From Siphonodentalium dalli (taxonomy: Eukaryota; Mollusca; Scaphopoda; Gadilida; Siphonodentaliidae): 64,000 bases of DNA. The stretch covers positions 246,325,474 to 246,389,473 of the forward strand of contig CP136065.1 in NCBI GenBank assembly GCA_032622095.1. Reading direction: 5' to 3'. The translations under genes and the position numbers were made by a program. This document shows positions 1-64,000 of the stretch, in pieces (within the stretch, counting starts at the first letter, position 1; every line of letters starts with the position of its first letter). The notes below the pieces were generated by a model. That model was not told the origin of the DNA, searched no databases, and saw only the letters and a program-made list of their open reading frames with translations.

Positions 1-75
1 TCGAAATTTCGAGTTGGCAATTTCGACTCGAATTCGAATCGAATTTGACTTTCGAATCGAATCTCGAATACTCGC
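1..75. repeat. TCGAA-rich low-complexity tract
   Basis: Degenerate repetition of TCGAAT/TCGAAA words at the window edge; the full extent lies outside the window. No coding signal. Confidence 0.5.
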
Positions 76-119
76 AGGAGCCTATAAACAAATGTCATTA
101 TTCATTGTTAACCTATTCA

Positions 120-396
120 TGCTGCCATGCATTTTTATAGGCGCTTCACAAGAGCGGCTTACACATACCCAACAACCAGGTCCCTATTTCTCGTGACACA
201 CTACAAGTGACCTTGCCCAAAGGTACAACCTGGCACAAGATATGAAACAGCGTGTGGCTATATATAGCACACTCACCGCTTAATCGGCCAAGCCACTGTT
301 TCAGAGACGATAGTCCACCATCGGGGTGCGAACTCATGCCTGTACGTTGACATCATTACAAGTCCGACACTCTAACCACTGGGCTACCACTTCCAC
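120..396 (-). mobile_element. tRNA-derived SINE
   Basis: Read on the minus strand, the head resembles a tRNA: an A-box-like TAGCCCAGTGG, an anticodon-loop-like CTTGTAA (TGT, as in tRNA-Thr), and a B-box-like GAGTTCGCACC. The body then holds TTTGGGCAAGGTCACTT and a tail with GTAAGCCGCTC and GAAGCGCC, wording typical of SINE bodies in many animals. It has no cloverleaf beyond the head, so it is a SINE rather than a tRNA gene. Boundaries are approximate and no target duplication was found. Confidence 0.62.
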
Positions 397-727
397 ATAT
401 TCTCAAACTAAGTGTCCCTCTTGACCACCTTGGAACCGCATTGAAAAATGACCATCAATGCGTTTTAGTGTTATTATATGAAAATACTACAAAATAGGCC
501 AACACAATTCAGCGCTGAAATTAAAGGACCTCTTTGACTCCCAAGGCAACGCATTATACTTCAACGCGGTCCGCATTAAACTTCAATGTGGTCTGTTGAA
601 TCTCAACGTGGTCGTAACATACACTCAACACGTTATCAATGTGACGACCGTGTTTTGTTTATGTTACCACCGTGTTGTTAACGGCTGAGGCCCGCATTAA
701 AAGGGACAGTTATTTTGAGAATATGTG
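394..727. mobile_element. short TIR element, unclassified
   Basis: The ends are inverted repeats of about 29 bp (left begins CACATATTCTCAAA; right ends GAGAATATGTG) with about four mismatches. The interior has no ORF. It abuts the SINE head. No target duplication is evident, so the superfamily is unknown. Confidence 0.5.
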
Positions 728-779
728 TACATCTTAAACCAATTCATAATGTGTCTGCTCCTCTGGAACATGAAATGAT

Positions 780-903
780 ATTATACAATTATTGCATTGT
801 TCGAGGTTGACACGAGGAATTGTCAACCCAAGGAAGTCAATTGACTTCCTCTGGCTGACAATTCCACGTCTCAACCAAGAAACAATGTGATAACTGTTTT
901 GTT
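780..903. repeat. imperfect palindrome (fold-back)
   Basis: Arms of about 55 bp pair around a centre GAAGTCAATTGACTTC with some mismatches. Probably a MITE remnant; no target duplication assigned. Confidence 0.5.
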
Positions 904-1140
904 ATATGAAACCCACCTTGATTGGACATGTTGTGACGTCAAAAGTCGCTGGGAAACACTGATCTATTTTCAGGTCTGATAATAAGCTATGTTAACCCCT
1001 GAAGTATCTGACGTAACTCAGAACTGTTATTAAACCTGTTGTTTCATTAACGAGATGAACTTCGTTAGATATCTAAATTTTTTCGTAATGTTTTAACATA
1101 GGAATTGGGGAAAGAAACTTATGATCATATAATAAAATAT

Positions 1141-1565
1141 AATAACAGAACGGCATCACATAGCATAATAACGGAACGACATGACATAACATAATAATGG
1201 ACAACACGACATGACATAATACTGGAATGACATAACATAATGGAACAACATGACATAACATAATAATGGACGACATAATATTATGGAGTGACATGATATA
1301 ACATAATGGAATTACATGACATAATGAACGCCATGACATGACATAATGGAATGACATGACATAACAAAATAATGGAATGACATAACACAATGTAACAACA
1401 TGACATAACATAATAACGGACGACATTACATAACATAATGGAACAACATGACATAACATAATGTAACAACATGACATAACATAATGATGGATGACATAAC
1501 ATAATAACAGAACGACATGACATAACATAAATGAACGACATGATTTAACATAATAACGGAACGAG
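1141..1565. repeat. ACATGACATAACATAATGG satellite-like tract
   Basis: Irregular tandem repetition of ACATGACATAACATAAT and GGAACGACATG words. The long minus-strand reading frames over it (rich in CHVV/MLCHV) are by-products of the repeat, not genes. Confidence 0.75.
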
Positions 1566-1620
1566 TCTGTGATTCTTTGTCCCAGGAAACTGATCATTGT
1601 TTTTTTCGGAACTTGAACCA

Positions 1621-1974
1621 GCCTGAGTTTAGTGTGTCTGTCATTTGCAGAATGAGGTCCCCAGAGGGTGAATTTAGCACAGCGGGTTAGCATCACTAAA
1701 TTAACCCTCTGGGGACATCATTCTGCTTAGGCCTCATCTTCTCTGGAAAAGTTTCTTTATTATCAAATTTCTATAGAGACTTCTTCACATAGAGTCTTTT
1801 TCTTTTTTAGTTTAGTTTCTCTATATCCCCAAATTGGCAGATGACTCATTGCATAATCAAGGTTCCCAATGGGTGTACATCACAATATTCACCATTTGGG
1901 AACCTCAATCTGAGTCTATATCTCCCATAGCAGATGAGGCCATGCAGAATTGAGGTCCCCAGAGGGTGAATTTG
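1621..1974. mobile_element. hairpin MITE, GAGGTCCCCAGAGGG family (partial)
   Basis: Begins CCTGAGTTTAGTGTG and TGTCATTTGCAG, then a hairpin with AATGAGGTCCCCAGAGGG on one arm and its complement on the other, a ~230-bp spacer, and the start of a second hairpin near 1945. The right terminus is missing. Complete relatives (41480-41693, 51765-52018) have 8-bp target duplications. Confidence 0.7.
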
Positions 1975-2194
1975 GTGATTACATCCCAGAGAATGCAATG
2001 GCACATGGTCTTTAATGTTGCCCCAGTGCAGCTCCCATCATGAAAGGGTTAAAGTGGCACTTCTCGTTCAAACCGTGTTATTTCATGCTCCAGGAGGAAA
2101 AACATCGGAATGATCTATTATTGATTTACATGGATGTACAGGTAATATAAGCAGGTGACAGATAAAAAAAAGTACAGACCGAGTCCTATTTATT

Positions 2195-2830
2195 GAGGGA
2201 AATGTTTAGATAATAAGTTAAATAAATGACCTGAACATTTCCTAAGGGATAACTATATTTCAATGATGCTTTAGTATAGAAAGGGTTAAACTTATTATCT
2301 GAACATTTCCTATAGGATAACTACTCATCAATGATGCTTTAGTATAGAAAGGGTTAAACTTATTATCTGAACATTTCCTATGGGACTCATCAATGATGCT
2401 TTAGTATAGAAAGGGTTAAACTTATTATCTGAACATTTCCTATAGGATAACTACTCATTAATGATGCTTTAGTATAGAAAGGGTTAAACTTATTATCTGA
2501 ACATTTCATATGGGATAACGAATCATCAATAATGCTTTAGTATAGAAAGGGTTAACTTATTATCTGAACATTTCATATGGGATAACGAATCATCAATGAT
2601 GCTTTAGTATAGAAAGGGTTAAACTTATTATCTGAACATTTCCTATAGGATAACTACTCATCAATGATGCTTTAGTATAGAAAGGGTTAAACTTATTATC
2701 TGAACATTTCCTAAGGGATACCTATACGTCAATGATGCTTTAGTATAGAAAGGGTTAAACTTATTATCTGAACATTTCCTATGGGATAACTATATGTCAA
2801 TGATGCTTTAGTATTGAAAGGGTTAGTGGA
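2195..2830. repeat. 68-bp minisatellite, about nine copies
   Basis: Units start ATGATGCTTTAGTATAGAA and contain TTATCTGAACATTTCC, at 2262, 2331, 2392, 2461, 2529, 2596, 2663, 2732 and 2800; period 67-69 bp with one 61-bp unit. The array lies in the intron just upstream of the SLC7 exon at 2875. The reverse complement of the same unit is arrayed in an intron of the paralogous gene at 49990-50420. Confidence 0.88.
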
Positions 2831-2874
2831 ACCTGAACAACAGTGTTACTGACATGTTTTATTTTATTATTCAG

Positions 2875-3049
2875 CTCCCGTTAGCTTTGCCGATATTCCT
2901 GTCCATAATGAGCATAGCCATACTCGCTCTTACGATATATCAGAAACCCGAGGAGAGTGGGATCACCGTTCTATTGATGGCTCTGGGGACGCCCGTGTAT
3001 TTTCTCGGTGTCAGATGGAAAAAACCTGAAGCTGTGGAGAAAAGTCTAG
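2875..3049 (+). CDS. SLC7 amino-acid transporter, penultimate coding exon (partial gene)
   Basis: Exon of an SLC7-type (APC superfamily) heteromeric amino-acid transporter light chain. It encodes LPLALPIFLSIMSIAILALT, an extracytoplasmic turn (YQKPEE), a second hydrophobic span and VRWKKPEAVE, which correspond to the last two membrane helices. The acceptor is TTATTCAG and the donor GTAAG, entering in phase 0 and leaving in phase 1. It matches exon 9 of the minus-strand gene (36079-36256) in length (175 versus 178 nt), phase and residues (LPLALPIF versus VPIALPAV; GVRW versus GYRW). Upstream exons are outside the window; none was found between 1 and 2870. These proteins usually sit in the plasma membrane bound to SLC3 heavy chains. 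Substrate cannot be told from this piece. Confidence 0.85.
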
Positions 3050-3068
3050 GTAAGAATTTGTAAATATG

Positions 3069-3286
3069 CAGTAATGCCCAAAGTATATATGATGGCCCTT
3101 TAACCACAGCAGAATTATGGGAAATTTTTCAGGATTTAGTCAGAAATATGGCTTGTTGCCATTCATCGGAAAGCTCTCCCCGAGAGCTTTCCTATGAATG
3201 ACAACAAGCCATATTTCTGACTAAATCCTGAAAAATTTCCCATAATTCTGCTGTGGTTTAGGGGTCGATTATTTAGGACATTACTG
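3069..3286. mobile_element. mariner-like fold-back MITE (TA type), copy 1
   Basis: Near-perfect palindrome with arms of about 105 bp running from CAGTAATGCC to GGACATTACTG, through CACAGCAGAATTATGGG and ATGGCTTGTTGCCATTC. It lies 20 bp inside the last intron of the plus-strand SLC7 gene. No internal ORF. Confidence 0.8.
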
Positions 3287-3418
3287 TAGTTCAACATGAC
3301 ATTATTGGCTTGTGTGATCAATCCATATAAACCTAACCCATAAAACAAAAAGAGATGCATCACATCTCTAATTTATCTTCAGGTAAATTTCAAATCTCAT
3401 TGTACACTTGATGTGGTA

Positions 3419-3689
3419 TTAACCCTTGCAGTGCCAGGGGCCGATCTCATCGGCCCTAATATACGGTCTGTAAAATATATATATATTTTTTTTTTTTTTG
3501 GATTTTTAAAAAATTATTAAAGTTGTAAAAAATAAAAAAAAATAATAACAAATGATGAAAAATTGTTAGGCCAATGCATTCTCTTATATATGCGAGGCGA
3601 CCTATGGTCGACTCGCATATATAAGAGAATGCATTGGCACAGGGTATATTGGTTGATACAAAAATCGGACCTGGCACTCAAAGGGTTAA
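3419..3689. mobile_element. TTAA MITE, AGTGCCAGG ends, one hairpin cassette
   Basis: Flanked by TTAA on both sides. Termini are CCCTTGCAGTGCCAGG and, inverted, CCCTTTGAGTGCCAGG. One side reads GGGCCGATCTCATCGGCCC, the other TCCGATTTTTGTATCAACC. It carries a single ~68-bp hairpin (GCCAATGCATTCTC ... GAGAATGCATTGGC with a CGACCTATGGTCG tip) followed by ACAGGGTATA. TTAA target plus CCC start suggests a piggyBac-like non-autonomous element. Confidence 0.8.
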
Positions 3690-4074
3690 ACTGTGTCTTG
3701 TGTCATAATATTAGGTCTATATCTGGGTTTCCATTAATATGTATTGTCCGTAGATCCTAGGATAGGACGGGCCAACCATGGTTTGGCCGTTCATATGCAA
3801 ATTTTGAAATTGCATTGCATGGTCAAAAAACCTCTGTTTTCTTACACCAGAGAATAAATAGTGCTGGGCGGTTGTATTGGGCTATAAAAATACTACTGTA
3901 ATTTGAAAATCACACTGTGTTATTCCTGATTACATTTTATTTCCATAAATATTAAGAAATTTCACTGATTTTTTCATCTATGAACAAAGACAACCCTGGT
4001 CCCTGATATCGATGTCATGGTAATATCAGATCAATCTTATCCCGAACGTGGAATTATTACTATTTAACAAGTTG

Positions 4075-4471
4075 TTAACCCTTTACCCAACAAAACGGCC
4101 AAAACTGGCCAAATAAAGCTTCAACAGCCTAAAATATCTTCGGTCTGTCTCAATAGAACCATACAAATATGGATATCATTGGAACCGGCTCCTTGACCAC
4201 ATTGTGATAGTTACAGTTATGCCCTGTGCCAATGAATTCTCTTATATATGCGAGTCGACCATAGGTCGCCTCGCATATATAAGAGAATGCATTGGCCTAA
4301 AAAAAAATTTTTAACACTTTTTACCATTTTTTCTTACATTCTTTAACAATTTTATAATTTTTAATGTGTTAAGCCAATGCATTCTCTTATATATGCGAGG
4401 CGACCTATGGTCGACTCGCATTTATAAGAGAATGCATTGGCACAGGGCCCTTCTGTTGGGTAAAGGGTTAA
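4075..4471. mobile_element. TTAA MITE, CCCTTTACCCAAC ends, two hairpins
   Basis: TTAA on both sides; 389 bp between. Termini CCCTTTACCCAACA and TGTTGGGTAAAGGG. One flank holds GCTTCAACAGCCTAAAATA and TTGGAACCGGCTCC. Two inverted copies of the 68-bp hairpin are separated by a T/A-rich spacer (TTCTTACATTCTTTAACAA). No ORF; mobilised in trans if at all. Confidence 0.87.
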
Positions 4472-4840
4472 TGGACTATTTGTCAAAGTTATTTTCATGG
4501 CACGCGATAATACATTCTCATTTAAGTTCATAAATTTCCAGCAGAATATATGGATGGATTGACAGAAAATTTATTTATATATTTTTTGGGCATGAAAACC
4601 AGGTTTATTTTACGGTCCCCCCACCTACATAGCAGAAACCCTGCCTGTATATTGCCTAACAATGGGACCTTCGGTTTATCATGTACTAAGGTCCAATAAC
4701 CCTGCACGCATGATCAGAACTTCTCACATTGGCAACATCTAAATAAATTTTTAATGCAATGATATCTAGCTTTAAATCTGACACTCCCTATTTTTATCTT
4801 ATAAATTTTGGGCTACACTTACTATCCCTGAGTTATATAT

Positions 4841-5293
4841 TTAAAGGTACTCAATCCGATCAGACGGTCCCCATATCATCAAGTTACAACAACAACAACA
4901 TTTCTTCAAAATATGCTTTAGTTATCAGAATTGATTAATTACAACCACTGTTTACTATGGTATAAAATTTCCCAAACCGTGTTATTTATCAACACGATGT
5001 TCAACGAAATATGGCCATGTTATTACTCGAGTATCACAAAATTTGGTCGTATTACCACTTGATTTTAGAATAATCCATCTTCATCTGCAATTTTGTCCGA
5101 GACTGTCGGTTTGACGACTTTTTTCTGGGCCACAAATAAGTACACATTTCAAGAAATTTCAAATTTCAAAAATTGATATCTGATCACTCTGAGCTTTGAT
5201 GGGTGGGTTCCTCGACTCGAATAAAATATTTTTTACCCCCGAAGCCAAAGAAATAGTAATTTTGGAGCGCTAATTCGGATTATGCATCTTTAA
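4841..5293 (+). mobile_element. TTAA element, AGGTACTCAATCCGA ends
   Basis: TTAA at both ends with imperfect ~19-bp inverted termini (TTAAAGGTACTCAATCCGA against TTAAAGATGCATAATCCGA). Non-coding. A second copy in opposite orientation lies in intron 1 of the minus-strand SLC7 gene (56001-56444), which supports a dispersed element. Confidence 0.7.
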
Positions 5294-5867
5294 GGGGCCG
5301 CTTGGAAATACAGCAAACACTTTCTCAAACCATTGTGGCTGGAGGATTATGTTTTATTAGAAAATTTACCCGAACATAATTTTCCAAAAATTTGGAATCA
5401 ACTGGAAGATAGATTAATAATTTTTCCAACATGATCAATGTTGAAAACTGATTATATTTGTAAACTTCTGTCCTCTTATGAGATGAATCCCATATCCAAG
5501 TATAAAAACTGTCACAATTGTACAGATAAATAATCAAACTATAACTGTCAGATGCATGTTATTATACTAGTAATTCTTGCCACCAATGTGATTAGACTTA
5601 TACCCCCAGTTCATCCATAGCTGTCATCAGATCTCACAAAACGTTCTCATTCTTCGCATATTTTTCATGATATATATTACAAACTGCACATGAATTATTA
5701 TTATTCCTCTAGAAACTGCTCTAGACAGAAATTCATTATATTTAATATATACTTTGTTTGCCAAATTTGGGGTAAATATGAATTTTTTTGTTTTATACAA
5801 GGGGACGGCAGGAAGACAGCCTTCTTGGTTAACATTGTGACATGTTGAGCTTCCGGACTCATTATTG
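5294..5867. other. no recognisable feature
   Basis: AT-rich non-coding sequence inside the last intron of the plus-strand SLC7 gene; no repeat, ORF or RNA signal seen. Confidence 0.5.
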
Positions 5868-6300
5868 TTAACCCTTTGAGTGCCAGGTCCGATTTTTGTA
5901 TCAACCCATATACCCTGTGCCAATGCATTCTCTTATATATGCGAGTCGACCATAGGTCGCCTCGCTTATATAAGATAGGTCGCCTCGCATATATAAGAGA
6001 ATGCATTGGCCTAACAATTTTTTATCTTTTGTTATTATTTTTTTACAATTTTTTACAATTTTAATAATTTTTTCTTATATTCTTTAACAGACTTATTTAG
6101 TAGGTTTAGTGCCAGGGAATCTTATGTTTTTTATGGGCATCAAAATTATTACTATGAATACTTGGTGATAGCTTTGAGTTATAACATGCCCCTAAGGTGT
6201 TATCCAGTTTGTTTTTTATTATTTTTTATTTTTTTAGGGCCGATTTTACACACCGTAAATTAGGGCCGATGAGATCGGCCCGTGGCACTCAAAGGGTTAA
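5868..6300. mobile_element. TTAA MITE, AGTGCCAGG ends (opposite orientation)
   Basis: TTAA on both sides. The left end is CCCTTTGAGTGCCAGGTCCG, the right end TGGCACTCAAAGGG preceded by GGGCCGATGAGATCGGCCC. The single hairpin (5918-6012) has part of one arm duplicated. A ~190-bp stretch between the hairpin and the right end is absent from the copy at 3419. Confidence 0.78.
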
Positions 6301-6624
6301 ATTATATGTTTTCAATGCTATGTACATGTATGAGTTATAAAAATATTCTTAGTCATAGGCGCAAGTGGGCATCTTCACTCAGTGCAATGAGTGCATTCTA
6401 GTTAAAACAAGCTTTACTTTCCTCCATATTAATATCCAAAGTTATAAAGATAATATATAGCTATTCGGAGCCAATTTTGAATTTAAATACAGTTTTATTG
6501 TCAAATGAAATTATTTTGAATACAAACAGATCACTAAACCTGAAACTCTTAGAGAAGAAAAGTTTAGATTAGCTGACTTGCATGATATTCAACCTATAAG
6601 TGATATACATTTTAATTGTTACAG

Positions 6625-6692
6625 AAAACATGACAAGATCGATACAGAAGACGTTACTAGTGGTGGCAGAAGAGAAAGACATGGCATGGTGA
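6625..6692 (+). CDS. SLC7 transporter, terminal coding exon
   Basis: Follows the acceptor TTTTAATTGTTACAG. Joined in phase 1 to the exon at 2875-3049 it gives ENMTRSIQKTLLVVAEEKD, then MAW and a TGA stop. The pattern QK-LL-VV-EE is the usual cytoplasmic C-terminus of SLC7 light chains (QKLMQVVP and similar). The intron between is 3575 nt and is filled with MITEs. A 45-bp minisatellite bearing AATAAA in every unit begins about 60 bp after the stop. Confidence 0.8.
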
Positions 6693-6749
6693 TGAATGAA
6701 TCAGCTTGTCAGTAGCTTTCGGGGCTAAACGTGGCACAAAAGAGATGCC

Positions 6750-7080
6750 TCTCTAGCTGAAAATAAGTAACCCCGCTTGCAGAGATAGCAAATAAACCAA
6801 CTGAAAATATGTAACATCGCTGGCAGATATCGACAAATAAAAACGGGCCCACTCCAAATAAGTAACATCACTGGTGGAAATCGGCAAATAAACCCACTGG
6901 AAATAAGTAACATCGCTGCTGGAGATCAGCAAATAAACCCATTGGAAATATGTAACATCGCTGGTGGAGATCAGCAAATAAACCCGTTGGAATATGTAAT
7001 GGTGCTTGTGGAGACCGGCAAATAAACACACTGAAAATTTGTAACATCGCTGGCCGAGATTGACAAATAAACCCACAGTA
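6750..7080. repeat. 45-bp minisatellite with AATAAA in each unit
   Basis: Seven units carry AATAAA at 6791, 6836, 6887, 6932, 6977, 7021 and 7066, with GTAACATCGCTGG and GGAGATCAGCAAATAAACCC as common wording. It directly follows the stop codon of the SLC7 gene, so it is probably within or next to the 3' UTR and may supply polyadenylation signals. The minus-strand reading frame across it (a repeated 15-residue unit) is not a gene. Confidence 0.82.
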
Positions 7081-7766
7081 ACATGAAATGTGTTTTAAGA
7101 AGCCTATTATAACTCTAAATAAACCACAATGATCCCATTGTGACTACACATATGTTATATTGCTACTAAAGAACCACAGTGAACTGATTGTGCCAATATG
7201 AGTGAGTTTAATATATCGCTAGCGGTGAATGATGAATAACCTATAGCTGAAATCCATAACAAACCCGGTGTGAAATCATGACAAATCCACTGTGAAATCA
7301 TGACAAAACCACTGGAAAATGTCACTGGTCAAATGACTGAAAATGAAACATCGCTAACCGAGATTTATAAAGTGTTAATTATGACTGAAAATGAGTTCAG
7401 TTGCTAGCGGATTGTATTGCTAGCACAGAAGGATAAAGAACCTGTTGTGATTAGTTATGATTTATGTCACCAATGGAGAACCATAAAGAAATGCACTGTG
7501 ACCAGAAATGTGTCATGTCGCTAGCAGAGCTCCGGAATAAATTACTGTGACTAGACCAGAAATGCATCATCCATGACGTCATGTGGGGTGACAGTTAGAC
7601 TCGTCCATATCACTACTTGAGGTGACTCATCTACTGCAATGTCTGTGCAGTGACAGATCGGGTCGGGTGCTAGCCTATGGACCAATCAAATGTGATCATT
7701 TCAATGAAAACGAAACTAGATGTAATTATATATACTTAATTACAGGGTATTATTAGGATTGTGACA
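7081..7766. other. decayed continuation of repeats, no gene
   Basis: Contains loose echoes of the 45-bp unit (ATCGCTAGCGG, GAAATCATGACAAA pairs at about 7275-7310). No ORF or element ends seen. Confidence 0.4.
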
Positions 7767-7979
7767 CAGTAATGCCCTAAATAATCGACTCCTTAACTAC
7801 AGCAGAATTATGGGTAACTTTTCAGGATTTAGTCGGAAATATGGCTTGTTGCCATTCATCGGGAAGCTCTCAGTGAGAGCTTTCCGATGAATGGCAACAA
7901 GCCATATTTCCGACTAAATCCTGAAAAATTACCCATAATTCTGCTGTGGCTAAGGAGTTGATTATTTAGGGCATTACTG
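7767..7979. mobile_element. mariner-like fold-back MITE, copy 2
   Basis: 213-bp near-perfect palindrome, CAGTAATGCCCTAAATAATC to its inverted copy ending GGGCATTACTG, followed by TA. Loop around CTCTCAGTGAGAG. Confidence 0.87.
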
Positions 7980-8488
7980 TATATCATTCACATTATTTAT
8001 TCAAATTCAATGGAATCTATGGAGTGGCAAATCTCAATTCATCCAATCGTAACACAAATGTTTATTTCTTTGTTTTAATCATCTTTATTCAGATCATATT
8101 TCTCACATTTATGGAGGCACGGACTCAGTTTAGGAGTTTATTACTTCAATGTGCTTGCTTCAGTGAGCATGAACAAATTTGATAGGTTATGTTATACTAA
8201 GTTTACAGCAAAACAATAATGGTGTATAGCAGAAAAAACTCATCATTTGGCTGGATAAATTTGTAACACTAATTATATACACAAAAACAAATTTCTGGCA
8301 CACTGCCAAATCCAAACGTGATGAATAATCTAGGGACCATTCATGTTCGGCAATCTCTGGTGATTTCCGAGGGTTATGCAGTTATTGGAAAATAACTGCA
8401 ATGTGGTTATATGTTTATGAACACATTGACAGAATGGGCATAGCAGATGCAGTATTAGATGTATGTAAATAATTATTAGTACACGACT
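7980..8488. other. no recognisable feature
   Basis: Non-coding AT-rich sequence; nothing recognised. Confidence 0.5.
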
Positions 8489-8751
8489 TTAACCTTTTCA
8501 TGATGGGAGCCACGCTGGTGCATCAATAAAGACCCTGTGCCAGTGCATTCTCTTATATATGTGTGTCTCCCATAGGGAGCCTCGCATTTATAAGAGAATG
8601 CACTGGCTTACACGGTCAAGGTAAATATTGTTAAGCCATTGCATTCTCTTATATATACGAGGCTTCCTATGGGAGACTCATACATATAAGAGAATGCATT
8701 GGCACAGGGTTTTCACAAACTTTCAGGAATTTCCAGTCATGGAAGGGTTAT
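8489..8751. mobile_element. TTAA MITE, CCTTTTCATGATGGGAG ends, two hairpins
   Basis: Left TTAA, right TTAT (one change). First hairpin uses CCAGTGC/GCACTGG with the CTCCC/GGGAG tip; the second uses CATTGC/GCATTG (CCATTGC against GCATTGG). Spacer contains GTCAAGGTAAATATTGTTA. Right end TTTCCAGTCATGGAAGGG. Confidence 0.82.
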
Positions 8752-9501
8752 TGTTTGCTAGATTGAATGAAAGAGGCATTTTGATTGGTCCCAAGACTTT
8801 GATATCTGCTTGATTTATTGATTGAATGAAACATGTAATTTGATTGGTGAATGGTTGCATTGCAAAAAAATTTATCTGTTTAAATAATAAGTCTTGTAAT
8901 ATATAGGTAGTACTTACCCATCGACTCATAATAATAGATTCCTAACGAGGTTTGGAATGCAAGGGATTAGTTGATTATTGGGGTTATTCCCTGGAAAATG
9001 AGAACCATATGATAACCACATAACACCCCAACCACATGAGAACCATACATAAATGTTTTCAAGTATGACATCCTAGTTACCATGGCTAGACTCAATAAAA
9101 ATGAAGCTAGCTCTTGACATTTCATTTTCTGGTACAGTTATCCATCAGTTTGAGCTATTTTGCAATTAGTAGAATAAGCTGCAATTCATGCCAAACTGAT
9201 GGACAAATGTATTTTACTTGGCATGTTACATACTGAATCTGTATTAAAACTAAAAACATTTCATGCCAGGTATGATCCTGGAAAGGTCCTGGAATTTGGA
9301 TCAGAAAACACGTGGAATTTCCTTGAAATTTGGGTCCAGGTGTTTTGAAAAAGTCATGGAATTTTGTTCTCAAAATGGTGTAGGTACCCTGCTAACTTTT
9401 GAAGATGGTGTCTTTCTTCCCTGCATGTTTTGTACAGATTTCTGAGTAGAGGACACCATTCAACAGAAGCTTTTGTCATTGAAAATTAAATGTTCTTAAA
9501 C
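8752..9501. other. no gene; short internal duplications
   Basis: Small direct echoes: TTGATTG-AATGAAA (8763, 8818) and TCCTGGAATTTGGATC-like phrases near 9290-9360. No element ends or significant ORF. Confidence 0.45.
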
Positions 9502-10176
9502 TTAAAGGATTACACCGGTGAAGCTTTTCTGTCATTATCGATGCCCGCTAATCCACTGAGCATGTTGCCGAAAATATTTTTGTGATAGGCCACCCGTAAC
9601 TGAAGTTATGCCGATTCATGCGATTGAATATACAACTATGGATTATGCAGTCTGAATGGTTCATCTTCCCTCATGCGACATCACATGAGGGACTACTAGC
9701 GAAACACAGTGTCAAACTTGAAAGGCTGTCGAAATAAAATTGGTTTTTATCTACTGATCATTTAAACAGAAACGGCTGGACCATCGGAGCTGAAAATTTG
9801 TACATTTGGGTAAATCGACCCAGGGAATCTTACTAGATAGGTCCCGTTTATATCAGATGTCTTAAAAGGGCACTAATAATTAATTAAATAATTAATTATA
9901 TACCCTAAATGTTTTCAATCTGGTCAGTAAAAATTGAAACACAGGGATAAATTGACCCACATTGCATTAAGACAACTTAAAGGGGCAAATATGAGCAGTA
10001 AAGAGCGTTCCTTGTGTATAAAATTTGATACAGATGGGTCACCTGACCAGGGGAATGTCACGAGATATGCACATCTTCTCATATCCCATGGATAATGACT
10101 GAGAATGAAGCATTACTTACCTTTGACCTCATATCTTAAAAGGGGAATAATAAATAATATAATCATTAAAGAGCAT

Positions 10177-10573
10177 TTAACCCTTTACCCAACAGAAGGG
10201 CCCTGTGCCAATGCATTCTCTTATATATGCGAGTCGACCATAGGTCGCCTCGCATATATAAGAGAATGCTTTGGCTTAGCACATATTAAAAAGGATAAAA
10301 TTGTCAAAGAATGTAGAAAAATATTATAAAAATTGTTAAAAACTTTTTTAGGCCAATGCATTCTCTTAAATATGCGAGGCGACCTATGGTCGACTCGCAT
10401 ATATAAGAGAATGCATTGGCACAGGGCATAACTGTAACCATCACAATGTGGTCAATGAACCGGTTCCAATGATATCCATATTTGTATAGTGTTATTGAGA
10501 CAGACCGAAGATATTTTAGGCTGTTGAAGCTTTATTTGGGCATTTTTGGCCGTTTTGTTGGGTAAAGGGTTAA
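10177..10573. mobile_element. TTAA MITE, CCCTTTACCCAAC ends (in left arm)
   Basis: TTAA both sides, 389 bp internal, same length as the copy at 4075 but in the opposite orientation. Two hairpins; second side contains GGCCGTTTTGTTGGGTAAAGG. Confidence 0.87.
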
Positions 10574-10801
10574 TATCAGTTTAGAAGTTATGTGGGAAAT
10601 TGGTGGTAAAACCATCATATGATAGGACAGGTATTAGACAGAGGTTACATATAAAATTATATCGCCTCATGTTTTTACATGTTGTAAATGGAATCAGGAT
10701 AGAGGTGTTAGTCTCTTATTTAAAAATCGGCCACCAATTTTCCCACATATTTTCTGGACTGGTAATAAATGCTCTTTATTTATCATATAATCTATTAGTC
10801 C

Positions 10802-11228
10802 CCCTTTACCCAATAGAACGGCCCTGTGCCAATGCATTCTCTTATATATGCGAGTCGACCATAGGTCGCCTCGCATATATAAGAGAATGCATTGGCCTAA
10901 CAATTTTTTACAATTTTAATATTTTTTTCTTGTATTCTTTAACAATTTTATAATTTCACCCATACAGAGCCCCTGACAAACATGAGCAGACGACACTCTT
11001 CTATATGCTTCTATATATGTGTGGGGCTCCCTGCAGGGTAATGGATGTTTTTTTATTTTATGTCCTAAAAATTGTAAGAAACATTTATTTAAAAAAATTG
11101 TTAGGCCAATGCATTCTCTTATATATAGGTCGCCTCGCATATATAAGAGAATGCATTGGCAAAGGGTATTTTAGGCTGTTGAAGCTTTATTTGGGCGTTT
11201 TTGGCCGTTTTGTTGGGTAAAGGGTTAA
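10802..11228. mobile_element. TTAA MITE, CCCTTTACCCAA ends (in right arm)
   Basis: Right TTAA intact; left TTAA not preserved. First hairpin complete, second hairpin with a shortened tip (ATATAGGTCGCC). Carries the longer spacer type with ACAGAGCCCCTGACAAACATG, also seen at 21780, 23340 and 44060. Confidence 0.75.
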
Positions 11229-11959
11229 GTCATCTGAGGTAAATGGGAAGCAAGTAATGTTTTATTCTCAGCTATTATTCATGGATAGAACAACATGAGA
11301 AGATGTGCCTATCCCATGGCATTCCCCTGGTCAGGTGACCCATCTGTATAAATTTTCCTACACGGAAGGCTCTTTATTGCTCATATTTGCCCCTTTAAGT
11401 CATCTGAGGTCAACGGCATCTATCTCCTGACACTCTGCAGGTCAATTTATCTCCGTGTTTTAATTTTCACTGACCAGATTGCAACCATTTTGGGTATATA
11501 ATTAAATATTTAATTGAATTAATTATGCCCTTTTAAGACAATAAGTAGATAAAAGCCAATATGACAGTCTTTCAAGTTTTTACACTGCATGTCACTAGTA
11601 GTCCCTCATGTGACATCACATGAGGGAAGTTTAACGATTCAGACCGCACAATCCAAAATGGAATATGCAATCGCATGAATCTGCATTACTTCAGTTTTCG
11701 GCAACAAGCTCAGTGGATTAGCGGGCATCGACAATGACAGAAAATCTACACCGGTGTAATCCTTTAACAATTGTTGCTATTTTCACAATCCTATTTTGAG
11801 TTTGCAATATGTGTGCTTTTTCGGTGGAAATATCTTTTAAATCACTTTTAAGTAAACTATTTGTGACATCGTATTTTTCTCATGTGGTTTTTATGGATAC
11901 TTGTACAAATAGGAACATGTCTTCAAATCAAGTTTCATTCAAATATTCTGTTTTTGGAA

Positions 11960-12243
11960 GGTTTACCCATGAAGAGAGACCCCATCTTTACCCATGAAGA
12001 GAGACCCCATCTTTACCCATGAAGAGAGACCCCATCTTTACCCATGAAGAGAGACCCCATCTTTACCCATGAAGAGAGACCCCATGAAGAGAGACCCCAT
12101 CTTTACCCATGAAGAGAGACCCCATATTTACCCATGAAGAGAGACCCCATCTTTAGCCATGAAGAGAGACCCCATCTTTACCCATGAAGAGAGACCCCAT
12201 CTTTACCCATGAAGAGAGACCCATGAAGAGAGACCCCATCTTT
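11960..12243. repeat. 25-bp minisatellite (ACCCATGAAGAGAGACCCCA)
   Basis: About twelve units of TTTACCCATGAAGAGAGACC plus CCATC, with two short units near 12085 and 12220. Confidence 0.9.
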
Positions 12244-12302
12244 CAATAATAAAGGTTTGGCTTGATAACCGTTTTGTGAGCCAATAAGTTCCGAATCCAT
12301 GT

Positions 12303-12470
12303 TTAACCCTTTCAATGCCAAGTCCGATTTTTGTATCAACCCATATTTCCTTGATCATTTTTAAGAGCTCTTTCCATCAATGTATCACATTATTATAATC
12401 AATAAATTTGAAAAATGATCAAGGAAATATGGGTCGATACAAAAATCGGACTTGGCACTGAAAGGGTTAA
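12303..12470. mobile_element. short TTAA MITE, TGCCAAGTCCGATT ends
   Basis: 160 bp between TTAA sites; inverted ends of over 60 bp (CCCTTTCAATGCCAAGTCCG to ACCCATATTTCCTTGATCAT). No hairpin cassette. Related at its tips to the AGTGCCAGG elements at 3419 and 5868. Confidence 0.85.
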
Positions 12471-12619
12471 CTGTGCAGATATTATGTCCATTGATTAAAT
12501 CAGTTTGCTTACGATGGCCATGAAGCTGAATGATTCTACGATTCTGTGTTTGATGATAAATGTCCATTGATAGGTTAGTTACTGTTTTTGATGATAAATG
12601 TCTACTGAGAGGTTACTGT

Positions 12620-13050
12620 GTTTGAGTACTTGAATTGAGAGATTTTGAGGGATAAAATGATTGATGATCGATAAATTGTTCCATTTTACATCCCATTAAT
12701 GAGTATTTGAATTGAGAGATTTTGAGAGATAAAATGATTGATGATCGATAAATTGTTCCATTTTACATCCCATTAATGAGTATTTGAATTGAGAGATTTT
12801 GAGGGATAAAATGATTGATGATCGATAAATTGTTCCATTTTACATCCCATTAATGAGTATTTGAATTGAGAGATTTTGAGGGATAAAATTATTGATGATC
12901 GATAAATTGTTTCATTTTACATCCCATGAATGAGTATTTGAATTGAGAGATAAAATTATTGATGATCGATAAATTGTTCCATTTTATATCCCATGAACGA
13001 ATATTTGAATTGAGAGATAAAATTATTGATGATCGATATACTGAATGGAT
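12620..13050. repeat. ~78-bp minisatellite
   Basis: About five to six units: GAGTATTTGAATTGAGAG, then GATAAAATGATTGATGATCG and CATTTTACATCCCATTAATG. The last units are shortened. Confidence 0.85.
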
Positions 13051-13103
13051 TCTCCCAATTAGTTATACAAGACAGTCAATGACTGGGGTCGCTTTCCAGA
13101 CTG

Positions 13104-13503
13104 TTAACCCTTTACTCAACAGAAGGGCCCTGTGCCAATGCATTCTCTTATATATGCGAGTCAACCATAGGTCGCCTCGCATATATAAGAGAATGCATTG
13201 GCTTAACACATTAAAAATTATAAAATTGTTAAAGAATGTAAGAAAAAATGGTAAAAAGTGTTAAATTTGTTTTTGTTTTTAGGCCAATGCATTCTCTTAT
13301 ATATGCGAGGCGACCTATGGTCGACTCGCATATATAAGAGAATGCATTGGCACAGGGCATAACTGTAACCATTACAATGTGGTCAATGAGCCGGTTCCAA
13401 TGATATCCATATTTGTATGGTTTTATTGAGACAGACCGAAGATATTTTAGGCTGTTGAAGCTTTATTTGGGCGTTTTGGCCGGTTTGTTGGGTAAAGGGT
13501 TAA
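13104..13503. mobile_element. TTAA MITE, CCCTTTACTCAAC ends, two hairpins
   Basis: TTAA both sides, 392 bp between; one C-to-T in the left terminus. Spacer TTAACACATTAAAAATTATA. Same layout as the copies at 10177 and 15129. Confidence 0.87.
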
Positions 13504-14379
13504 GTCAGAGAAGACTGGCACTATGAAGACTACAATAGTCAGTACTTGTCAAATCACTTTAAAAAACAATTAGTTCTAAACCTGGACACAGGTCGAGGGT
13601 CTTCGTTAAATGGTGGGAGGGGTGTCCACCTTGAAATTTCTAACTGAACACCCCTTCCCCCAATAGATCATTGCCCATTACCTCCCAAATTGTCCAATCT
13701 AAATTACAACTGGTACTTCAAGATATCCAACTGTTGGAAATTTATCAAACCCTTACTGATAATACCTGTATATATCAAAATTATTACATGTAATATAGGA
13801 ATCGATTTACATGTACCAAACATGAATTCATAGCATAGATAGGTTGGTTGGTTGCGGGAGTGTTAAATCTCCTATCTCTTCCCCTAATTGAACCAAATCT
13901 AAATCCCAATCTATGAGATCCGTTGATCTAGTAATTTCAAAGGGTATATTAAAGAAGTTGAAGTGAGTTAATTTTCCTTAAAATAAGTTACAAAATTTAG
14001 GGAAGGGTTATCAACATTGTACCTATTATAATTGTTCCTTGAAATCGTCAGCATAATAATAAGACACACCATTATCACAGATGAAAAGGAGCTGATGGCC
14101 TATATAAACATAATATTGTAACACCTGCCTGTACAACTGCATAGAACACAGCGCATAGAAATTAATCTAATTTAAATTGAAATGAATTACACAGATAAAC
14201 ATTATCCAACCATTTCTGATATTTGTTTATCGAACACTGTCAGATAAGATCAGATCTCATTTCATACACAGAGACATTGGAGGGAATGGCAGGCAGACAG
14301 GCTTTATATTGTTGTAAGTGAAGATGACTTCTCAAATAATATTGTGGCATTAGGAATGGGAAAGAACAACAGTTGTAAC
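13504..14379. other. no recognisable feature
   Basis: Non-coding; nothing recognised over about 875 bp. Confidence 0.45.
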
Positions 14380-14512
14380 CAAGCCTTGAAATAGTGTCTG
14401 TCATTTGCAGAATGAGGTGCCCAGAGGGTGAATTTAGTGATGCTACCCCGCATAGCAGGCTAGCATCACCAAATTCACCCTCTGGGGACCTCATTCTGCT
14501 TACACCTCAGCA
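14380..14512. mobile_element. hairpin MITE, CAAGCCTTGAAATAG family, left half
   Basis: Starts CAAGCCTTGAAATAGTG, TCTGTCATTTGCAG, then one complete hairpin with a CCCCGCATAGCAGG tip. The second half is missing; the sequence continues TTACACCTCAGCATAG. Confidence 0.75.
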
Positions 14513-15128
14513 TAGTTTTTTTCCATTTAAATTATTTTTTGTTTGGTTAAATTGAGCAAGGCAAGGCGTTCAATCTAAATTATTTTGGGGGGGGGGGGGA
14601 GTGGGGAGTTATGGCCCACATTAGACCCAGTGACATCATTTGAACAAATCTGAACCCCAGTCACACAAGAACCCTTCATAGCATATATGAACCCATTCAG
14701 CACGATGGTACTTGAGAAGAAGTCATTTTAAAAATTACTATGGAGGGAAGAGTTATGGCCCTGGCTTTGCAACTATTTGACCCAGTGACCTCATTTGAAC
14801 AATCTGAATGAGTCACCTAAGGAACAACGACACCAAATATGAACCCATTCGGACTTATGGTTCTGGAGATGTTTTAAGGAATTGTTGACGGATGGACGAG
14901 GAGTGATGACTAGCTCCGCCAGAGACATAGTCTCAGGTGAGCTAAAATGTGTTTAATGGAATGGTCTATTATTCATTTGGAGGGGTGTTCATGAAAAATG
15001 AGCAGATGACAAGACAGGCTATTCATTTTCATTGGAGGGAAATACTCAATGATTGTTGAACTTATTATCAGAACATTTCCTAAGGAAACTACTCATCAAT
15101 TTGTATTTTGTAAAGAAAGGGTTCAGTT
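14513..15128. other. diffuse repeat, no gene
   Basis: A G-homopolymer at about 14588 and duplicated phrases (GACCCAGTGACNTCATTTGAAC at about 14625 and 14790; ATGAACCCATTCNG at 14689 and 14839) indicate a decayed tandem dispersed repeat. At 15050-15130 there is one decayed unit of the 68-bp minisatellite family. Confidence 0.5.
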
Positions 15129-15529
15129 TTAACCCTTTACCCAACAGAAGGGCCCTGTGCCAATGCATTCTCTTATATATGCGAGTCGGCCATAGGTCGC
15201 CTCGCATATATAAGAGAATGCATTGGCTTAACACATTAAAAATTATAAAATTATTAAAGAATGTAAGAAAAAATGGTAAAAAGTGTTAAAATATGATTTT
15301 TTTTTAGGCCAATGCATTCTCTTATATATGCGAGGCGACCTATGGTCGACTCGCATATATAAGAGAATGCATTGGCACAGGGCATAACTGTAACTATCAC
15401 AATGTGGTCAAGGAGCCGGTTCCAATGATATCCATATTTGAATGGTTCTATTGAGACAGACCGAAGATATTTTAGGCTGTTGAAGCCTTATTTGGGCGTT
15501 TTTGGCCGGTTTGTTGGGTAAAGGGTTAA
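15129..15529. mobile_element. TTAA MITE, CCCTTTACCCAAC ends, two hairpins
   Basis: TTAA both sides, 393 bp between. Both hairpins near-complete; the first has GGCC for GACC at its tip. Confidence 0.87.
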
Positions 15530-15770
15530 CAAATCTAAATCTCAGTCATCCAAGGATGCTCCATACAAATTAAAGCCAAGCAAACCTGATGATTTCAGAG
15601 AATATGTTTTAGAGGAATCACTCCATTATTGGAGAGAAAACGCATGTGGAGATCCCTGGCTCCATCCCTATCTTAATCCTGGGGTTAACGATTTGAGCTG
15701 CACTGGTGCAGCATTAAAGATCCTGTGCCAGTGCATTCTCTTATATTTATAAGAATGCACTGGCTTACAA

Positions 15771-17659
15771 TGATCATGATGGGAGCTGCGCTAGTGGGGT
15801 ACTAACGATCCTGTGCCAGTGCATTCTCTTATATATACAAGGCTCCCTATATACAAGTCTCCCATAGGGAGCCTCGTGTATATAAGATGATGCACTGGCT
15901 TACAATGATCATGATGGGAGCTGCGCTAGTGGGGTACTAACTATCCTGTGCCAGTGCATTCTCTTATATATACAAGGCTCCCTATATACAAGTCTCCCAT
16001 AGGGAGCCTCACGTATATAAGATGATGAACTGGCTTACAATGATCATGATGGGAGCTGCGCTAGTGGGGTACTAACGATCCTGTGCCAGTGCATTCTCTT
16101 ATATATACAAGGCTCCCTATATACAAGTCTCCCATAGGGAGCCTCGTGTATATAAGATGATGCACTGGCTTACAATGATCATGATGGGAGCTGCACTAGT
16201 GGGGTACTAACCATCCTGTGCCAGTGCATTCTCTTATATATACAAGGCTCCCTATATACAAGTCTCCCATAGGGAGCCTCATGTATATAAGATGATGCAC
16301 TGGCTTACAATGCGCTAGTGGGGTACTAACGATCCTGTGCCAGTGCATTCTCTTATATATACAAGGCTCCCTATATACAAGTCTCCCATAGGGAGCCTCA
16401 CGTATATAAGATAATGCACTGGCTTACAATGATCATGATGGGAGCTGCGCTAGTGAGGTACTAACCATCCTGTGCCAGTGCATTCTCTTATATATACAAG
16501 GCTCCCTATATACAAGTCTCCCATAGGGAGCCTCACGTATATAAGATAATGCACTGGCTTACAATGATCATGATGGGAGCTGAGCTAGTGGGGTACTAAT
16601 GATCCTGTGCCAGTGCATTCTCTTACATATACAAGGCTCCCTATATACAAGTCTCCCATAGGGAGCCTCACGTATATAAGATGATGCACTGGCTTACAAT
16701 GATCATGATGGGAGGTGCGCTAGTGGGGTACTAACTATCCTGTGCCAGTGCATTCTCTTATATATACAAGGCTCCCTATATACAAGTCTCCCATAGGGAG
16801 CCTCACGTATATAAGATGATGCACTGGCTTACAATGATCATGATGGGAGCTGCGCTAGTGGGGTACTAATGATCCTGTGCCAGTGCATTCTCTTATATAT
16901 ACAAAGCTCCCTATATACAAGTCTCCCATAGGGAGCCTCACGTATATAAGATGATGCACTGGCTCACAATGATCATGATGGGAGCTGCGCTAGTGGGGTA
17001 CTAATGATCCTGTGCCAGTGCATTCTCTTATATATACAAGGCTCCCTATATACAAGTCTCCCATAGGGAGCCTCACGTATATAAGATGATGCACTGACTT
17101 ACAATGATCATGATGTGAGCTGCGCTGGTGGGGTACTAACCATCCTGTGCCAGTGCATTCTCTTATATATACAAGGCTCCCTATATACAAGTCTCCCATA
17201 GGGAGCCTCATGTATATAAGATGATGCACTGGCTTACAATGATCATGATGGGAGCTGCGCTAGTGGGGTACTAACTATCCTGTGCCAGTGCATTCTCTTA
17301 TATATACGAGGCTCCCTATATACAAGTCTCCCATAGGGAGCCTCACGTATATAAGATGATACACTGGCTTACAATGATCATGATGGGAGCTGCGCTAGTG
17401 GGGTACTAACGATCCTGTGCCAGTGCATTCTCTTATATATACACGGCTCCCTATATACAAGTCTCCCATAGGGAGCCTCATGTATATAAGATGATGCACT
17501 GGCTTACAATGATCATGATGGGAGCTGCGCTAGTGGGGTACTAACTATCCTGTGCCAGTGCATTCTCTTATATATACAAGGCTCCCTATATACAAGTCTC
17601 CCATAGGGAGCCTCACGTATATAAGATGATGCACTGACTTACAATGATCATGATGGGAG
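15771..17659. repeat. 135-bp tandem array of hairpin units, about 14 copies
   Basis: Units start TGATCATGATGGGAGCTGCG at 15771, 15906, 16041 and 16176, then (after one shortened unit) at 16430, 16565, 16700, 16835, 16970, 17105, 17240, 17375, 17510 and 17645. Each holds CCAGTGCATTCTCTTATATA, the tip CTCCCATAGGGAG and AAGATGATGCACTGGC, so every unit can fold on itself. Units are nearly identical, so the array is young or homogenised. Confidence 0.93.
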
Positions 17660-19125
17660 CAGTCGACATAAATTTCGACTCAGTATATCATATAAATTCG
17701 AACAGGACTGGGCGGAAAGCTATTTCCAGACTTGGGGATATACCAGGAAATTCCTTGTTTTGATTGGAAGCGGTACCAGAAACCGCTAACCCCGATTGGC
17801 TAACCGATAACAGCTGCGCGTGTTCCGTAAAAATAGCTCAGGTGTCATCTGTATATGGCGAACGCAATAGTTGTTTAACTCGGTCATGTGGCACTGATTT
17901 AAAGTTAGTTTTAATAGTCGTATTGATTTTGACCAGCTGCTTTATTAAAGAAAAACACTTTTGACAAATGGCATGATTCTGATCGGCGGCGAAATAACCG
18001 ATGCCGATATTCAGTGTTCTGTACTAGTAAATCTCTGCCTCTCGTAACATTCCAATACAACCAGTGTTCGCGCTGGACCGAAAAAAACTTTAGCCAAAAG
18101 TTTAGCCAAATGAAAATTATATTAGCCAAATGAAAAAAACTTTAGCCAAATGTTTTTTGGTCAAATTAAAAAAAACTATGGCCAAATTAAATCATCGTTT
18201 TCTGGTCGGTTTACAATTAATGACTAAAACGTCAAATCTAACAGACACAGGTAACATACACAATAATTTAACTGATTTTGAATTAAAAATATTTATATAT
18301 ATATCATTTATTAAACATTTATTAATCTTTATGTGAAAGAACGATTTGGGAGGGAGGGGGGTAACCCGGGATTGTCCTTTTTAATGTCATTATTTTTTTG
18401 TTTTATATCAATATCTTTTTTTAAATCATTAAATATTAATTATCCTTGCGAAAATATCTAAGTGACATCTGGAAACTAATTACGTAATATTGTTACGCCA
18501 TTATCAAATTACAATCTGTCGTAAAATCATGCATATTATTTTGAATGCATCGGTATTGACGACAAATAGCCACAAAATATCTGTCGGGATTCAGATTTGG
18601 CTGATTAAGCTATTGTCTTACAATCGGTGCTCATAAACCCTGCCCTGCCAGTGACCAGACAGACAATGGAGGATTAGCGGATTAAATGTAAAACAATGAC
18701 CTTTTGCTGTTTCGTGCAGAGTGACGGGTTTTCCTTTGTACTGTCCGCGATCGGGTTTCCCTTTGTACAGTCGGCGATATATTTCCACTTACGATGTTTT
18801 CGGACTAGATCGTTCACAACGAAAACCCACTTGCTAAAAAATCATGCTTTCAGTCTCCATTTGGGGTTAAAAAAAGTTTAGCCAAAAGTTTAGCCAAATG
18901 AAATTTTTATTAGCCAAATTCGAAAAAGATTAGCCATTGGCTAATTTGGCTACCGACAGCGCGAACACTGAATACAACCGCATAAATTATTCCTTATTTG
19001 GAATGTCTGTGACATCAGTATGACGTCACGATATTGGGGGAAGCCCATTGTTATGGAAATGGGTTTTTACATGAATTCGTGTCGACGTAATATTATAATT
19101 ATTACGGAGATGTTTACGTCGACTG
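17660..19125. mobile_element. TIR transposon inserted in the 135-bp array
   Basis: Ends CAGTCGACATAAA and, inverted, CAGTCGACGTAAA. The 9-bp flank TGATGGGAG occurs on both sides (17651-17659, 19126-19134). This could be a target duplication (hAT- or Mutator-like), though the array unit itself contains the word, so some ambiguity remains. 1466 bp including a 909-bp nested hAT; no credible transposase ORF. Confidence 0.72.
18062..18970. mobile_element. non-autonomous hAT element nested in 17660-19125
   Basis: 14-bp inverted ends CAGTGTTCGCGCTG and 8-bp target duplication AATACAAC (18054-18061, 18971-18978). Subterminal TTTAGCCAAA repeats near both ends. No transposase frame. Confidence 0.88.
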
Positions 19126-19398
19126 TGATGGGAGCTGCGCTAGTGGGGTACTAACGATCCTGTGCCAGTGCATTCTCTTACATTTATAAGAATGCACTGA
19201 CTTACAAGTTTCATGATGGGAGCATTAAAAATCATGTGCTAGTCATTCTCTCATATACGCGAGTCTCCCATAGGGAGTCTTACCATATATAAGAGAATGC
19301 ATTGGCTTACAAGGTCAAGGGAAATATTGTCAGGCCGTATTCACTTATATATGTGACGCTTCCGATGGGAGACTCGCATATATAAGAGAATGCATTGG

Positions 19399-19764
19399 CA
19401 GGGGAGCCGGAAGCATCCAAGGGCAGGGGGGGCAGAGCCTACAAAAAGGGCACTTTTCCGCAAAAAAGGGCATTTTCTCCGCAAACTCTGGAAAATAACC
19501 ATAAATTCATTGTGGCAAAAATCCCTATTTTAATGGTATTTGTCGGTTTTTATGGCCGTTTTGTGACAAATTGACAAAAAATTAATATTCCTTGTGAAAT
19601 TGGTGGTATTTGGACCAAAAAAGTCACATTTTGCTATAAAAACACGAGATTAAACACACAAAAAGCATTTTCTGTCTCCAGAAAAAGGGCAAGTCCTGCC
19701 CCCGCTCGCCCCCCTTGGTCAAGGGCAGGGGGGTCAGCTGCCCCCTCCTCTTCCGGCGCCCCTG
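19399..19764. mobile_element. non-autonomous hAT MITE in the composite element
   Basis: Ends CAGGGGAGCCGGAAG and, inverted, CAGGGGCGCCGGAAG; 8-bp duplication TGCATTGG (19391-19398, 19765-19772) made inside the hairpin arm of the host MITE. 366 bp, G/C-rich ends, non-coding. Confidence 0.9.
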
Positions 19765-19925
19765 TGCATTGGCACAGGGTTTTCACAAAATTTCAGGAAG
19801 CTCCAGTCATGGAGGGGTTAATCCTCATTGCCCTGGGATTTTCCACACCAAATATGACCCAATTTGATATTGCGATTCTGGAAGAAAAGGTTGAAAGAAT
19901 TGCTGATGGAAGATGATCGTAAAAA

Positions 19926-20149
19926 GTCTGAGTTTAGTGTGCCTGTCATTTGCAGAATGAGGTCCCCAGAGGGTGAATTTAGTGAAGCTATCCCTCATTG
20001 TGGGCTAGCATCACCAAACTCATTCTGCTTAGGCCTCAACTGCTATGGGTGACATAGAGTTTGATTAAAGCTTCCAATTGGTGAATATTCTGATGTATAC
20101 CCATTGGGAACCTCGATTATGCAATGTGTCGTCGTGATGTGCAGAATGG
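19926..20149. mobile_element. hairpin MITE, GAGGTCCCCAGAGGG family (decayed)
   Basis: GAGTTTAGTGTGCCTGTCAT start, first hairpin with a deleted second arm, then spacer wording shared with 51344-51750 (CCCATTGGGAACCTC, ATTATGCAATGTGTCGTC). Right half absent. Confidence 0.65.
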
Positions 20150-20466
20150 AGCTGTTCTCAATCGATTAAACATCCCAAAAATCAATATAAAATCAATATC
20201 AATCGATAGACGCATTTCCGGACAGGGGTCTTCGAGTCATATTTATGATTTCATACACAGGAAAGTATATAATCATGTTACAGAAGAGATAATCCACCTT
20301 TAATCAAAATGTATATATTACATGTAGAAATAGCATTTATTAAAAAAATACATTGCGATAACAAACATATTGCAACATTCAGCCTCGTAACAGTATTGAA
20401 TCCAGTGTTTACCCGTTAAAATGAGGGCCTCCAAGTCTCGTCGTGATGTGCAGAATGGAGCTGTTC

Positions 20467-20674
20467 TTAACCCTTTCAGTGCCAAGTCCGATTTTTGTAT
20501 CAACCCATATTTCCTTGATCATTTTTCAAATTTATTAATTATAATAATGTGATACATTGATGGAAAGAGCTCTTAGAGCTCTTTACATCAATGTATCACA
20601 TTATTATAATCAATAAATTTGAAAAATGATCAAGGAAATATGGGTTGATACAAAAATCGGACTTGGCACTGAAA
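20467..20674. mobile_element. short TTAA MITE, TGCCAAGTCCGATT ends, right end lost
   Basis: Left TTAA plus CCCTTTCAGTGCCAAGTCCG; almost perfect long palindrome with a centre GAGCTCTTAGAGCTC. The right tip (GGGTTAA) is replaced by TATAATAC. Longer version of 12303-12470. Confidence 0.8.
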
Positions 20675-20689
20675 TATAATACAGACAAC

Positions 20690-20790
20690 CTGACTGACAT
20701 ACAGACAACCTGACTGACATACTGAATATAATAGACAACCTGACTGACATACAGACAACCTGACTGACATACTGACCAACTTGATTATGA
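20690..20790. repeat. 20-bp tandem repeat (CAGACAACCTGACTGACATA)
   Basis: Four to five copies with an interspersed CTGAATATAATA. Confidence 0.8.
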
Positions 20791-20921
20791 AAAAGAATGT
20801 ACCTGATTAAGAAATTGCACATCTATAACAGAAAAGAAAAGAAAATCATTCCTTAGAACAAATAAAGGTAATAAAATAAGGCAATAAAAGCTGTCATGCA
20901 ATGAAAGTATAAAGCTATGTG

Positions 20922-21291
20922 CAGGCCTTCAAATAGTGTGTCTGTCATTTGCAGAATGAGGTCCACAGAGGGTGAATTTAGTGATGCTGGCCCTCATCTT
21001 CTGGGAAGTATCTATATTCTCAATTTACAATGTTTTCTGTTACTTTTTCCTTCTGTTCAGTTTCTAAATCCCCTAATTTGCAGAAGATGTGACTAATGGG
21101 CGAACATCAACAACTTCATCTGGGGAACTTGAATCTGATCCTAGGTCTCCCATAGTAGTTGAGGCCTTAGCAGAATGAGGTTCCCAGAGGGTGAACTTGG
21201 TGATGCTAGCCCACTGTGCGAGATAGCATCACTAAATTCACCCTCTGGGGACCTCATTCTGCAAATGACAGACACACTATTTGAAGGCTTG
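20922..21291. mobile_element. hairpin MITE, CAAGCCTT family
   Basis: Ends CAGGCCTTCAAATAGTGTG and CACACTATTTGAAGGCTTG; flanks GCTATGTG and GCTGTATG may be an 8-bp duplication with two changes. The left hairpin is reduced; the right is complete. Confidence 0.75.
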
Positions 21292-21411
21292 GCTGTATGT
21301 ATAGAATGGGACGTAAATAGAACAGAATAAAAATTAAAAACAATAACTGTTGTCATTGAAGGAGGGTATGCATATATAGATTAATTGAAATATACTAATT
21401 TTAGCTCAGTT

Positions 21412-21634
21412 GCTGCATTTCTAAATATATTGATTTTACAGGCAATTGTCATAAATTATTTGTATTACTTTTACAGCATCCAATATGTACATATGTCATT
21501 TCAAATCAAGTGATATATTTCTGGTGGTAACAGCAAAGAAGAGGACGTGACAAAATAACGCAGTAGTTATACTAACAAAGGATCATAACTCTGGTGAAAA
21601 TTAGATATATAACATATACATTTTTTTTTTTTTT
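21412..21634. repeat. segment repeated at 22978-23193
   Basis: Starts around GCATTTCTAAATATATTGAT and runs to the T-tract before ACCCTG, with few differences from the second copy. Not coding. Confidence 0.85.
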
Positions 21635-22003
21635 ACCCTGTGCCAATGCATTCTCTTATATATGCGAGTCGACCATAGGTCGCCTCGCATATATAAGAGA
21701 AAGCATTGGCCTAACAATTTTTTACAATTTTAATAATTTTTTCTTGTATTCTTTAACAATTTATAATTTCACCCATACAGAGCCCCAGACAAACATGAGC
21801 AGACGACACTCTTCTATATGCTTCTATATATGTGTGGGGCTCCCTGCAGGGTAATTTATATTTTTTATTTTATGTCCTAAAAATTGTAAGAAACATTTAT
21901 TTAAAAAAAATGATAAAAAATTGTTAGACCAATGCATTCTCTTATATATGCGAGGCGACCTATGGTCGACTCGCATATATAAGAGAATGCATTGGCACAG
22001 GGT
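21635..22003. mobile_element. ACCCTG hairpin-pair element
   Basis: Runs from ACCCTGTGCCAATGC to GCATTGGCACAGGGT after a T-run and before an A-run. Two inverted 68-bp hairpins flank a spacer with ACAGAGCCCCAGACAAACATG and GTGTGGGGCTCCCTGCAGGG. No TTAA termini here, unlike the CCCTTT families that use the same cassette. Confidence 0.8.
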
Positions 22004-22578
22004 AAAAAAAAATCTTTGACATGGCTGGGCTTTGTACCGACATCTGCGTTGACAGAACCATGAGCATCACGAATTGACCATCGATGCCATGATCAATGCT
22101 CAGACAACCACAATTCAATCGTAAGTGGAAATATTTCCATAGGTAGTAACAGATAGATTGACTGTGCATGCTCATGGCACGATTGCGAGTAAAAAATTAA
22201 TATCAAGCACAGTTTGATTTTAGATGCGAAATTGTGGCATATCCTTGATTACCTCCACTTGTGATGGAATCACAGTTGTGTGTATGTAAAAATTGTAGAT
22301 GGAAAGATCATAGACTAGCCAATCATGTGGTTAACCATGTCTTACAAACAACCCACAATATCCTTATCTGCGACGACATCGCAATTATTGTTGGGCCCGT
22401 TCCTCCACTTCCGATTGAATTGTGGTCGTAGGGAATAAGTCATGGGTAACTGGTAAAATCACCTGGTTATATATAAATTTGGTATCGACTCATGTCGTCG
22501 CTGCACCGAAACATTGGTGTTACGCGATATAGTCACCGTTCGTTTGCACTGAAATATCGGTGTTACGGGTTCAAAGGG
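22004..22578. other. no gene; short inverted segment
   Basis: Near 22060-22180 the words ACCATGAGCATCACG and TGCATGCTCATGGCACGATTG are loosely inverted, suggesting a decayed fold-back. Nothing else recognised. Confidence 0.4.
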
Positions 22579-22782
22579 TTAAAGATCCTTTGCCAGTGCA
22601 TTCTCTTATATATGCAAGTCTGAGCCTGACTATATAAGAGAATACACTAGCTTACAAGGTCAAGATAAATATTGTTAGGCCAATGCATTCTCTTATATAT
22701 GCCAGTCTCCCATATATAAGAGAATGCATTGGCACAGGCTTTTCACTAAATTTCAGGAAGCTTTGAGTCGTGGAAGGGTTAA
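22579..22782. mobile_element. TTAA MITE, hairpin type, degenerate
   Basis: Right end TCGTGGAAGGG plus TTAA is preserved; the left end begins within the family's internal TTAAAGATCC. Both hairpin tips are shortened. Confidence 0.6.
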
Positions 22783-22977
22783 ATTTAATATTTGATATTT
22801 AATAAAAGTCTTAAATAAACAAATGCAAGATTTCCTCACATTGTGTGTACGTGATGGCAGTGCAGTCAGCTAGGAGTGTAGCAGGGAACTAAAAACTGCC
22901 TTGCATTTTAGATGCCAACAAGCCATATCCTGGATGGCAACAGTGAACACACATCAGTTGCGCAGAAACTCGCATCA

Positions 22978-23193
22978 TTTCTAAATATATTGATTTTACA
23001 GGCAATTGTCAAAATTATTTGTATTACTTTTACAGCATCCGATATGTACCTATGTCATTTCAAATCAACTGATATATTTCTGGTGGTAACAGCAAACAAG
23101 AGGACGTGGCAAAATACCGCAGTAGTTATTCTAACAAAGGATCATAACTCTGGTGAAAATTAGATATATAACATATACATTTGTTTTTTTTTT
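22978..23193. repeat. second copy of the 21412-21634 segment
   Basis: Shares TTCTAAATATATTGATTTTA through TAACATATACATTT with the first copy, with scattered differences. Confidence 0.85.
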
Positions 23194-23566
23194 ACCCTGT
23201 ACCAATGCATTCTCTTATATATGCGAGTCGACCATAGGTCGCCTCGCATATATAAGAGAAAGCATTGCCCTAACAAGTTTTTACAATTTTAATAATTATT
23301 TCTTGTATTCTTTAACAATTTATAATTTCACCCATACAGAGCCCCAGACAAACATGAGCAGACGACACTCTTCTATATGCTTCTATATATGTGTGGGGCT
23401 CCCTGCAGGGTACGTAATTGATGTTTTTTATTTTATGTCCTAAAAATTGTAATAAACATTTATTTTAAAAAAATGATCAAAAATTGTTAGGCCAATGCAT
23501 TCTCTTATATATGCGAGGCGACCTATAGTCGACTCGCATATATAAGAGAACGCATTGGCACAGGGT
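23194..23566. mobile_element. ACCCTG hairpin-pair element, second copy
   Basis: Same layout and spacer as 21635-22003 (one C-to-A in the first word, ACCCTGTACC). Flanking homology on the left only, so the copies were spread as part of a larger segment. Confidence 0.8.
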
Positions 23567-24853
23567 AAAAAAAAATCCTGTAAACTCAAATAACAAATTT
23601 CATTCATTCAGTTCAGACTTACTAAAGTTATCATCCGGAAATGAAAATTGAGTACAAATTCCAACAAAAAGGGCCACAACTCTGGTGAAATATGACAGGT
23701 GGAACCCACTTTTCGAACTTGACCTGTATTTTGTGCTGATAAACCCACATACCAAATTTCATTACGGTACATTCAGTTGAGACTATCTAAAGTTATCATC
23801 CGGAAACCAAAATTCAGACGGATGGACAGCCCAGTAACATAACACAGTATTAACAAAACGAGTGTATAAAAATACTTTAAAAATCATTTGCATTTGACAA
23901 AAATAGCAATGTTTTGATTCAGAAAATAAACAAACGCAATTATTTTCACTAACAAGATACAGGATGTGTTGAAAGCCACGAAAAGTCAAATTCCCATTTA
24001 TCATACAATGCTGCAATTGCAACCTTTTTGTTCGCGATCAATCTGTGGGATATTTTTAATATCTACGAAATAATTGTGGTACATTTTTTTCAAACACACA
24101 TAGAATTGAAATTGAACAGACCCGATTCAAATTTCAGATTTATTTCTATAATTGATAACTATTTTCAAACATGTGTTAAACACGTCATCTGCTAATTCAG
24201 TAACAAAATTTATCTAACATACTTTATGGGATGATTTTTAGGGAATAAATCACATGGAATCAACTAACTTTTAAAGACATCTGGACGGGTAATAAAAGCC
24301 ACCACCAATTGAAATTAATGTTATTATTAAACCCAGAGGTCTAAGAAATAGGAAATTGAATTTGCATGGCCTAAGTTGCAATAAGAAGGGACTATTGGAA
24401 ACTACATTTTACCAAGTTATTCCAATCAAATACACATTAACATAAATATTTCTATATTATTAGAATATTTTGACTAGATACTTATGTCTCACTAATTATA
24501 ACCCGAATTTTCCATTAAGAAGTATTTCCAACAAAAATAATTACTGCTATGAATATACGGTTTTAAAGCTCATAATGTCATGGAAGAAAATAATTTTGAC
24601 ACAAATAAACATTAATATAATCCAAACAAAAATAGAGATAAGTCAAACAGGGTCAAAACGATAAAATCAAAACAATATCACACCATTATAAATAAAAGCA
24701 CAAACAATTTATGATCATTTCTCATGATGCAAAGCACTGAATAAATTTAGCATCACTTATTGGTAGAGGCATTGTGATAAATTTTGCATTTGATATGTCT
24801 AAATCAAAACATAATACCTGGACAAGAATCATACCCGTGTCAGGTCCCACTTA

Positions 24854-25220
24854 GCCTGATTATAGTGTGCCTGCCATTTGCAGAATGAGGTCCCCAGAGG
24901 GTGAATTTAGTGACGCTATCCTGCATAGCGGGCTAGCATCACCAAATTCACCCTCAGGGTACCTCATTCTGCATGGCCTCATCTGCCATGGGAGACACAG
25001 ACTCAGATTTAAGTTCTCAAATGGTGATATAGAGAAACTAAACTAAAAAAGTAATAGAATCTATGTGAAGTAGTTTCTATAGAAATTCTCTTCCAGACAA
25101 GATGAGGCCCAGGCAGAATGAGGTCCCCAGAGGGTGAATTTGTTGATGATAGCCCGCTATGTGGGATAGCATCACTAAATTCACCCTCTGGGACCTCATT
25201 CTGCAAATGACAGGCATATT
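24854..25220. mobile_element. hairpin MITE of GAGGTCCCCAGAGGG family, in unit 0
   Basis: CCTGATTATAGTGTGCCTG start and AAATGACAGGCATA end; two hairpins around an AAACTAAACTAAAAAAG spacer. Confidence 0.75.
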
Positions 25221-25449
25221 TTTTTTAAATGCAGACATACCAATTTTTGCGAATAACAATAAATAAAACCAACGCATTAATATCTCAATTACACTCATTA
25301 TCCCAAGTTATTATGACCGATAGAACAGTTTGGTGACAAATCTTACATAAACTGAGCACCAAGGGGAATTTTGGTAAAAAAAAGTTGTTGATTGGGTTCA
25401 TAAAGCAAATAATTAAATTTATGTTTACAACAAAGTTCATGCTATTGGA

Positions 25450-25677
25450 CCCTTCATGATTGTAGCTGCACTAGTCCTGTGCCAGTGCATTCTCATATAT
25501 ATACGAGTCTCCCATGGGGAGCCTCACATATATAAGAGAATTCACTGGCTTGTAAATATTGTTAGGCCAATGTATTCTCTTATATATGCGAGGCTCCCTA
25601 TAGGAGACTCGCATATATAAGAGAATGCATTGGTACAGGGTTTTAGCAAAATTTCAGGAAGCTCTAGTCACGAAAGG
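25450..25677. mobile_element. hairpin MITE (CATGATGGGAG family), in unit 0
   Basis: CCCTTCATGATTGTAGCTGC to CTCTAGTCACGAAAGG; first hairpin CCAGTGC type, second CCAATGT type. TTAA flanks decayed. Truncated or complete copies recur at 29441-29631, 32112-32302 and 35125-35354. Confidence 0.72.
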
Positions 25678-26551
25678 CTAACTATAAAATGGATTATTCA
25701 GAATTTTTATGCCATGCGGGGGAATCATGAAGGGCATTTTCTCCCACCCCCCATGACCCTGACCTTTGTTATCTGGCATAGTCTGCAAGTTTATGACACC
25801 TTGCTGAATTTAGACGGCATCTTTGTGGCTGGTAGTCTATCTGCAATTCACTCAAACTTGACGTCATCAGGGTTGGCGAGAAGTATTTCCAACAAAAATA
25901 ATTACTGCTATGAATATAAGGTTTTAAAGCTCATAATGTCATGGAAGAAATCACTTTTGACACAAATAAACATTAATATTATCCAAACAAAAATAGAGAT
26001 AAGTCAAACAGGGTCAAAACGATAAAATCAAAACGATATCACACCATTATAAATAAAAGCACAAACAATTTATGATAATTTCTCATGATGCAAAGCACTG
26101 AATAAATTCATCATCACTTAAGCTGCTTTCACATACATGCGCTTAACGCATGTGTTTTACGGAAGCGTTAGGCTATACGGATGCGTTAGGCAGATGTGCG
26201 CGTAGAGCTTTCACATACCTCCGTTTACCTCTGCGCGTACGCATCTGTTTGTGGATGCGCGAAGAATTATTTGTATTTACATATTGTCCTTTCGCCATGG
26301 ATTCCCCCGGCGAAGAGGACGTTTAGCAATATAATTTGGCAATATATATGATATTGATATATTTAACAGAAATTCCGACATACCAAATGCTGATTTATGG
26401 TATAGTGAATATTGAATCTATATTGATGTTGACTTGAATTTATAGGACTCTTATAGCGTCAGTTAAAACAACTGATGAACCACCCTCCCCAAAATAAACA
26501 ACAAATACTATACACACTGTGTCACCCTGCCATCATGCATGCACTGAGAGC

Positions 26552-26746
26552 TTAATTGCCTTCATATTCTCCATGTCCCGAGTTCTTCATGTCGTTTATA
26601 ATAGTTTCCCATGAATTTTGGGACATCTGTGCATCGTGGTATCCAATATTTTTAGGATTGAAGAGGTGGTCATATTTCCGTACTGAATCTATAAATTCCT
26701 TGCCAAAACAAACGTCGTACCTATTCTTTTTAGGCATGGTATACAT
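26552..26746 (-). pseudogene. MADF (Myb/SANT-like) domain fragment of a Harbinger element
   Basis: 64 residues: MPKKNRYDVCFGKEFIDSV, then VRKYDHLFNPKNIGYHDAQM and SQNSWETIINDM. The spacing of FI-VRKY-LFNP-Y-D and the W-I-DM end fits the first half of a MADF domain (known pattern: LI-VR-hP-LYD, W--IA). PIF/Harbinger elements are known to carry a Myb-like DNA-binding protein besides the transposase, which agrees with the TTA-flanked ends. The domain stops after about half its usual length, so this is a remnant or a single exon. Confidence 0.6.
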
Positions 26747-26869
26747 ATGCTTCTAAATGCGAGACTGCTAGCAATGAAAGTATCAATGACACTGTAGCTC
26801 AACTTGGAAAGGGAATAATTTCATGTGTTAAAGTCAATGGAGTGATTAGGAATGTGGAAAGTTGAAAGG

Positions 26870-28400
26870 CCTAGTTATGCAAAGAGTACAATCTAAGATG
26901 GCCGCTGGCGGCCATGTTTTTTTGCCGAATGACCCCAAAAAGACTTGTTCCCATTTACATGTCATTATTAACATCCAGTACAAATTTCATGATGATCTGA
27001 CAAAAGATACGACCTGTAGCCTGTGTCAAAGGATTTAGTCATGCAAAGAGTAAAATCCAAGATGGCTGCTGGCAGCCATGTTTTTTGGCCAAATGACCCC
27101 AAAATGACTAATTCCCATCTACATGTCATTGTTAACATCCGTAACAAATTTCATGAAGATCTGACCAAAGCTATGACCTGTAGCCCGTGCCAAAGGATTT
27201 AGTCATACAAAGAGTAAAATCCAAGATGGCTGCTGGTGGCCATGGTTTTTGGCCGAACAACCCCAAAATGACTAGTTCCCATCTACATGTCAATATTAAC
27301 AACCATGACAAATTTCATGATGATCAGACGAGCAGTATGACCTATAGCCCGCGCCAATGGATTGAATTTTGAAATCCAAAATGGCCGCTGGTGGCCATGT
27401 TTTTTTGCCGAATGACCCCAAAATAACTCGTTCCCATCTACATGACAATGTCAACATTCATGACAAATATCATGAAGATCGGACCAAAGGTACGACCTGT
27501 AGCCCCGCGCCAAAGGATTTAGTCATACAAAGAGTAAAATATAAGATGGCTGCTGGCGGCCAGGTTTTTTGGCCGAATGACCCCAAAACGACTCGTTCCC
27601 ATCTACATGTCATTGTTAACATCCATGACAAATTTCATGAAGATCTGACCAAAGCTACGACCTGTAGGCCGCCGCGCCAAAGGATTTAGTCATGCATATA
27701 GTAAAATCCAAGATGGCTGCTGGCGGCCATGTTTTTTGGGCAAATGACCCCAAAATGACTCATTCCCATCTACATGTCATTGTTAACATCCATGACAAAT
27801 TTCATGAAGATCTGACCAAAGCTACGACCTGTAGCCAGCGCCAAAGGATTTAGTCATGCAAAGAGTAAAATCCAAGATGGCTCCTTGCGGCCATGTTTTT
27901 TAGCCGAATGACCCCAAAATGACTCGTTCCCATCTACATGTCATTTTTAACATCCATGACAAATTTCATGAAGATCTGACCAAAGCTACGACCAGTAGCC
28001 CGTGCCAAAGGATTTAGTCATGCAAAGAGTAAAATCTAAGATGGCTGCTGGCGGCCATGTTTTTTGGCCGAATGACCCCAAAATGACTCGTTCCCATCTA
28101 CATGTCAATATTAACACCCATGACAAATTTCATGATGATCAGACAAGCAGTATGACCTGTAGCCCGCGCCAATGGATTGAATTTTGAAATCCAAAATGGC
28201 CACTGGTGGCCATGTTTTTTGGCCGAATGACCCCAAAATGACTGGTTCCAATCTACATGTCATTGTTAACATCCATGACAAATTTCATGAAGATCTGAAC
28301 AAAGCTACGACCTGTAGCCTGCGGGAAAGGAAATTGTTGACAGACACACGGACGACAATCCATGGCAATAGCTCAAACTTACAAAGTAAGTTGAGCTAAA
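26870..28400. repeat. ~163-bp tandem array (AAGATGGCTGCTGGCGGCCA), nine units
   Basis: Units at about 26895, 27060, 27223, 27379, 27543, 27709, 27873, 28038 and 28193, with GACCCCAAAATGACTCGTTC and CATGACAAATTTCATGAAG in each. Units four and nine share a shorter variant opening (ATTGAATTTTGAAATCC). Frames such as KSKMAAGGHVFWPNDPKM span the units but break between them; not a gene. Confidence 0.9.
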
Positions 28401-28912
28401 AATGCTAACTTCCCACAAAACCATGGCATTCTATGTCATTTAATGTATATTTTGACCTATAACTGCCATCACAATTATTTAATTCTTGTTTAATTTGACC
28501 CAAGAATAGATAATATGGTGCCAGCTATCATACGCCCCTGCACATAATAGCATTCTCATTCGTAAATACCACAAAATATCTGCGGTATATCCCATGATTA
28601 TGACATCGCACCGAATACCCCTGTCCGCCTGTGCGCAAAGCAGATAGGTTTTCGGTCTCGGAGCGAAAAGTTGTTCGCGCACGCACGCGCGCGCATTTTG
28701 CGGATGGTATGTGAAAGCACCAGTGATAACATTGGAGACCGAAACGATGCGCATACGGATGCGCGTATGGATGCGTAAAACGCATGCGTTAAGCGCATGT
28801 ATGTGAAAGCAGCTTTAGTGGTAAAGGCATTGTGATAAATTTTGCATTTGATATGTCTAAATCAAAACATAATACCTGGACAAGAATCATACCCGTGTCA
28901 GGTCCGACTTAG

Positions 28913-29246
28913 TCTGATTATAGTGTGCCTGCCATTTGCAGAATGAGGTCCCCAGAGGGTGAATTTAGTGACGCTATCCTGCATAGTGGGCTAGCATCAC
29001 CAAATTCACCCTCTGGGTACCTCATTCTGCATGGCCTCATCTGCCTTGGGAGACATAGACTCAGATTTAAGTTCTCAAATGGTGAATATTGTGATATAGA
29101 GAAACTAAACTAAAAAAGTAATAGAATCTATGTGAAGTAGTTTCTATAGAAATTCTCTTCCAGACAAGATGAGGCCCAGGCAGAATGAGGTCCCAAGAGG
29201 GTGAATTTGTTGATGATAGCCCGCTATGCGGGATAGCATCACTAAA
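28913..29246. mobile_element. hairpin MITE of GAGGTCCCCAGAGGG family, in unit 1
   Basis: Same element as 24854-25220, but the right end is deleted (CACTAAATAAATAAAACC). Confidence 0.72.
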
Positions 29247-29440
29247 TAAATAAAACCAACGCATTAATATCTCAATTACACTCATTTTCCCAAGTTATTA
29301 TGACCGACAGAACAGTTTGGTGAGAAATCTTACATAAACTGAACACCAAGGGGAATTTTGGTAAAAAAAGTTGTTGATTGGGTTCATAAAGCAAATAATT
29401 AAATTTATGTTTGCAACAAAGTTCATGCTATTGAACCCTT

Positions 29441-29631
29441 CATGATGGTAGCTGCACTAGTCCTGTGCCAGTGCATTCTCTTATACATGTATATACGAGT
29501 CTCCCATGTGGAGCCTCACATATATAAGAGAATTCAAGGGCTTGTAAATATTGTTAGGCCAATGTATTCTCTTATATATGCGAGGCTCCCTATAGGAGAC
29601 TCACATATATAAGAGAATGCATTGGTACAGG
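29441..29631. mobile_element. truncated hairpin MITE at unit junction
   Basis: Left half as in 25450-25677; stops at GGTACAGG where the next unit begins. Confidence 0.72.
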
Positions 29632-30183
29632 CCACAACTCTGGTGAAATATGACAGGTGGAACCCACTTTTCGAACTTGACCTGTATTTTGTGCTGATAA
29701 ACCCACATACCAAATTTCATTACATTCAGTTGAGACTATCTAAAGTTATCATCCGGAAGCCAAAATTCAGACGGATGGACAGCCCAGTAACATAACACAC
29801 CCCGTATTAACAAAACGAGTGTATAAAAATACTTTAAAAATCATTTGCATTTGACGAAAATAGCAATGTTTTGATTCAGAAAATAAACAAACACAATTAT
29901 TTTCACTAACAAGATACATGATGTGTTGAAAGCCACGAAAAGTCAAATTCCCATTTATCATACAATCCCGCAATTGCAACCTTTTTGTTCGCGATCAATC
30001 TGTGGGATATTTTTAATATCTACGAAATAATTGTGGTACATTTTTTTCAAACACACATAGAATTGAAATTGAACAGATCCGATTCAAATTTCAGATTTAT
30101 TTCTATAATTGGTAACTATTTTCAAACATGTGTTAAACACGTCATCTGCAAACTCAGTAACAAAATTTATCTAACATACTTTA

Positions 30184-30880
30184 GGCCAAAAAAAAAAAGT
30201 GTTTTGGTTCTCGGGCAATTTTTTTTTCAAATCAATGAGGGAGGGAGGGTTTTATTTTTATTTTTTATTTTTTTCTGCGCATAGTAAGCATGGAGACAAA
30301 GATACCTTCCTCTGTCTAGTAATAACCAGAAAGGTAGAGGGAACTGTTATGCATATAAACTCATTTAGTCTTATATAAAAATTACATTGTACTACCAATG
30401 TATGACTGGGATTACCTAACAATATATTATGCCCCTGACATTAACTACTGTTATTGTTGTCTAAAAACTGATACCTCCCCATTCTAATATGTGATCCTGA
30501 ATTTAGTCCTGTGCCTTTCAATTGTATAAAGTTACAATTAGTGTAAGTTGTTCACAATGACTAATTGTAAGAAGAGCATGAGGATCAGCTAATCATTTTC
30601 TTAATTGTAGTCAATGACTACTACTACTAGTCATCTACTTCATGTTGTAAGCCTGCAAGTCACTTTTTAACACATTACATGTTAGAGCTCAATACACACT
30701 AATATTCAACACATATCTGCTATGGACATGTTGATAAAATCCCCAAAAAAAAAAAACAAAAAAAAAATTTGTAAGTTTTTTTTGTCATAACATCAGGCAT
30801 TGCAATAAAAAGGCCTAATGCGGCCCTTTTTATTCACAATGCGGCGGGGCCTGAGAACCAAAACCTTCTTTTTTTTGGCC
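30184..30880. mobile_element. Harbinger-like MITE in unit 2 (filled site)
   Basis: Ends GGCCAAAAAAAAAAAGTG (with GGTTCTCGGGC inside) and the inverse (GCCTGAGAACCAAAAC ... GGCC). TTA on both sides. Unit 0 shows the empty site as CATACTTTATGGGATG (24219-24234), so the insertion and its 3-bp duplication are seen directly. Non-coding. Confidence 0.9.
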
Positions 30881-31513
30881 TTATGGGATGATTTTTAGGG
30901 AATAAATCACATGGAATCAACTAACTTTTAAAGACATCTGGACGGGTAATAAACGCCACCATCAATTGAAATTAATTTTATTATTAAACCCAGAGGTCTA
31001 AGAAATAGGAAATTGAATTTGCATGGCCTAAGTTGTCAATAAGAAGGGACTATTGGAAACTACATCTTTACCAAGTTATTCCAATCGAATACACATTAAC
31101 ATAAATATTTCTGTATTATTAGAATATTTTGACTAGATACTTATGTTTCACTAATTATAACCAGAATTTTCCATCAAGAAGTATTTCCAACAAAAATAAT
31201 TACTGCTATGAATATAAGGTTTTAAAGCTCATAATGTCATGGAAGAAAACAATTTTGACACAAATAAACATTAATATAATCCAAACAAAAATAGAGATAA
31301 GTCAAACAGGGTCAAAACGATAAAATCAAAACTATATCACACCATTATAAATAAAAGCACAAACAATTTATGATCATTTCTCATGATGCAAAGCACTGAA
31401 TAAATTCAGCATCACTTATTGGTAGAGGCATTGTGATAAATTTTGCATTTGATATGTCTAAATCAAAACATAATACCTGGACAAGAATCATACCCGTGTC
31501 AGGTCTCACTTAG

Positions 31514-31880
31514 CCTGATTATAGTGTGCCTGCCATTTGCAGAATGAGGTCCCCAGAGGGTGAATTTAGTGACGCTATCCTGCATAGCGGGCTAGCATCA
31601 CCAAATTCACCCTCAGGGTACCTCATTCTGCATGGCCTCATCTGCCATGGGAGACACAGACTCAGATTTAAGTTCTCAAATGGTGATATAGAGAAACTAA
31701 ACTAAAAAAGTAATAGAATCTATGTGAAGAAGTTTCTATAGAAATTCTCTTGCAGACAAGACGAGGCCCAGGCAGAATGAGGTCCCCAGAGGGTGAATTT
31801 GTTGATGATAGCCCGCTATGTGGGATAGCATCACTAAATTCACCCTCTGGGACCTCATTCTGCAAATGACAGGCATATTT
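31514..31880. mobile_element. hairpin MITE of GAGGTCCCCAGAGGG family, in unit 2
   Basis: Near-identical to 24854-25220. Confidence 0.75.
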
Positions 31881-32111
31881 TTTTTAAACGCAGACATACC
31901 AATTTTTGCGAATAACAATAAATAAAACCAACGCATTAATATCTCAATTACACTCATTTTCCCATGTTATTATGACAGAACAGTTTGGTGAGAAATATTA
32001 CATAAACTGAGCACCAAGGGGAATTTTGGTAAAAAAAAGAGTTGTTGATTGGGTTCATAAAGCAAATAATTAAATTTATGTTTGCAACAAAGTTCATGCT
32101 ATTGGACCCTT

Positions 32112-32302
32112 CATGATGGTAGCTGCACTAGTCCTGTGCCAGTGCATTCTCTTATACATGTATATACGAGTCTCCCATGTGGAGCCTCACATATATAAGA
32201 GAATTCAAGGGCTTGTAAATATTGTTAGGCCAATGTATTCTCTTATATATGCGAGGCTCCCTATAGGAGACTCACATATATAAGAGAATGCATTGGTACA
32301 GG
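32112..32302. mobile_element. truncated hairpin MITE at unit junction
   Basis: Same truncation and same CATGTATATACGAG variant as 29441-29631, showing that the junction was copied with the unit. Confidence 0.72.
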
Positions 32303-32854
32303 CCACAACTCTGGTGAAATATGACAGGTGGAACCCACTTTTCGAACTTGACCTGTATTTTGTGCTGATAAACCCACATACCAAATTTCATTACATTCAG
32401 TTGAGACTATCTAAAGTTATCATCCGGAAGCCAAAATTCAGACGGATGGACAGCCCAGTAACATAACACACCCCGTATTAACAAAACGAGTGTATAAAAA
32501 TACTTTAAAAATCATTTGCATTTGACGAAAATAGCAATGTTTTGATTCAGAAAATAAACAAACACAATTATTTTCACTAACAAGATACATGATGTGTTGA
32601 AAGCCACGAAAAGTCAAATTCCCATTTATCATACAATCCCGCAATTGCAACCTTTTTGTTCGCGATCAATCTGTGGGATATTTTTAATATCTACGAAATA
32701 ATTGTGGTACATTTTTTTCAAACACACATAGAATTGAAATTGAACAGATCCGATTCAAATTTCAGATTTATTTCTATAATTGGTAACTATTTTCAAACAT
32801 GTGTTAAACACGTCATCTGCAAACTCAGTAACAAAATTTATCTAACATACTTTA

Positions 32855-33542
32855 GGCCAAAAAAAAAAAAGTGTTTTCGTTCTCGGGCAATTTTTTTTCA
32901 AATCAATGAGGGAGGGAGGGTTTTATTTTTATTTTTTTCTGCGCATAGTAAGCATGGACAAAGATACCTTCCTCTGTCTAGTAATAACCAGAAAGGTAGA
33001 GGGAACTGTTATGCATATAAACTCATTTAGTCTTATATAAAAATGACATTGTACTACCAGTGTATGACTGGGATTACCTAACAATATATTATGCCCCTGA
33101 CATTAACTACTGTTATTGTTGTCTAAAAACTGATACCTCCCCATTCTAATATGTGATCCTGAATTTAGTCCTGTGCCTTTCAATTGTATAAAGTTACAAT
33201 TAGTGTAAGTTGTTCACAATGACTAATTGTAAGAAGAGCATGAGGATCAGCTAACCATTTTCTTAATTGTAGTCAATGACTACTACTACTAGTCATCTAC
33301 TTCATGTTGTAAGCCTGCAAGTCACTTTTTAACACATTACATGTTAGAGCTCAATGCACACTAATATTCAACACATATCTGCTATGGACATGTTGATAAA
33401 ATCCCCCAAAAAAACAAACAAAACAAAAATTTGTAAGTTTTTTTTGTCATAACATCAGGCATTGCAATAAAAAGGCCTAATGCGGCCCTTTTTATTCACA
33501 ATGCGGCGGGGCCTGAGAACCAAAACCTTTTTTTTTTTGGCC
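32855..33542. mobile_element. Harbinger-like MITE in unit 3 (filled site)
   Basis: Same insertion as 30184-30880, same site and TTA flanks; small length differences in A/T runs only. Confidence 0.9.
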
Positions 33543-34175
33543 TTATGGGATGATTTTTAGGGAATAAATCACATGGAATCAACTAACTTTTAAAGACATC
33601 TGGACGGGTAATAAACGCCACCATCAATTGAAATTAATTTTATTATTAAACCCAGAGGTCTAAGAAATAGGAAATTGAATTTGCATGGCCTAAGTTGTCA
33701 ATAAGAAGGGACTATTGGAAACTACATCTTTACCAAGTTATTCCAATCGAATACACATTAACATAAATATTTCTGTATTATTAGAATATTTTGACTAGAT
33801 ACTTATGTTTCACTAATTATAACCAGAATTTTCCATCAAGAAGTATTTCCAACAAAAATAATTACTGCTATGAATATAAGGTTTTAAAGCTCATAATGTC
33901 ATGGAAGAAAACAATTTTGACACAAATAAACATTAATATAATCCAAACAAAAATAGAGATAAGTCAAACAGGGTCAAAACGATAAAATCAAAACTATATC
34001 ACACCATTATAAATAAAAGCACAAACAATTTATGATCATTTCTCATGATGCAAAGCACTGAATAAATTCAGCATCACTTAGTGGTAGAGGCATTGTGATA
34101 AATTTTGCATTTGATATGTCTAAATCAAAACATAATACCTGGACAAGAATCATACCTGTGTCAGGTCTCACTTAG

Positions 34176-34550
34176 CCTGATTATAGTGTGCCTGCTATTT
34201 GCAGAATGAGGTCCCCAGAGGGTGAATTTAGTGACGCGATCCTGCATAGTGGGCTAGCATCACCAAATTCACCCTCTGGGTACCTCATTCTGCATGGCCT
34301 CATCTGCCATGGGAGACATAGACTCAGATTTAAGTTCTCAAATGGTGAATATTGCGATATAGAGAAACTAAACTAAAACAGTAATAGAATCTATGTGAAG
34401 AAGTTTCTATAGAAATTCTCTTCCAGAGAAGATGAGGCCCAGGCAGAATGAGGTCCCAGGAGGGTGAATTTGGTGATGCTAGCCCGCTATGCGGGATAGC
34501 ATCACTAAATTCACCCTCTGGGACCTCATTCTGAAAATGACAGGCATATT
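34176..34550. mobile_element. hairpin MITE of GAGGTCCCCAGAGGG family, in unit 3
   Basis: Most complete of the four unit copies, with the tip GCCCGCTATGCGGGATAG. Confidence 0.75.
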
Positions 34551-34621
34551 AAAAAAAAATGCAGACGTACCAAATTTTGCGAATAACAATAAATAAAACC
34601 AACGCATTAATATCTCAATTA

Positions 34622-34965
34622 GTGCCACCCCAGACGCTGCGATTAAAAAAGTAAGTGGGGGAAATCGCAGGTGGATAAAAGTGGCTTGCCCGCAGACGCT
34701 ACGGTGCTGCGATGTCTGCAGCTACGATTTCATCCACGTGATCGAGCACATGCTAGCATGTAAATTGTGAGACCAGTGCGACCATGGTCATGTGACAGCT
34801 ACGATCACGCGCATTGCCAAGATCACGCCATGATTTTCCTGGTAAAAATCAAACATTGCTTGATCGTTATGATATGGCTGCGATATTGTCGTGGTCATGC
34901 ACAATGGATGCTCCACCTGTGATTTTCCCCACTTACGATTTTAATCGCAGCGTCTGCGGTGGCAC
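34622..34965. mobile_element. TTA-flanked TIR MITE in unit 3 only
   Basis: Ends GTGCCACCCCAGACGCTGCG and, inverted, GTGCCACCGCAGACGCTGCG, flanked by TTA. Units 0, 1 and 2 show the empty site CTCAATTACACTCATT. 344 bp, non-coding; probably Harbinger-like. Younger than the duplication of the units. Confidence 0.9.
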
Positions 34966-35124
34966 TTACACTCATTATCCCATGTTATTATGACCGACAG
35001 AACAGTTTGGTGAGAAGTCTTACATAAACTGAACACCAAGGGGAATTTTGGTGAAAAAAGTTTTTGATTGGGTTCATAAAGCAAATAATTAAATTGATGT
35101 TTGCAACAAAGTTCATGCTATTGG

Positions 35125-35354
35125 ACCTTTCATGATGGGAGCTGTACTAGTCCTGTGCCAGTGCATTCTCTTATATATACGAGTCTCCCATGGGGAGCCT
35201 CGCATATACAAGAGAATGCACTGGCTTGTAAATATTGTTAAGCCAATGTATTCTCTTATATATGTGAGGCTCCCTATAGGAGACTCGCATATATAAGAGA
35301 ATGCATTGGCACATGGTTTTCACAAAATTTCAGGAAGCTCCAGTCACGAAAGGG
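35125..35354. mobile_element. hairpin MITE (CATGATGGGAG family), in unit 3
   Basis: CCTTTCATGATGGGAGCTG to CTCCAGTCACGAAAGGG; both hairpins complete (CCAGTGC and CCAATGT types). Confidence 0.75.
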
Positions 35355-35895
35355 CTAATTATAAAATGGATTATTCATAATTTTTATGCCATGCAGGGGA
35401 ATCATGAAGGGCATTTTCTCCCTCACCCATGACCCTGACCTTCGTTATCTGGCATAGTCTGCAAGTTTATGACAACCTTGCTGAATTTAGAAGGCATCTT
35501 TGTGGCTGGTAGACTATCTGCAAATCACTCAAACTTGAAGTTATCAGGGTTGGTAGGCATGACGACATGTGGCTGGTAGAATATCTGCAACTCACTCAAA
35601 CTTGACGTCATCAGGGTTGGCGGGCACGACAACATTGAATATTTTTTGTAGATATATGGTACCACCATCTGCAACAAAGATATCATTTGTCAAGTTATTT
35701 AACTGAATTTAGAAATTGCTTGGTGCCAAGGTTGTTTGAAAACGAGGTAGGTTTATGTCAAGCAGCTGTATACGATTTCGACGGTTGGAAGAGGTCTGAA
35801 AAATAGCAAAATAAGTATCTGGGGAACATAAATAACACGAGTTTCGTCTTCAATGCAGGCCAACTCTGTGTTTGCCAATAAGAAAACATCCTGAT
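35355..35895. other. array tail, no gene
   Basis: 35355-35620 matches 25680-25875. It contains a ~70-bp direct duplication (GTGGCTGGTAGACTATCTGC at 35510, GTGGCTGGTAGAATATCTGC at 35570). The remainder is unrecognised. Confidence 0.6.
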
Positions 35896-35966
35896 TTATC
35901 TCCCCTGAATTTTGTCATCTGCACTTGCATGGACAAGCCTAGAGGTTTCAAATTTCGAGAAGTGGA
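35896..35966 (-). CDS. SLC7 transporter, candidate terminal exon (exon 10)
   Basis: Acceptor CTCTCTAATATTACAG. In the phase required by exon 9 it reads LHFSKFETSRLVHASADDKI, then QGR and TAA. It is 71 nt, like the 68-nt terminal exon of the paralog, and brings the protein to about 489 residues, normal for this family. Against it: the intron would be only 112 nt and the peptide lacks the QK-LL-VV-EE pattern. Alternatives are read-through of exon 9 (ending SYWITEG) or a more distant exon. Confidence 0.4.
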
Positions 35967-36078
35967 CTGTAATATTAGAGAGAATTAACAATGGCTGAAG
36001 TTCAATTTACACCCAAACATCACCCTTCTGTGATCCAATAAGAATTATGCAACACAACAGCCCAATTATCATACTTAC

Positions 36079-36256
36079 GTATGAATTCTGTTAATTCTTT
36101 TGGTTTAGCATCCCACCTGTACCCCACAACATAGATGACCGATGAGATGCCCAGGAAGCCCAATACAGCGAAGCTCTCCGTTGGTATCTGGTAAAACGTC
36201 AGAATGACGATACACAGTGATATCAAGCAAAGCACAGCAGGAAGAGCAATAGGAAC
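36079..36256 (-). CDS. SLC7 transporter, exon 9
   Basis: Encodes VPIALPAVLCLISLCIVILT, FYQIPTESFAVLG and a last span ending VGYRWDAKPKELTEFI. Acceptor CTATTCCAG, donor GTAAGT; phase 0 in, phase 1 out. Direct counterpart of the plus-strand exon at 2875-3049. These are the last two membrane helices and the start of the cytoplasmic tail. Confidence 0.88.
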
Positions 36257-37202
36257 CTGGAATAGGAAGCGGATCATTATTTCCTATTAAATCAGGAGCT
36301 ATATTGTTTATTGCTAACATATCACCATCAATGTTCACAAAGCTGCGATGTCATCACATGTACTGTAACTTTGTAATCATGCACAGCGGGAATTGCTGTT
36401 CAAAATGAAGAAAAATGTTGGTAACTGTCATAAATTTGACCACAAATGATTTGTTTGGTGGGAATAAGATAAATACAACAATAACATTAGTTTGTTTTGA
36501 GTTGTGTGTTGTCTCAACACTTTAGAATTAAGATTTTTTGCTCTCAGGGCCTCGAGCAATATCATCCTTCTAACTCATTGAGATAACACACATCTCCAAA
36601 CAAACTATGGTACTATCATATAATTGTTCACAAAGAAAGTAAAACATAACCCAAACTTTGAGAGACGATCGTGAGATAAACTGTCTTTTGCCAGAGACCA
36701 ACCACATGCACTTAAACACCTATAGTGAAGGGATTTTGATTGTGAGAAAAAATTCAGCAATATTTAATATGGTGTATGTAGATATTTCCTGTTCGATTTG
36801 TCATGTTAAAGTGATGTGAAACACTCCGGCATGGTGATCAAATAGAAATGGACAAGTAGTTTTTTTACAAATACTATATCCAAATTGACAACACACACCG
36901 TCATTTTTATATATGAATTAAATGCAGTGACTCTCGAAGGCGAAATCGTTTTCGTTAGTTTATCGGCGATAGATGCGTCCCGAATAGAATAGTAAATATT
37001 TACAATTGAGCGCAGTTCTGACGAGGTTTTCTATGAGTGGTACGGTCGATTTGCTTCAAATTTTCGGCGATGTTAGTAGAATGTTACATTCCTCCTGTTG
37101 TCATAGCACCTGAATACTAACTTATCAGTTTAACGCACCCGAACAAGTACATAATATGTCTTTAACACAATGGGGAAAAAACTAGCAACAAACAAATTTC
37201 CA
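36257..37202. other. intron 8, no recognised element
   Basis: Non-coding sequence between exon 9 and the MITE at 37203; nothing recognised. Confidence 0.5.
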
Positions 37203-37603
37203 TTAACCCTTTACCCAACAAACCGGCCAAAACCGGCCAAATAAAGCTTCAACAGCCTAAAATATCTTCGGTCTGTCTCAATAGAACCATACAAATATGG
37301 ATATCATTGGAACCGGCTCCTTGACCACATTGTGATAGTTACAGTTATGCCCTGTGCCAATGCATTCTCTTATATATGCGAGTCGACCATAGGTCGCCTC
37401 GCATATATAAGAGAATGCATTGGCCTAAAAAAAAATCTTTTTTTAACACTTTTTACCATTTTTTCTTACATTCTTTAACAATTTTATAATTTTTAATGTG
37501 TTAAGCCAATGCATTCTCTTATATATGCGAGGCGACCTATGGTCGACTCGCATATATAAGAGAATGCATTGGCACAGGGCCGTTCTGTTGGGTAAAGGGT
37601 TAA
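37203..37603. mobile_element. TTAA MITE, CCCTTTACCCAAC ends, in intron 8
   Basis: TTAA both sides, 393 bp between, two hairpins with perfect 27-bp outer stems. One of the best preserved copies. Confidence 0.9.
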
Positions 37604-37730
37604 TGAATAAAATAACTAGCATCTGAAGCTAGCATCTTACATATAATAAACAAACAAACAAACTGATTTATATTGTGAGACACCCCTCCCAACAACCTCC
37701 TTCCCATCACTATCTCCCTGTATAACTTAC

Positions 37731-37880
37731 TTTTATGCTCCGTGGAAGGTTTGGTTCTGTATATCGTAACACAACCTGTCCAGCAAATGTCATGACAAGG
37801 ATCATCGCCAGGCCGAACCCGGTCATCTCTATCAGGAAGAAGATATCATCCGCTGTTTGGTAAACTAGAGATAATAGCAG
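37731..37880 (-). CDS. SLC7 transporter, exon 8
   Basis: 50 codons: LLLSLVYQTADDIFFLIEMT, then GFGLAMILVMTFAGQVVLRY and TEPNLPRSIK. Acceptor CTTGTTTTGCAG, donor GTAAGT, phase 0 at both ends. The segment LRYTEPNLPRSIK is the cytoplasmic loop conserved in SLC7 proteins (LRWKEPKRPRPLK in y+LAT). A mariner-like palindrome ends 32 bp upstream of the acceptor. Confidence 0.92.
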
Positions 37881-37914
37881 CTGCAAAACAAGGGAGATAA
37901 TAAGGTTCTGTGTA

Positions 37915-38125
37915 CAGTAATGCTCTAAATAATCGACTCCTTAACCACAGCTGAATTATGGGTAATTTTTCAGGATTTAGTCGGAAATATGGCTTGTTGC
38001 CATTCATCGGAAAGCTCTGTGAGAGCTTTCCAATGAATGGCAACAAGCCATATTTCCGACTAAATCCTAAAAAGTTACCCATAATTCTGCTGTGGTTAAG
38101 TAGTTGATTATTTAGAGCATTACTG
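37915..38125. mobile_element. mariner-like fold-back MITE, copy 3, beside exon 8
   Basis: TA-flanked (37913-37914, 38126-38127), 211 bp, CAGTAATGCTCTAAATAATC ends. Arms nearly perfect. Lies where the exon 8 branch point and pyrimidine tract region begins. Confidence 0.88.
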
Positions 38126-38455
38126 TAGATTAAGGTGGTCATTCTCGGTATGACTAAGATACCATCCGATGTTCATAGCTGCAAAACAATATGGTTTAGT
38201 GTAGATTAAGGTGGCTATTCTCAGTACGACTAAGATATCATCAAATGTTCATAGCTGCAAAACAATATGGTTCAGTGTAGATTAAGGTGGCTATTCTCAG
38301 TACGACTAAGATATCATCAAATGTTCATAGCTGCAAAACAATATGGTTCAGTGTAGATTAAGGTGGTTATTCTGAATATGACGAAGATATCATGCAATAT
38401 TTGGTTTCACAACGGCAGCTATGAAACAAGGGAGATAATAAGGTTGCGAGTAAAT
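38126..38455. repeat. 76-bp tandem repeat resembling the exon 8 acceptor region
   Basis: Units at about 38124, 38200, 38276 and 38352. On the minus strand each contains TTGTTTTGCAGCTATGAACA and GATGATATCTTA, close to the real acceptor plus the first exon 8 bases (TTGTTTTGCAGCTGCTATTA, GATGATATCTTC). The last unit also shares GGGAGATAATAAGGTT with the flank of the true exon. Confidence 0.75.
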
Positions 38456-38946
38456 AACCATTGGATGCTTTATCAGTTCAATAAAGTTGCCGATCTATTC
38501 TGCATTTGCAGGGCTGTTCAGATAATAACTGCCCTACCCGCTTCAGTTGATGACGCCCAGCTTTTTAAACGGAAAAGGCTTGTTCGAAGTTCGAACCCCA
38601 AAATTATGTATCACATAATTTGGTAAGAGGTATCTCAAAACATACCGAACATTTCCGAACAAATTTGTTTGAAAATGCGTCTTTTGTTTATTATATTTTT
38701 CAATCAATTTTAGATTGTTTCATTTCTGCTGGTTCAAATTTTTTTAATATCAGTGGTCGCATGAAAATTGCACATGTGGACCATGCAAAGAGAATCAACA
38801 GCTTCCATCGCTCTGAAACATTTATGGTACATGTACTACATAATTTTGATGATTAAAACAAAGAAGAGCAGTGCATGAAGTTTGTTAATAGTTTTATGCT
38901 AAGATAACGCAATATACCTTTTCCAGAAGTCGCTTGTTAATCCGAT

Positions 38947-39097
38947 CAAGCCTTGAAATAGTGTGCCTGTCATTTGCAGAATGAGGTCCCCAGAGGGTGA
39001 ATTTAGTGATGCTACCCCGCTATGCGGGGTAGCATCACTAAATTCACCCTCTGGGGATCTCATTCTGCAAATTACAGGCACACTATTTCAAGGCTTG
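38947..39097. mobile_element. 151-bp near-perfect palindrome, CAAGCCTTGAAATAG family
   Basis: Arms of 74 bp with two mismatches around GCTATGC. It joins the outer end, CTGTCATTTGCAG and a single hairpin, as if the internal half of a two-hairpin element was lost. No clear target duplication. Confidence 0.88.
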
Positions 39098-39319
39098 CCC
39101 GAACATTATTTTCGAAGTTGTATTTGTTATGATTTCAATGTGTCCCAACCATTAAATGCCAACTTATAACTTTTTGAGTCACCAATTATTTTTTTAGATA
39201 TTTGATATATGGTTTTAATAACAACATATGCCATAAAATATGATTAAAATACAATAGAAAGATCCCCCCCCCCCCCCTCTGTTTTGGCTCCCAGAAAGCA
39301 ACAGAATTCAAACTGAAGA

Positions 39320-39386
39320 TGAATTTTCAATGGAAGGGGAATAACTCTATTTTACGATATAGAGTTATTCCCCCTCGGTTGAAAAT
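39320..39386. repeat. small palindrome
   Basis: ATTTTCAATGGAAGGGGAA and GGGGAATAACTCTA pair with TAGAGTTATTCCCCC around TTTTACGATA. A C-homopolymer lies just upstream at about 39266. Confidence 0.7.
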
Positions 39387-39594
39387 AATACACTTTTTAC
39401 TACATAGATGACAAAAACACATGGGTAACCGAACAAAAACAATATGTTCACAGTTTATTACACCGGACAAGTTGATAATACAATGTTTTGTAGCTTCCTC
39501 TTTTAAATGGTATATTATATGGCATATATTTTATATATGTGATCTGGGGGTTCGAAAATTAAATGGGACCTTAAGGCAGGAATTAAGTACTTAC

Positions 39595-39691
39595 TATAAT
39601 AACCAATGATGGTATAGGTGTGAGATGGTGAATGTGAATCATCGAAATAAACTTTGGGAAATGTCCGTATTTTGCACCAACAAAGAACAAT
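39595..39691 (-). CDS. SLC7 transporter, exon 7
   Basis: Completes an arginine codon, then [20 protein letters not shown] and [12 protein letters not shown]. Acceptor TTTTATCTTACAG, donor GTAAGT; phase 2 in, phase 0 out. Strongly resembles y+LAT proteins (SRLFFVGSREGHLPDLLSMI), which is the best hint to subfamily. Confidence 0.93.
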
Positions 39692-39835
39692 CTGTAAGAT
39701 AAAATTACAAATATAATTGAAGCAGTGATGATCATCGGTAAGATAAAACCAATTACAAATATAATTGAAGCAGTGATGCTCATCGGTAAGATAAAACCAA
39801 TTACAAATATAATTGAAGCAGTGATGCTCATCGGT
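39692..39835. repeat. 48-bp tandem repeat including the exon 7 acceptor tract
   Basis: AATTGAAGCAGTGATGCTCA plus TCGGTAAGATAAAACCAATT, two full copies and a third shorter one beside the exon. On the minus strand each unit ends TTTTATCTTACCG; only the exon-proximal one reads TTTTATCTTACAG. Confidence 0.85.
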
Positions 39836-40087
39836 TGTGTGCTCAGAGGACTAAGGTTTCATACAAGAAATAAATCCTCTCTCATATCATATTTTAACAC
39901 AAAATGGCCTCATATTTTTTAACAAGACACATGTGTATTATCGGCACGCGCAGTGACATAAGAGCTTAGCCAAATTTGTGCTGGGTTATTTAGTGTTGAC
40001 TGTGGGATAAACATGGGTGATAAGGGTCGTTGAACAATTATGTACAAACTTTATTAACCTTGTCTACTAAATTCGATTTGAGCCTCG

Positions 40088-40268
40088 CTAAACCTCAGCT
40101 CGAACCGACTTCCCACCACATGTTATCACTGATGTATTTACAAATCCATAAAGCTCAGCTCGAACCGACTTCCCACCACATGTTATCACTGATGTATTTA
40201 CAAATCCATAAAGCTCAGCTCGAACCGACTTTCCACCACATGTTATCACTGATGTATTTACAAATCCA
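40088..40268. repeat. 60-bp tandem triplication
   Basis: CTCAGCTCGAACCGACTTCC through TGATGTATTTACAAATCCAT, three near-identical copies; any reading frame here is a by-product. Confidence 0.9.
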
Positions 40269-40594
40269 TGCTGTGAACATTAATAATTGTAATATATCCA
40301 TAACTTGGTGTCCAGTTAATATTTTTTTTCTTCAAATGTTGAATATGATAAACTATTACACTATACATGTACCTGCTGGTGTAAAATTAACATATTTAAA
40401 ATGATACTAGAACATCTATTGACATCAACACATTCTGCATCGATAGAAATTCCGAAGCATTTTTCCAGAACAAATTTCAAAATTGTAGTCTCCTTGACTA
40501 AATCGTAATGTAAACAAATGCTATAATTGTCACATTTTATGCTCTCGTGATCAATATCATGTCATATTACCATTGGTATGAAGATGAACAAATG

Positions 40595-41168
40595 TTAACC
40601 CTTTCGTGAAGGGAAGAGCGGCGGCGCAACATTAAAGACCCTGTGCCAATGCATTCTCTTATATATGCGAGTCGACCATAGGTTGCATATTTAAGAGAAT
40701 GCATCGGTTTAACAATTCTTTATCATTTTTTATCAATTTTTCTTACATTCTTTAACAATCGTTATCATTTTTTTTTCATTTTTTTTTTTACATTCTTTAA
40801 CAATTTTTGTAATTTTTTATAATTTTTTCTTACATTCTATAACAAGTTTTTAGAATATTTTCTTATATTCTTTAACAGTTTTATAATTTGTTCTTATATT
40901 CTTTAACAATTTTATCATTTTTTTTCTTACATTCTTTATCAATTTCTATAATTTTTTCTTACATTCTATAACAAGTTTTATAAATTTTTTAACATTATTT
41001 CTTACATTCTTTAACAATTTTTTATAAATTTTTTTCAATTTTTCTTACATTTTTTAACTATTTAATATAAAAAATAATATAAAATTAGTCAAGCCAATGC
41101 ATTCTCTTATATATGCTAGTCGACCTATGGTCGACTTGCATATATAAGAGAATGCATTGGCTCAGGGT
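40595..41168. mobile_element. hairpin-pair element with expanded spacer
   Basis: Left TTAA and CCCTTTCGTGAAGGGAAGAG; ends after GCATTGGCTCAGGGTT. The spacer TTTTCTTACATTCTTTAACA, single in most copies, is repeated about ten times with variation. The whole is flanked by direct repeats of about 33 bp (ATTGGTATGAAGATGAACAA against ATTGGTATGAAGCTGAAGAA). Confidence 0.75.
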
Positions 41169-41479
41169 TATCATATTAGCATTGGTATGAAGCTGAAGAA
41201 ATGATAATAGGGAAATAGCCATGGAACATAAATTTGTTACCACAAATTTTTATCTTCAACTAGATTATCAAATTTCAGTTTCGCTGATCAGTCTTATTCA
41301 TTACTTTTGTTTTCGCAGTATGGTAACTATGGACATGCTTTCAAAATGACATCATGATGTGGGGCGACGGTTGGAGATGCCCAATTTCACTCCGCATTGT
41401 GATGCAAGAAACTACACTTCCCTTAGCTGATAGAGATTGTCAGCTTTTGTCACAACCAAATGTATCTAAGTGCCTTAAT

Positions 41480-41693
41480 CAAACCTTGAAATAGGGTGTC
41501 TGTCATTTGCAGAATGAGGTCCCCAGAGGGTGAATTTAGTGATGCTACCCCGCATAGCAGGCTAGCATCACCAAATTCACCCTCTGGGAACCTCATTCTG
41601 CTGAGGTGTAAGCAAATATGCGGGGTAGCATCACTAAATTCAACCTCTGGGGACCTCATTCTGCAAATGACAGACACACTATTTCAAAGCTTG
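41480..41693. mobile_element. complete hairpin MITE with 8-bp duplication GCCTTAAT
   Basis: Ends CAAACCTTGAAATAG and CTATTTCAAAGCTTG; target duplication GCCTTAAT at 41472-41479 and 41694-41701. Two hairpins, the second with its first arm deleted. An 8-bp duplication suggests hAT-related mobilisation (inference). Confidence 0.87.
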
Positions 41694-42090
41694 GCCTTAA
41701 TAACAAGTGACCAGTCAGATGCACACATTTAAGCGAAAGTATGTGTAATTATATATATGTGTTAGAATTTCTTCAATGGAATAAATTAACCGAGCTCATT
41801 CCAAGCATTGTTAGTGATGGAATGTGGGATGGTGGAATTCTACAAGAATTCACTGGATAAAGGCCATGCATGTTCCATACGCATCTCATTGACGTCACAA
41901 AACATAAATGACGTTCCATGAAACAGGAACTATAAAATATAGGCCCATGCCTAAATAAACCTTGTAAATCTGTTTTTTTTAAATTCATGGATCCTAGGAT
42001 GGGTGGCATGTGATAAACGCACAGAATGACATGTGTGTTAATGAGTTTGTTGATATGGCACTTGTGCATTTCAAAAGGATGGAACTTCTG

Positions 42091-42837
42091 TGAGTTTATT
42101 GTGCCTGTCATTTGCAGAATGAGGTCCTCAGAGGGTGAATTTAGTGATGTTATCCTGCATAGCAAGCTGGCATCACTAAATTCACCCTCTTCGAACCTCA
42201 TTCTGCATGGCCTCATCTTCTCTGGAAAGATTCTTTATTATCAAATTTCTAAAGAAACTTCTTTACATAGAATCTTTTTCTTTTATAGTTTAGTTTCTCT
42301 TTATCCCCAAATTGGCAGACGACACATTGCATCTTTGAGGTTCCCAATGGGTGAACATCACAATATTCATCATGTGGGAACTTAATTCTGAGTCTATTTC
42401 TCCCATAGCAGATGATGCCATGCAGAATGAGGTTCCCAGAGGGTGAATTTAGTGATGCTAACCCATATGCGGGATAGCGTCACTAAATTCACCCTCTGGG
42501 AACATCATTCTGCATGGCCTCATCTTCTCTGGAAAGATTCTTTATTATCAAATTTCTATAGAAACTTCTTTACATAGAATCTTTTTCTTTTATAGTTTAG
42601 TTTCTCTTTATCCCCAAACTGGCAGACAACACATTGCATCTTCGAGGTTCCCAATGGGTGAACATCACAATATTCATCATGTGGGAACTTAATTCTGAGT
42701 CTATTTCTCCCATAGCAGATGATGCCATGCAGAATGAGGTTCCCAGAGGGTGAATTTAGTGATGCTAACCCATATGCGGGATAGCGTCACTAAATTCACC
42801 CTCTGGGAACCTCATTCTGCAAATGACAGGCACACTA
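42091..42837. mobile_element. hairpin MITE with internal 307-bp tandem duplication
   Basis: TGAGTTTATTGTGCCTGTCA start, AATGACAGGCACACTAAT end. The spacer plus one hairpin (from CATGGCCTCATCTTCTCTGG at 42206 and 42513) is present twice, giving three hairpins. Confidence 0.82.
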
Positions 42838-42989
42838 ATATCAGGTATATTGCTTCATACGTAGGTGATCAGTAATTTTTGACACTCATCTGTATAACCA
42901 CTGAACCAGGTATCTTTAGAAGCAACTTGCAACATGCTGCCAGAACATTATATATACAGGACTAGACAAAATTTGAATCGATCAAACTA

Positions 42990-43726
42990 TTAACTCTTTC
43001 ATGACGGGAGATTTCTGAATTTTTGCGAAAACCCTGTGCCAATTCCTTTCTCTTATATATGCGAGTCGACCATAGGTTGCCTCGCATATATTAGAGAATC
43101 CATTGTCCTAACACATTTTGTAATATGTTTTTATAATTGTCAAAGAATGTAAGAAAAAATGATAAAAAAATTGTTAAAGAATGTAAGAAAAAATTATACA
43201 ATTTGATAAAGAATGTAAGAAAAAATGATAAAAAAAAATGTTAAAGAATATAAGAAAAAAGCGATAAAAAAAAGTTTAAAAATGTTAGACAAAATGATAA
43301 AAAAAAAGAAGATAAATAGAGGATCTCACATGAGTTTCTAGTTTATACGGAATTTATCAACCGAGTTCACTAAATTCGATTTGAGCCGAGGTTTACCGAG
43401 GCTCAAATAGAATTTAGAGGACGAGGTTGATAAATTACGTATAAAATAGGACGAGTGTGAGATACCTTTTATCACACTCGTCCAATAAACCCGAAGCAAC
43501 GCGCAATATTCATCGAAAACAACAATCATAAACTACGGCGATTGCAAGTTATTTGAAGAACGCTGTGACGTCATCGCACGCGCTGATATTAAACGTGTCT
43601 ATTACCGATAACTGCTTTTATGTGATAAAAATTGTTAAAAAATGTAAGACTCACATATATAAGAGAATGCACTGGTACAGGGTCTTTAATGTTGCGCAAG
43701 CGCAGCTCCCGTCATGAAAGGGTTAA
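42990..43726. mobile_element. TTAA MITE, CTTTCATGACGGGAG ends, interrupted
   Basis: TTAA both sides. First hairpin degenerate; spacer AAAGAATGTAAGAAAAAATG expanded about five times; second hairpin reduced to one arm. Between about 43315 and 43620 it holds unrelated sequence with its own palindrome (AATTTATCAACC ... GGTTGATAAATT), probably a further insertion. Confidence 0.72.
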
Positions 43727-43865
43727 CAGTGATATTGCTTCATACGTAGGTGATCAGTAATTTCTGACACTCATGAGGTATCTTTGGAAGATAATTGAAA
43801 CATGCTGATAGAACATTGTTGAAAATAAGTGCCAAATTGTCTTTTAGGCTGCAAGTTGAGTATAA

Positions 43866-44329
43866 ATATGTGACCCGCCATATCAAATCCAGTCGGAAGT
43901 CGGGATTTTTTTACCCTGTGCCAATGGATTCTCTTATATATGCGAGTCGACCATAGGTCGCCTCGCATATATAAGAGAATGCATTGGCCTAACAATTTTT
44001 TACAATTTTAATAATTTGTTCTTGTATTCTTTAACAATTTTATAATTTCACCCATACAGAGCCCCAGACAAACATGAGCAGACGACACTCTTCTATATGC
44101 TTCTATATATGTGTGGGGCTCCCTGCAGGGTAATGGATGTTTTTTATTTTATGTCCTAAAAATTGTAAGAAACATTTATTTAAAAAACATGATAAAAAAA
44201 TGTTAGGCCAATGCATTCTCTTATATATTCGAGGCAACCTATGGTCGACTCGCATATATAAGAGAATGCATTGGCACAGGGTAAAAAAATCCCGACTTCC
44301 AACTGGATTTGATATGGCGGGTCACATAT
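43866..44329. mobile_element. TA-flanked TIR element carrying the hairpin pair
   Basis: Outer inverted arms TGTGACCCGCCATATCAAAT and GAAGTCGGGATTTTTTTACC run straight into the ACCCTGTGCC hairpin pair; TA on both sides. Same spacer (GAGCCCCAGACAAACATGAG) as 21635 and 23194, but there the outer arms are absent. Confidence 0.78.
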
Positions 44330-45017
44330 AAGGAATGGATGCTGAGTTTTTTGCATTCCGTGGAGTATCGCATTCCAAACAAAATGTCTGACCAGCTTCC
44401 ATCCAATGCAAGCAAATCAACTTCCATTTCTTAAGTTGACAATGGCAAGCAGGATTTTGAAACTTCGGTTCACAGTTCATTATTAGAGAATGAGCTAATT
44501 ATAGTAAATTTACAGTCTAAATATAGTACATTCTGATTAGAATCATTTAAATAATGGTTCCTATGTAAATACAGTACATTCTGATTTTAAACATGTAATT
44601 TCCTATGTAAATACAGTGTAAATTTAGTACATTCTAATGTTAAACATGAAAGTAAGGGTTTCTATGCTAACTTAGAGACCACATCCCTTAGTTGTTAGAA
44701 GTGGTTACAGCCACCATTAGTAATAAAATAATCATGTTAGTTCTAAGGATATGTTAACTATACAATGGATAACGTAACTATATGTAGGCTATGAAGAATT
44801 CACGGAGTTAGCCAAAAATGGAAGTAGGGTGTCCAAGGCCCACCGCATAGTGAAAGTCAACATGCCATACAATACTGTTGGGAAGGTTAGGGGTGAATGA
44901 GAATTCCATTACAGATGGGTGCCAACTTAAAATCCAGAAGAATTTTAAATGCTCTTGTGCCAGACATTATTAATTGAAAATAATGTTTGATATAGCAAAT
45001 TAGTTTATAGAGATGTA
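44330..45017. other. no gene; decayed tandem repeat
   Basis: At about 44510-44655 the words TACAGT-TAAATATAGTACATTC recur three times (~60-bp spacing). Rest unrecognised. Confidence 0.5.
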
Positions 45018-45236
45018 CAGTAATGCTCTAAGTAATCGACTTCTTAACCACAGCAGAATTATGGGTAACTTTTCAGGATTTAGTCGGAAATATGGCTTGT
45101 TGCCATTCATCGGAAAGCTCTCGGGAGCTTGTTGCCATTCATCGGAAAGCTCTCAACAAGCCATATTTCCGACTAAATCCTGAAAAGTTACCCATAATTC
45201 TGCTGTGGTTATGGATTCGATTAATTAGGGTTACTG
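45018..45236. mobile_element. mariner-like fold-back MITE, copy 4
   Basis: TA-flanked, 219 bp; centre rearranged (TTGTTGCCATTCATCGGAAA appears twice in the same direction). Confidence 0.82.
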
Positions 45237-45369
45237 TATGTTAAGGGGTTCATCAATCCAAGCAGTGAATAAGTATAAACCAGGGAGTAAAAGATTGACG
45301 TTGAAACAAAAATTAGGATTTAGGTTTATTTTAGTTTATTGTATTGGGATTTATCATTGTTTCAGCCAC

Positions 45370-45445
45370 AAACCACTGACCCCCCCCCCCTCCCCCATGG
45401 ACAAACCACTGACCCCCCCCCCCCTCCCCCATGGACAAACCACTG
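45370..45445. repeat. C-rich tandem pair
   Basis: CCACTGACCCCCCCCC with CTCCCCCATGGACAAA, two copies plus a third partial. Confidence 0.8.
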
Positions 45446-45779
45446 ACCACCCCCTACAACAAGCAACTGACAAACTTGCCAAGATGCACAAATCAGCTTG
45501 GATCACAAATCCACACATATCAGAAATTGATACAAGCTCTGCTTTGCTGGATGGCTTATAATGGCCTCATGTACATGTACTATGCACCTTACAGATTTGG
45601 GTATTCTAACATATGTTTGTTGCACTCAAATACTCGTCCATGTTGTTTGGATATTTGTGGTGAAAAAAAATTATTCATTTATGCTTTTCATATGTTCCTC
45701 CATGATATTTGGATATTTATACACAGAACTTATAATGATGATAAATAAAAGGTCACCGACCACGTGTCCCCTGAAAAGG

Positions 45780-46280
45780 TGGCATTTTCGTAAGGATAGC
45801 ATTTTTGTCACGAACCAACTTAACCTGTATTTGGAGCTGATAACCTCCCATACCAAATTTGGTTCAGATCTGATCACAAACTAATGTTATCATCCGGAAA
45901 CCTCAAAACGACAAAATTCTAAGTAAAACGGAGCCATAACTCCGGCAAAAATGGGCAGACCGCACCCATAATCAAACTTCGTCTGTATTTTAAGCTCATA
46001 AACTCACATACCAAATTTGGTTTCGATCCAATAATCCAAAGTTAAGTTATCATCCCGAAACTTTCCAGATGGACGGACATATTCTATGTCGAAAAGGGAC
46101 ATAACTCAGGCAAAAATGGGCGGACCGAACTCATATTCGAACTTGACCTGTATTTTGAGCTGATAAACTCATACTAAATTTGGTTTCAATCCAATAGGCC
46201 AAGATAAAAGAGCTCATCCGGAAACTTTCTGCATGGACGAACACAGGCTATTTTAATAGCCCCCCCCCCCCCCCCCCCCA
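45780..46280. repeat. dispersed ~150-bp repeat, three decayed units, then C-tract
   Basis: Units share TTGACCTGTATTTTGAGCTG, ACCAAATTTGGTT and TCATCCGGAAACTTTC and end in a C-homopolymer at 46261-46279. The same wording occurs at 23690, 29650, 32320, 55965 and 56510. Confidence 0.7.
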
Positions 46281-46632
46281 AAAATAATTACCTCTTCAGT
46301 TGTGGATCAAGTGTAGCTGAATAATTAACTATAGATACAGAATAAGGAGAAAAGCGAGAAATATATAAGAGAAGATATAAACTGTTTTGCTGAAGTAACT
46401 TACTGTCCTTATTGACGTAACCTGGAACCCATAATATTGATATGAATGTTACAATTGTACAGTGAAACAATGGTGTTATGTAATCATTCTAATTCGATCT
46501 AACCTGGAACACACAATATCATAATATATGTTATTATACAGTAAAACATTGATGTGATAAAATACTATATCTTTTAATTACCTTTCTAAAAAAAAATATA
46601 AATGGTATCCTCACACCCAGAAACTGTCTGTG

Positions 46633-46905
46633 TTAACCCAATCATGAGGGAACTGCCCTGGTGCAGCATTAAAGACCCTGTGCCAGTGCATTCTCTTATA
46701 TATGCGAGTCTCCAGTGGGGAGACTCGCAATAGGCTCGCATATATAAGAGAATGCACTGGCTCACAAGGTCAACATAAATATTGTTAGGCCAATATATTC
46801 TCTTATTTATGTGAGGCTCCTTATTGGAGGCTCGCATATATAAGAGAATGCAATGGCACAGAATTTTCGCAAAATTTCAGAAAGCTCCCATCATGAAAAT
46901 GTTAA
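46633..46905. mobile_element. TTAA MITE (CATGAGGG ends), two hairpins
   Basis: TTAA both sides; CCAGTGC-type first hairpin with an altered tip (CTCCAGTGGGGAG) that still pairs; second hairpin CCAATAT/GCAATGG with a CTCCTTATTGGAG tip. Right end CTCCCATCATGAAAAT. Confidence 0.82.
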
Positions 46906-47085
46906 CAATGCACTCAGATTCATACTGATACTTGCTTGCGGTCTTCCTCAAAATTATTTCACATCGCGCTACATTATTCGTTTCGATTGGACACTTTTAT
47001 CTTGGTGCTACTAATAGTGAATTCTGATTGGCGCTACTGACGTGGAATTCTGCAGTTCGTGAAATAGAAAGACCCACTATTTATA

Positions 47086-47225
47086 TGTAATGCCCTAAAT
47101 AATCGACTCCTTATCCACAGCAGAATTATGGGTAATTTTTCAGTGAGACATATTTCCGACTAAATCCTGAAAAATTACCCATAATTCTGCTGTGGTTAAG
47201 GAGTCGATTACTTAGGGCATTACTG
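47086..47225. mobile_element. mariner-like fold-back MITE, copy 5 (internally deleted)
   Basis: 140 bp; the left arm is shortened, the right arm ends GGGCATTACTG and TA. Confidence 0.78.
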
Positions 47226-47239
47226 TATATGTAGGTCTG

Positions 47240-47629
47240 TATTTTTTTTTTTTTTAAACATATTTTATTGTAATATAATATTACACAAGGGATCGGGGCA
47301 CAAGTTTTAACAACTTAAATCCGCCCCTCTCCCATTAACATTTTAACAAATACAAAGTAGATGACGAACATAACATATATACAGGATGATGTATGGTGTG
47401 GTTGTGATTGCTGTCAGTCCTATCCTGCTTTTGAAATTTCATCTGAGGTAGTCAACATTTTTAACGCAAAGGAGGATCTCGCCTATATTTGTTAGCGGAG
47501 GGGGCCTAATTAAAGCGTTTCGTTGATGAAATGTATGAATAAACAAAATGGAAAAGAATTTCATTGCGTCGATTCGATTCTGATGATATCCCTGTGAGTA
47601 AGGAGGAAATGTTAGGTATTATAAATTGA
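47240..47629 (-). mobile_element. poly(A)-tailed retroelement 3' fragment
   Basis: On the minus strand it ends CAATAAAATATGTTT followed by about 14 A. Possible target duplication GTCTGTA on both sides (47232-47238 and 47630-47636). No ORF; probably a LINE or SINE 3' end. Lies in intron 6 of the SLC7 gene. Confidence 0.5.
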
Positions 47630-47920
47630 AAACGTCTGTACACCATGGCCGAACGGCAAGTACACCGCGGCCCAACTGTAGTTAGCCGGTGGAGCCGCGG
47701 TGTAGTTGCATTTCAGCCGCGGTGGCAACGCTAACTGCACAGCGGTTAGGTGGACACTTGTTTTGTCAAGCAGGGTAACTCTAGCCAAAATGGGTGGTTG
47801 GAATGAAAATTGTTGTGCTAGAAACTGATCGAAATTGATATTTTGTTTGAGGTCTAAACTTGCCTGCATTAAAAACTGGGAATAAAATATTACTGTTATC
47901 ATCATGAGAAGACTACTGAC

Positions 47921-48024
47921 CTTGACATACTGAGGGTGCTACCATTAATAGATCCAGCTACCGATATCGCGATGAGGACAGGAACAAGCCAGGCCATCAC
48001 CCCCATCGTCCGGTCACCAAAAGT
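47921..48024 (-). CDS. SLC7 transporter, exon 6
   Basis: TFGDRTMGVMAWLVPVLIAI and SVAGSINGSTLSMS, leaving AG for the next exon. Acceptor TATATTTCAG, donor GTCAGT (less common form). Matches the family's TFGDR/TFADQ segment and following helix. Confidence 0.92.
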
Positions 48025-48234
48025 CTGAAATATAAAACATAATGCATTATACTACAAAAGCAACAAGTGAAATAATAGAACAGCATTGTATTTACAATGT
48101 ATTTACTCGGTAGCTTCAATGATTTAGGATTAACAAGAGAGTGACAAAGATACCTGATTGAGTATCGCCTTATATGGTTGGCACAATTAAGTATGATTTA
48201 ACACATTCTTTAGTAAACACTCATTGACGAGTAA

Positions 48235-48436
48235 TTCTCTTAGGAAATGTTCAGATAATAAGTTTCACAAATGACCATAGGTTGTTTGTTGAACTTAATA
48301 TCTGAACATTTCCAACTAATAAATGAAATTCCATCTCCACTTGTGTCTGTCGTCTGCTCATATTTCCTGATCACCCCCTCCAAATGAATGATAGACCAAT
48401 CCAATAAATACTCTAATAACTGAGTGGGAGAATCCA
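48235..48436. repeat. single unit and flank of the 68-bp repeat family
   Basis: AGGAAATGTTCAGATAATAA followed by CGTCTGCTCATATTTCCTG and CTCCAAATGAATGATAGACC, the same flank that follows the array at 50420-50620. Shows that the array belongs to a dispersed element. Confidence 0.65.
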
Positions 48437-49284
48437 TTAACCCTTTCATGATGGGAGCTGTGCTGGTGCAGCATTAAATACCCTGTACCAGTGCATTCTC
48501 TTATATATGCAAGTCTCCCATAGGGAGCCTTGCATATATAAGAGAAAGCACTGGCTTACAAGATCAAGATAAGCTGTCGCAGACGGCGGTATCCCCCACC
48601 AAATTGTGCAGTTGGGGAAGGACATTCTCAATAATGTTTGCGTTCTCAGTATGTGCTAAACAAGAAGTGGGATTTTGTCAAAAAGCCTGGCTTGCTAACT
48701 CATTTTAGGTACTGACATTTGTGGAAATTAGCCATGTGACGACGTTGTCCATTTGCACCAAAAATAATAAACAAAGTCCAATAACTCAGCTGAAAATATC
48801 CGGCCGAACCTGGTTTGCGAACTCGTACTAGATACTGGTCAAGTGAACTCATATACCAAATATTTTTAAAATCTGTTGAGATTTGTGGAAATGAGCCTTG
48901 TGACGTCGTCTATTTGGTAAATTTGTCAAAAATAATAAACAAAGTCCAATAACTCCGGTAAAAACATCCAGCCGGACCTGGCTTGCGAACTCATTTTAGG
49001 TAATGGTCAGGTGAACTCATGTACCAAAAATCTTTGAAATCCGTTGACATTTGTTCAAGTTATGACTCTTACAAATTCCGGATGGACGGACGGGCGGACG
49101 GACGGACAGAATCCATTCCTATATCCCCGCAAATTTTCAATTTAGCGGGGGATAATAAATATTGTTAGGCCAATGTATTCTCTTATATATGTGAGGTGCC
49201 CTATGGGAGACTAGCATATATAAGAGAATGCATTGGCACAGGGTTTCCAAAAATTTCAGGAAACTCCCGTCATGGAAGGGTTAA
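48437..49284. mobile_element. TTAA MITE (CATGATGGGAG) split by a dispersed repeat
   Basis: TTAA both sides. The two hairpins are separated by about 580 bp of unrelated sequence (48575-49152) with TCCAATAACTCNG, GACGGACGGACNG and GCGGGGGATAATAA, a common diffuse repeat. ATAA on each side of it may be its target duplication. Confidence 0.75.
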
Positions 49285-49352
49285 GTAAATAAAGGTTAAA
49301 CAATATGAAAAACAAAACAAGTATGATGTAATTCAGTGTAATTCAGCGACAT

Positions 49353-49786
49353 GCAAGGCTGCAAAATAATGTGTCTGTCATTTGCAGAATGAGGTCCCCA
49401 GAAGGTGAATTAGTGATGATATCCCACACAGCGGGCTAGGATCACCAAATTCACCCTCTGGGGACCTCATTGTGCTTAGGCCTTATCTTCTGGGAAGTAT
49501 CTGTAGTCTCAAATTAACATCGTTTTTAGTTACTTTTTTCTTGCTGAGAAGTTTCTATATCCACTAATTTGCAGAAGATAAAATGCATAATTGAGGACTA
49601 ATGGGTGAGGATCACAAACTTCAACTGGGGAAAATCAATCTGATCCAATTAGTCTCCCATAGCAGTTGAGGCCCAAGAAGAATGAGGTTCGAAGAGGGTG
49701 AATTTTGTAATGCTAGCAATTGCAGGATAGCATCACTAAATTCACCCTCTGGTGACCTCATTCTGCAAATGTCAGACAAATGTCGA
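49353..49786. mobile_element. hairpin MITE of GAGGTCCCCAGAGGG family, beside exon 5
   Basis: AAGGCTGCAAAATAATGTG start; two hairpins with a TTCTGGGAAGTATCTGTAG spacer. Ends about 30 bp downstream of the exon 5 donor. Confidence 0.75.
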
Positions 49787-49820
49787 AGCACAATCTGTGG
49801 AGATCTTAATATATTCTCAC

Positions 49821-49944
49821 CACTGCCACAGCTGTCGATTTCATCATGTCTCCTGGTGAAAGAACGGCGAGGTAGGCAACGTTAGCAATCAAATATACAG
49901 ACACGACCACCGTCATCGATATCCCAATTGCTCGCGGAAGATTT
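49821..49944 (-). CDS. SLC7 transporter, exon 5
   Basis: Completes a lysine codon, then NLPRAIGISMTVVVSVYLIA, NVAYLAVLSPGDMMKSTAVA and V. Acceptor CACAATTACAG, donor GTGAG; phase 2 in, phase 0 out. NLP-AI-IS and NVAY-VLS are family signatures. Confidence 0.93.
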
Positions 49945-49989
49945 CTGTAATTGTGAGAAATATGGTGAGGTTGGAAATATTAGCAATCA

Positions 49990-50420
49990 GATAAACCAAC
50001 ATGAGTAGTTCCCATAGGAAATGTTCAGATAAGTTTAACCCAATCTATACTAAATAGTCATTGATGAGTAGTTCCCATAGGTAATGTTCAGATAATAAGT
50101 TAACCCTCTCTATACTAAATATTCATTGATGAGTAGTTCCCATATGAAATGTTCAGATACTATACTAAATACTCATTGATGAGTAGTTCCCATAGGAAAT
50201 GTTCAGATAATAAGTTAACCCTTTCTATACTAAATACTCATTGATGAGTAGTTCCCATATGAAATGTTCAGATACTATACTAAATACTCATTGATGAGTA
50301 GTTCCCATAGGAAATGTTCAGATAATAAGTTAACCCTTTCTATACTAAATACTCATTGATGAGTAGTTCCCATATGAAATGTTCAGATACTATACTAAAT
50401 ACTCATTGATGTGCAGTTCT
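49990..50420. repeat. 68-bp minisatellite in intron 4, reverse of 2195-2830
   Basis: ACTCATTGATGAGTAGTTCC, CATAGGAAATGTTCAGATAA and TAAGTTAACCCTTTCTATAC alternate with shorter units lacking the last word. Located 46 bp upstream of the exon 5 acceptor region. Confidence 0.88.
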
Positions 50421-50687
50421 CTCAGGAAATGTTCAGATAATAATTTCAACAAACGACCATATGCCGTTAGTTAAACTTATTATCTGAACAATTCCCACCA
50501 AAGGACAGGAATATTTATAAACTTCTATTATCTTTTTGTCTCTCTGGCGTCTGCTCATTTTTCCTGAAAACCCTCCAAATGAATAATGGACCAATCCAAT
50601 GTATATTTTTATTAGTGGGTGAGAGAATCCATTTAGTATAGAAAGGGCTCAATCACTCAACCAATTCAACTCAACCAAAAAACTTAC

Positions 50688-50732
50688 TTGTTAGGTTCAA
50701 CCAATTCATCAACCAGAAAGTTAAGGTAGTTC
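50688..50732 (-). CDS. SLC7 transporter, exon 4 (45 nt)
   Basis: Completes a tryptophan codon, then NYLNFLVDELVEPN and AA of the next codon. Acceptor TTTTTTCTTTACAG, donor GTAAGT. Corresponds to the WNYLNFVTEEL-NP stretch of SLC7 proteins. Confidence 0.92.
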
Positions 50733-51343
50733 CTGTAAAGAAAAAAAACAACATTTATATCTAAAGCTACATGTGAGCTTTGGATCTATTTTCACTTATC
50801 ATTTATATTAACAAGGTGGCAATTGGTTACAGTGAAGTAATTCGATTGGTAGCGCCCTCCAACGGATTTTGGACCAAGATGCAGGAGAGAATTAAAAAAA
50901 TTCTGGGCTCTGGTTGGTTAATAGTAGTTTCGATATTTAAACATTTAAAATACATGCAATCACTCCTCTTGAAATTTCAGACTCCAAACAAAACATTGGC
51001 ACATTGTAAAACACGTGGTTCCTAGATTGAATTTTTTTGGTGTGAGGTAAAAAATGTCAATATTTTTTTCATGCAATTCTGACTCCAGATTATAAATCCC
51101 AAATTTAAAGGTACATTCCATGCTCGACGATATGATTTTTTTAATGCAGAAACTTTGCGCAAAATACCAATCCTGGTGATCATGTAGTCATTTATCACAA
51201 TTCATGGATAGTCAGGGCTGCAGGCCATTATATGTTAACACTGAAGCCTATGGGAAATAATTACTTCACTGTAACCAATTAGCTTCAATAAGCCTGAAGG
51301 AATGCTTTCATAACAACAATCTCAGATAATTCAAAAGCAGGAA
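50733..51343. other. intron 3, no recognised element
   Basis: TTACAGTGAAGTAATT at 50827 and AATTATTTCCCATAGGC/TTCACTGTAACCAATTAG at 51265 are inverted, hinting at an old ~460-bp fold-back. An ORF at 50780-51025 has no family match. Confidence 0.4.
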
Positions 51344-51750
51344 CAAGCCTGAGTTTATTGTGCCTGTCATTTGAGGTCCCCAGAGGGTGAATTTAGTGAC
51401 ACTATGCTGCATAGCGGGCTAGCATTACCAAATTCACTCTCTGGCGACATAGACTAAGATTGAAGTTTCCAAATGGTGAATATTGTGATGCACACCCATT
51501 GGGAACCTCAATTATGCAATGTGTCGTCTGTGACTTTGGGGATATAGAGAAACCAAACTATATCTATGTGAAGAAGTTTCTATTGAAATTTGATAATAAA
51601 GTTACTTTCCAGAGAAGATGAGGCCTAAGCAGAATGAGGTCCCCAGAGGGTGAAGTTAGTGATGCTAGACCACTATGTGGGATAACGTCACGAAACTCAC
51701 CCTCTCGGGAACTTATTCTGCAAATGACAGGCACACTAAACTCAGGCTTG
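51344..51750. mobile_element. hairpin MITE, CAAGCCTGAGTTT ends
   Basis: CAAGCCTGAGTTTATTGTGC to CACACTAAACTCAGGCTTG; left hairpin decayed, right hairpin complete, long spacer. Confidence 0.75.
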
Positions 51751-51764
51751 ATCTGGGTTATGAT

Positions 51765-52018
51765 CAAGCCTTGAAATAGGGTGTCTGTCATTTGCAGAAT
51801 GAGGTCCCCAGAGGGTGAATTTAGTGATGCTACCCCGCATAGCGGGCTAGCATCACCAAATTCACCCTCTGGGAACCTCATTCTGCTGAGGTGTAAGCAG
51901 AATGAGGTCCCCAGAGGGTGAATTTGGTGATGCTAGCCCGCTATGTGGGGTAGCATCACTAAATTCACCCTCTGGGGACCTCATTCTGCAAATGACAGAC
52001 AACCTATTTCAAGGCTTG
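51765..52018. mobile_element. complete hairpin MITE, CAAGCCTTGAAATAG ends, duplication GTTATGAT
   Basis: 254 bp with two full ~88-bp hairpins. Flanked by GTTATGAT (51757-51764, 52019-52026). The word also belongs to the adjacent 28-bp array, so insertion into the array's first unit is the likely history. Confidence 0.86.
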
Positions 52019-52485
52019 GTTATGATTATGTTACGGTATAGTCTGCGTTATGATTATGTTACGGTATAGTCTGCATTATGATTATGTTACGGTATAGTCT
52101 GCATTATGATTATGTTATGGTATAGTCTGCATTATGATTATGTTACGGTATAGTCTGCGTTATGATTATGTTACAGTATAGTCTGCATTATGATTATGTT
52201 ACGGTATAGTCTGCGTTATGATTATGTTACGGTATAGTCTGCATTATGATTATGTTACGGTATAGTCTGCGTAATGATTATGTTATGGTATAGTCTGCAT
52301 TATGATTATGTTACGGTATAGTCTGGGTTATGATTATGTTACGGTATAGTCTGCGTTATGATTATGTTATGGTATAGTCTGCATTATGATTATGTTACGG
52401 TATAGTCTGCGTTATGATTATGTTACAGTATAGTCTGTGTTACCATTATGTTATGGTATAGTCTGCGTTGTGATTATGTAATGGT
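52019..52485. repeat. 28-bp minisatellite
   Basis: GTTATGATTATGTTACGGTA plus TAGTCTGC, about 17 units with C/A and C/T variants. Confidence 0.95.
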
Positions 52486-53148
52486 GCGCTGCTGTTTGTT
52501 TTTACTGTTTTTTTAAATTTAATATCAGGACTAATCTTAACATTGTTACAAAGGAATGAAAGGAAATCCATATGCTGTATCTTTGCCTGTCGTCTGCTTG
52601 ATATATTGTTTACGTCGCCACAAATGTCCTCATACCATTTACTTCTTTTCAATACTTACTCACAAGTGCCAAATAAGCATACATGTATGCTTATTAATTT
52701 CCCACCTGTATGGTTGTTATTTTGGCCCTGTACGAGTATTAATTTTTGGCTATGATAATCTTAAAATCAATCTACCGGTATCTATCTTCAATGAAAGTGA
52801 AAAAACTGGAGCGTGACTGTCCAGATTGGAGAAAAAATTACATCATAAATAAATTACTAAAACTAAAAAACTGTGCTTCTATATCCATAGAGATATTATA
52901 TCGTACAGATTGGATCAGTTTGTAAAATTAATACCGGTATGTATACTCAGGTATGTCGGGAATGAAAATTCCGTGGCAGATCCACCCTCTACTATTATTA
53001 TTGTTATTTAGATTTGCAAAATTTCCCACCCTGTAAAGTAAACTGGCACTCAAGAGTACCAGCCATCATAAGTGTAGAATCCAGACATTGGTTTTTTACC
53101 TGCGCTGTAGTCACCTGAACTAAGTGTGATAAACGTGTTAAAACTCAC
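52486..53148. other. intron 3, no recognised element
   Basis: Non-coding. At 53055-53125 the phrases GTGTAGAATCCAGAC and TGCGCTGTAGTCACC echo exon 3 in the same orientation, apparently a partial duplicate of it. Confidence 0.5.
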
Positions 53149-53248
53149 CAGCCAGCAAAAGCGTAGAATCCAGAGTAGAATGACATCGCTATGCTTCCTG
53201 CGCTGTAGTCTCCGCCTTCGAATGGATTTTTGAAACTGTCTCTGTCCC
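53149..53248 (-). CDS. SLC7 transporter, exon 3
   Basis: Completes a glycine codon, then DRDSFKNPFEGGDYSAGSIA and MSFYSGFYAFAG. Acceptor ATGTTATCCTCAG, donor GTGAG; phase 1 in, phase 2 out. The FYSG-YAFAGW segment is strongly conserved in SLC7. A TTAA MITE begins about 40 bp upstream of the acceptor. Confidence 0.93.
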
Positions 53249-53290
53249 CTGAGGATAACATAGATCATTAGTCGCATCAAGGACACTTGC

Positions 53291-53549
53291 TTAACCCTTT
53301 CAGGACAGGACCACTGGTGCAGCATTAAAGATCTGGTGCCAGTAATTCTCTTATATATGCGAGTCTCCCATAGGGAGCCTCACATATATAAGAGAATGCA
53401 CTGGCTTACAAGGTCAAAGTATATATTGTTAGGCCAATGTATTCTCTTATATATGCGAGGCTCCCTATGGGAGACTCGCATATATAAGAGAATGCATTTG
53501 CACAGGGTTTTTGCAAAATTTCATGAAGCTCCAGTCAAGGAATGGTTAA
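53291..53549. mobile_element. TTAA MITE, two hairpins, beside exon 3
   Basis: TTAA both sides, 251 bp between; CCAGTAATT/GCACTGG and CCAATGT/GCATTTG hairpins with CTCCC/GGGAG tips. Confidence 0.83.
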
Positions 53550-53689
53550 AAAAAACAAGCGCAGTGCCCGGTATATTGTAATATGGCATTTAACTTTTGT
53601 TTTAGAAGAATACCATAATAGTTATGATCCAAAAACCGATGAAAATGATAGAAACTAACTAATTTCTGAATTTATACACAGAATGACAC

Positions 53690-53965
53690 GGGTGTGTTAA
53701 TGTGTTTGTTGATATGGCACGAGTGTTAGCACGGAAGGATAGAACAAGAGGCACAGCCTTGAGTTCTATCCTTCCGCGATGGCAACAAGTGCTGTATAAA
53801 AAAAAAACTCATGAACACAATAGATAGAACGACACAAGTGTGTGAACATGATAACGTTATTGCACGAGTTTGTTCTGACGCAATGGTAAAACGAGAACCG
53901 GAGGTTCAAGTTTTACCTCGCGGCATGACAAACGAGTGCAATAACGTTAACATGTTCACAGAACT
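53690..53965. repeat. two adjacent fold-backs
   Basis: GGAAGGATAGAAC pairs with GTTCTATCCTTCC, and GTGTGAACATGATAACGTTA pairs with TAACGTTAACATGTTCACA, the latter enclosing GTAAAAC/GTTTTAC. Possibly related MITEs. Confidence 0.6.
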
Positions 53966-54039
53966 GTGTTGTTCTATGTTTATTGCACACTCTGAAGATT
54001 GTAGCTTGTACTATACTAAAATTTAGGTCTATATTGTTT

Positions 54040-54215
54040 ATTTAATTGCACAAGCGAGTCTGGGGCTCTGTATGGGTGAAATTATAAAATTGTTAAAGAA
54101 TATAAGAAAAAATTATTAAAATTGTAAAAAATTGTTAGGGCAATGCATTCTCTTATATATGCGAGGCGACCTATGGTCGACTCGCATATATAAGAGAATG
54201 CATTGGCACAGGGCT
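54040..54215. mobile_element. half of a hairpin-pair element
   Basis: GGGGCTCTGTATGGGTGAAA spacer, one perfect 68-bp hairpin and GGCACAGGGCTC; left half missing. Confidence 0.72.
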
Positions 54216-54365
54216 CTTATAAAACATGTATGCTTAATTATCAAAACAATGATGATTAAATGGTAGAAAGATGTACTTTCTTAATTGAGTGAAATCAATT
54301 TACTGCTTCGATATACATGTATATGTTGCCGATACAAATCAGTTTTTCTCATGGATATTGATATA

Positions 54366-54578
54366 CAGTTATGCCCTAAGTAATTGACTCCTTAACCACA
54401 GCAGTATTATGGGTAACTTTTCAGGATTTAATCGGAAATATGGCTTGTTGCCATTCATGGGAAAGCTCTCGGGGAGAGCTTTCCGATGAATGGCAACAAG
54501 CCATATTTCCGAATAAATCATGAAAAGTTACCCATAATGCTGCTGTGGTTAAGGAATCGATTACTTAGGGCATTACTG
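54366..54578. mobile_element. mariner-like fold-back MITE, copy 6
   Basis: TA-flanked, 213 bp, CAGTTATGCCCTAAGTAATT to GGGCATTACTG. Confidence 0.87.
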
Positions 54579-55011
54579 TATGTTGCCGATTAGACCTATT
54601 TCAGTTGTTGCGGTTCCCATCCATGCACATTTCCATTATCACTTTCGCCCAACTCAAAATTTGTGAACACTTTACTGCTGTGATATAGTTTGCCGACTGG
54701 ACCTATTTCAGTTTTTGTGGTTCCCATCTCGCAATTTTTCAGTTACATTTGTGCGTGTTTCTTTCTATTTTTGTTTCAGATTCTGTTTTCTCGATGATCC
54801 CATATTTTGGTCATTCACATTGGCCAAACTTTCTGGGAAAAAAAAATAATTCCGAAACGGCCAAAAGAATTTCTGGACAGCGTGAACCCTGATAGATTCC
54901 TATTCATTCATTTGTAAACTAAACATCAGTTAAATGATCAGTTCTCAACTTATTAGCTGAACATCATTACAAATAAATTAATAAGAGTTACGATTAATGA
55001 ACAGGGTTAAG
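54579..55011. other. intron 2, no recognised element
   Basis: Two echoes of TTGCCGA-TAGACCTATTTCAGTT (54583, 54688). Otherwise nothing recognised. Confidence 0.45.
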
Positions 55012-55020
55012 ATTCTCACC

Positions 55021-55604
55021 AATTTGTTTTGGCTGCTTGTCAAATAATACATATATCGAACTAAATTCAACCCAGACATGTTATCCGTCAATGCTTTTAT
55101 AACAACCCTCAAATACAGGTATAGATGTGACAAATTCAATGCTCGTTGTAATATGAAAATTGCAGAATTTGAGAAAAACTGGTTTCAGATAGAAAGCGCT
55201 ATAAATAAAAATGAAGCAAAGATTTCTTAATATATACTCATCAGACTCACGGTTTTTCCTTTAAGAATTATGTTTCCGTTCTACCTCTTACTCTCTTCAA
55301 TTAAAATTATAGAAATTATAGTCACCCTCCAGTGAGTGTCGTGCTAAACCGAAACAAAAATGAAAATAACATGTTTTAACGTGAATAAAACTCCAACTCA
55401 TTGCCTGATTGCCTGTTTAGAGCCACTGAATGCCTGTTGATGTAAGTAAGAGTGCAAGCGTGAGCGAGTGAATGAGTGTATGCGTGAATGTATCTATCAG
55501 ATGAATATTATCTATCTATATTTTGTATTTTGTACAACCATTCATTATGTATGTTAAATCATCTGACTGTTTCAATAAAAATTATTTAAAAAAAAAAAAA
55601 AAAA
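55021..55604 (+). mobile_element. 5'-truncated LINE-type insertion at the exon 2 donor
   Basis: Ends TTTCAATAAAAATTATTT followed by about 18 A. Flanked by ATTCTCACC at 55012-55020 and 55605-55613. A frame in the 5' part reads NPDMLSVNAFITTLKYRYRC and FEKNWFQIESAINKNEAKIS before a stop, similar in character to LINE ORF2 C-termini (weak). The duplicated ATTCTCACC is, on the minus strand, the GGTGAGAAT splice donor of SLC7 exon 2. Confidence 0.72.
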
Positions 55605-55612
55605 ATTCTCAC

Positions 55613-55738
55613 CTTTGTAAATGTAAATCATCCCAATAATTATAATCATGACAAGGGCACACATCTTGCTGATTGTGAAGACGATCTGTACTTTGGTTGC
55701 CCAGGCAACATTGCGGCAGTTGATAGCAATGAGCAGAC
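55613..55738 (-). CDS. SLC7 transporter, exon 2
   Basis: Completes a cysteine codon, then LLIAINCRNVAWATKVQIVF and TISKMCALVMIIIIGMIYIY K. Acceptor CATATTTCAG, donor GTGAG; phase 1 both. NC-NV-WAT--Q-VFT--K is the conserved SLC7 pattern. A retroelement starts 8 bp inside the following intron. Confidence 0.94.
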
Positions 55739-56000
55739 CTGAAATATGAATGACATATACTGAAGATGGTCGATCTTTTCCCTGAAATTACTGTTTTGAT
55801 TCAGGTGTAAAATAAAAAGCCACAAGTCCCCCAAATAATTATTTGGCCAGTTGCTTTTTTAGAAATTGTTTTTCTGGGAACAACTTTTTTTCCAACTGTC
55901 TATGTTAACATACTGATTAGATTCCAGAATAATAATCGGCAAATTCTAAGTTGATAAAAAGGCATAACCAAATTTAAACTTGACCTGTATTTTCATGTGA

Positions 56001-56444
56001 CTAAAGATGCATTATCTAAATTAACGCTCCTAAATTACTATTTCTTTGGCTTCGGGGTTAAAAATATTTCGAGTTGAGGAACCCACCCATCAAAGCTCAG
56101 AGTGATCAGATATAAATTTTTAAGTTTGTTATTTCTCAAGATGTGCAATTATTTGTGGCCCAGAAAAACGTTGTCAAACGGACGGTCTCAGACAAAATTG
56201 CAGATGAAGATGGATAAATCTAAAATCAAGTGGTAACACTGCCAAATTTCGTGATACTCAAGTGATAATACGGCCATATTTCATTGAAAAAAATGATCAA
56301 TAGCACGTTTTGGCAAATTTGATACCATAGTTGACAGTGGTTAGCATTATTTTGTTGCAATTAATCTGTTCTGATAACTAAAGCTTATTTTGAAGAAATG
56401 TCTTGATGATATGGGGACCGTCTGATCAGATTGAGTACCTTTAA
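56001..56444 (-). mobile_element. TTAA element, AGGTACTCAATC ends, in intron 1
   Basis: Reverse-orientation copy of 4841-5293 (GACCGTCTGATCAGATTGAG; GGTTCCTCAACTCGAAATAT on the minus strand). Right TTAA intact; left CTAA. Confidence 0.7.
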
Positions 56445-56984
56445 TCCATAAACTAATTTTGAAAGCTATTGTATAATTGTAACTTGAGTTATCATCAGGA
56501 TAACAAAATAATCAGCAAATTCTAAGTCGAAAAGAGGCATAACTGAGAAATGTTGGACCGGATACAAATTTGAACTTAATTGGGACTTTCTCATATGAAG
56601 GTCACATACAAAGTTTCATCAATTTATGACAAATTCTATTCAAGTTATCATCCGGACAATAAACTTTTCAGACAGATGAACACACAGGCGGAAGGACACT
56701 GCTCATAACTATAGCTCATAACTATAGTTCTCTCCAAAAAAAAATTTGGGGGATAATTATAAATCTTGAGACAACGTGATCGACAGGAAGTTCTTCTCCC
56801 TGAAATAATTAGTTATCAAAGAACTGGGACAGGAAATGCTACTAATTTTAGAACATCTCACCATTTTGAATGGAAATCGATCATTTAAAACACCTTAAAG
56901 TGAGATATACGTAACAAACAAAAGTATACATTAGAATGGTCTGTTCTCAATGTATAGGGATGTACGGATAATAGAGTAACTTAC
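56445..56984. other. intron 1, diffuse repeat
   Basis: Wording TCATCCGGACAATAAACTT, TCATAACTATAG twice and AGGCATAACTGAG belongs to the same dispersed repeat as 45780-46280. No gene. Confidence 0.5.
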
Positions 56985-57459
56985 ATATCAATACTGCAGC
57001 AATTAGTCTGAGTGGAACAGTTGGAATATCACAATCTGGGAATAGCGGTTTGAAGACATACTCTGCGAAAATCAGACTCATAGCAGCGACGTCGACGGGA
57101 CAAACCAGAAAGAAGTTGATCCATAGACACAGGAATGCAGCATAATCTCCCAGAGATCGTTTAATGTAAATGTATTCTCCTCCAGATTCTGGCATACAAG
57201 CTCCCAGTTCCGCATAGCAGATAGCACACAATGTGTTATAAATACCGCATACAACCCATATAACAAGCGATAATCCGACAGATCTGACGTTTCTCAGAAT
57301 GCCAACTGGTGACACAAATATACCAGCTCCAACAATAATCCCGACGATTATGGATACTCCGTGGTAGAGCTTTAATTGTCTTTTTAGGGTAACACCTCCA
57401 TCTTTTCTGCTCAGTGAAGATGTCTGACATCCCTCCCCAGAATCAGAGTCACCTGCCAT
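56985..57459 (-). CDS. SLC7 heteromeric amino-acid transporter light chain, exon 1 (y+LAT-like)
   Basis: First coding exon, 158 codons plus one base. The start ATG has G at -3 and +4, and the N-terminus (MAGDSDSGEG) is cytoplasmic. Residues 36-52 hold VSIIVGIIVGAGIFVSPVG, the first helix with the unwound substrate-binding motif (usually GSGIF; here GAGIF). Cys143 in FKPLFPDCDIP matches the extracellular cysteine that forms the disulfide with the SLC3 heavy chain. GACMPESGGEYIYI (87-100) is the family's SGG-Y motif. With exons 2-9 the phases agree throughout and yield 12 expected helices. By family knowledge it exchanges neutral or cationic amino acids at the plasma membrane; exact substrates are not readable. 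Best similarity is to y+LAT (SLC7A6/A7), with b0,+AT an alternative. Confidence 0.93.
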
Positions 57460-57614
57460 GGCCTATGTCTGTTGTCATTAACACCAGATCAGATTTCAGA
57501 GAAATAACTGAAATGTATTTTAAAAAATCCCAATTTAGCTTCGATGTACTCAACCGCAGGGTCAATATGATCCAGCGAACAGCGTTAATGAGAAGATCAG
57601 TTTGAAAATTTCAT

Positions 57615-57928
57615 GGATGGGCCAGACATGTAATATGCTGGACCAGACATGTAATATACTGGCGCAGATATGTAAATATACTGGGGCCCAGACATGTAAA
57701 TATACTGGGGCTCAGACATGTAATATGCTGGGGCCAGACATGTAAATATAATGCAAGGCCATAAGATTCAACGAGAATCACTGAATCGATTCTCGTAAAG
57801 ATTCTCGCGAAACTGTTCATTTTTCAGTGCTTTATGAGTAACTCGATTCGGCATTTGATTCTCGCAAAATTAAATATATTTTTAGCCCCGACTGGGACTC
57901 AGACATGTAATATACTGGGGCTCAGACA
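57615..57928. repeat. ~23-bp minisatellite (CCAGACATGTAATATGCTGG), interrupted
   Basis: Five to six units at 57615-57745 and two more at 57895-57928, split by about 140 bp containing CGAGAATC/GATTCTCG pairs. Confidence 0.8.
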
Positions 57929-57930
57929 TA

Positions 57931-58073
57931 CAGTAATGCCCTAAATAATCGACTCCTTAACCACAGCAGAATTATCGGTAATTTTTAAGGATTTAGTCGG
58001 AAATATGGCTTGTTGCCATTCATCAGAAAGCTCTCAGTGAGAGCTTTCCGATGAATGGTAACAAGCCATATTT
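57931..58073. mobile_element. mariner-like fold-back MITE, copy 7 (truncated)
   Basis: TA then CAGTAATGCCCTAAATAATC; right arm stops after ACAAGCCATATTT. Confidence 0.8.
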
Positions 58074-58309
58074 GATTACACTATTTTCATACTGACTATA
58101 ATCCTTATCGGTCATCGACATCACCAAGTGTAAACCTCTGTGACACAATGTTTCCCAAATGGTAAAGACCCAGGACCTGTCCTCAAAAAAGGGTGGAAAA
58201 TCCCTGAATTTATATTGTTATTAGTTGAGAAACTGGAGGGCACATCGTGAGGGAGTTCGACAATTGAAAACAGGTATGTATGTTTATTTAGTTTAATTTG
58301 TATATATAG

Positions 58310-59433
58310 TAGAGGTGCCACGATTATTTATTTTGATAATCGATAATCGGTCGTCAATAATCGACTATAATCGATTAATCGTACATAATAATAATAACAT
58401 CAGTAGAAGTATTCCATAATATGGCCTATTGCCATATTGGCTGGGTGCTGGTTAACTGCTATCGCTGCTTGTTTGAGGCATCGGCTGATGTAATTTTTGT
58501 GTTAATAAAGTGCATCATAAACCACCGGTAATGACTAATGAGCACAATGTGTTCAATACAAGCACAGTTCTCGGCGATGTCATGGTTATAATATTTGTGA
58601 GTTCATTGGAACGAATGTAGCGATTAATTTAACAGCCAAACATACAAGCAATATAAAAGTAGGAATGCACGACGGACCGACGGTGGTTCCTAAAAAAAAG
58701 GAATCTAATGTTACGGAAACTATAAGTTTCAGCGAACTTCCAGAGCATGGATAACAATTACAAAGGTGGGCCCCTGCCCGCAAATTTCAGGACTCATAAA
58801 AAAATAAGTATTTGGTAATAGTTAATTTCATTTAGCAGTCACCACACTATAAGCGATAGCCTGTACTATATAGTAACATCTAAGTATACTTATACAAACA
58901 AAGTATACTTGCTGCAAATGACACCGCCGAGAATATCGCTGATTAAAATGCCGTAGGTTCCCTGATATCGAGAGAATGTCAATCAACTCCCCTTTGGTCC
59001 AATGAGATTCAAGGGTGAGGGCATTCAGTTCACTGACAGTCAGTCCATTTCAAAGACGTAGTGCCGCCTTTCTTGTAGAAATATACAACGATGTCGGCAT
59101 AAGTTCAAAGCTGCAGTGCCGCCATCATGGCGCCATGCAATTTGAAGAATATACAATGACTCGAAGAGTAACCATGTCATCAAATGAACTGCCGGCTGTT
59201 TGCAACATATACTAGTAGTACTCAAGTTGTCGGAATCTCTTTGATACATGATCAAATGTTGTTAACCCCTCGGTTGTATATTAAACTGTGAAAAACAATC
59301 AGGGTATTCAACAATAACCGGCATTTTCCAACGTCCGAAATAAATAACGCAGATTAATCGACGACGGAAATGGTAATCGATTATCGGCTTTATCAACGGT
59401 TCATCGATTATACGATTAATCGTGGCACCCCTA
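58310..59433. mobile_element. non-autonomous hAT element
   Basis: Ends TAGAGGTGCCACGATTA and, inverted, TAGGGGTGCCACGATTA; target duplication ATATATAG (58302-58309, 59434-59441). Subterminal ATCGATTA-type repeats at both ends. 1124 bp, no transposase frame. Confidence 0.92.
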
Positions 59434-59579
59434 ATATATAGGCATGTTTCTGTTCTGCTTATGTTCTATTTCTGTATCTTTTACGTCCAAAAGATCACTG
59501 CGGTTTTCATAGTACTTTGAATTCCCTTGAAAAAATAAGATAATTAAAGTTATTAGATGAGAAACTGAATGCACGCCTC

Positions 59580-60716
59580 TAGCGATGTTCCGATAATCGG
59601 CCATCGGCCAATAATAGCCCATCGGATATTAATCGTACCTCGCAGTTGAACATCGGCTTTTACCGATTGTCAAAACAAACAAAAACATTCTAGTATCTAA
59701 GCGCTATATGCATGCTTTAATAAACGTACACAATACAACCGTAGTATTGAATGTAAAACGCAGATGTAACAACCTAAAAAGAAGTTATTGGCATCGTCCA
59801 AACAGTCTGGTATGATTATATATAAGCATGGTAATACACCTGTCCGATATATCCTGTGTAATATGAAGTGATTTGTTCAATCGCGTGGATACGAAATAGA
59901 TTCAACAACTGACCTCATTACAATGCACATGTAGTTTCCGGTTGAGCACGTGCCATGCTGTGACGTCACATGCTATGTCAATAATTTGAAGCACGCACTG
60001 AATGAATTAGCACAGTCGTGATCAGAACTGTCTTCAATAATGACCAACGTGAGGAGGGGCATAATTACTAGTAGCTTTTTCGTCTGTAAGGGACAATATG
60101 GTGAAGTAGTCCCAAATTGCACGTGTTTTTGTCGCTCTGCGAGTCGCCATTGTTATAATGTTGCTCTCATTACAAGTTACGGCATACGCTATATGAAATT
60201 TGCTTAGCTCCACATTGAACTCGGAGGCGGTCTAGCAAAACAAAATTTGAGTAGGCGGAACTATAAAAGCTTCCCAGTTATTAAAAGACAAAAGGTGTGA
60301 CCAATGGGAATTTGGGAAATTATTATCCATCATTCTAAATTTAGTTAATAATCATCGCATTCCATACATTGTCGCAACTAACAAGTATTCAATCAAGACC
60401 TTTATACCGCGTGCAAGTGTTCCCCTTATGGTGATAACGTTACTCTGATTCGACACCTTTGATCTCTTTATCAAAACAACTACCGGCATACATCAAAGGC
60501 AGCGCACAACTGACGACGGCAGAAATACTATAATATATATATTTTATGTATTTGGCTTTGAAACTATACCGGGATATGGAGTGCAATGGGTGTATATAGT
60601 CCATTATGGGAACAAACACACAAAATATATAAACATCGGAATCGGAAATCGGCCGATTGTGCCTCCAGTTATCGGAAATCGTTCCGATGGGCTTTTTCAT
60701 TATCGGAACATCACTA
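59580..60716. mobile_element. non-autonomous hAT element, second family
   Basis: Ends TAGCGATGTTCCGATAATCG and, inverted, TAGTGATGTTCCGATAAT; target duplication CACGCCTC (59572-59579, 60717-60724). Subterminal ATCGGCC/GGCCGAT words. 1137 bp, no transposase frame. Confidence 0.92.
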
Positions 60717-60724
60717 CACGCCTC

Positions 60725-61295
60725 AAAGAGACATCTAAATAATTTTGAGCTACATTGTCATTGACAAAAATTATTTGCCCCATGATACTGAGCGCGGTGT
60801 GACCGGAAGTCGGATCGAACACACCCGAATTTCAAATCGTTCGTTTGCGCACCAAAAATGCTCGATAAATGTCTTTTTTTTTAAAGGAAGGTAAATGGTA
60901 TGTCAGGGTGACGTATTAATATATGTATTGTCCGGGGAACATCACGGTTTGGTCGTATCTTGTTTCATATTCTTCCTTTCATGACTTGAAGCAAAAGCTC
61001 CGTTGCCAGCAGTGGGGAAAGTTGCACTATACGGTACATTCAATGTATAGTAAATGTTGGACTACACATGGACCAGTGCGTCTACAACCAGAATTGGTTC
61101 CTGCACTGTAATATCTAGATACAGAAACAGCTGAATTCAGCTTATTTAACTGAATATAGGTCAACATGACCGCTTTCGCAGATTGATGCTTCCAGAATGA
61201 TACGCACTACGTTCATGACTGAACTAAGCTGAATACAGCTATTTTGTAGCTGCATGATTATGATTCTTATTTGTCAGACCTGTTGTACGTTTAGT
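60725..61295. other. no recognised gene
   Basis: Contains the inverted words CAGCTGAATTCAGCTTA (61130) and TAAGCTGAATACAGCT (61226). Otherwise unrecognised; the left part may be 5' flank of the LINE target. Confidence 0.4.
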
Positions 61296-61325
61296 TTATT
61301 TACCTGTGATTTACCTGTGATCTTC
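61296..61325 (-). repeat. short tandem at probable LINE 3' end
   Basis: On the minus strand GATCACAGGTAAATCACAGG continues with TAAATAAAC: two copies of TCACAGGTAAA about 100 bp after the LINE stop. Many CR1-like LINEs end in short tandem units rather than poly(A). Confidence 0.5.
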
Positions 61326-61417
61326 GGGCCTATTTTAAGCTTTCGCTTGTATTGGCCAATTGTCGTAGTATAACATCATATTTGCTCTATTTTACAGTGC
61401 GCTCATATCATTTACAT

Positions 61418-64000
61418 TCAGAATACATAGCAGAATTTGTTTGGCTTGCCTCGCCACTGGTCATTTAAAATTGATTTAAAATCGTTCACCGAACCGGCCG
61501 ACACCAAATGTTCAGGGAGACTGTTCCAATTGTTAGTACTTCTGGCTGTAAAATTGTTCTTGCATAGAGTGGTGTTGTATCCTTTCTTCCTAATCTTCTT
61601 ACTGTGACCTCTTGTTTTGCTTCCTCCATTATTTGTATGTAACTCCATCGTTTTCAGCTTGACTTCATCTTTCTTCTGCATTATCTTATACATCTGGATC
61701 ATATCGGTCCTCTCTCTCCGATATTCTAAAGTTGGTAATCCTAATTCTTTGATTCTATCTTCATATTCCTTATTTTTTATCCCCTCCACTATTTTAGTTG
61801 ATCTTCTCTGCACTCTTTCTATCATTGTTCTGTATTTTTTATAGTGAGGTGACCATATAGATGTCCCGTATTCCAGCTTGGGTCTGATAAATGCCTTGTA
61901 TAGTGTGGTAAACATCTGTTTATCCATATATCTGAATGTTCTCTTTAGAATTCCGAGTTTCTGGTTGGTCTTATTCACTGTTGTTGCAATATGTTTGTCA
62001 AATTTCATTCTGTTGTCAAATGTCACTCCTAAATCTTTTTCTTCTATTGTTTCTTCTATGATGTTGTGTTTATCTCCCTCTGATACTGTGTAGGTTTTTG
62101 CTGTATTTGTGCTTTGTTTCCCCAGGTGCATCACTTTACATTTTGAAGAGTTGAATCTTAATAACCACTTATCCGACCACTTTGACAGCCTATTTAGATC
62201 TTCTTGTAGTAATTTCTCGTCCTCTGTTGTCTTCATGTTTCTATATACCTTTGTGTCATCTGCAAATATCTTTATTAAACTTGTTATCCCTTCAGTAATA
62301 TCATTTATGAATATCAGGAACAATATCGGCCCGAGTACAGATCCCTGTGGTATGCCACTTGTAACATTTCTGTGTCCAGATGTTTCGCCTCCTACTCTGA
62401 CTGACTGTGTCCTTCCTGTTAAAAATGCCTGGATCCATTTATGTATGTCCCCTCTGATTCCATAGCTATCTAGTTTGTTCATCAATCTTTTATGTGGTAC
62501 TGTGTCAAACGCTTTTCTGAAGTCCAAGTAAATTGAGTCTATGTTGTTTCCTTCATCTAACGCCTGGTACCAATCATCTTGGACTTCTAAAAGTTGTGTG
62601 ACACATGAACGCTTCGATCGGAATCCATGTTGTTCTTCTGTAAAGAGGTTGTTGGTCTCCATATGATTGACTATTTCATCTCTTATAATGGTTTCCAATA
62701 CTTTGCATACCACACTTGTCAGACTCACAGGACGATAGTTACCCGGAAGACTCTTTTTACCCTTCTTGAATATTGGTACAACCTCGGCTTTCTTCCATGC
62801 TTTTGGTATCTGCCCTTCCCTGATGGTATTATTAAATATGTGTGTCAATGGTTCTTTAATGAAGCTAGCTGCCTGCTTTAACAGTGAAGGGTGTAATCCA
62901 TCCGCCCCCGGAGATTTCGTTGAGTCCAGCTTGAGCAATTTTTCCTCTACCTTCTCTTGGGTCACAACTAAGCTTGATAGCTCCTTGCTGAATTCTCGGA
63001 TTTCCAAACACGGTGCTGGTTCACTTCCCTCTTCTGTGAAAACACTGCAGAAATATGCGTTCAGGGTCTCTGCTTTACCAATATTGTCGCTTATTATTCT
63101 CCCTTTCCCATCGTCTAAGTCGGCTATTCCTTCCTTTACTATTGTCTTCTGTTTGACATAATTCCAAAATGATTTTTGATCCTTTTTAAAATTCTCCGCT
63201 AATTTCTTCTCATAGTTTCGATAAGCATCTCTGCAGACAGCTGACGCTTTGTTCCGTGCTCTTGCGTATCTTTCATAGTTGTTATTCGATTTATTGTATA
63301 TGTATTTCTTCCATTGTTTTTGTTTTTCTTGTACTGCATTTAGAGCTGCATTCGTCATCCAAAGCTTCTTTTTTTTCCACCGTCTACTTCCTCCAGTTGG
63401 TGTGATTTTATTTCTTACTTCTAAGATCTTCTGGGTTGTAAATGTCCAAGCTTCATCGATATCCATATCTTCCATTTCTTTCCAGTTAATAGCCCGCATT
63501 TCATCTCCGAGATCACTGAATTCTATCTTGTTGTATTTGTATTTTATTTTGTTATCCACTTCTTTCTCGGAGTAGCAGTTGAATTTGAACATTATAACCT
63601 TATGATCGCTCTTGCCTATTGGTGGTAAGTATTCCAGCTCATTTATCATTCCCTCTTCATTAGTTAGAACCAGGTCCAGTAAACTGTCCTCTTGGTTTAT
63701 CCTGTGCCTTGTAGGTTGCTTCACATGTTGGTGCATTCCTGTGTCGTTGATAGCTTCTATGAAGTTATATGTAGGTGTTTCTGTTCCCAATTCAGTTGTC
63801 TTATTTTCCCAGTCTATGTGTTTGTAGTTGAAGTCCCCCAGAATTAGTTTATGAGTTTCTTTTCTTTCAACCATTTGGTTCAGCATGATATTGAGGTTTT
63901 TGCTATTCTCGTCCGTACTTGATGGACTTCTATATATGGCTCCGATCAGTAATTTGTCATTTCCTCTAAGTTTCAATTGGCACCACTTTGATTCTTCAAA
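61418..64000 (-). CDS. LINE ORF2: endonuclease and reverse transcriptase (CR1/Jockey-like), 5' end outside window
   Basis: One unbroken frame of 860 codons that is already open at the window edge (FEESKWCQLKLRGNDKLLIG). Counting from residue 9 (the L of LKLRGN) as 1: the C-terminal part of an APE-type endonuclease with GDFN (47-50) and catalytic SDH (123-125); reverse transcriptase with NYRPVSL (413-419), LDFRKAFD (484-491), GIPQGSVLGPILFLIFIND (541-559) and catalytic FADD (571-574); then an alpha-helical C-terminus with NNWNSLPEHLV. It provides target-primed reverse transcription. No stop or frameshift is seen, so the copy is young. No zinc-knuckle or RNase H domain is visible. Confidence 0.93.
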   Translation of the reverse strand, partial: FEESKWCQLKLRGNDKLLIGAIYRSPSSTDENSKNLNIMLNQMVERKETHKLILGDFNYKHIDWENKTTELGTETPTYNFIEAINDTGMHQHVKQPTRHRINQEDSLLDLVLTNEEGMINELEYLPPIGKSDHKVIMFKFNCYSEKEVDNKIKYKYNKIEFSDLGDEMRAINWKEMEDMDIDEAWTFTTQKILEVRNKITPTGGSRRWKKKKLWMTNAALNAVQEKQKQWKKYIYNKSNNNYERYARARNKASAVCRDAYRNYEKKLAENFKKDQKSFWNYVKQKTIVKEGIADLDDGKGRIISDNIGKAETLNAYFCSVFTEEGSEPAPCLEIREFSKELSSLVVTQEKVEEKLLKLDSTKSPGADGLHPSLLKQAASFIKEPLTHIFNNTIREGQIPKAWKKAEVVPIFKKGKKSLPGNYRPVSLTSVVCKVLETIIRDEIVNHMETNNLFTEEQHGFRSKRSCVTQLLEVQDDWYQALDEGNNIDSIYLDFRKAFDTVPHKRLMNKLDSYGIRGDIHKWIQAFLTGRTQSVRVGGETSGHRNVTSGIPQGSVLGPILFLIFINDITEGITSLIKIFADDTKVYRNMKTTEDEKLLQEDLNRLSKWSDKWLLRFNSSKCKVMHLGKQSTNTAKTYTVSEGDKHNIIEETIEEKDLGVTFDNRMKFDKHIATTVNKTNQKLGILKRTFRYMDKQMFTTLYKAFIRPKLEYGTSIWSPHYKKYRTMIERVQRRSTKIVEGIKNKEYEDRIKELGLPTLEYRRERTDMIQMYKIMQKKDEVKLKTMELHTNNGGSKTRGHSKKIRKKGYNTTLCKNNFTARSTNNWNSLPEHLVSAGSVNDFKSILNDQWRGKPNKFCYVF

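Follow-up and report, generated by a model that had tools for sequence, protein, structure and literature searches.

A hairpin core shared by MITEs with different ends and target-site types in the scaphopod Siphonodentalium dalli

The question raised by this locus is how one hairpin core came to lie inside MITEs that differ in their termini and their target sites. The window, the whole 64,000-nucleotide stretch of Siphonodentalium dalli DNA analyzed here (contig CP136065.1), contains four carrier types for the core, P1, P2 and P3, which have TTAACCCTTT, piggyBac-type ends, and M1 (Table 1). The reading that we favor, and hold to be the probable one, is that the core is a block that was captured by unrelated transposon ends and then carried along as each of these amplified.

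Table 1. Core-bearing and related coreless elements in the window.
Feature	Position	Strand	Description
Typical P1 element	10177-10573	+	TTAACCCTTTACCCAAC ends; pair of type A hairpins (10201-10275, 10352-10426)
Other P1 copies	4075-4471, 13104-13503, 15129-15529, 37203-37603		
Mixed element	10798-11228	+	P1 ends (left TTAA lost), M1-kind spacer, two type A hairpins of which the second is damaged
P2 elements	8489-8754 (also 46633-46905, 53291-53549)	+ (8489)	CATGATGGGAG ends, type B hairpins
P3 element	5868-6300	+	AGTGCCAGG end, single type A hairpin plus spacer
Second P3 element	3419-3689	-	
Coreless AGTGCCA-ended element	12303-12470	.	P3 left end on each side
Second coreless AGTGCCA-ended element	20467-20674		Damaged on right
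Bridging element	42990-43726	.	P2 right end with type A hairpin (43032); spacer of AT-rich repeats; opposite side with P2 left end and type B arm; TTAA on both sides
Element with P2-like left end (80%)	40595-41173	+	Two type A hairpins, long AT-rich tandem spacer; no right-end type assigned
M1 element	43866-44329	+	ATAT duplication; inverted ends GTGACCCGCC; pair of type A hairpins (43914-43988, 44207-44281)
Core without recognized ends	21636-22002	+	Between T- and A-runs
Second core without recognized ends	23195-23565		Left flank matches that of the 21636 core over 220 bp (96%)
Tandem array	15748-17660	+	135-bp units, 14.3 copies, from left half of P2 including type B hairpin

The core hairpin is 69 bp long, with 27 perfect outer pairs, a T.C mismatch, five further pairs and an ATA loop, and in its usual layout an inverted pair of hairpins lies within CCCTGTGCC/GGCACAGGG bounds. 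When two slightly damaged copies, one of type A and one of type B, were folded as DNA, they gave -32.4 and -26.6 kcal/mol, respectively, whereas their shuffles averaged -6.3 and -5.9 kcal/mol, and for neither copy was any of 200 shuffles as good. A 14-base part of the stem has 337,586 exact copies in the 2.23-Gb genome (168,925 forward and 168,661 reverse), while the same 14-mer read backwards has no match genome-wide and random expectation for a 14-mer is, by arithmetic, ~17. The sequence, the folding and the genome-wide count thus confirm the hairpin, its positions and its paired, bounded layout as described in the first-pass annotation, except that the AGTGCCAGG elements have one hairpin and a spacer in place of a pair. 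The coreless elements at 12303 and 20467, the mixed elements at 10798 and 42990 and the 135-bp array are additions to that annotation. Core arms were present in 8 of 20 sampled stretches. The possibility that the hairpin is a microRNA precursor was dropped since all 70 Rfam matches at E up to 1 within positions 3400-15600 fell below the gathering score of their family.

There are two subtypes of the core, type A (CGACC/GGTCG centre) and type B (CTCCC/GGGAG centre), and their hairpins are 84-88% alike. Type B, the older subtype, is the one in P2 elements and type A is found in the remaining carriers, so that the initial view of the same core everywhere holds for P1, P3 and M1 and not for P2. 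The TTAA elements, which had been separated by their termini, are indeed separate families, but of one kind of end, since the termini of all three start with TTAACCCTTT or a close variant. They fit piggyBac-type MITEs in their CCCT-type ends and TTAA duplication, which in the window is present on both sides of all five P1 elements, both P3 elements and two of the three P2 elements (the element at 8489 has no intact TTAA on its right). The M1 element at 43866, originally taken to be TA-flanked, belongs to a type with a 4-bp AWWT duplication. Specifically, of 12 M1 end pairs (paired by eye), nine have identical duplications (ATAT, AAAT or ATTT), one has a one-base mismatch, two (L045 and L046) have inverted flanks and none has a TTAA duplication; six more M1 ends are partnerless. 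Superfamilies with 4-bp duplications include Sola, Chapaev and Ginger.

Among P1, P3 and M1, the identity of the core does not follow that of the ends. In the identity matrix, hairpins of P1, P3 and M1 are 0.966-0.984 identical between families, compared with 0.957-0.993 within families, and the 20 bp just outside the hairpins are 0.877-0.946 identical within families and 0.135-0.489 between them, with shuffles at 0.336 (sd 0.083). The value of 0.489, for P1 right and P3 ends, is ~1.8 sd over the shuffles, and the P2L figures are lowered by array copies retained among the 15 P2L rows. Beyond TTAACCCTTT, the ends of P1, P3 and M1 are unrelated, and M1 is of another target-site type. The type A spacer motif is present in 22 of 30 P1, 11 of 22 M1 and 4 of 5 P3 spacers and in the one spacer from a P2-ended type A element, and elsewhere in none of 25 other P2 spacers, none of 456 coreless genomic windows and 2 of 1660 shuffled spacers. 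Because hairpin and spacer are both shared, the type A cores of P1, P3 and M1 are one by descent, and across this core group the interior is better conserved than the TIRs. In a tree of 66 hairpins P2 separates from the rest (99/96), and 20 identical hairpins come from P1 (12), M1 (5) and P3 (3). Family labels on this tree are non-random (16 changes, shuffled mean 26.5); P1 labels cluster somewhat (11 changes, shuffled mean 15.6) and M1 hairpins do not (14 changes, shuffled mean 13.1). Congruence between core and terminus trees, proposed at the outset as what would refute exchange, hence extends to P2 versus the rest and in some measure to P1, but not to M1. Cores can also switch ends: locus L010 holds a 520-bp tandem duplication in which an M1 end adjoins a P2-lineage hairpin, and that hairpin groups with its P2 neighbor (99/99). 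The 53 places where an M1 end has a GCCAGTG arm were not counted as chimeras, because single mutations among the 14,399 exact M1 end-core junctions could account for them. Sampled loci L004-L007, which overlap L003, were left out of later analyses.

Any explanation must also deal with the boundary of the core, since all six end types, among the boundaries listed, meet it at the same base (±1). From 188 sampled boundaries we removed 15 that belong to the tandem array and 60 that point inward or were not legible as outer ones, and 101 of the remaining 113 adjoin one of these six end types. Random template switching does not predict so constant a boundary, which counts against capture by switching and would suit a composite CCCTGTGCC...GGCACAGGG that is or was itself mobile by its 75-bp inverted ends and inserted into P1, P3 and M1 as a transposon of transposons. 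We consider this unlikely. It could explain why the M1 core occupies the centre of a palindrome, flanked by TTTTTTTA and TAAAAAAA, which is the arrangement expected after insertion at a central TA, why P3-type ends are both cored and coreless, and why two cores lie between T- and A-runs. However, no target duplication was found around the core in the P1 or P2 sequences examined, several of the 12 outer boundaries off the six end types are degraded versions, and the two bare cores may be one event because they share a left flank. Moreover, an exact-match search, in which diverged copies would be missed, found no true empty P1, P2 or M1; its four places with coreless ends (two P1, one P2 and one M1) all retain core residue. 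For each of P1, P2 and M1, amplification therefore seems to have begun with a founder already holding the core, while P3-type ends also exist coreless. Independent mobility of the core, the other possibility raised in the first-pass annotation, is not supported, though the CCCTGTG boundary, constant across six end types, calls for an explanation.

A different role for the hairpin is suggested by changes in its stem, which are mostly paired between lineages and single-sided within them (4.5e-4 and 1.9e-5 for paired differences versus random placement; 66 hairpins of exactly 74 letters, including 4 P2L and 4 P3, array copies dropped). An intact hairpin may therefore be favored in the copies that amplify. 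By analogy, the hairpin could be a cis-acting element for transposases or host factors, such as a binding palindrome like the piggyBac internal repeat, so that its holders outcompete other copies and selection drives the sharing, although we doubt this as the main explanation. A dimer of the CRD is described as binding the palindromic 19-bp internal repeat of piggyBac (PMC7351741), the authors of the coral CMITE study propose that a shared interior aids transposition (PMC2872659), and exact cored P3 junctions (11,771) exceed exact coreless P3-type ends (9,251), of which a coreless element can hold two. However, a piggyBac-specific site would not serve M1, because its target-site type differs, and subterminal palindromes exceed shuffles at one of the seven autonomous piggyBac ends tested, from few families; as just this one stands out, they are not used as support. 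The bolder proposal, that the double hairpin is a portable cis-acting amplification cassette, possibly once self-mobile, that is compatible with two or more unrelated transposases and boosts the copy number of any ends acquiring it as a parasite of transposons, has in our judgment a similarly low probability. Far less probable still is a single ancestor for all carriers in which the ends alone drifted. It would account for the TTAACCCTTT common to P1, P2 and P3, but not for coreless P3-type ends or for near-identical cores in P1, P3 and M1 next to 20 bp near shuffle level, and it is already contradicted by the M1 ends and their different target duplication. Gradual drift of one end set into another was not seen among these elements; P2 right ends with type A cores do exist (188 exact matches).

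We now return to capture of the core by unrelated ends, which had also been the first alternative in the initial description and which is favored by the independence of core and end identity in P1, P3 and M1, by one set of termini occurring with and without the core, and by the difference in target-site type. We propose a hypothetical sequence of events in which the core originated in the older P2 family and the symmetric type A pair arose by inverted duplication of the right-hand half of P2, the bridge being formed by P2-ended type A elements. Transfer to P1, P3 and M1 ends would have occurred when replication stalled at the palindrome and switched template, after the FoSTeST model (PMC8277862), and the transposase of each end type would then have spread the chimera, with copies having an intact hairpin perhaps amplifying best, as the paired stem changes between lineages suggest. 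Against capture we count the non-random family labels on the core tree, the 0.489 of P1 right and P3 ends, the exact-match nature of the empty-site searches, and hairpins that are not clearly less stable than the ends. Indels of ≥3 bp occur in 13 of 64 young-family hairpins (six from two related loci) versus 3 of 50 ends, which is unconvincing for a fragile hairpin as the loci were partly picked for odd length. An autonomous partner is also missing from the 12 loci read (~1.6 kb each side) out of at least 128 piggyBac transposase-domain matches in the genome, around which there were no core arms and no P1-P3 or M1 ends. Among the first 100 places listed, none of the widely spaced P1 or M1 end pairs could be recognized as an autonomous transposon: L041 is a P1 split by ~2 kb of other sequence, L042 and L043 are stretches holding two M1 each, and L045 and L046 have M1 ends around a Bcl-2-like ORF.

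Among the papers listed, judged by title or abstract and with most subscription journals outside the scope, only the one on the CMITEs of the coral Acropora (PMC2872659) reports an interior common to elements with different TIRs, and these are the closest precedent, as compared by description rather than interior sequence. As outlined there, CMITEs are likewise TTAA elements with CCCTTT-type ends whose families have different TIRs around one interior of ~75 bases whose conservation exceeds that of the TIRs, and they too form tandem arrays in a genome with several piggyBac families (PMC2872659). The CMITE arrays are of full elements, whereas the 135-bp array here is of half-elements, and the described CMITE copy number is ~1,600 (PMC2872659), compared with 91,612 exact P1 ends genome-wide here. 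Unlike the CMITE interior as described (PMC2872659), the core here is a long hairpin, mostly doubled, that is also in elements with AWWT 4-bp duplications, and there are coreless, bridging and chimeric forms. In Pack-TIRs, for whose multicopy forms in animals FoSTeST was proposed, foreign sequence is similarly gained between TIRs by template switching and then amplified, but it is host sequence that is captured, whereas here the interior of a transposon moves between transposon families (PMC8277862). The piggyBac internal repeat resembles the core in being palindromic and lying within the end of a TTAA-type transposon, though it has 19 bp (PMC7351741) as opposed to the 69 bp of the hairpin here, and piggyBat is described as having several transposase sites, one of them inhibitory (PMC11707139). 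If the interiors and ends of MITEs are reassorted between transposon types, grouping by ends and grouping by interiors yield families with different histories, which a terminus-based classification misses. Whether a conserved core helps MITE amplification was left open in the CMITE paper (PMC2872659), and the set available here, with coreless and cored P3, bridging P2-ended type A elements, chimeras and two core lineages, makes this directly testable. What is new with respect to CMITEs is that the core crosses target-site types, that coreless, bridging and chimeric forms accompany it, and that there are far more copies.

The hairpin is 69 bp long (27 perfect outer pairs, a T.C mismatch, five further pairs and an ATA loop) and usually occurs as two inverted copies separated by a spacer, with the limits CCCTGTGCC / GGCACAGGG, much as the first-pass annotation had described it. 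Two hairpin copies folded far better than their shuffles. Across the whole genome (2.2267 Gb, nine contigs), where all counts are exact matches, a 14-mer of the outer stem has 168,925 forward and 168,661 reverse copies, and the same pattern read backwards has none. Core arms (≤3 mismatches) were present in 8 of 20 sampled 10-kb stretches, taken at round coordinates over all nine contigs. The flank analyses cover ~360 kb including the window, partly picked via P1, M1 and transposase matches.

Three of the core-carrying families, P1 (ends TTAACCCTTTACCCAAC; 91,612 exact ends genome-wide), P2 (TTAACCCTTTCATGATGGGAG) and P3 (TTAACCCTTTGAGTGCCAGG), have TTAA duplications and the first ten bases of their ends in common, as piggyBac-type MITEs do, and the piggyBac transposase domain has at least 128 matches in the genome, many within long open frames. 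The ends of the fourth carrier, M1, start GTGACCCGCCATATC (20,012 exact ends genome-wide) and are flanked by four identical bases (ATAT, AAAT or ATTT) in 9 of 12 pairs, with a one-base difference in one pair and inverted flanks in two; the TA flanks first assigned to M1 are present, but only as a portion of this 4-bp duplication. In those two pairs, L045:126-1535 and L046:103-1488, the flanks are inverted, not direct, repeats, and the M1 ends, which carry core arms, lie either side of ~1.2 kb containing an open frame that matches the Bcl-2 family (L045: PF00452, E 9.6e-11), its nearest solved chains being BAX (best E 4e-4); the core hairpin of L045 is opened close to its apex. P1 and P3 matches recur at ~11.2-kb intervals in G000:C1:0.82-0.92 Mb, which suggests a tandem repeat with a long unit containing both. 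A further abundant palindromic repeat family surrounds TTCACCCTCTGGGGACCTCATTCTGC (window 42113-42821 and 51794-51989, for example, and locus L040).

That the same core lies under differing termini was confirmed: hairpin identity among P1, P3 and M1 is 0.966-0.984 between families and 0.957-0.993 within, while the adjoining outer 20 bp reach 0.877-0.946 within end types and 0.135-0.489 between (shuffles 0.336, sd 0.083), with only four P3 rows in the comparison. An 18-base spacer motif occurs in 22/30 P1, 11/22 M1, 4/5 P3 and 1/1 P2-ended type A spacers, in none of 25 other P2 spacers or 456 coreless genomic windows, and in 2 of 1660 shuffled spacers. Near-identical hairpins and a common spacer motif, set against dissimilar ends, indicate that type A, the hairpin of P1, P3 and M1, is a single core by descent beneath unrelated ends. 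In the tree of 66 hairpins most forks stay open because it is built on only 74 columns, and the sole strong deep split is P2 versus the rest (99/96); 20 of the hairpins are identical to one another, 12 of them P1, 5 M1 and 3 P3. Family labels are non-random on this tree (16 changes, shuffled mean 26.5), those of P1 clustering weakly (11 versus 15.6) and those of M1 not at all (14 versus 13.1); between P2 and the rest, cores and termini are congruent.

Bridging and mixed forms also occur. Type A cores are joined to the P2 right end in 188 exact occurrences (window 42990, for example), type A hairpins stand behind a P2-like left end at 40595, and an M1-kind spacer lies inside P1 ends at 10798. 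At locus L010, a tandem duplication in 520-bp steps places a P2-lineage hairpin beside an M1 end, and this M1-ended hairpin groups with its P2-ended neighbour at 99/99. GCCAGTG arms adjoin another 53 M1 ends, but these may be mutations and were left uncounted as exchanges. Of the local duplications tabulated below, those at 29630 and 32301 share a stretch that starts exactly at the boundary of a type B hairpin, the older P2 subtype.

Features in the window
Feature	Position	Strand	Details
135-bp tandem array	15748-17660		14.3 copies; unit is P2 left half including its hairpin
Local duplications	23566-24165, 29630-30122, 32301-32793		96.6% over 498 bp
Amino-acid permease open frame	56947-57462	(-)	PF13520, E 1.8e-19

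Within lineages, stem changes are nearly all single (single:paired 39:0 in 51 type A, 12:0 in 4 P2 left and 38:2 in 11 P2 right hairpins). Lineage consensuses differ mostly by paired changes, with three pairs among seven differences between A and P2 left and two among five between A and P2 right (1.9e-5 and 4.5e-4 for as many differences placed randomly; the comparisons are non-independent, having two pairs in common). The T.C mismatch is kept in 63 of 66 hairpins, which makes it unlikely that one arm was re-copied wholesale; a mutational process altering both arms together is a possible explanation. Our own reading is that ordinary copies may decay freely and that pairing would be kept in copies founding new bursts.

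We infer an origin of the core in P2, since P2 is more diverged (within-type identity 0.881, lowered by array copies, and 0.892) and its right-hand hairpin is the nearest to type A. We favour capture, in which template switching at the palindrome would bring the core between new ends and the transposase belonging to each end type would then amplify it, a scheme also proposed for multicopy Pack-TIRs of animals (PMC8277862). Former mobility of the core by itself stays a rival, because the core joins six end types at one base position (±1), which random template switching does not predict. Sites lacking only the core, raised in the first-pass annotation, were sought genome-wide by exact patterns joining both core flanks directly, which would miss diverged empties, chiefly in older P2, and no true one was found for M1, P1 or P2; the four joined-flank places (one M1, two P1, one P2) look like deletions because core bases remain in each. 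There are 9,251 coreless P3-type ends beside 11,771 cored junctions (exact, genome-wide), and in the coreless copies at 12303 and 20467 the shared end halts about at the expected core start. Since a palindromic internal repeat of piggyBac is the binding site of a CRD dimer (PMC7351741), the hairpin could possibly serve as a transposase site; M1 speaks against a piggyBac-only role.

The nearest known system is the coral CMITEs (PMC2872659), in which six TIR families with CCCTTT-type ends have a common ~75-base interior of unknown source and form arrays (estimated ~1,600 copies). The shared core of S. dalli is the same phenomenon as in the CMITEs but larger in scale; in addition, one of its carriers has a different target-site type, and there are coreless forms, bridging forms and an observed exchange.
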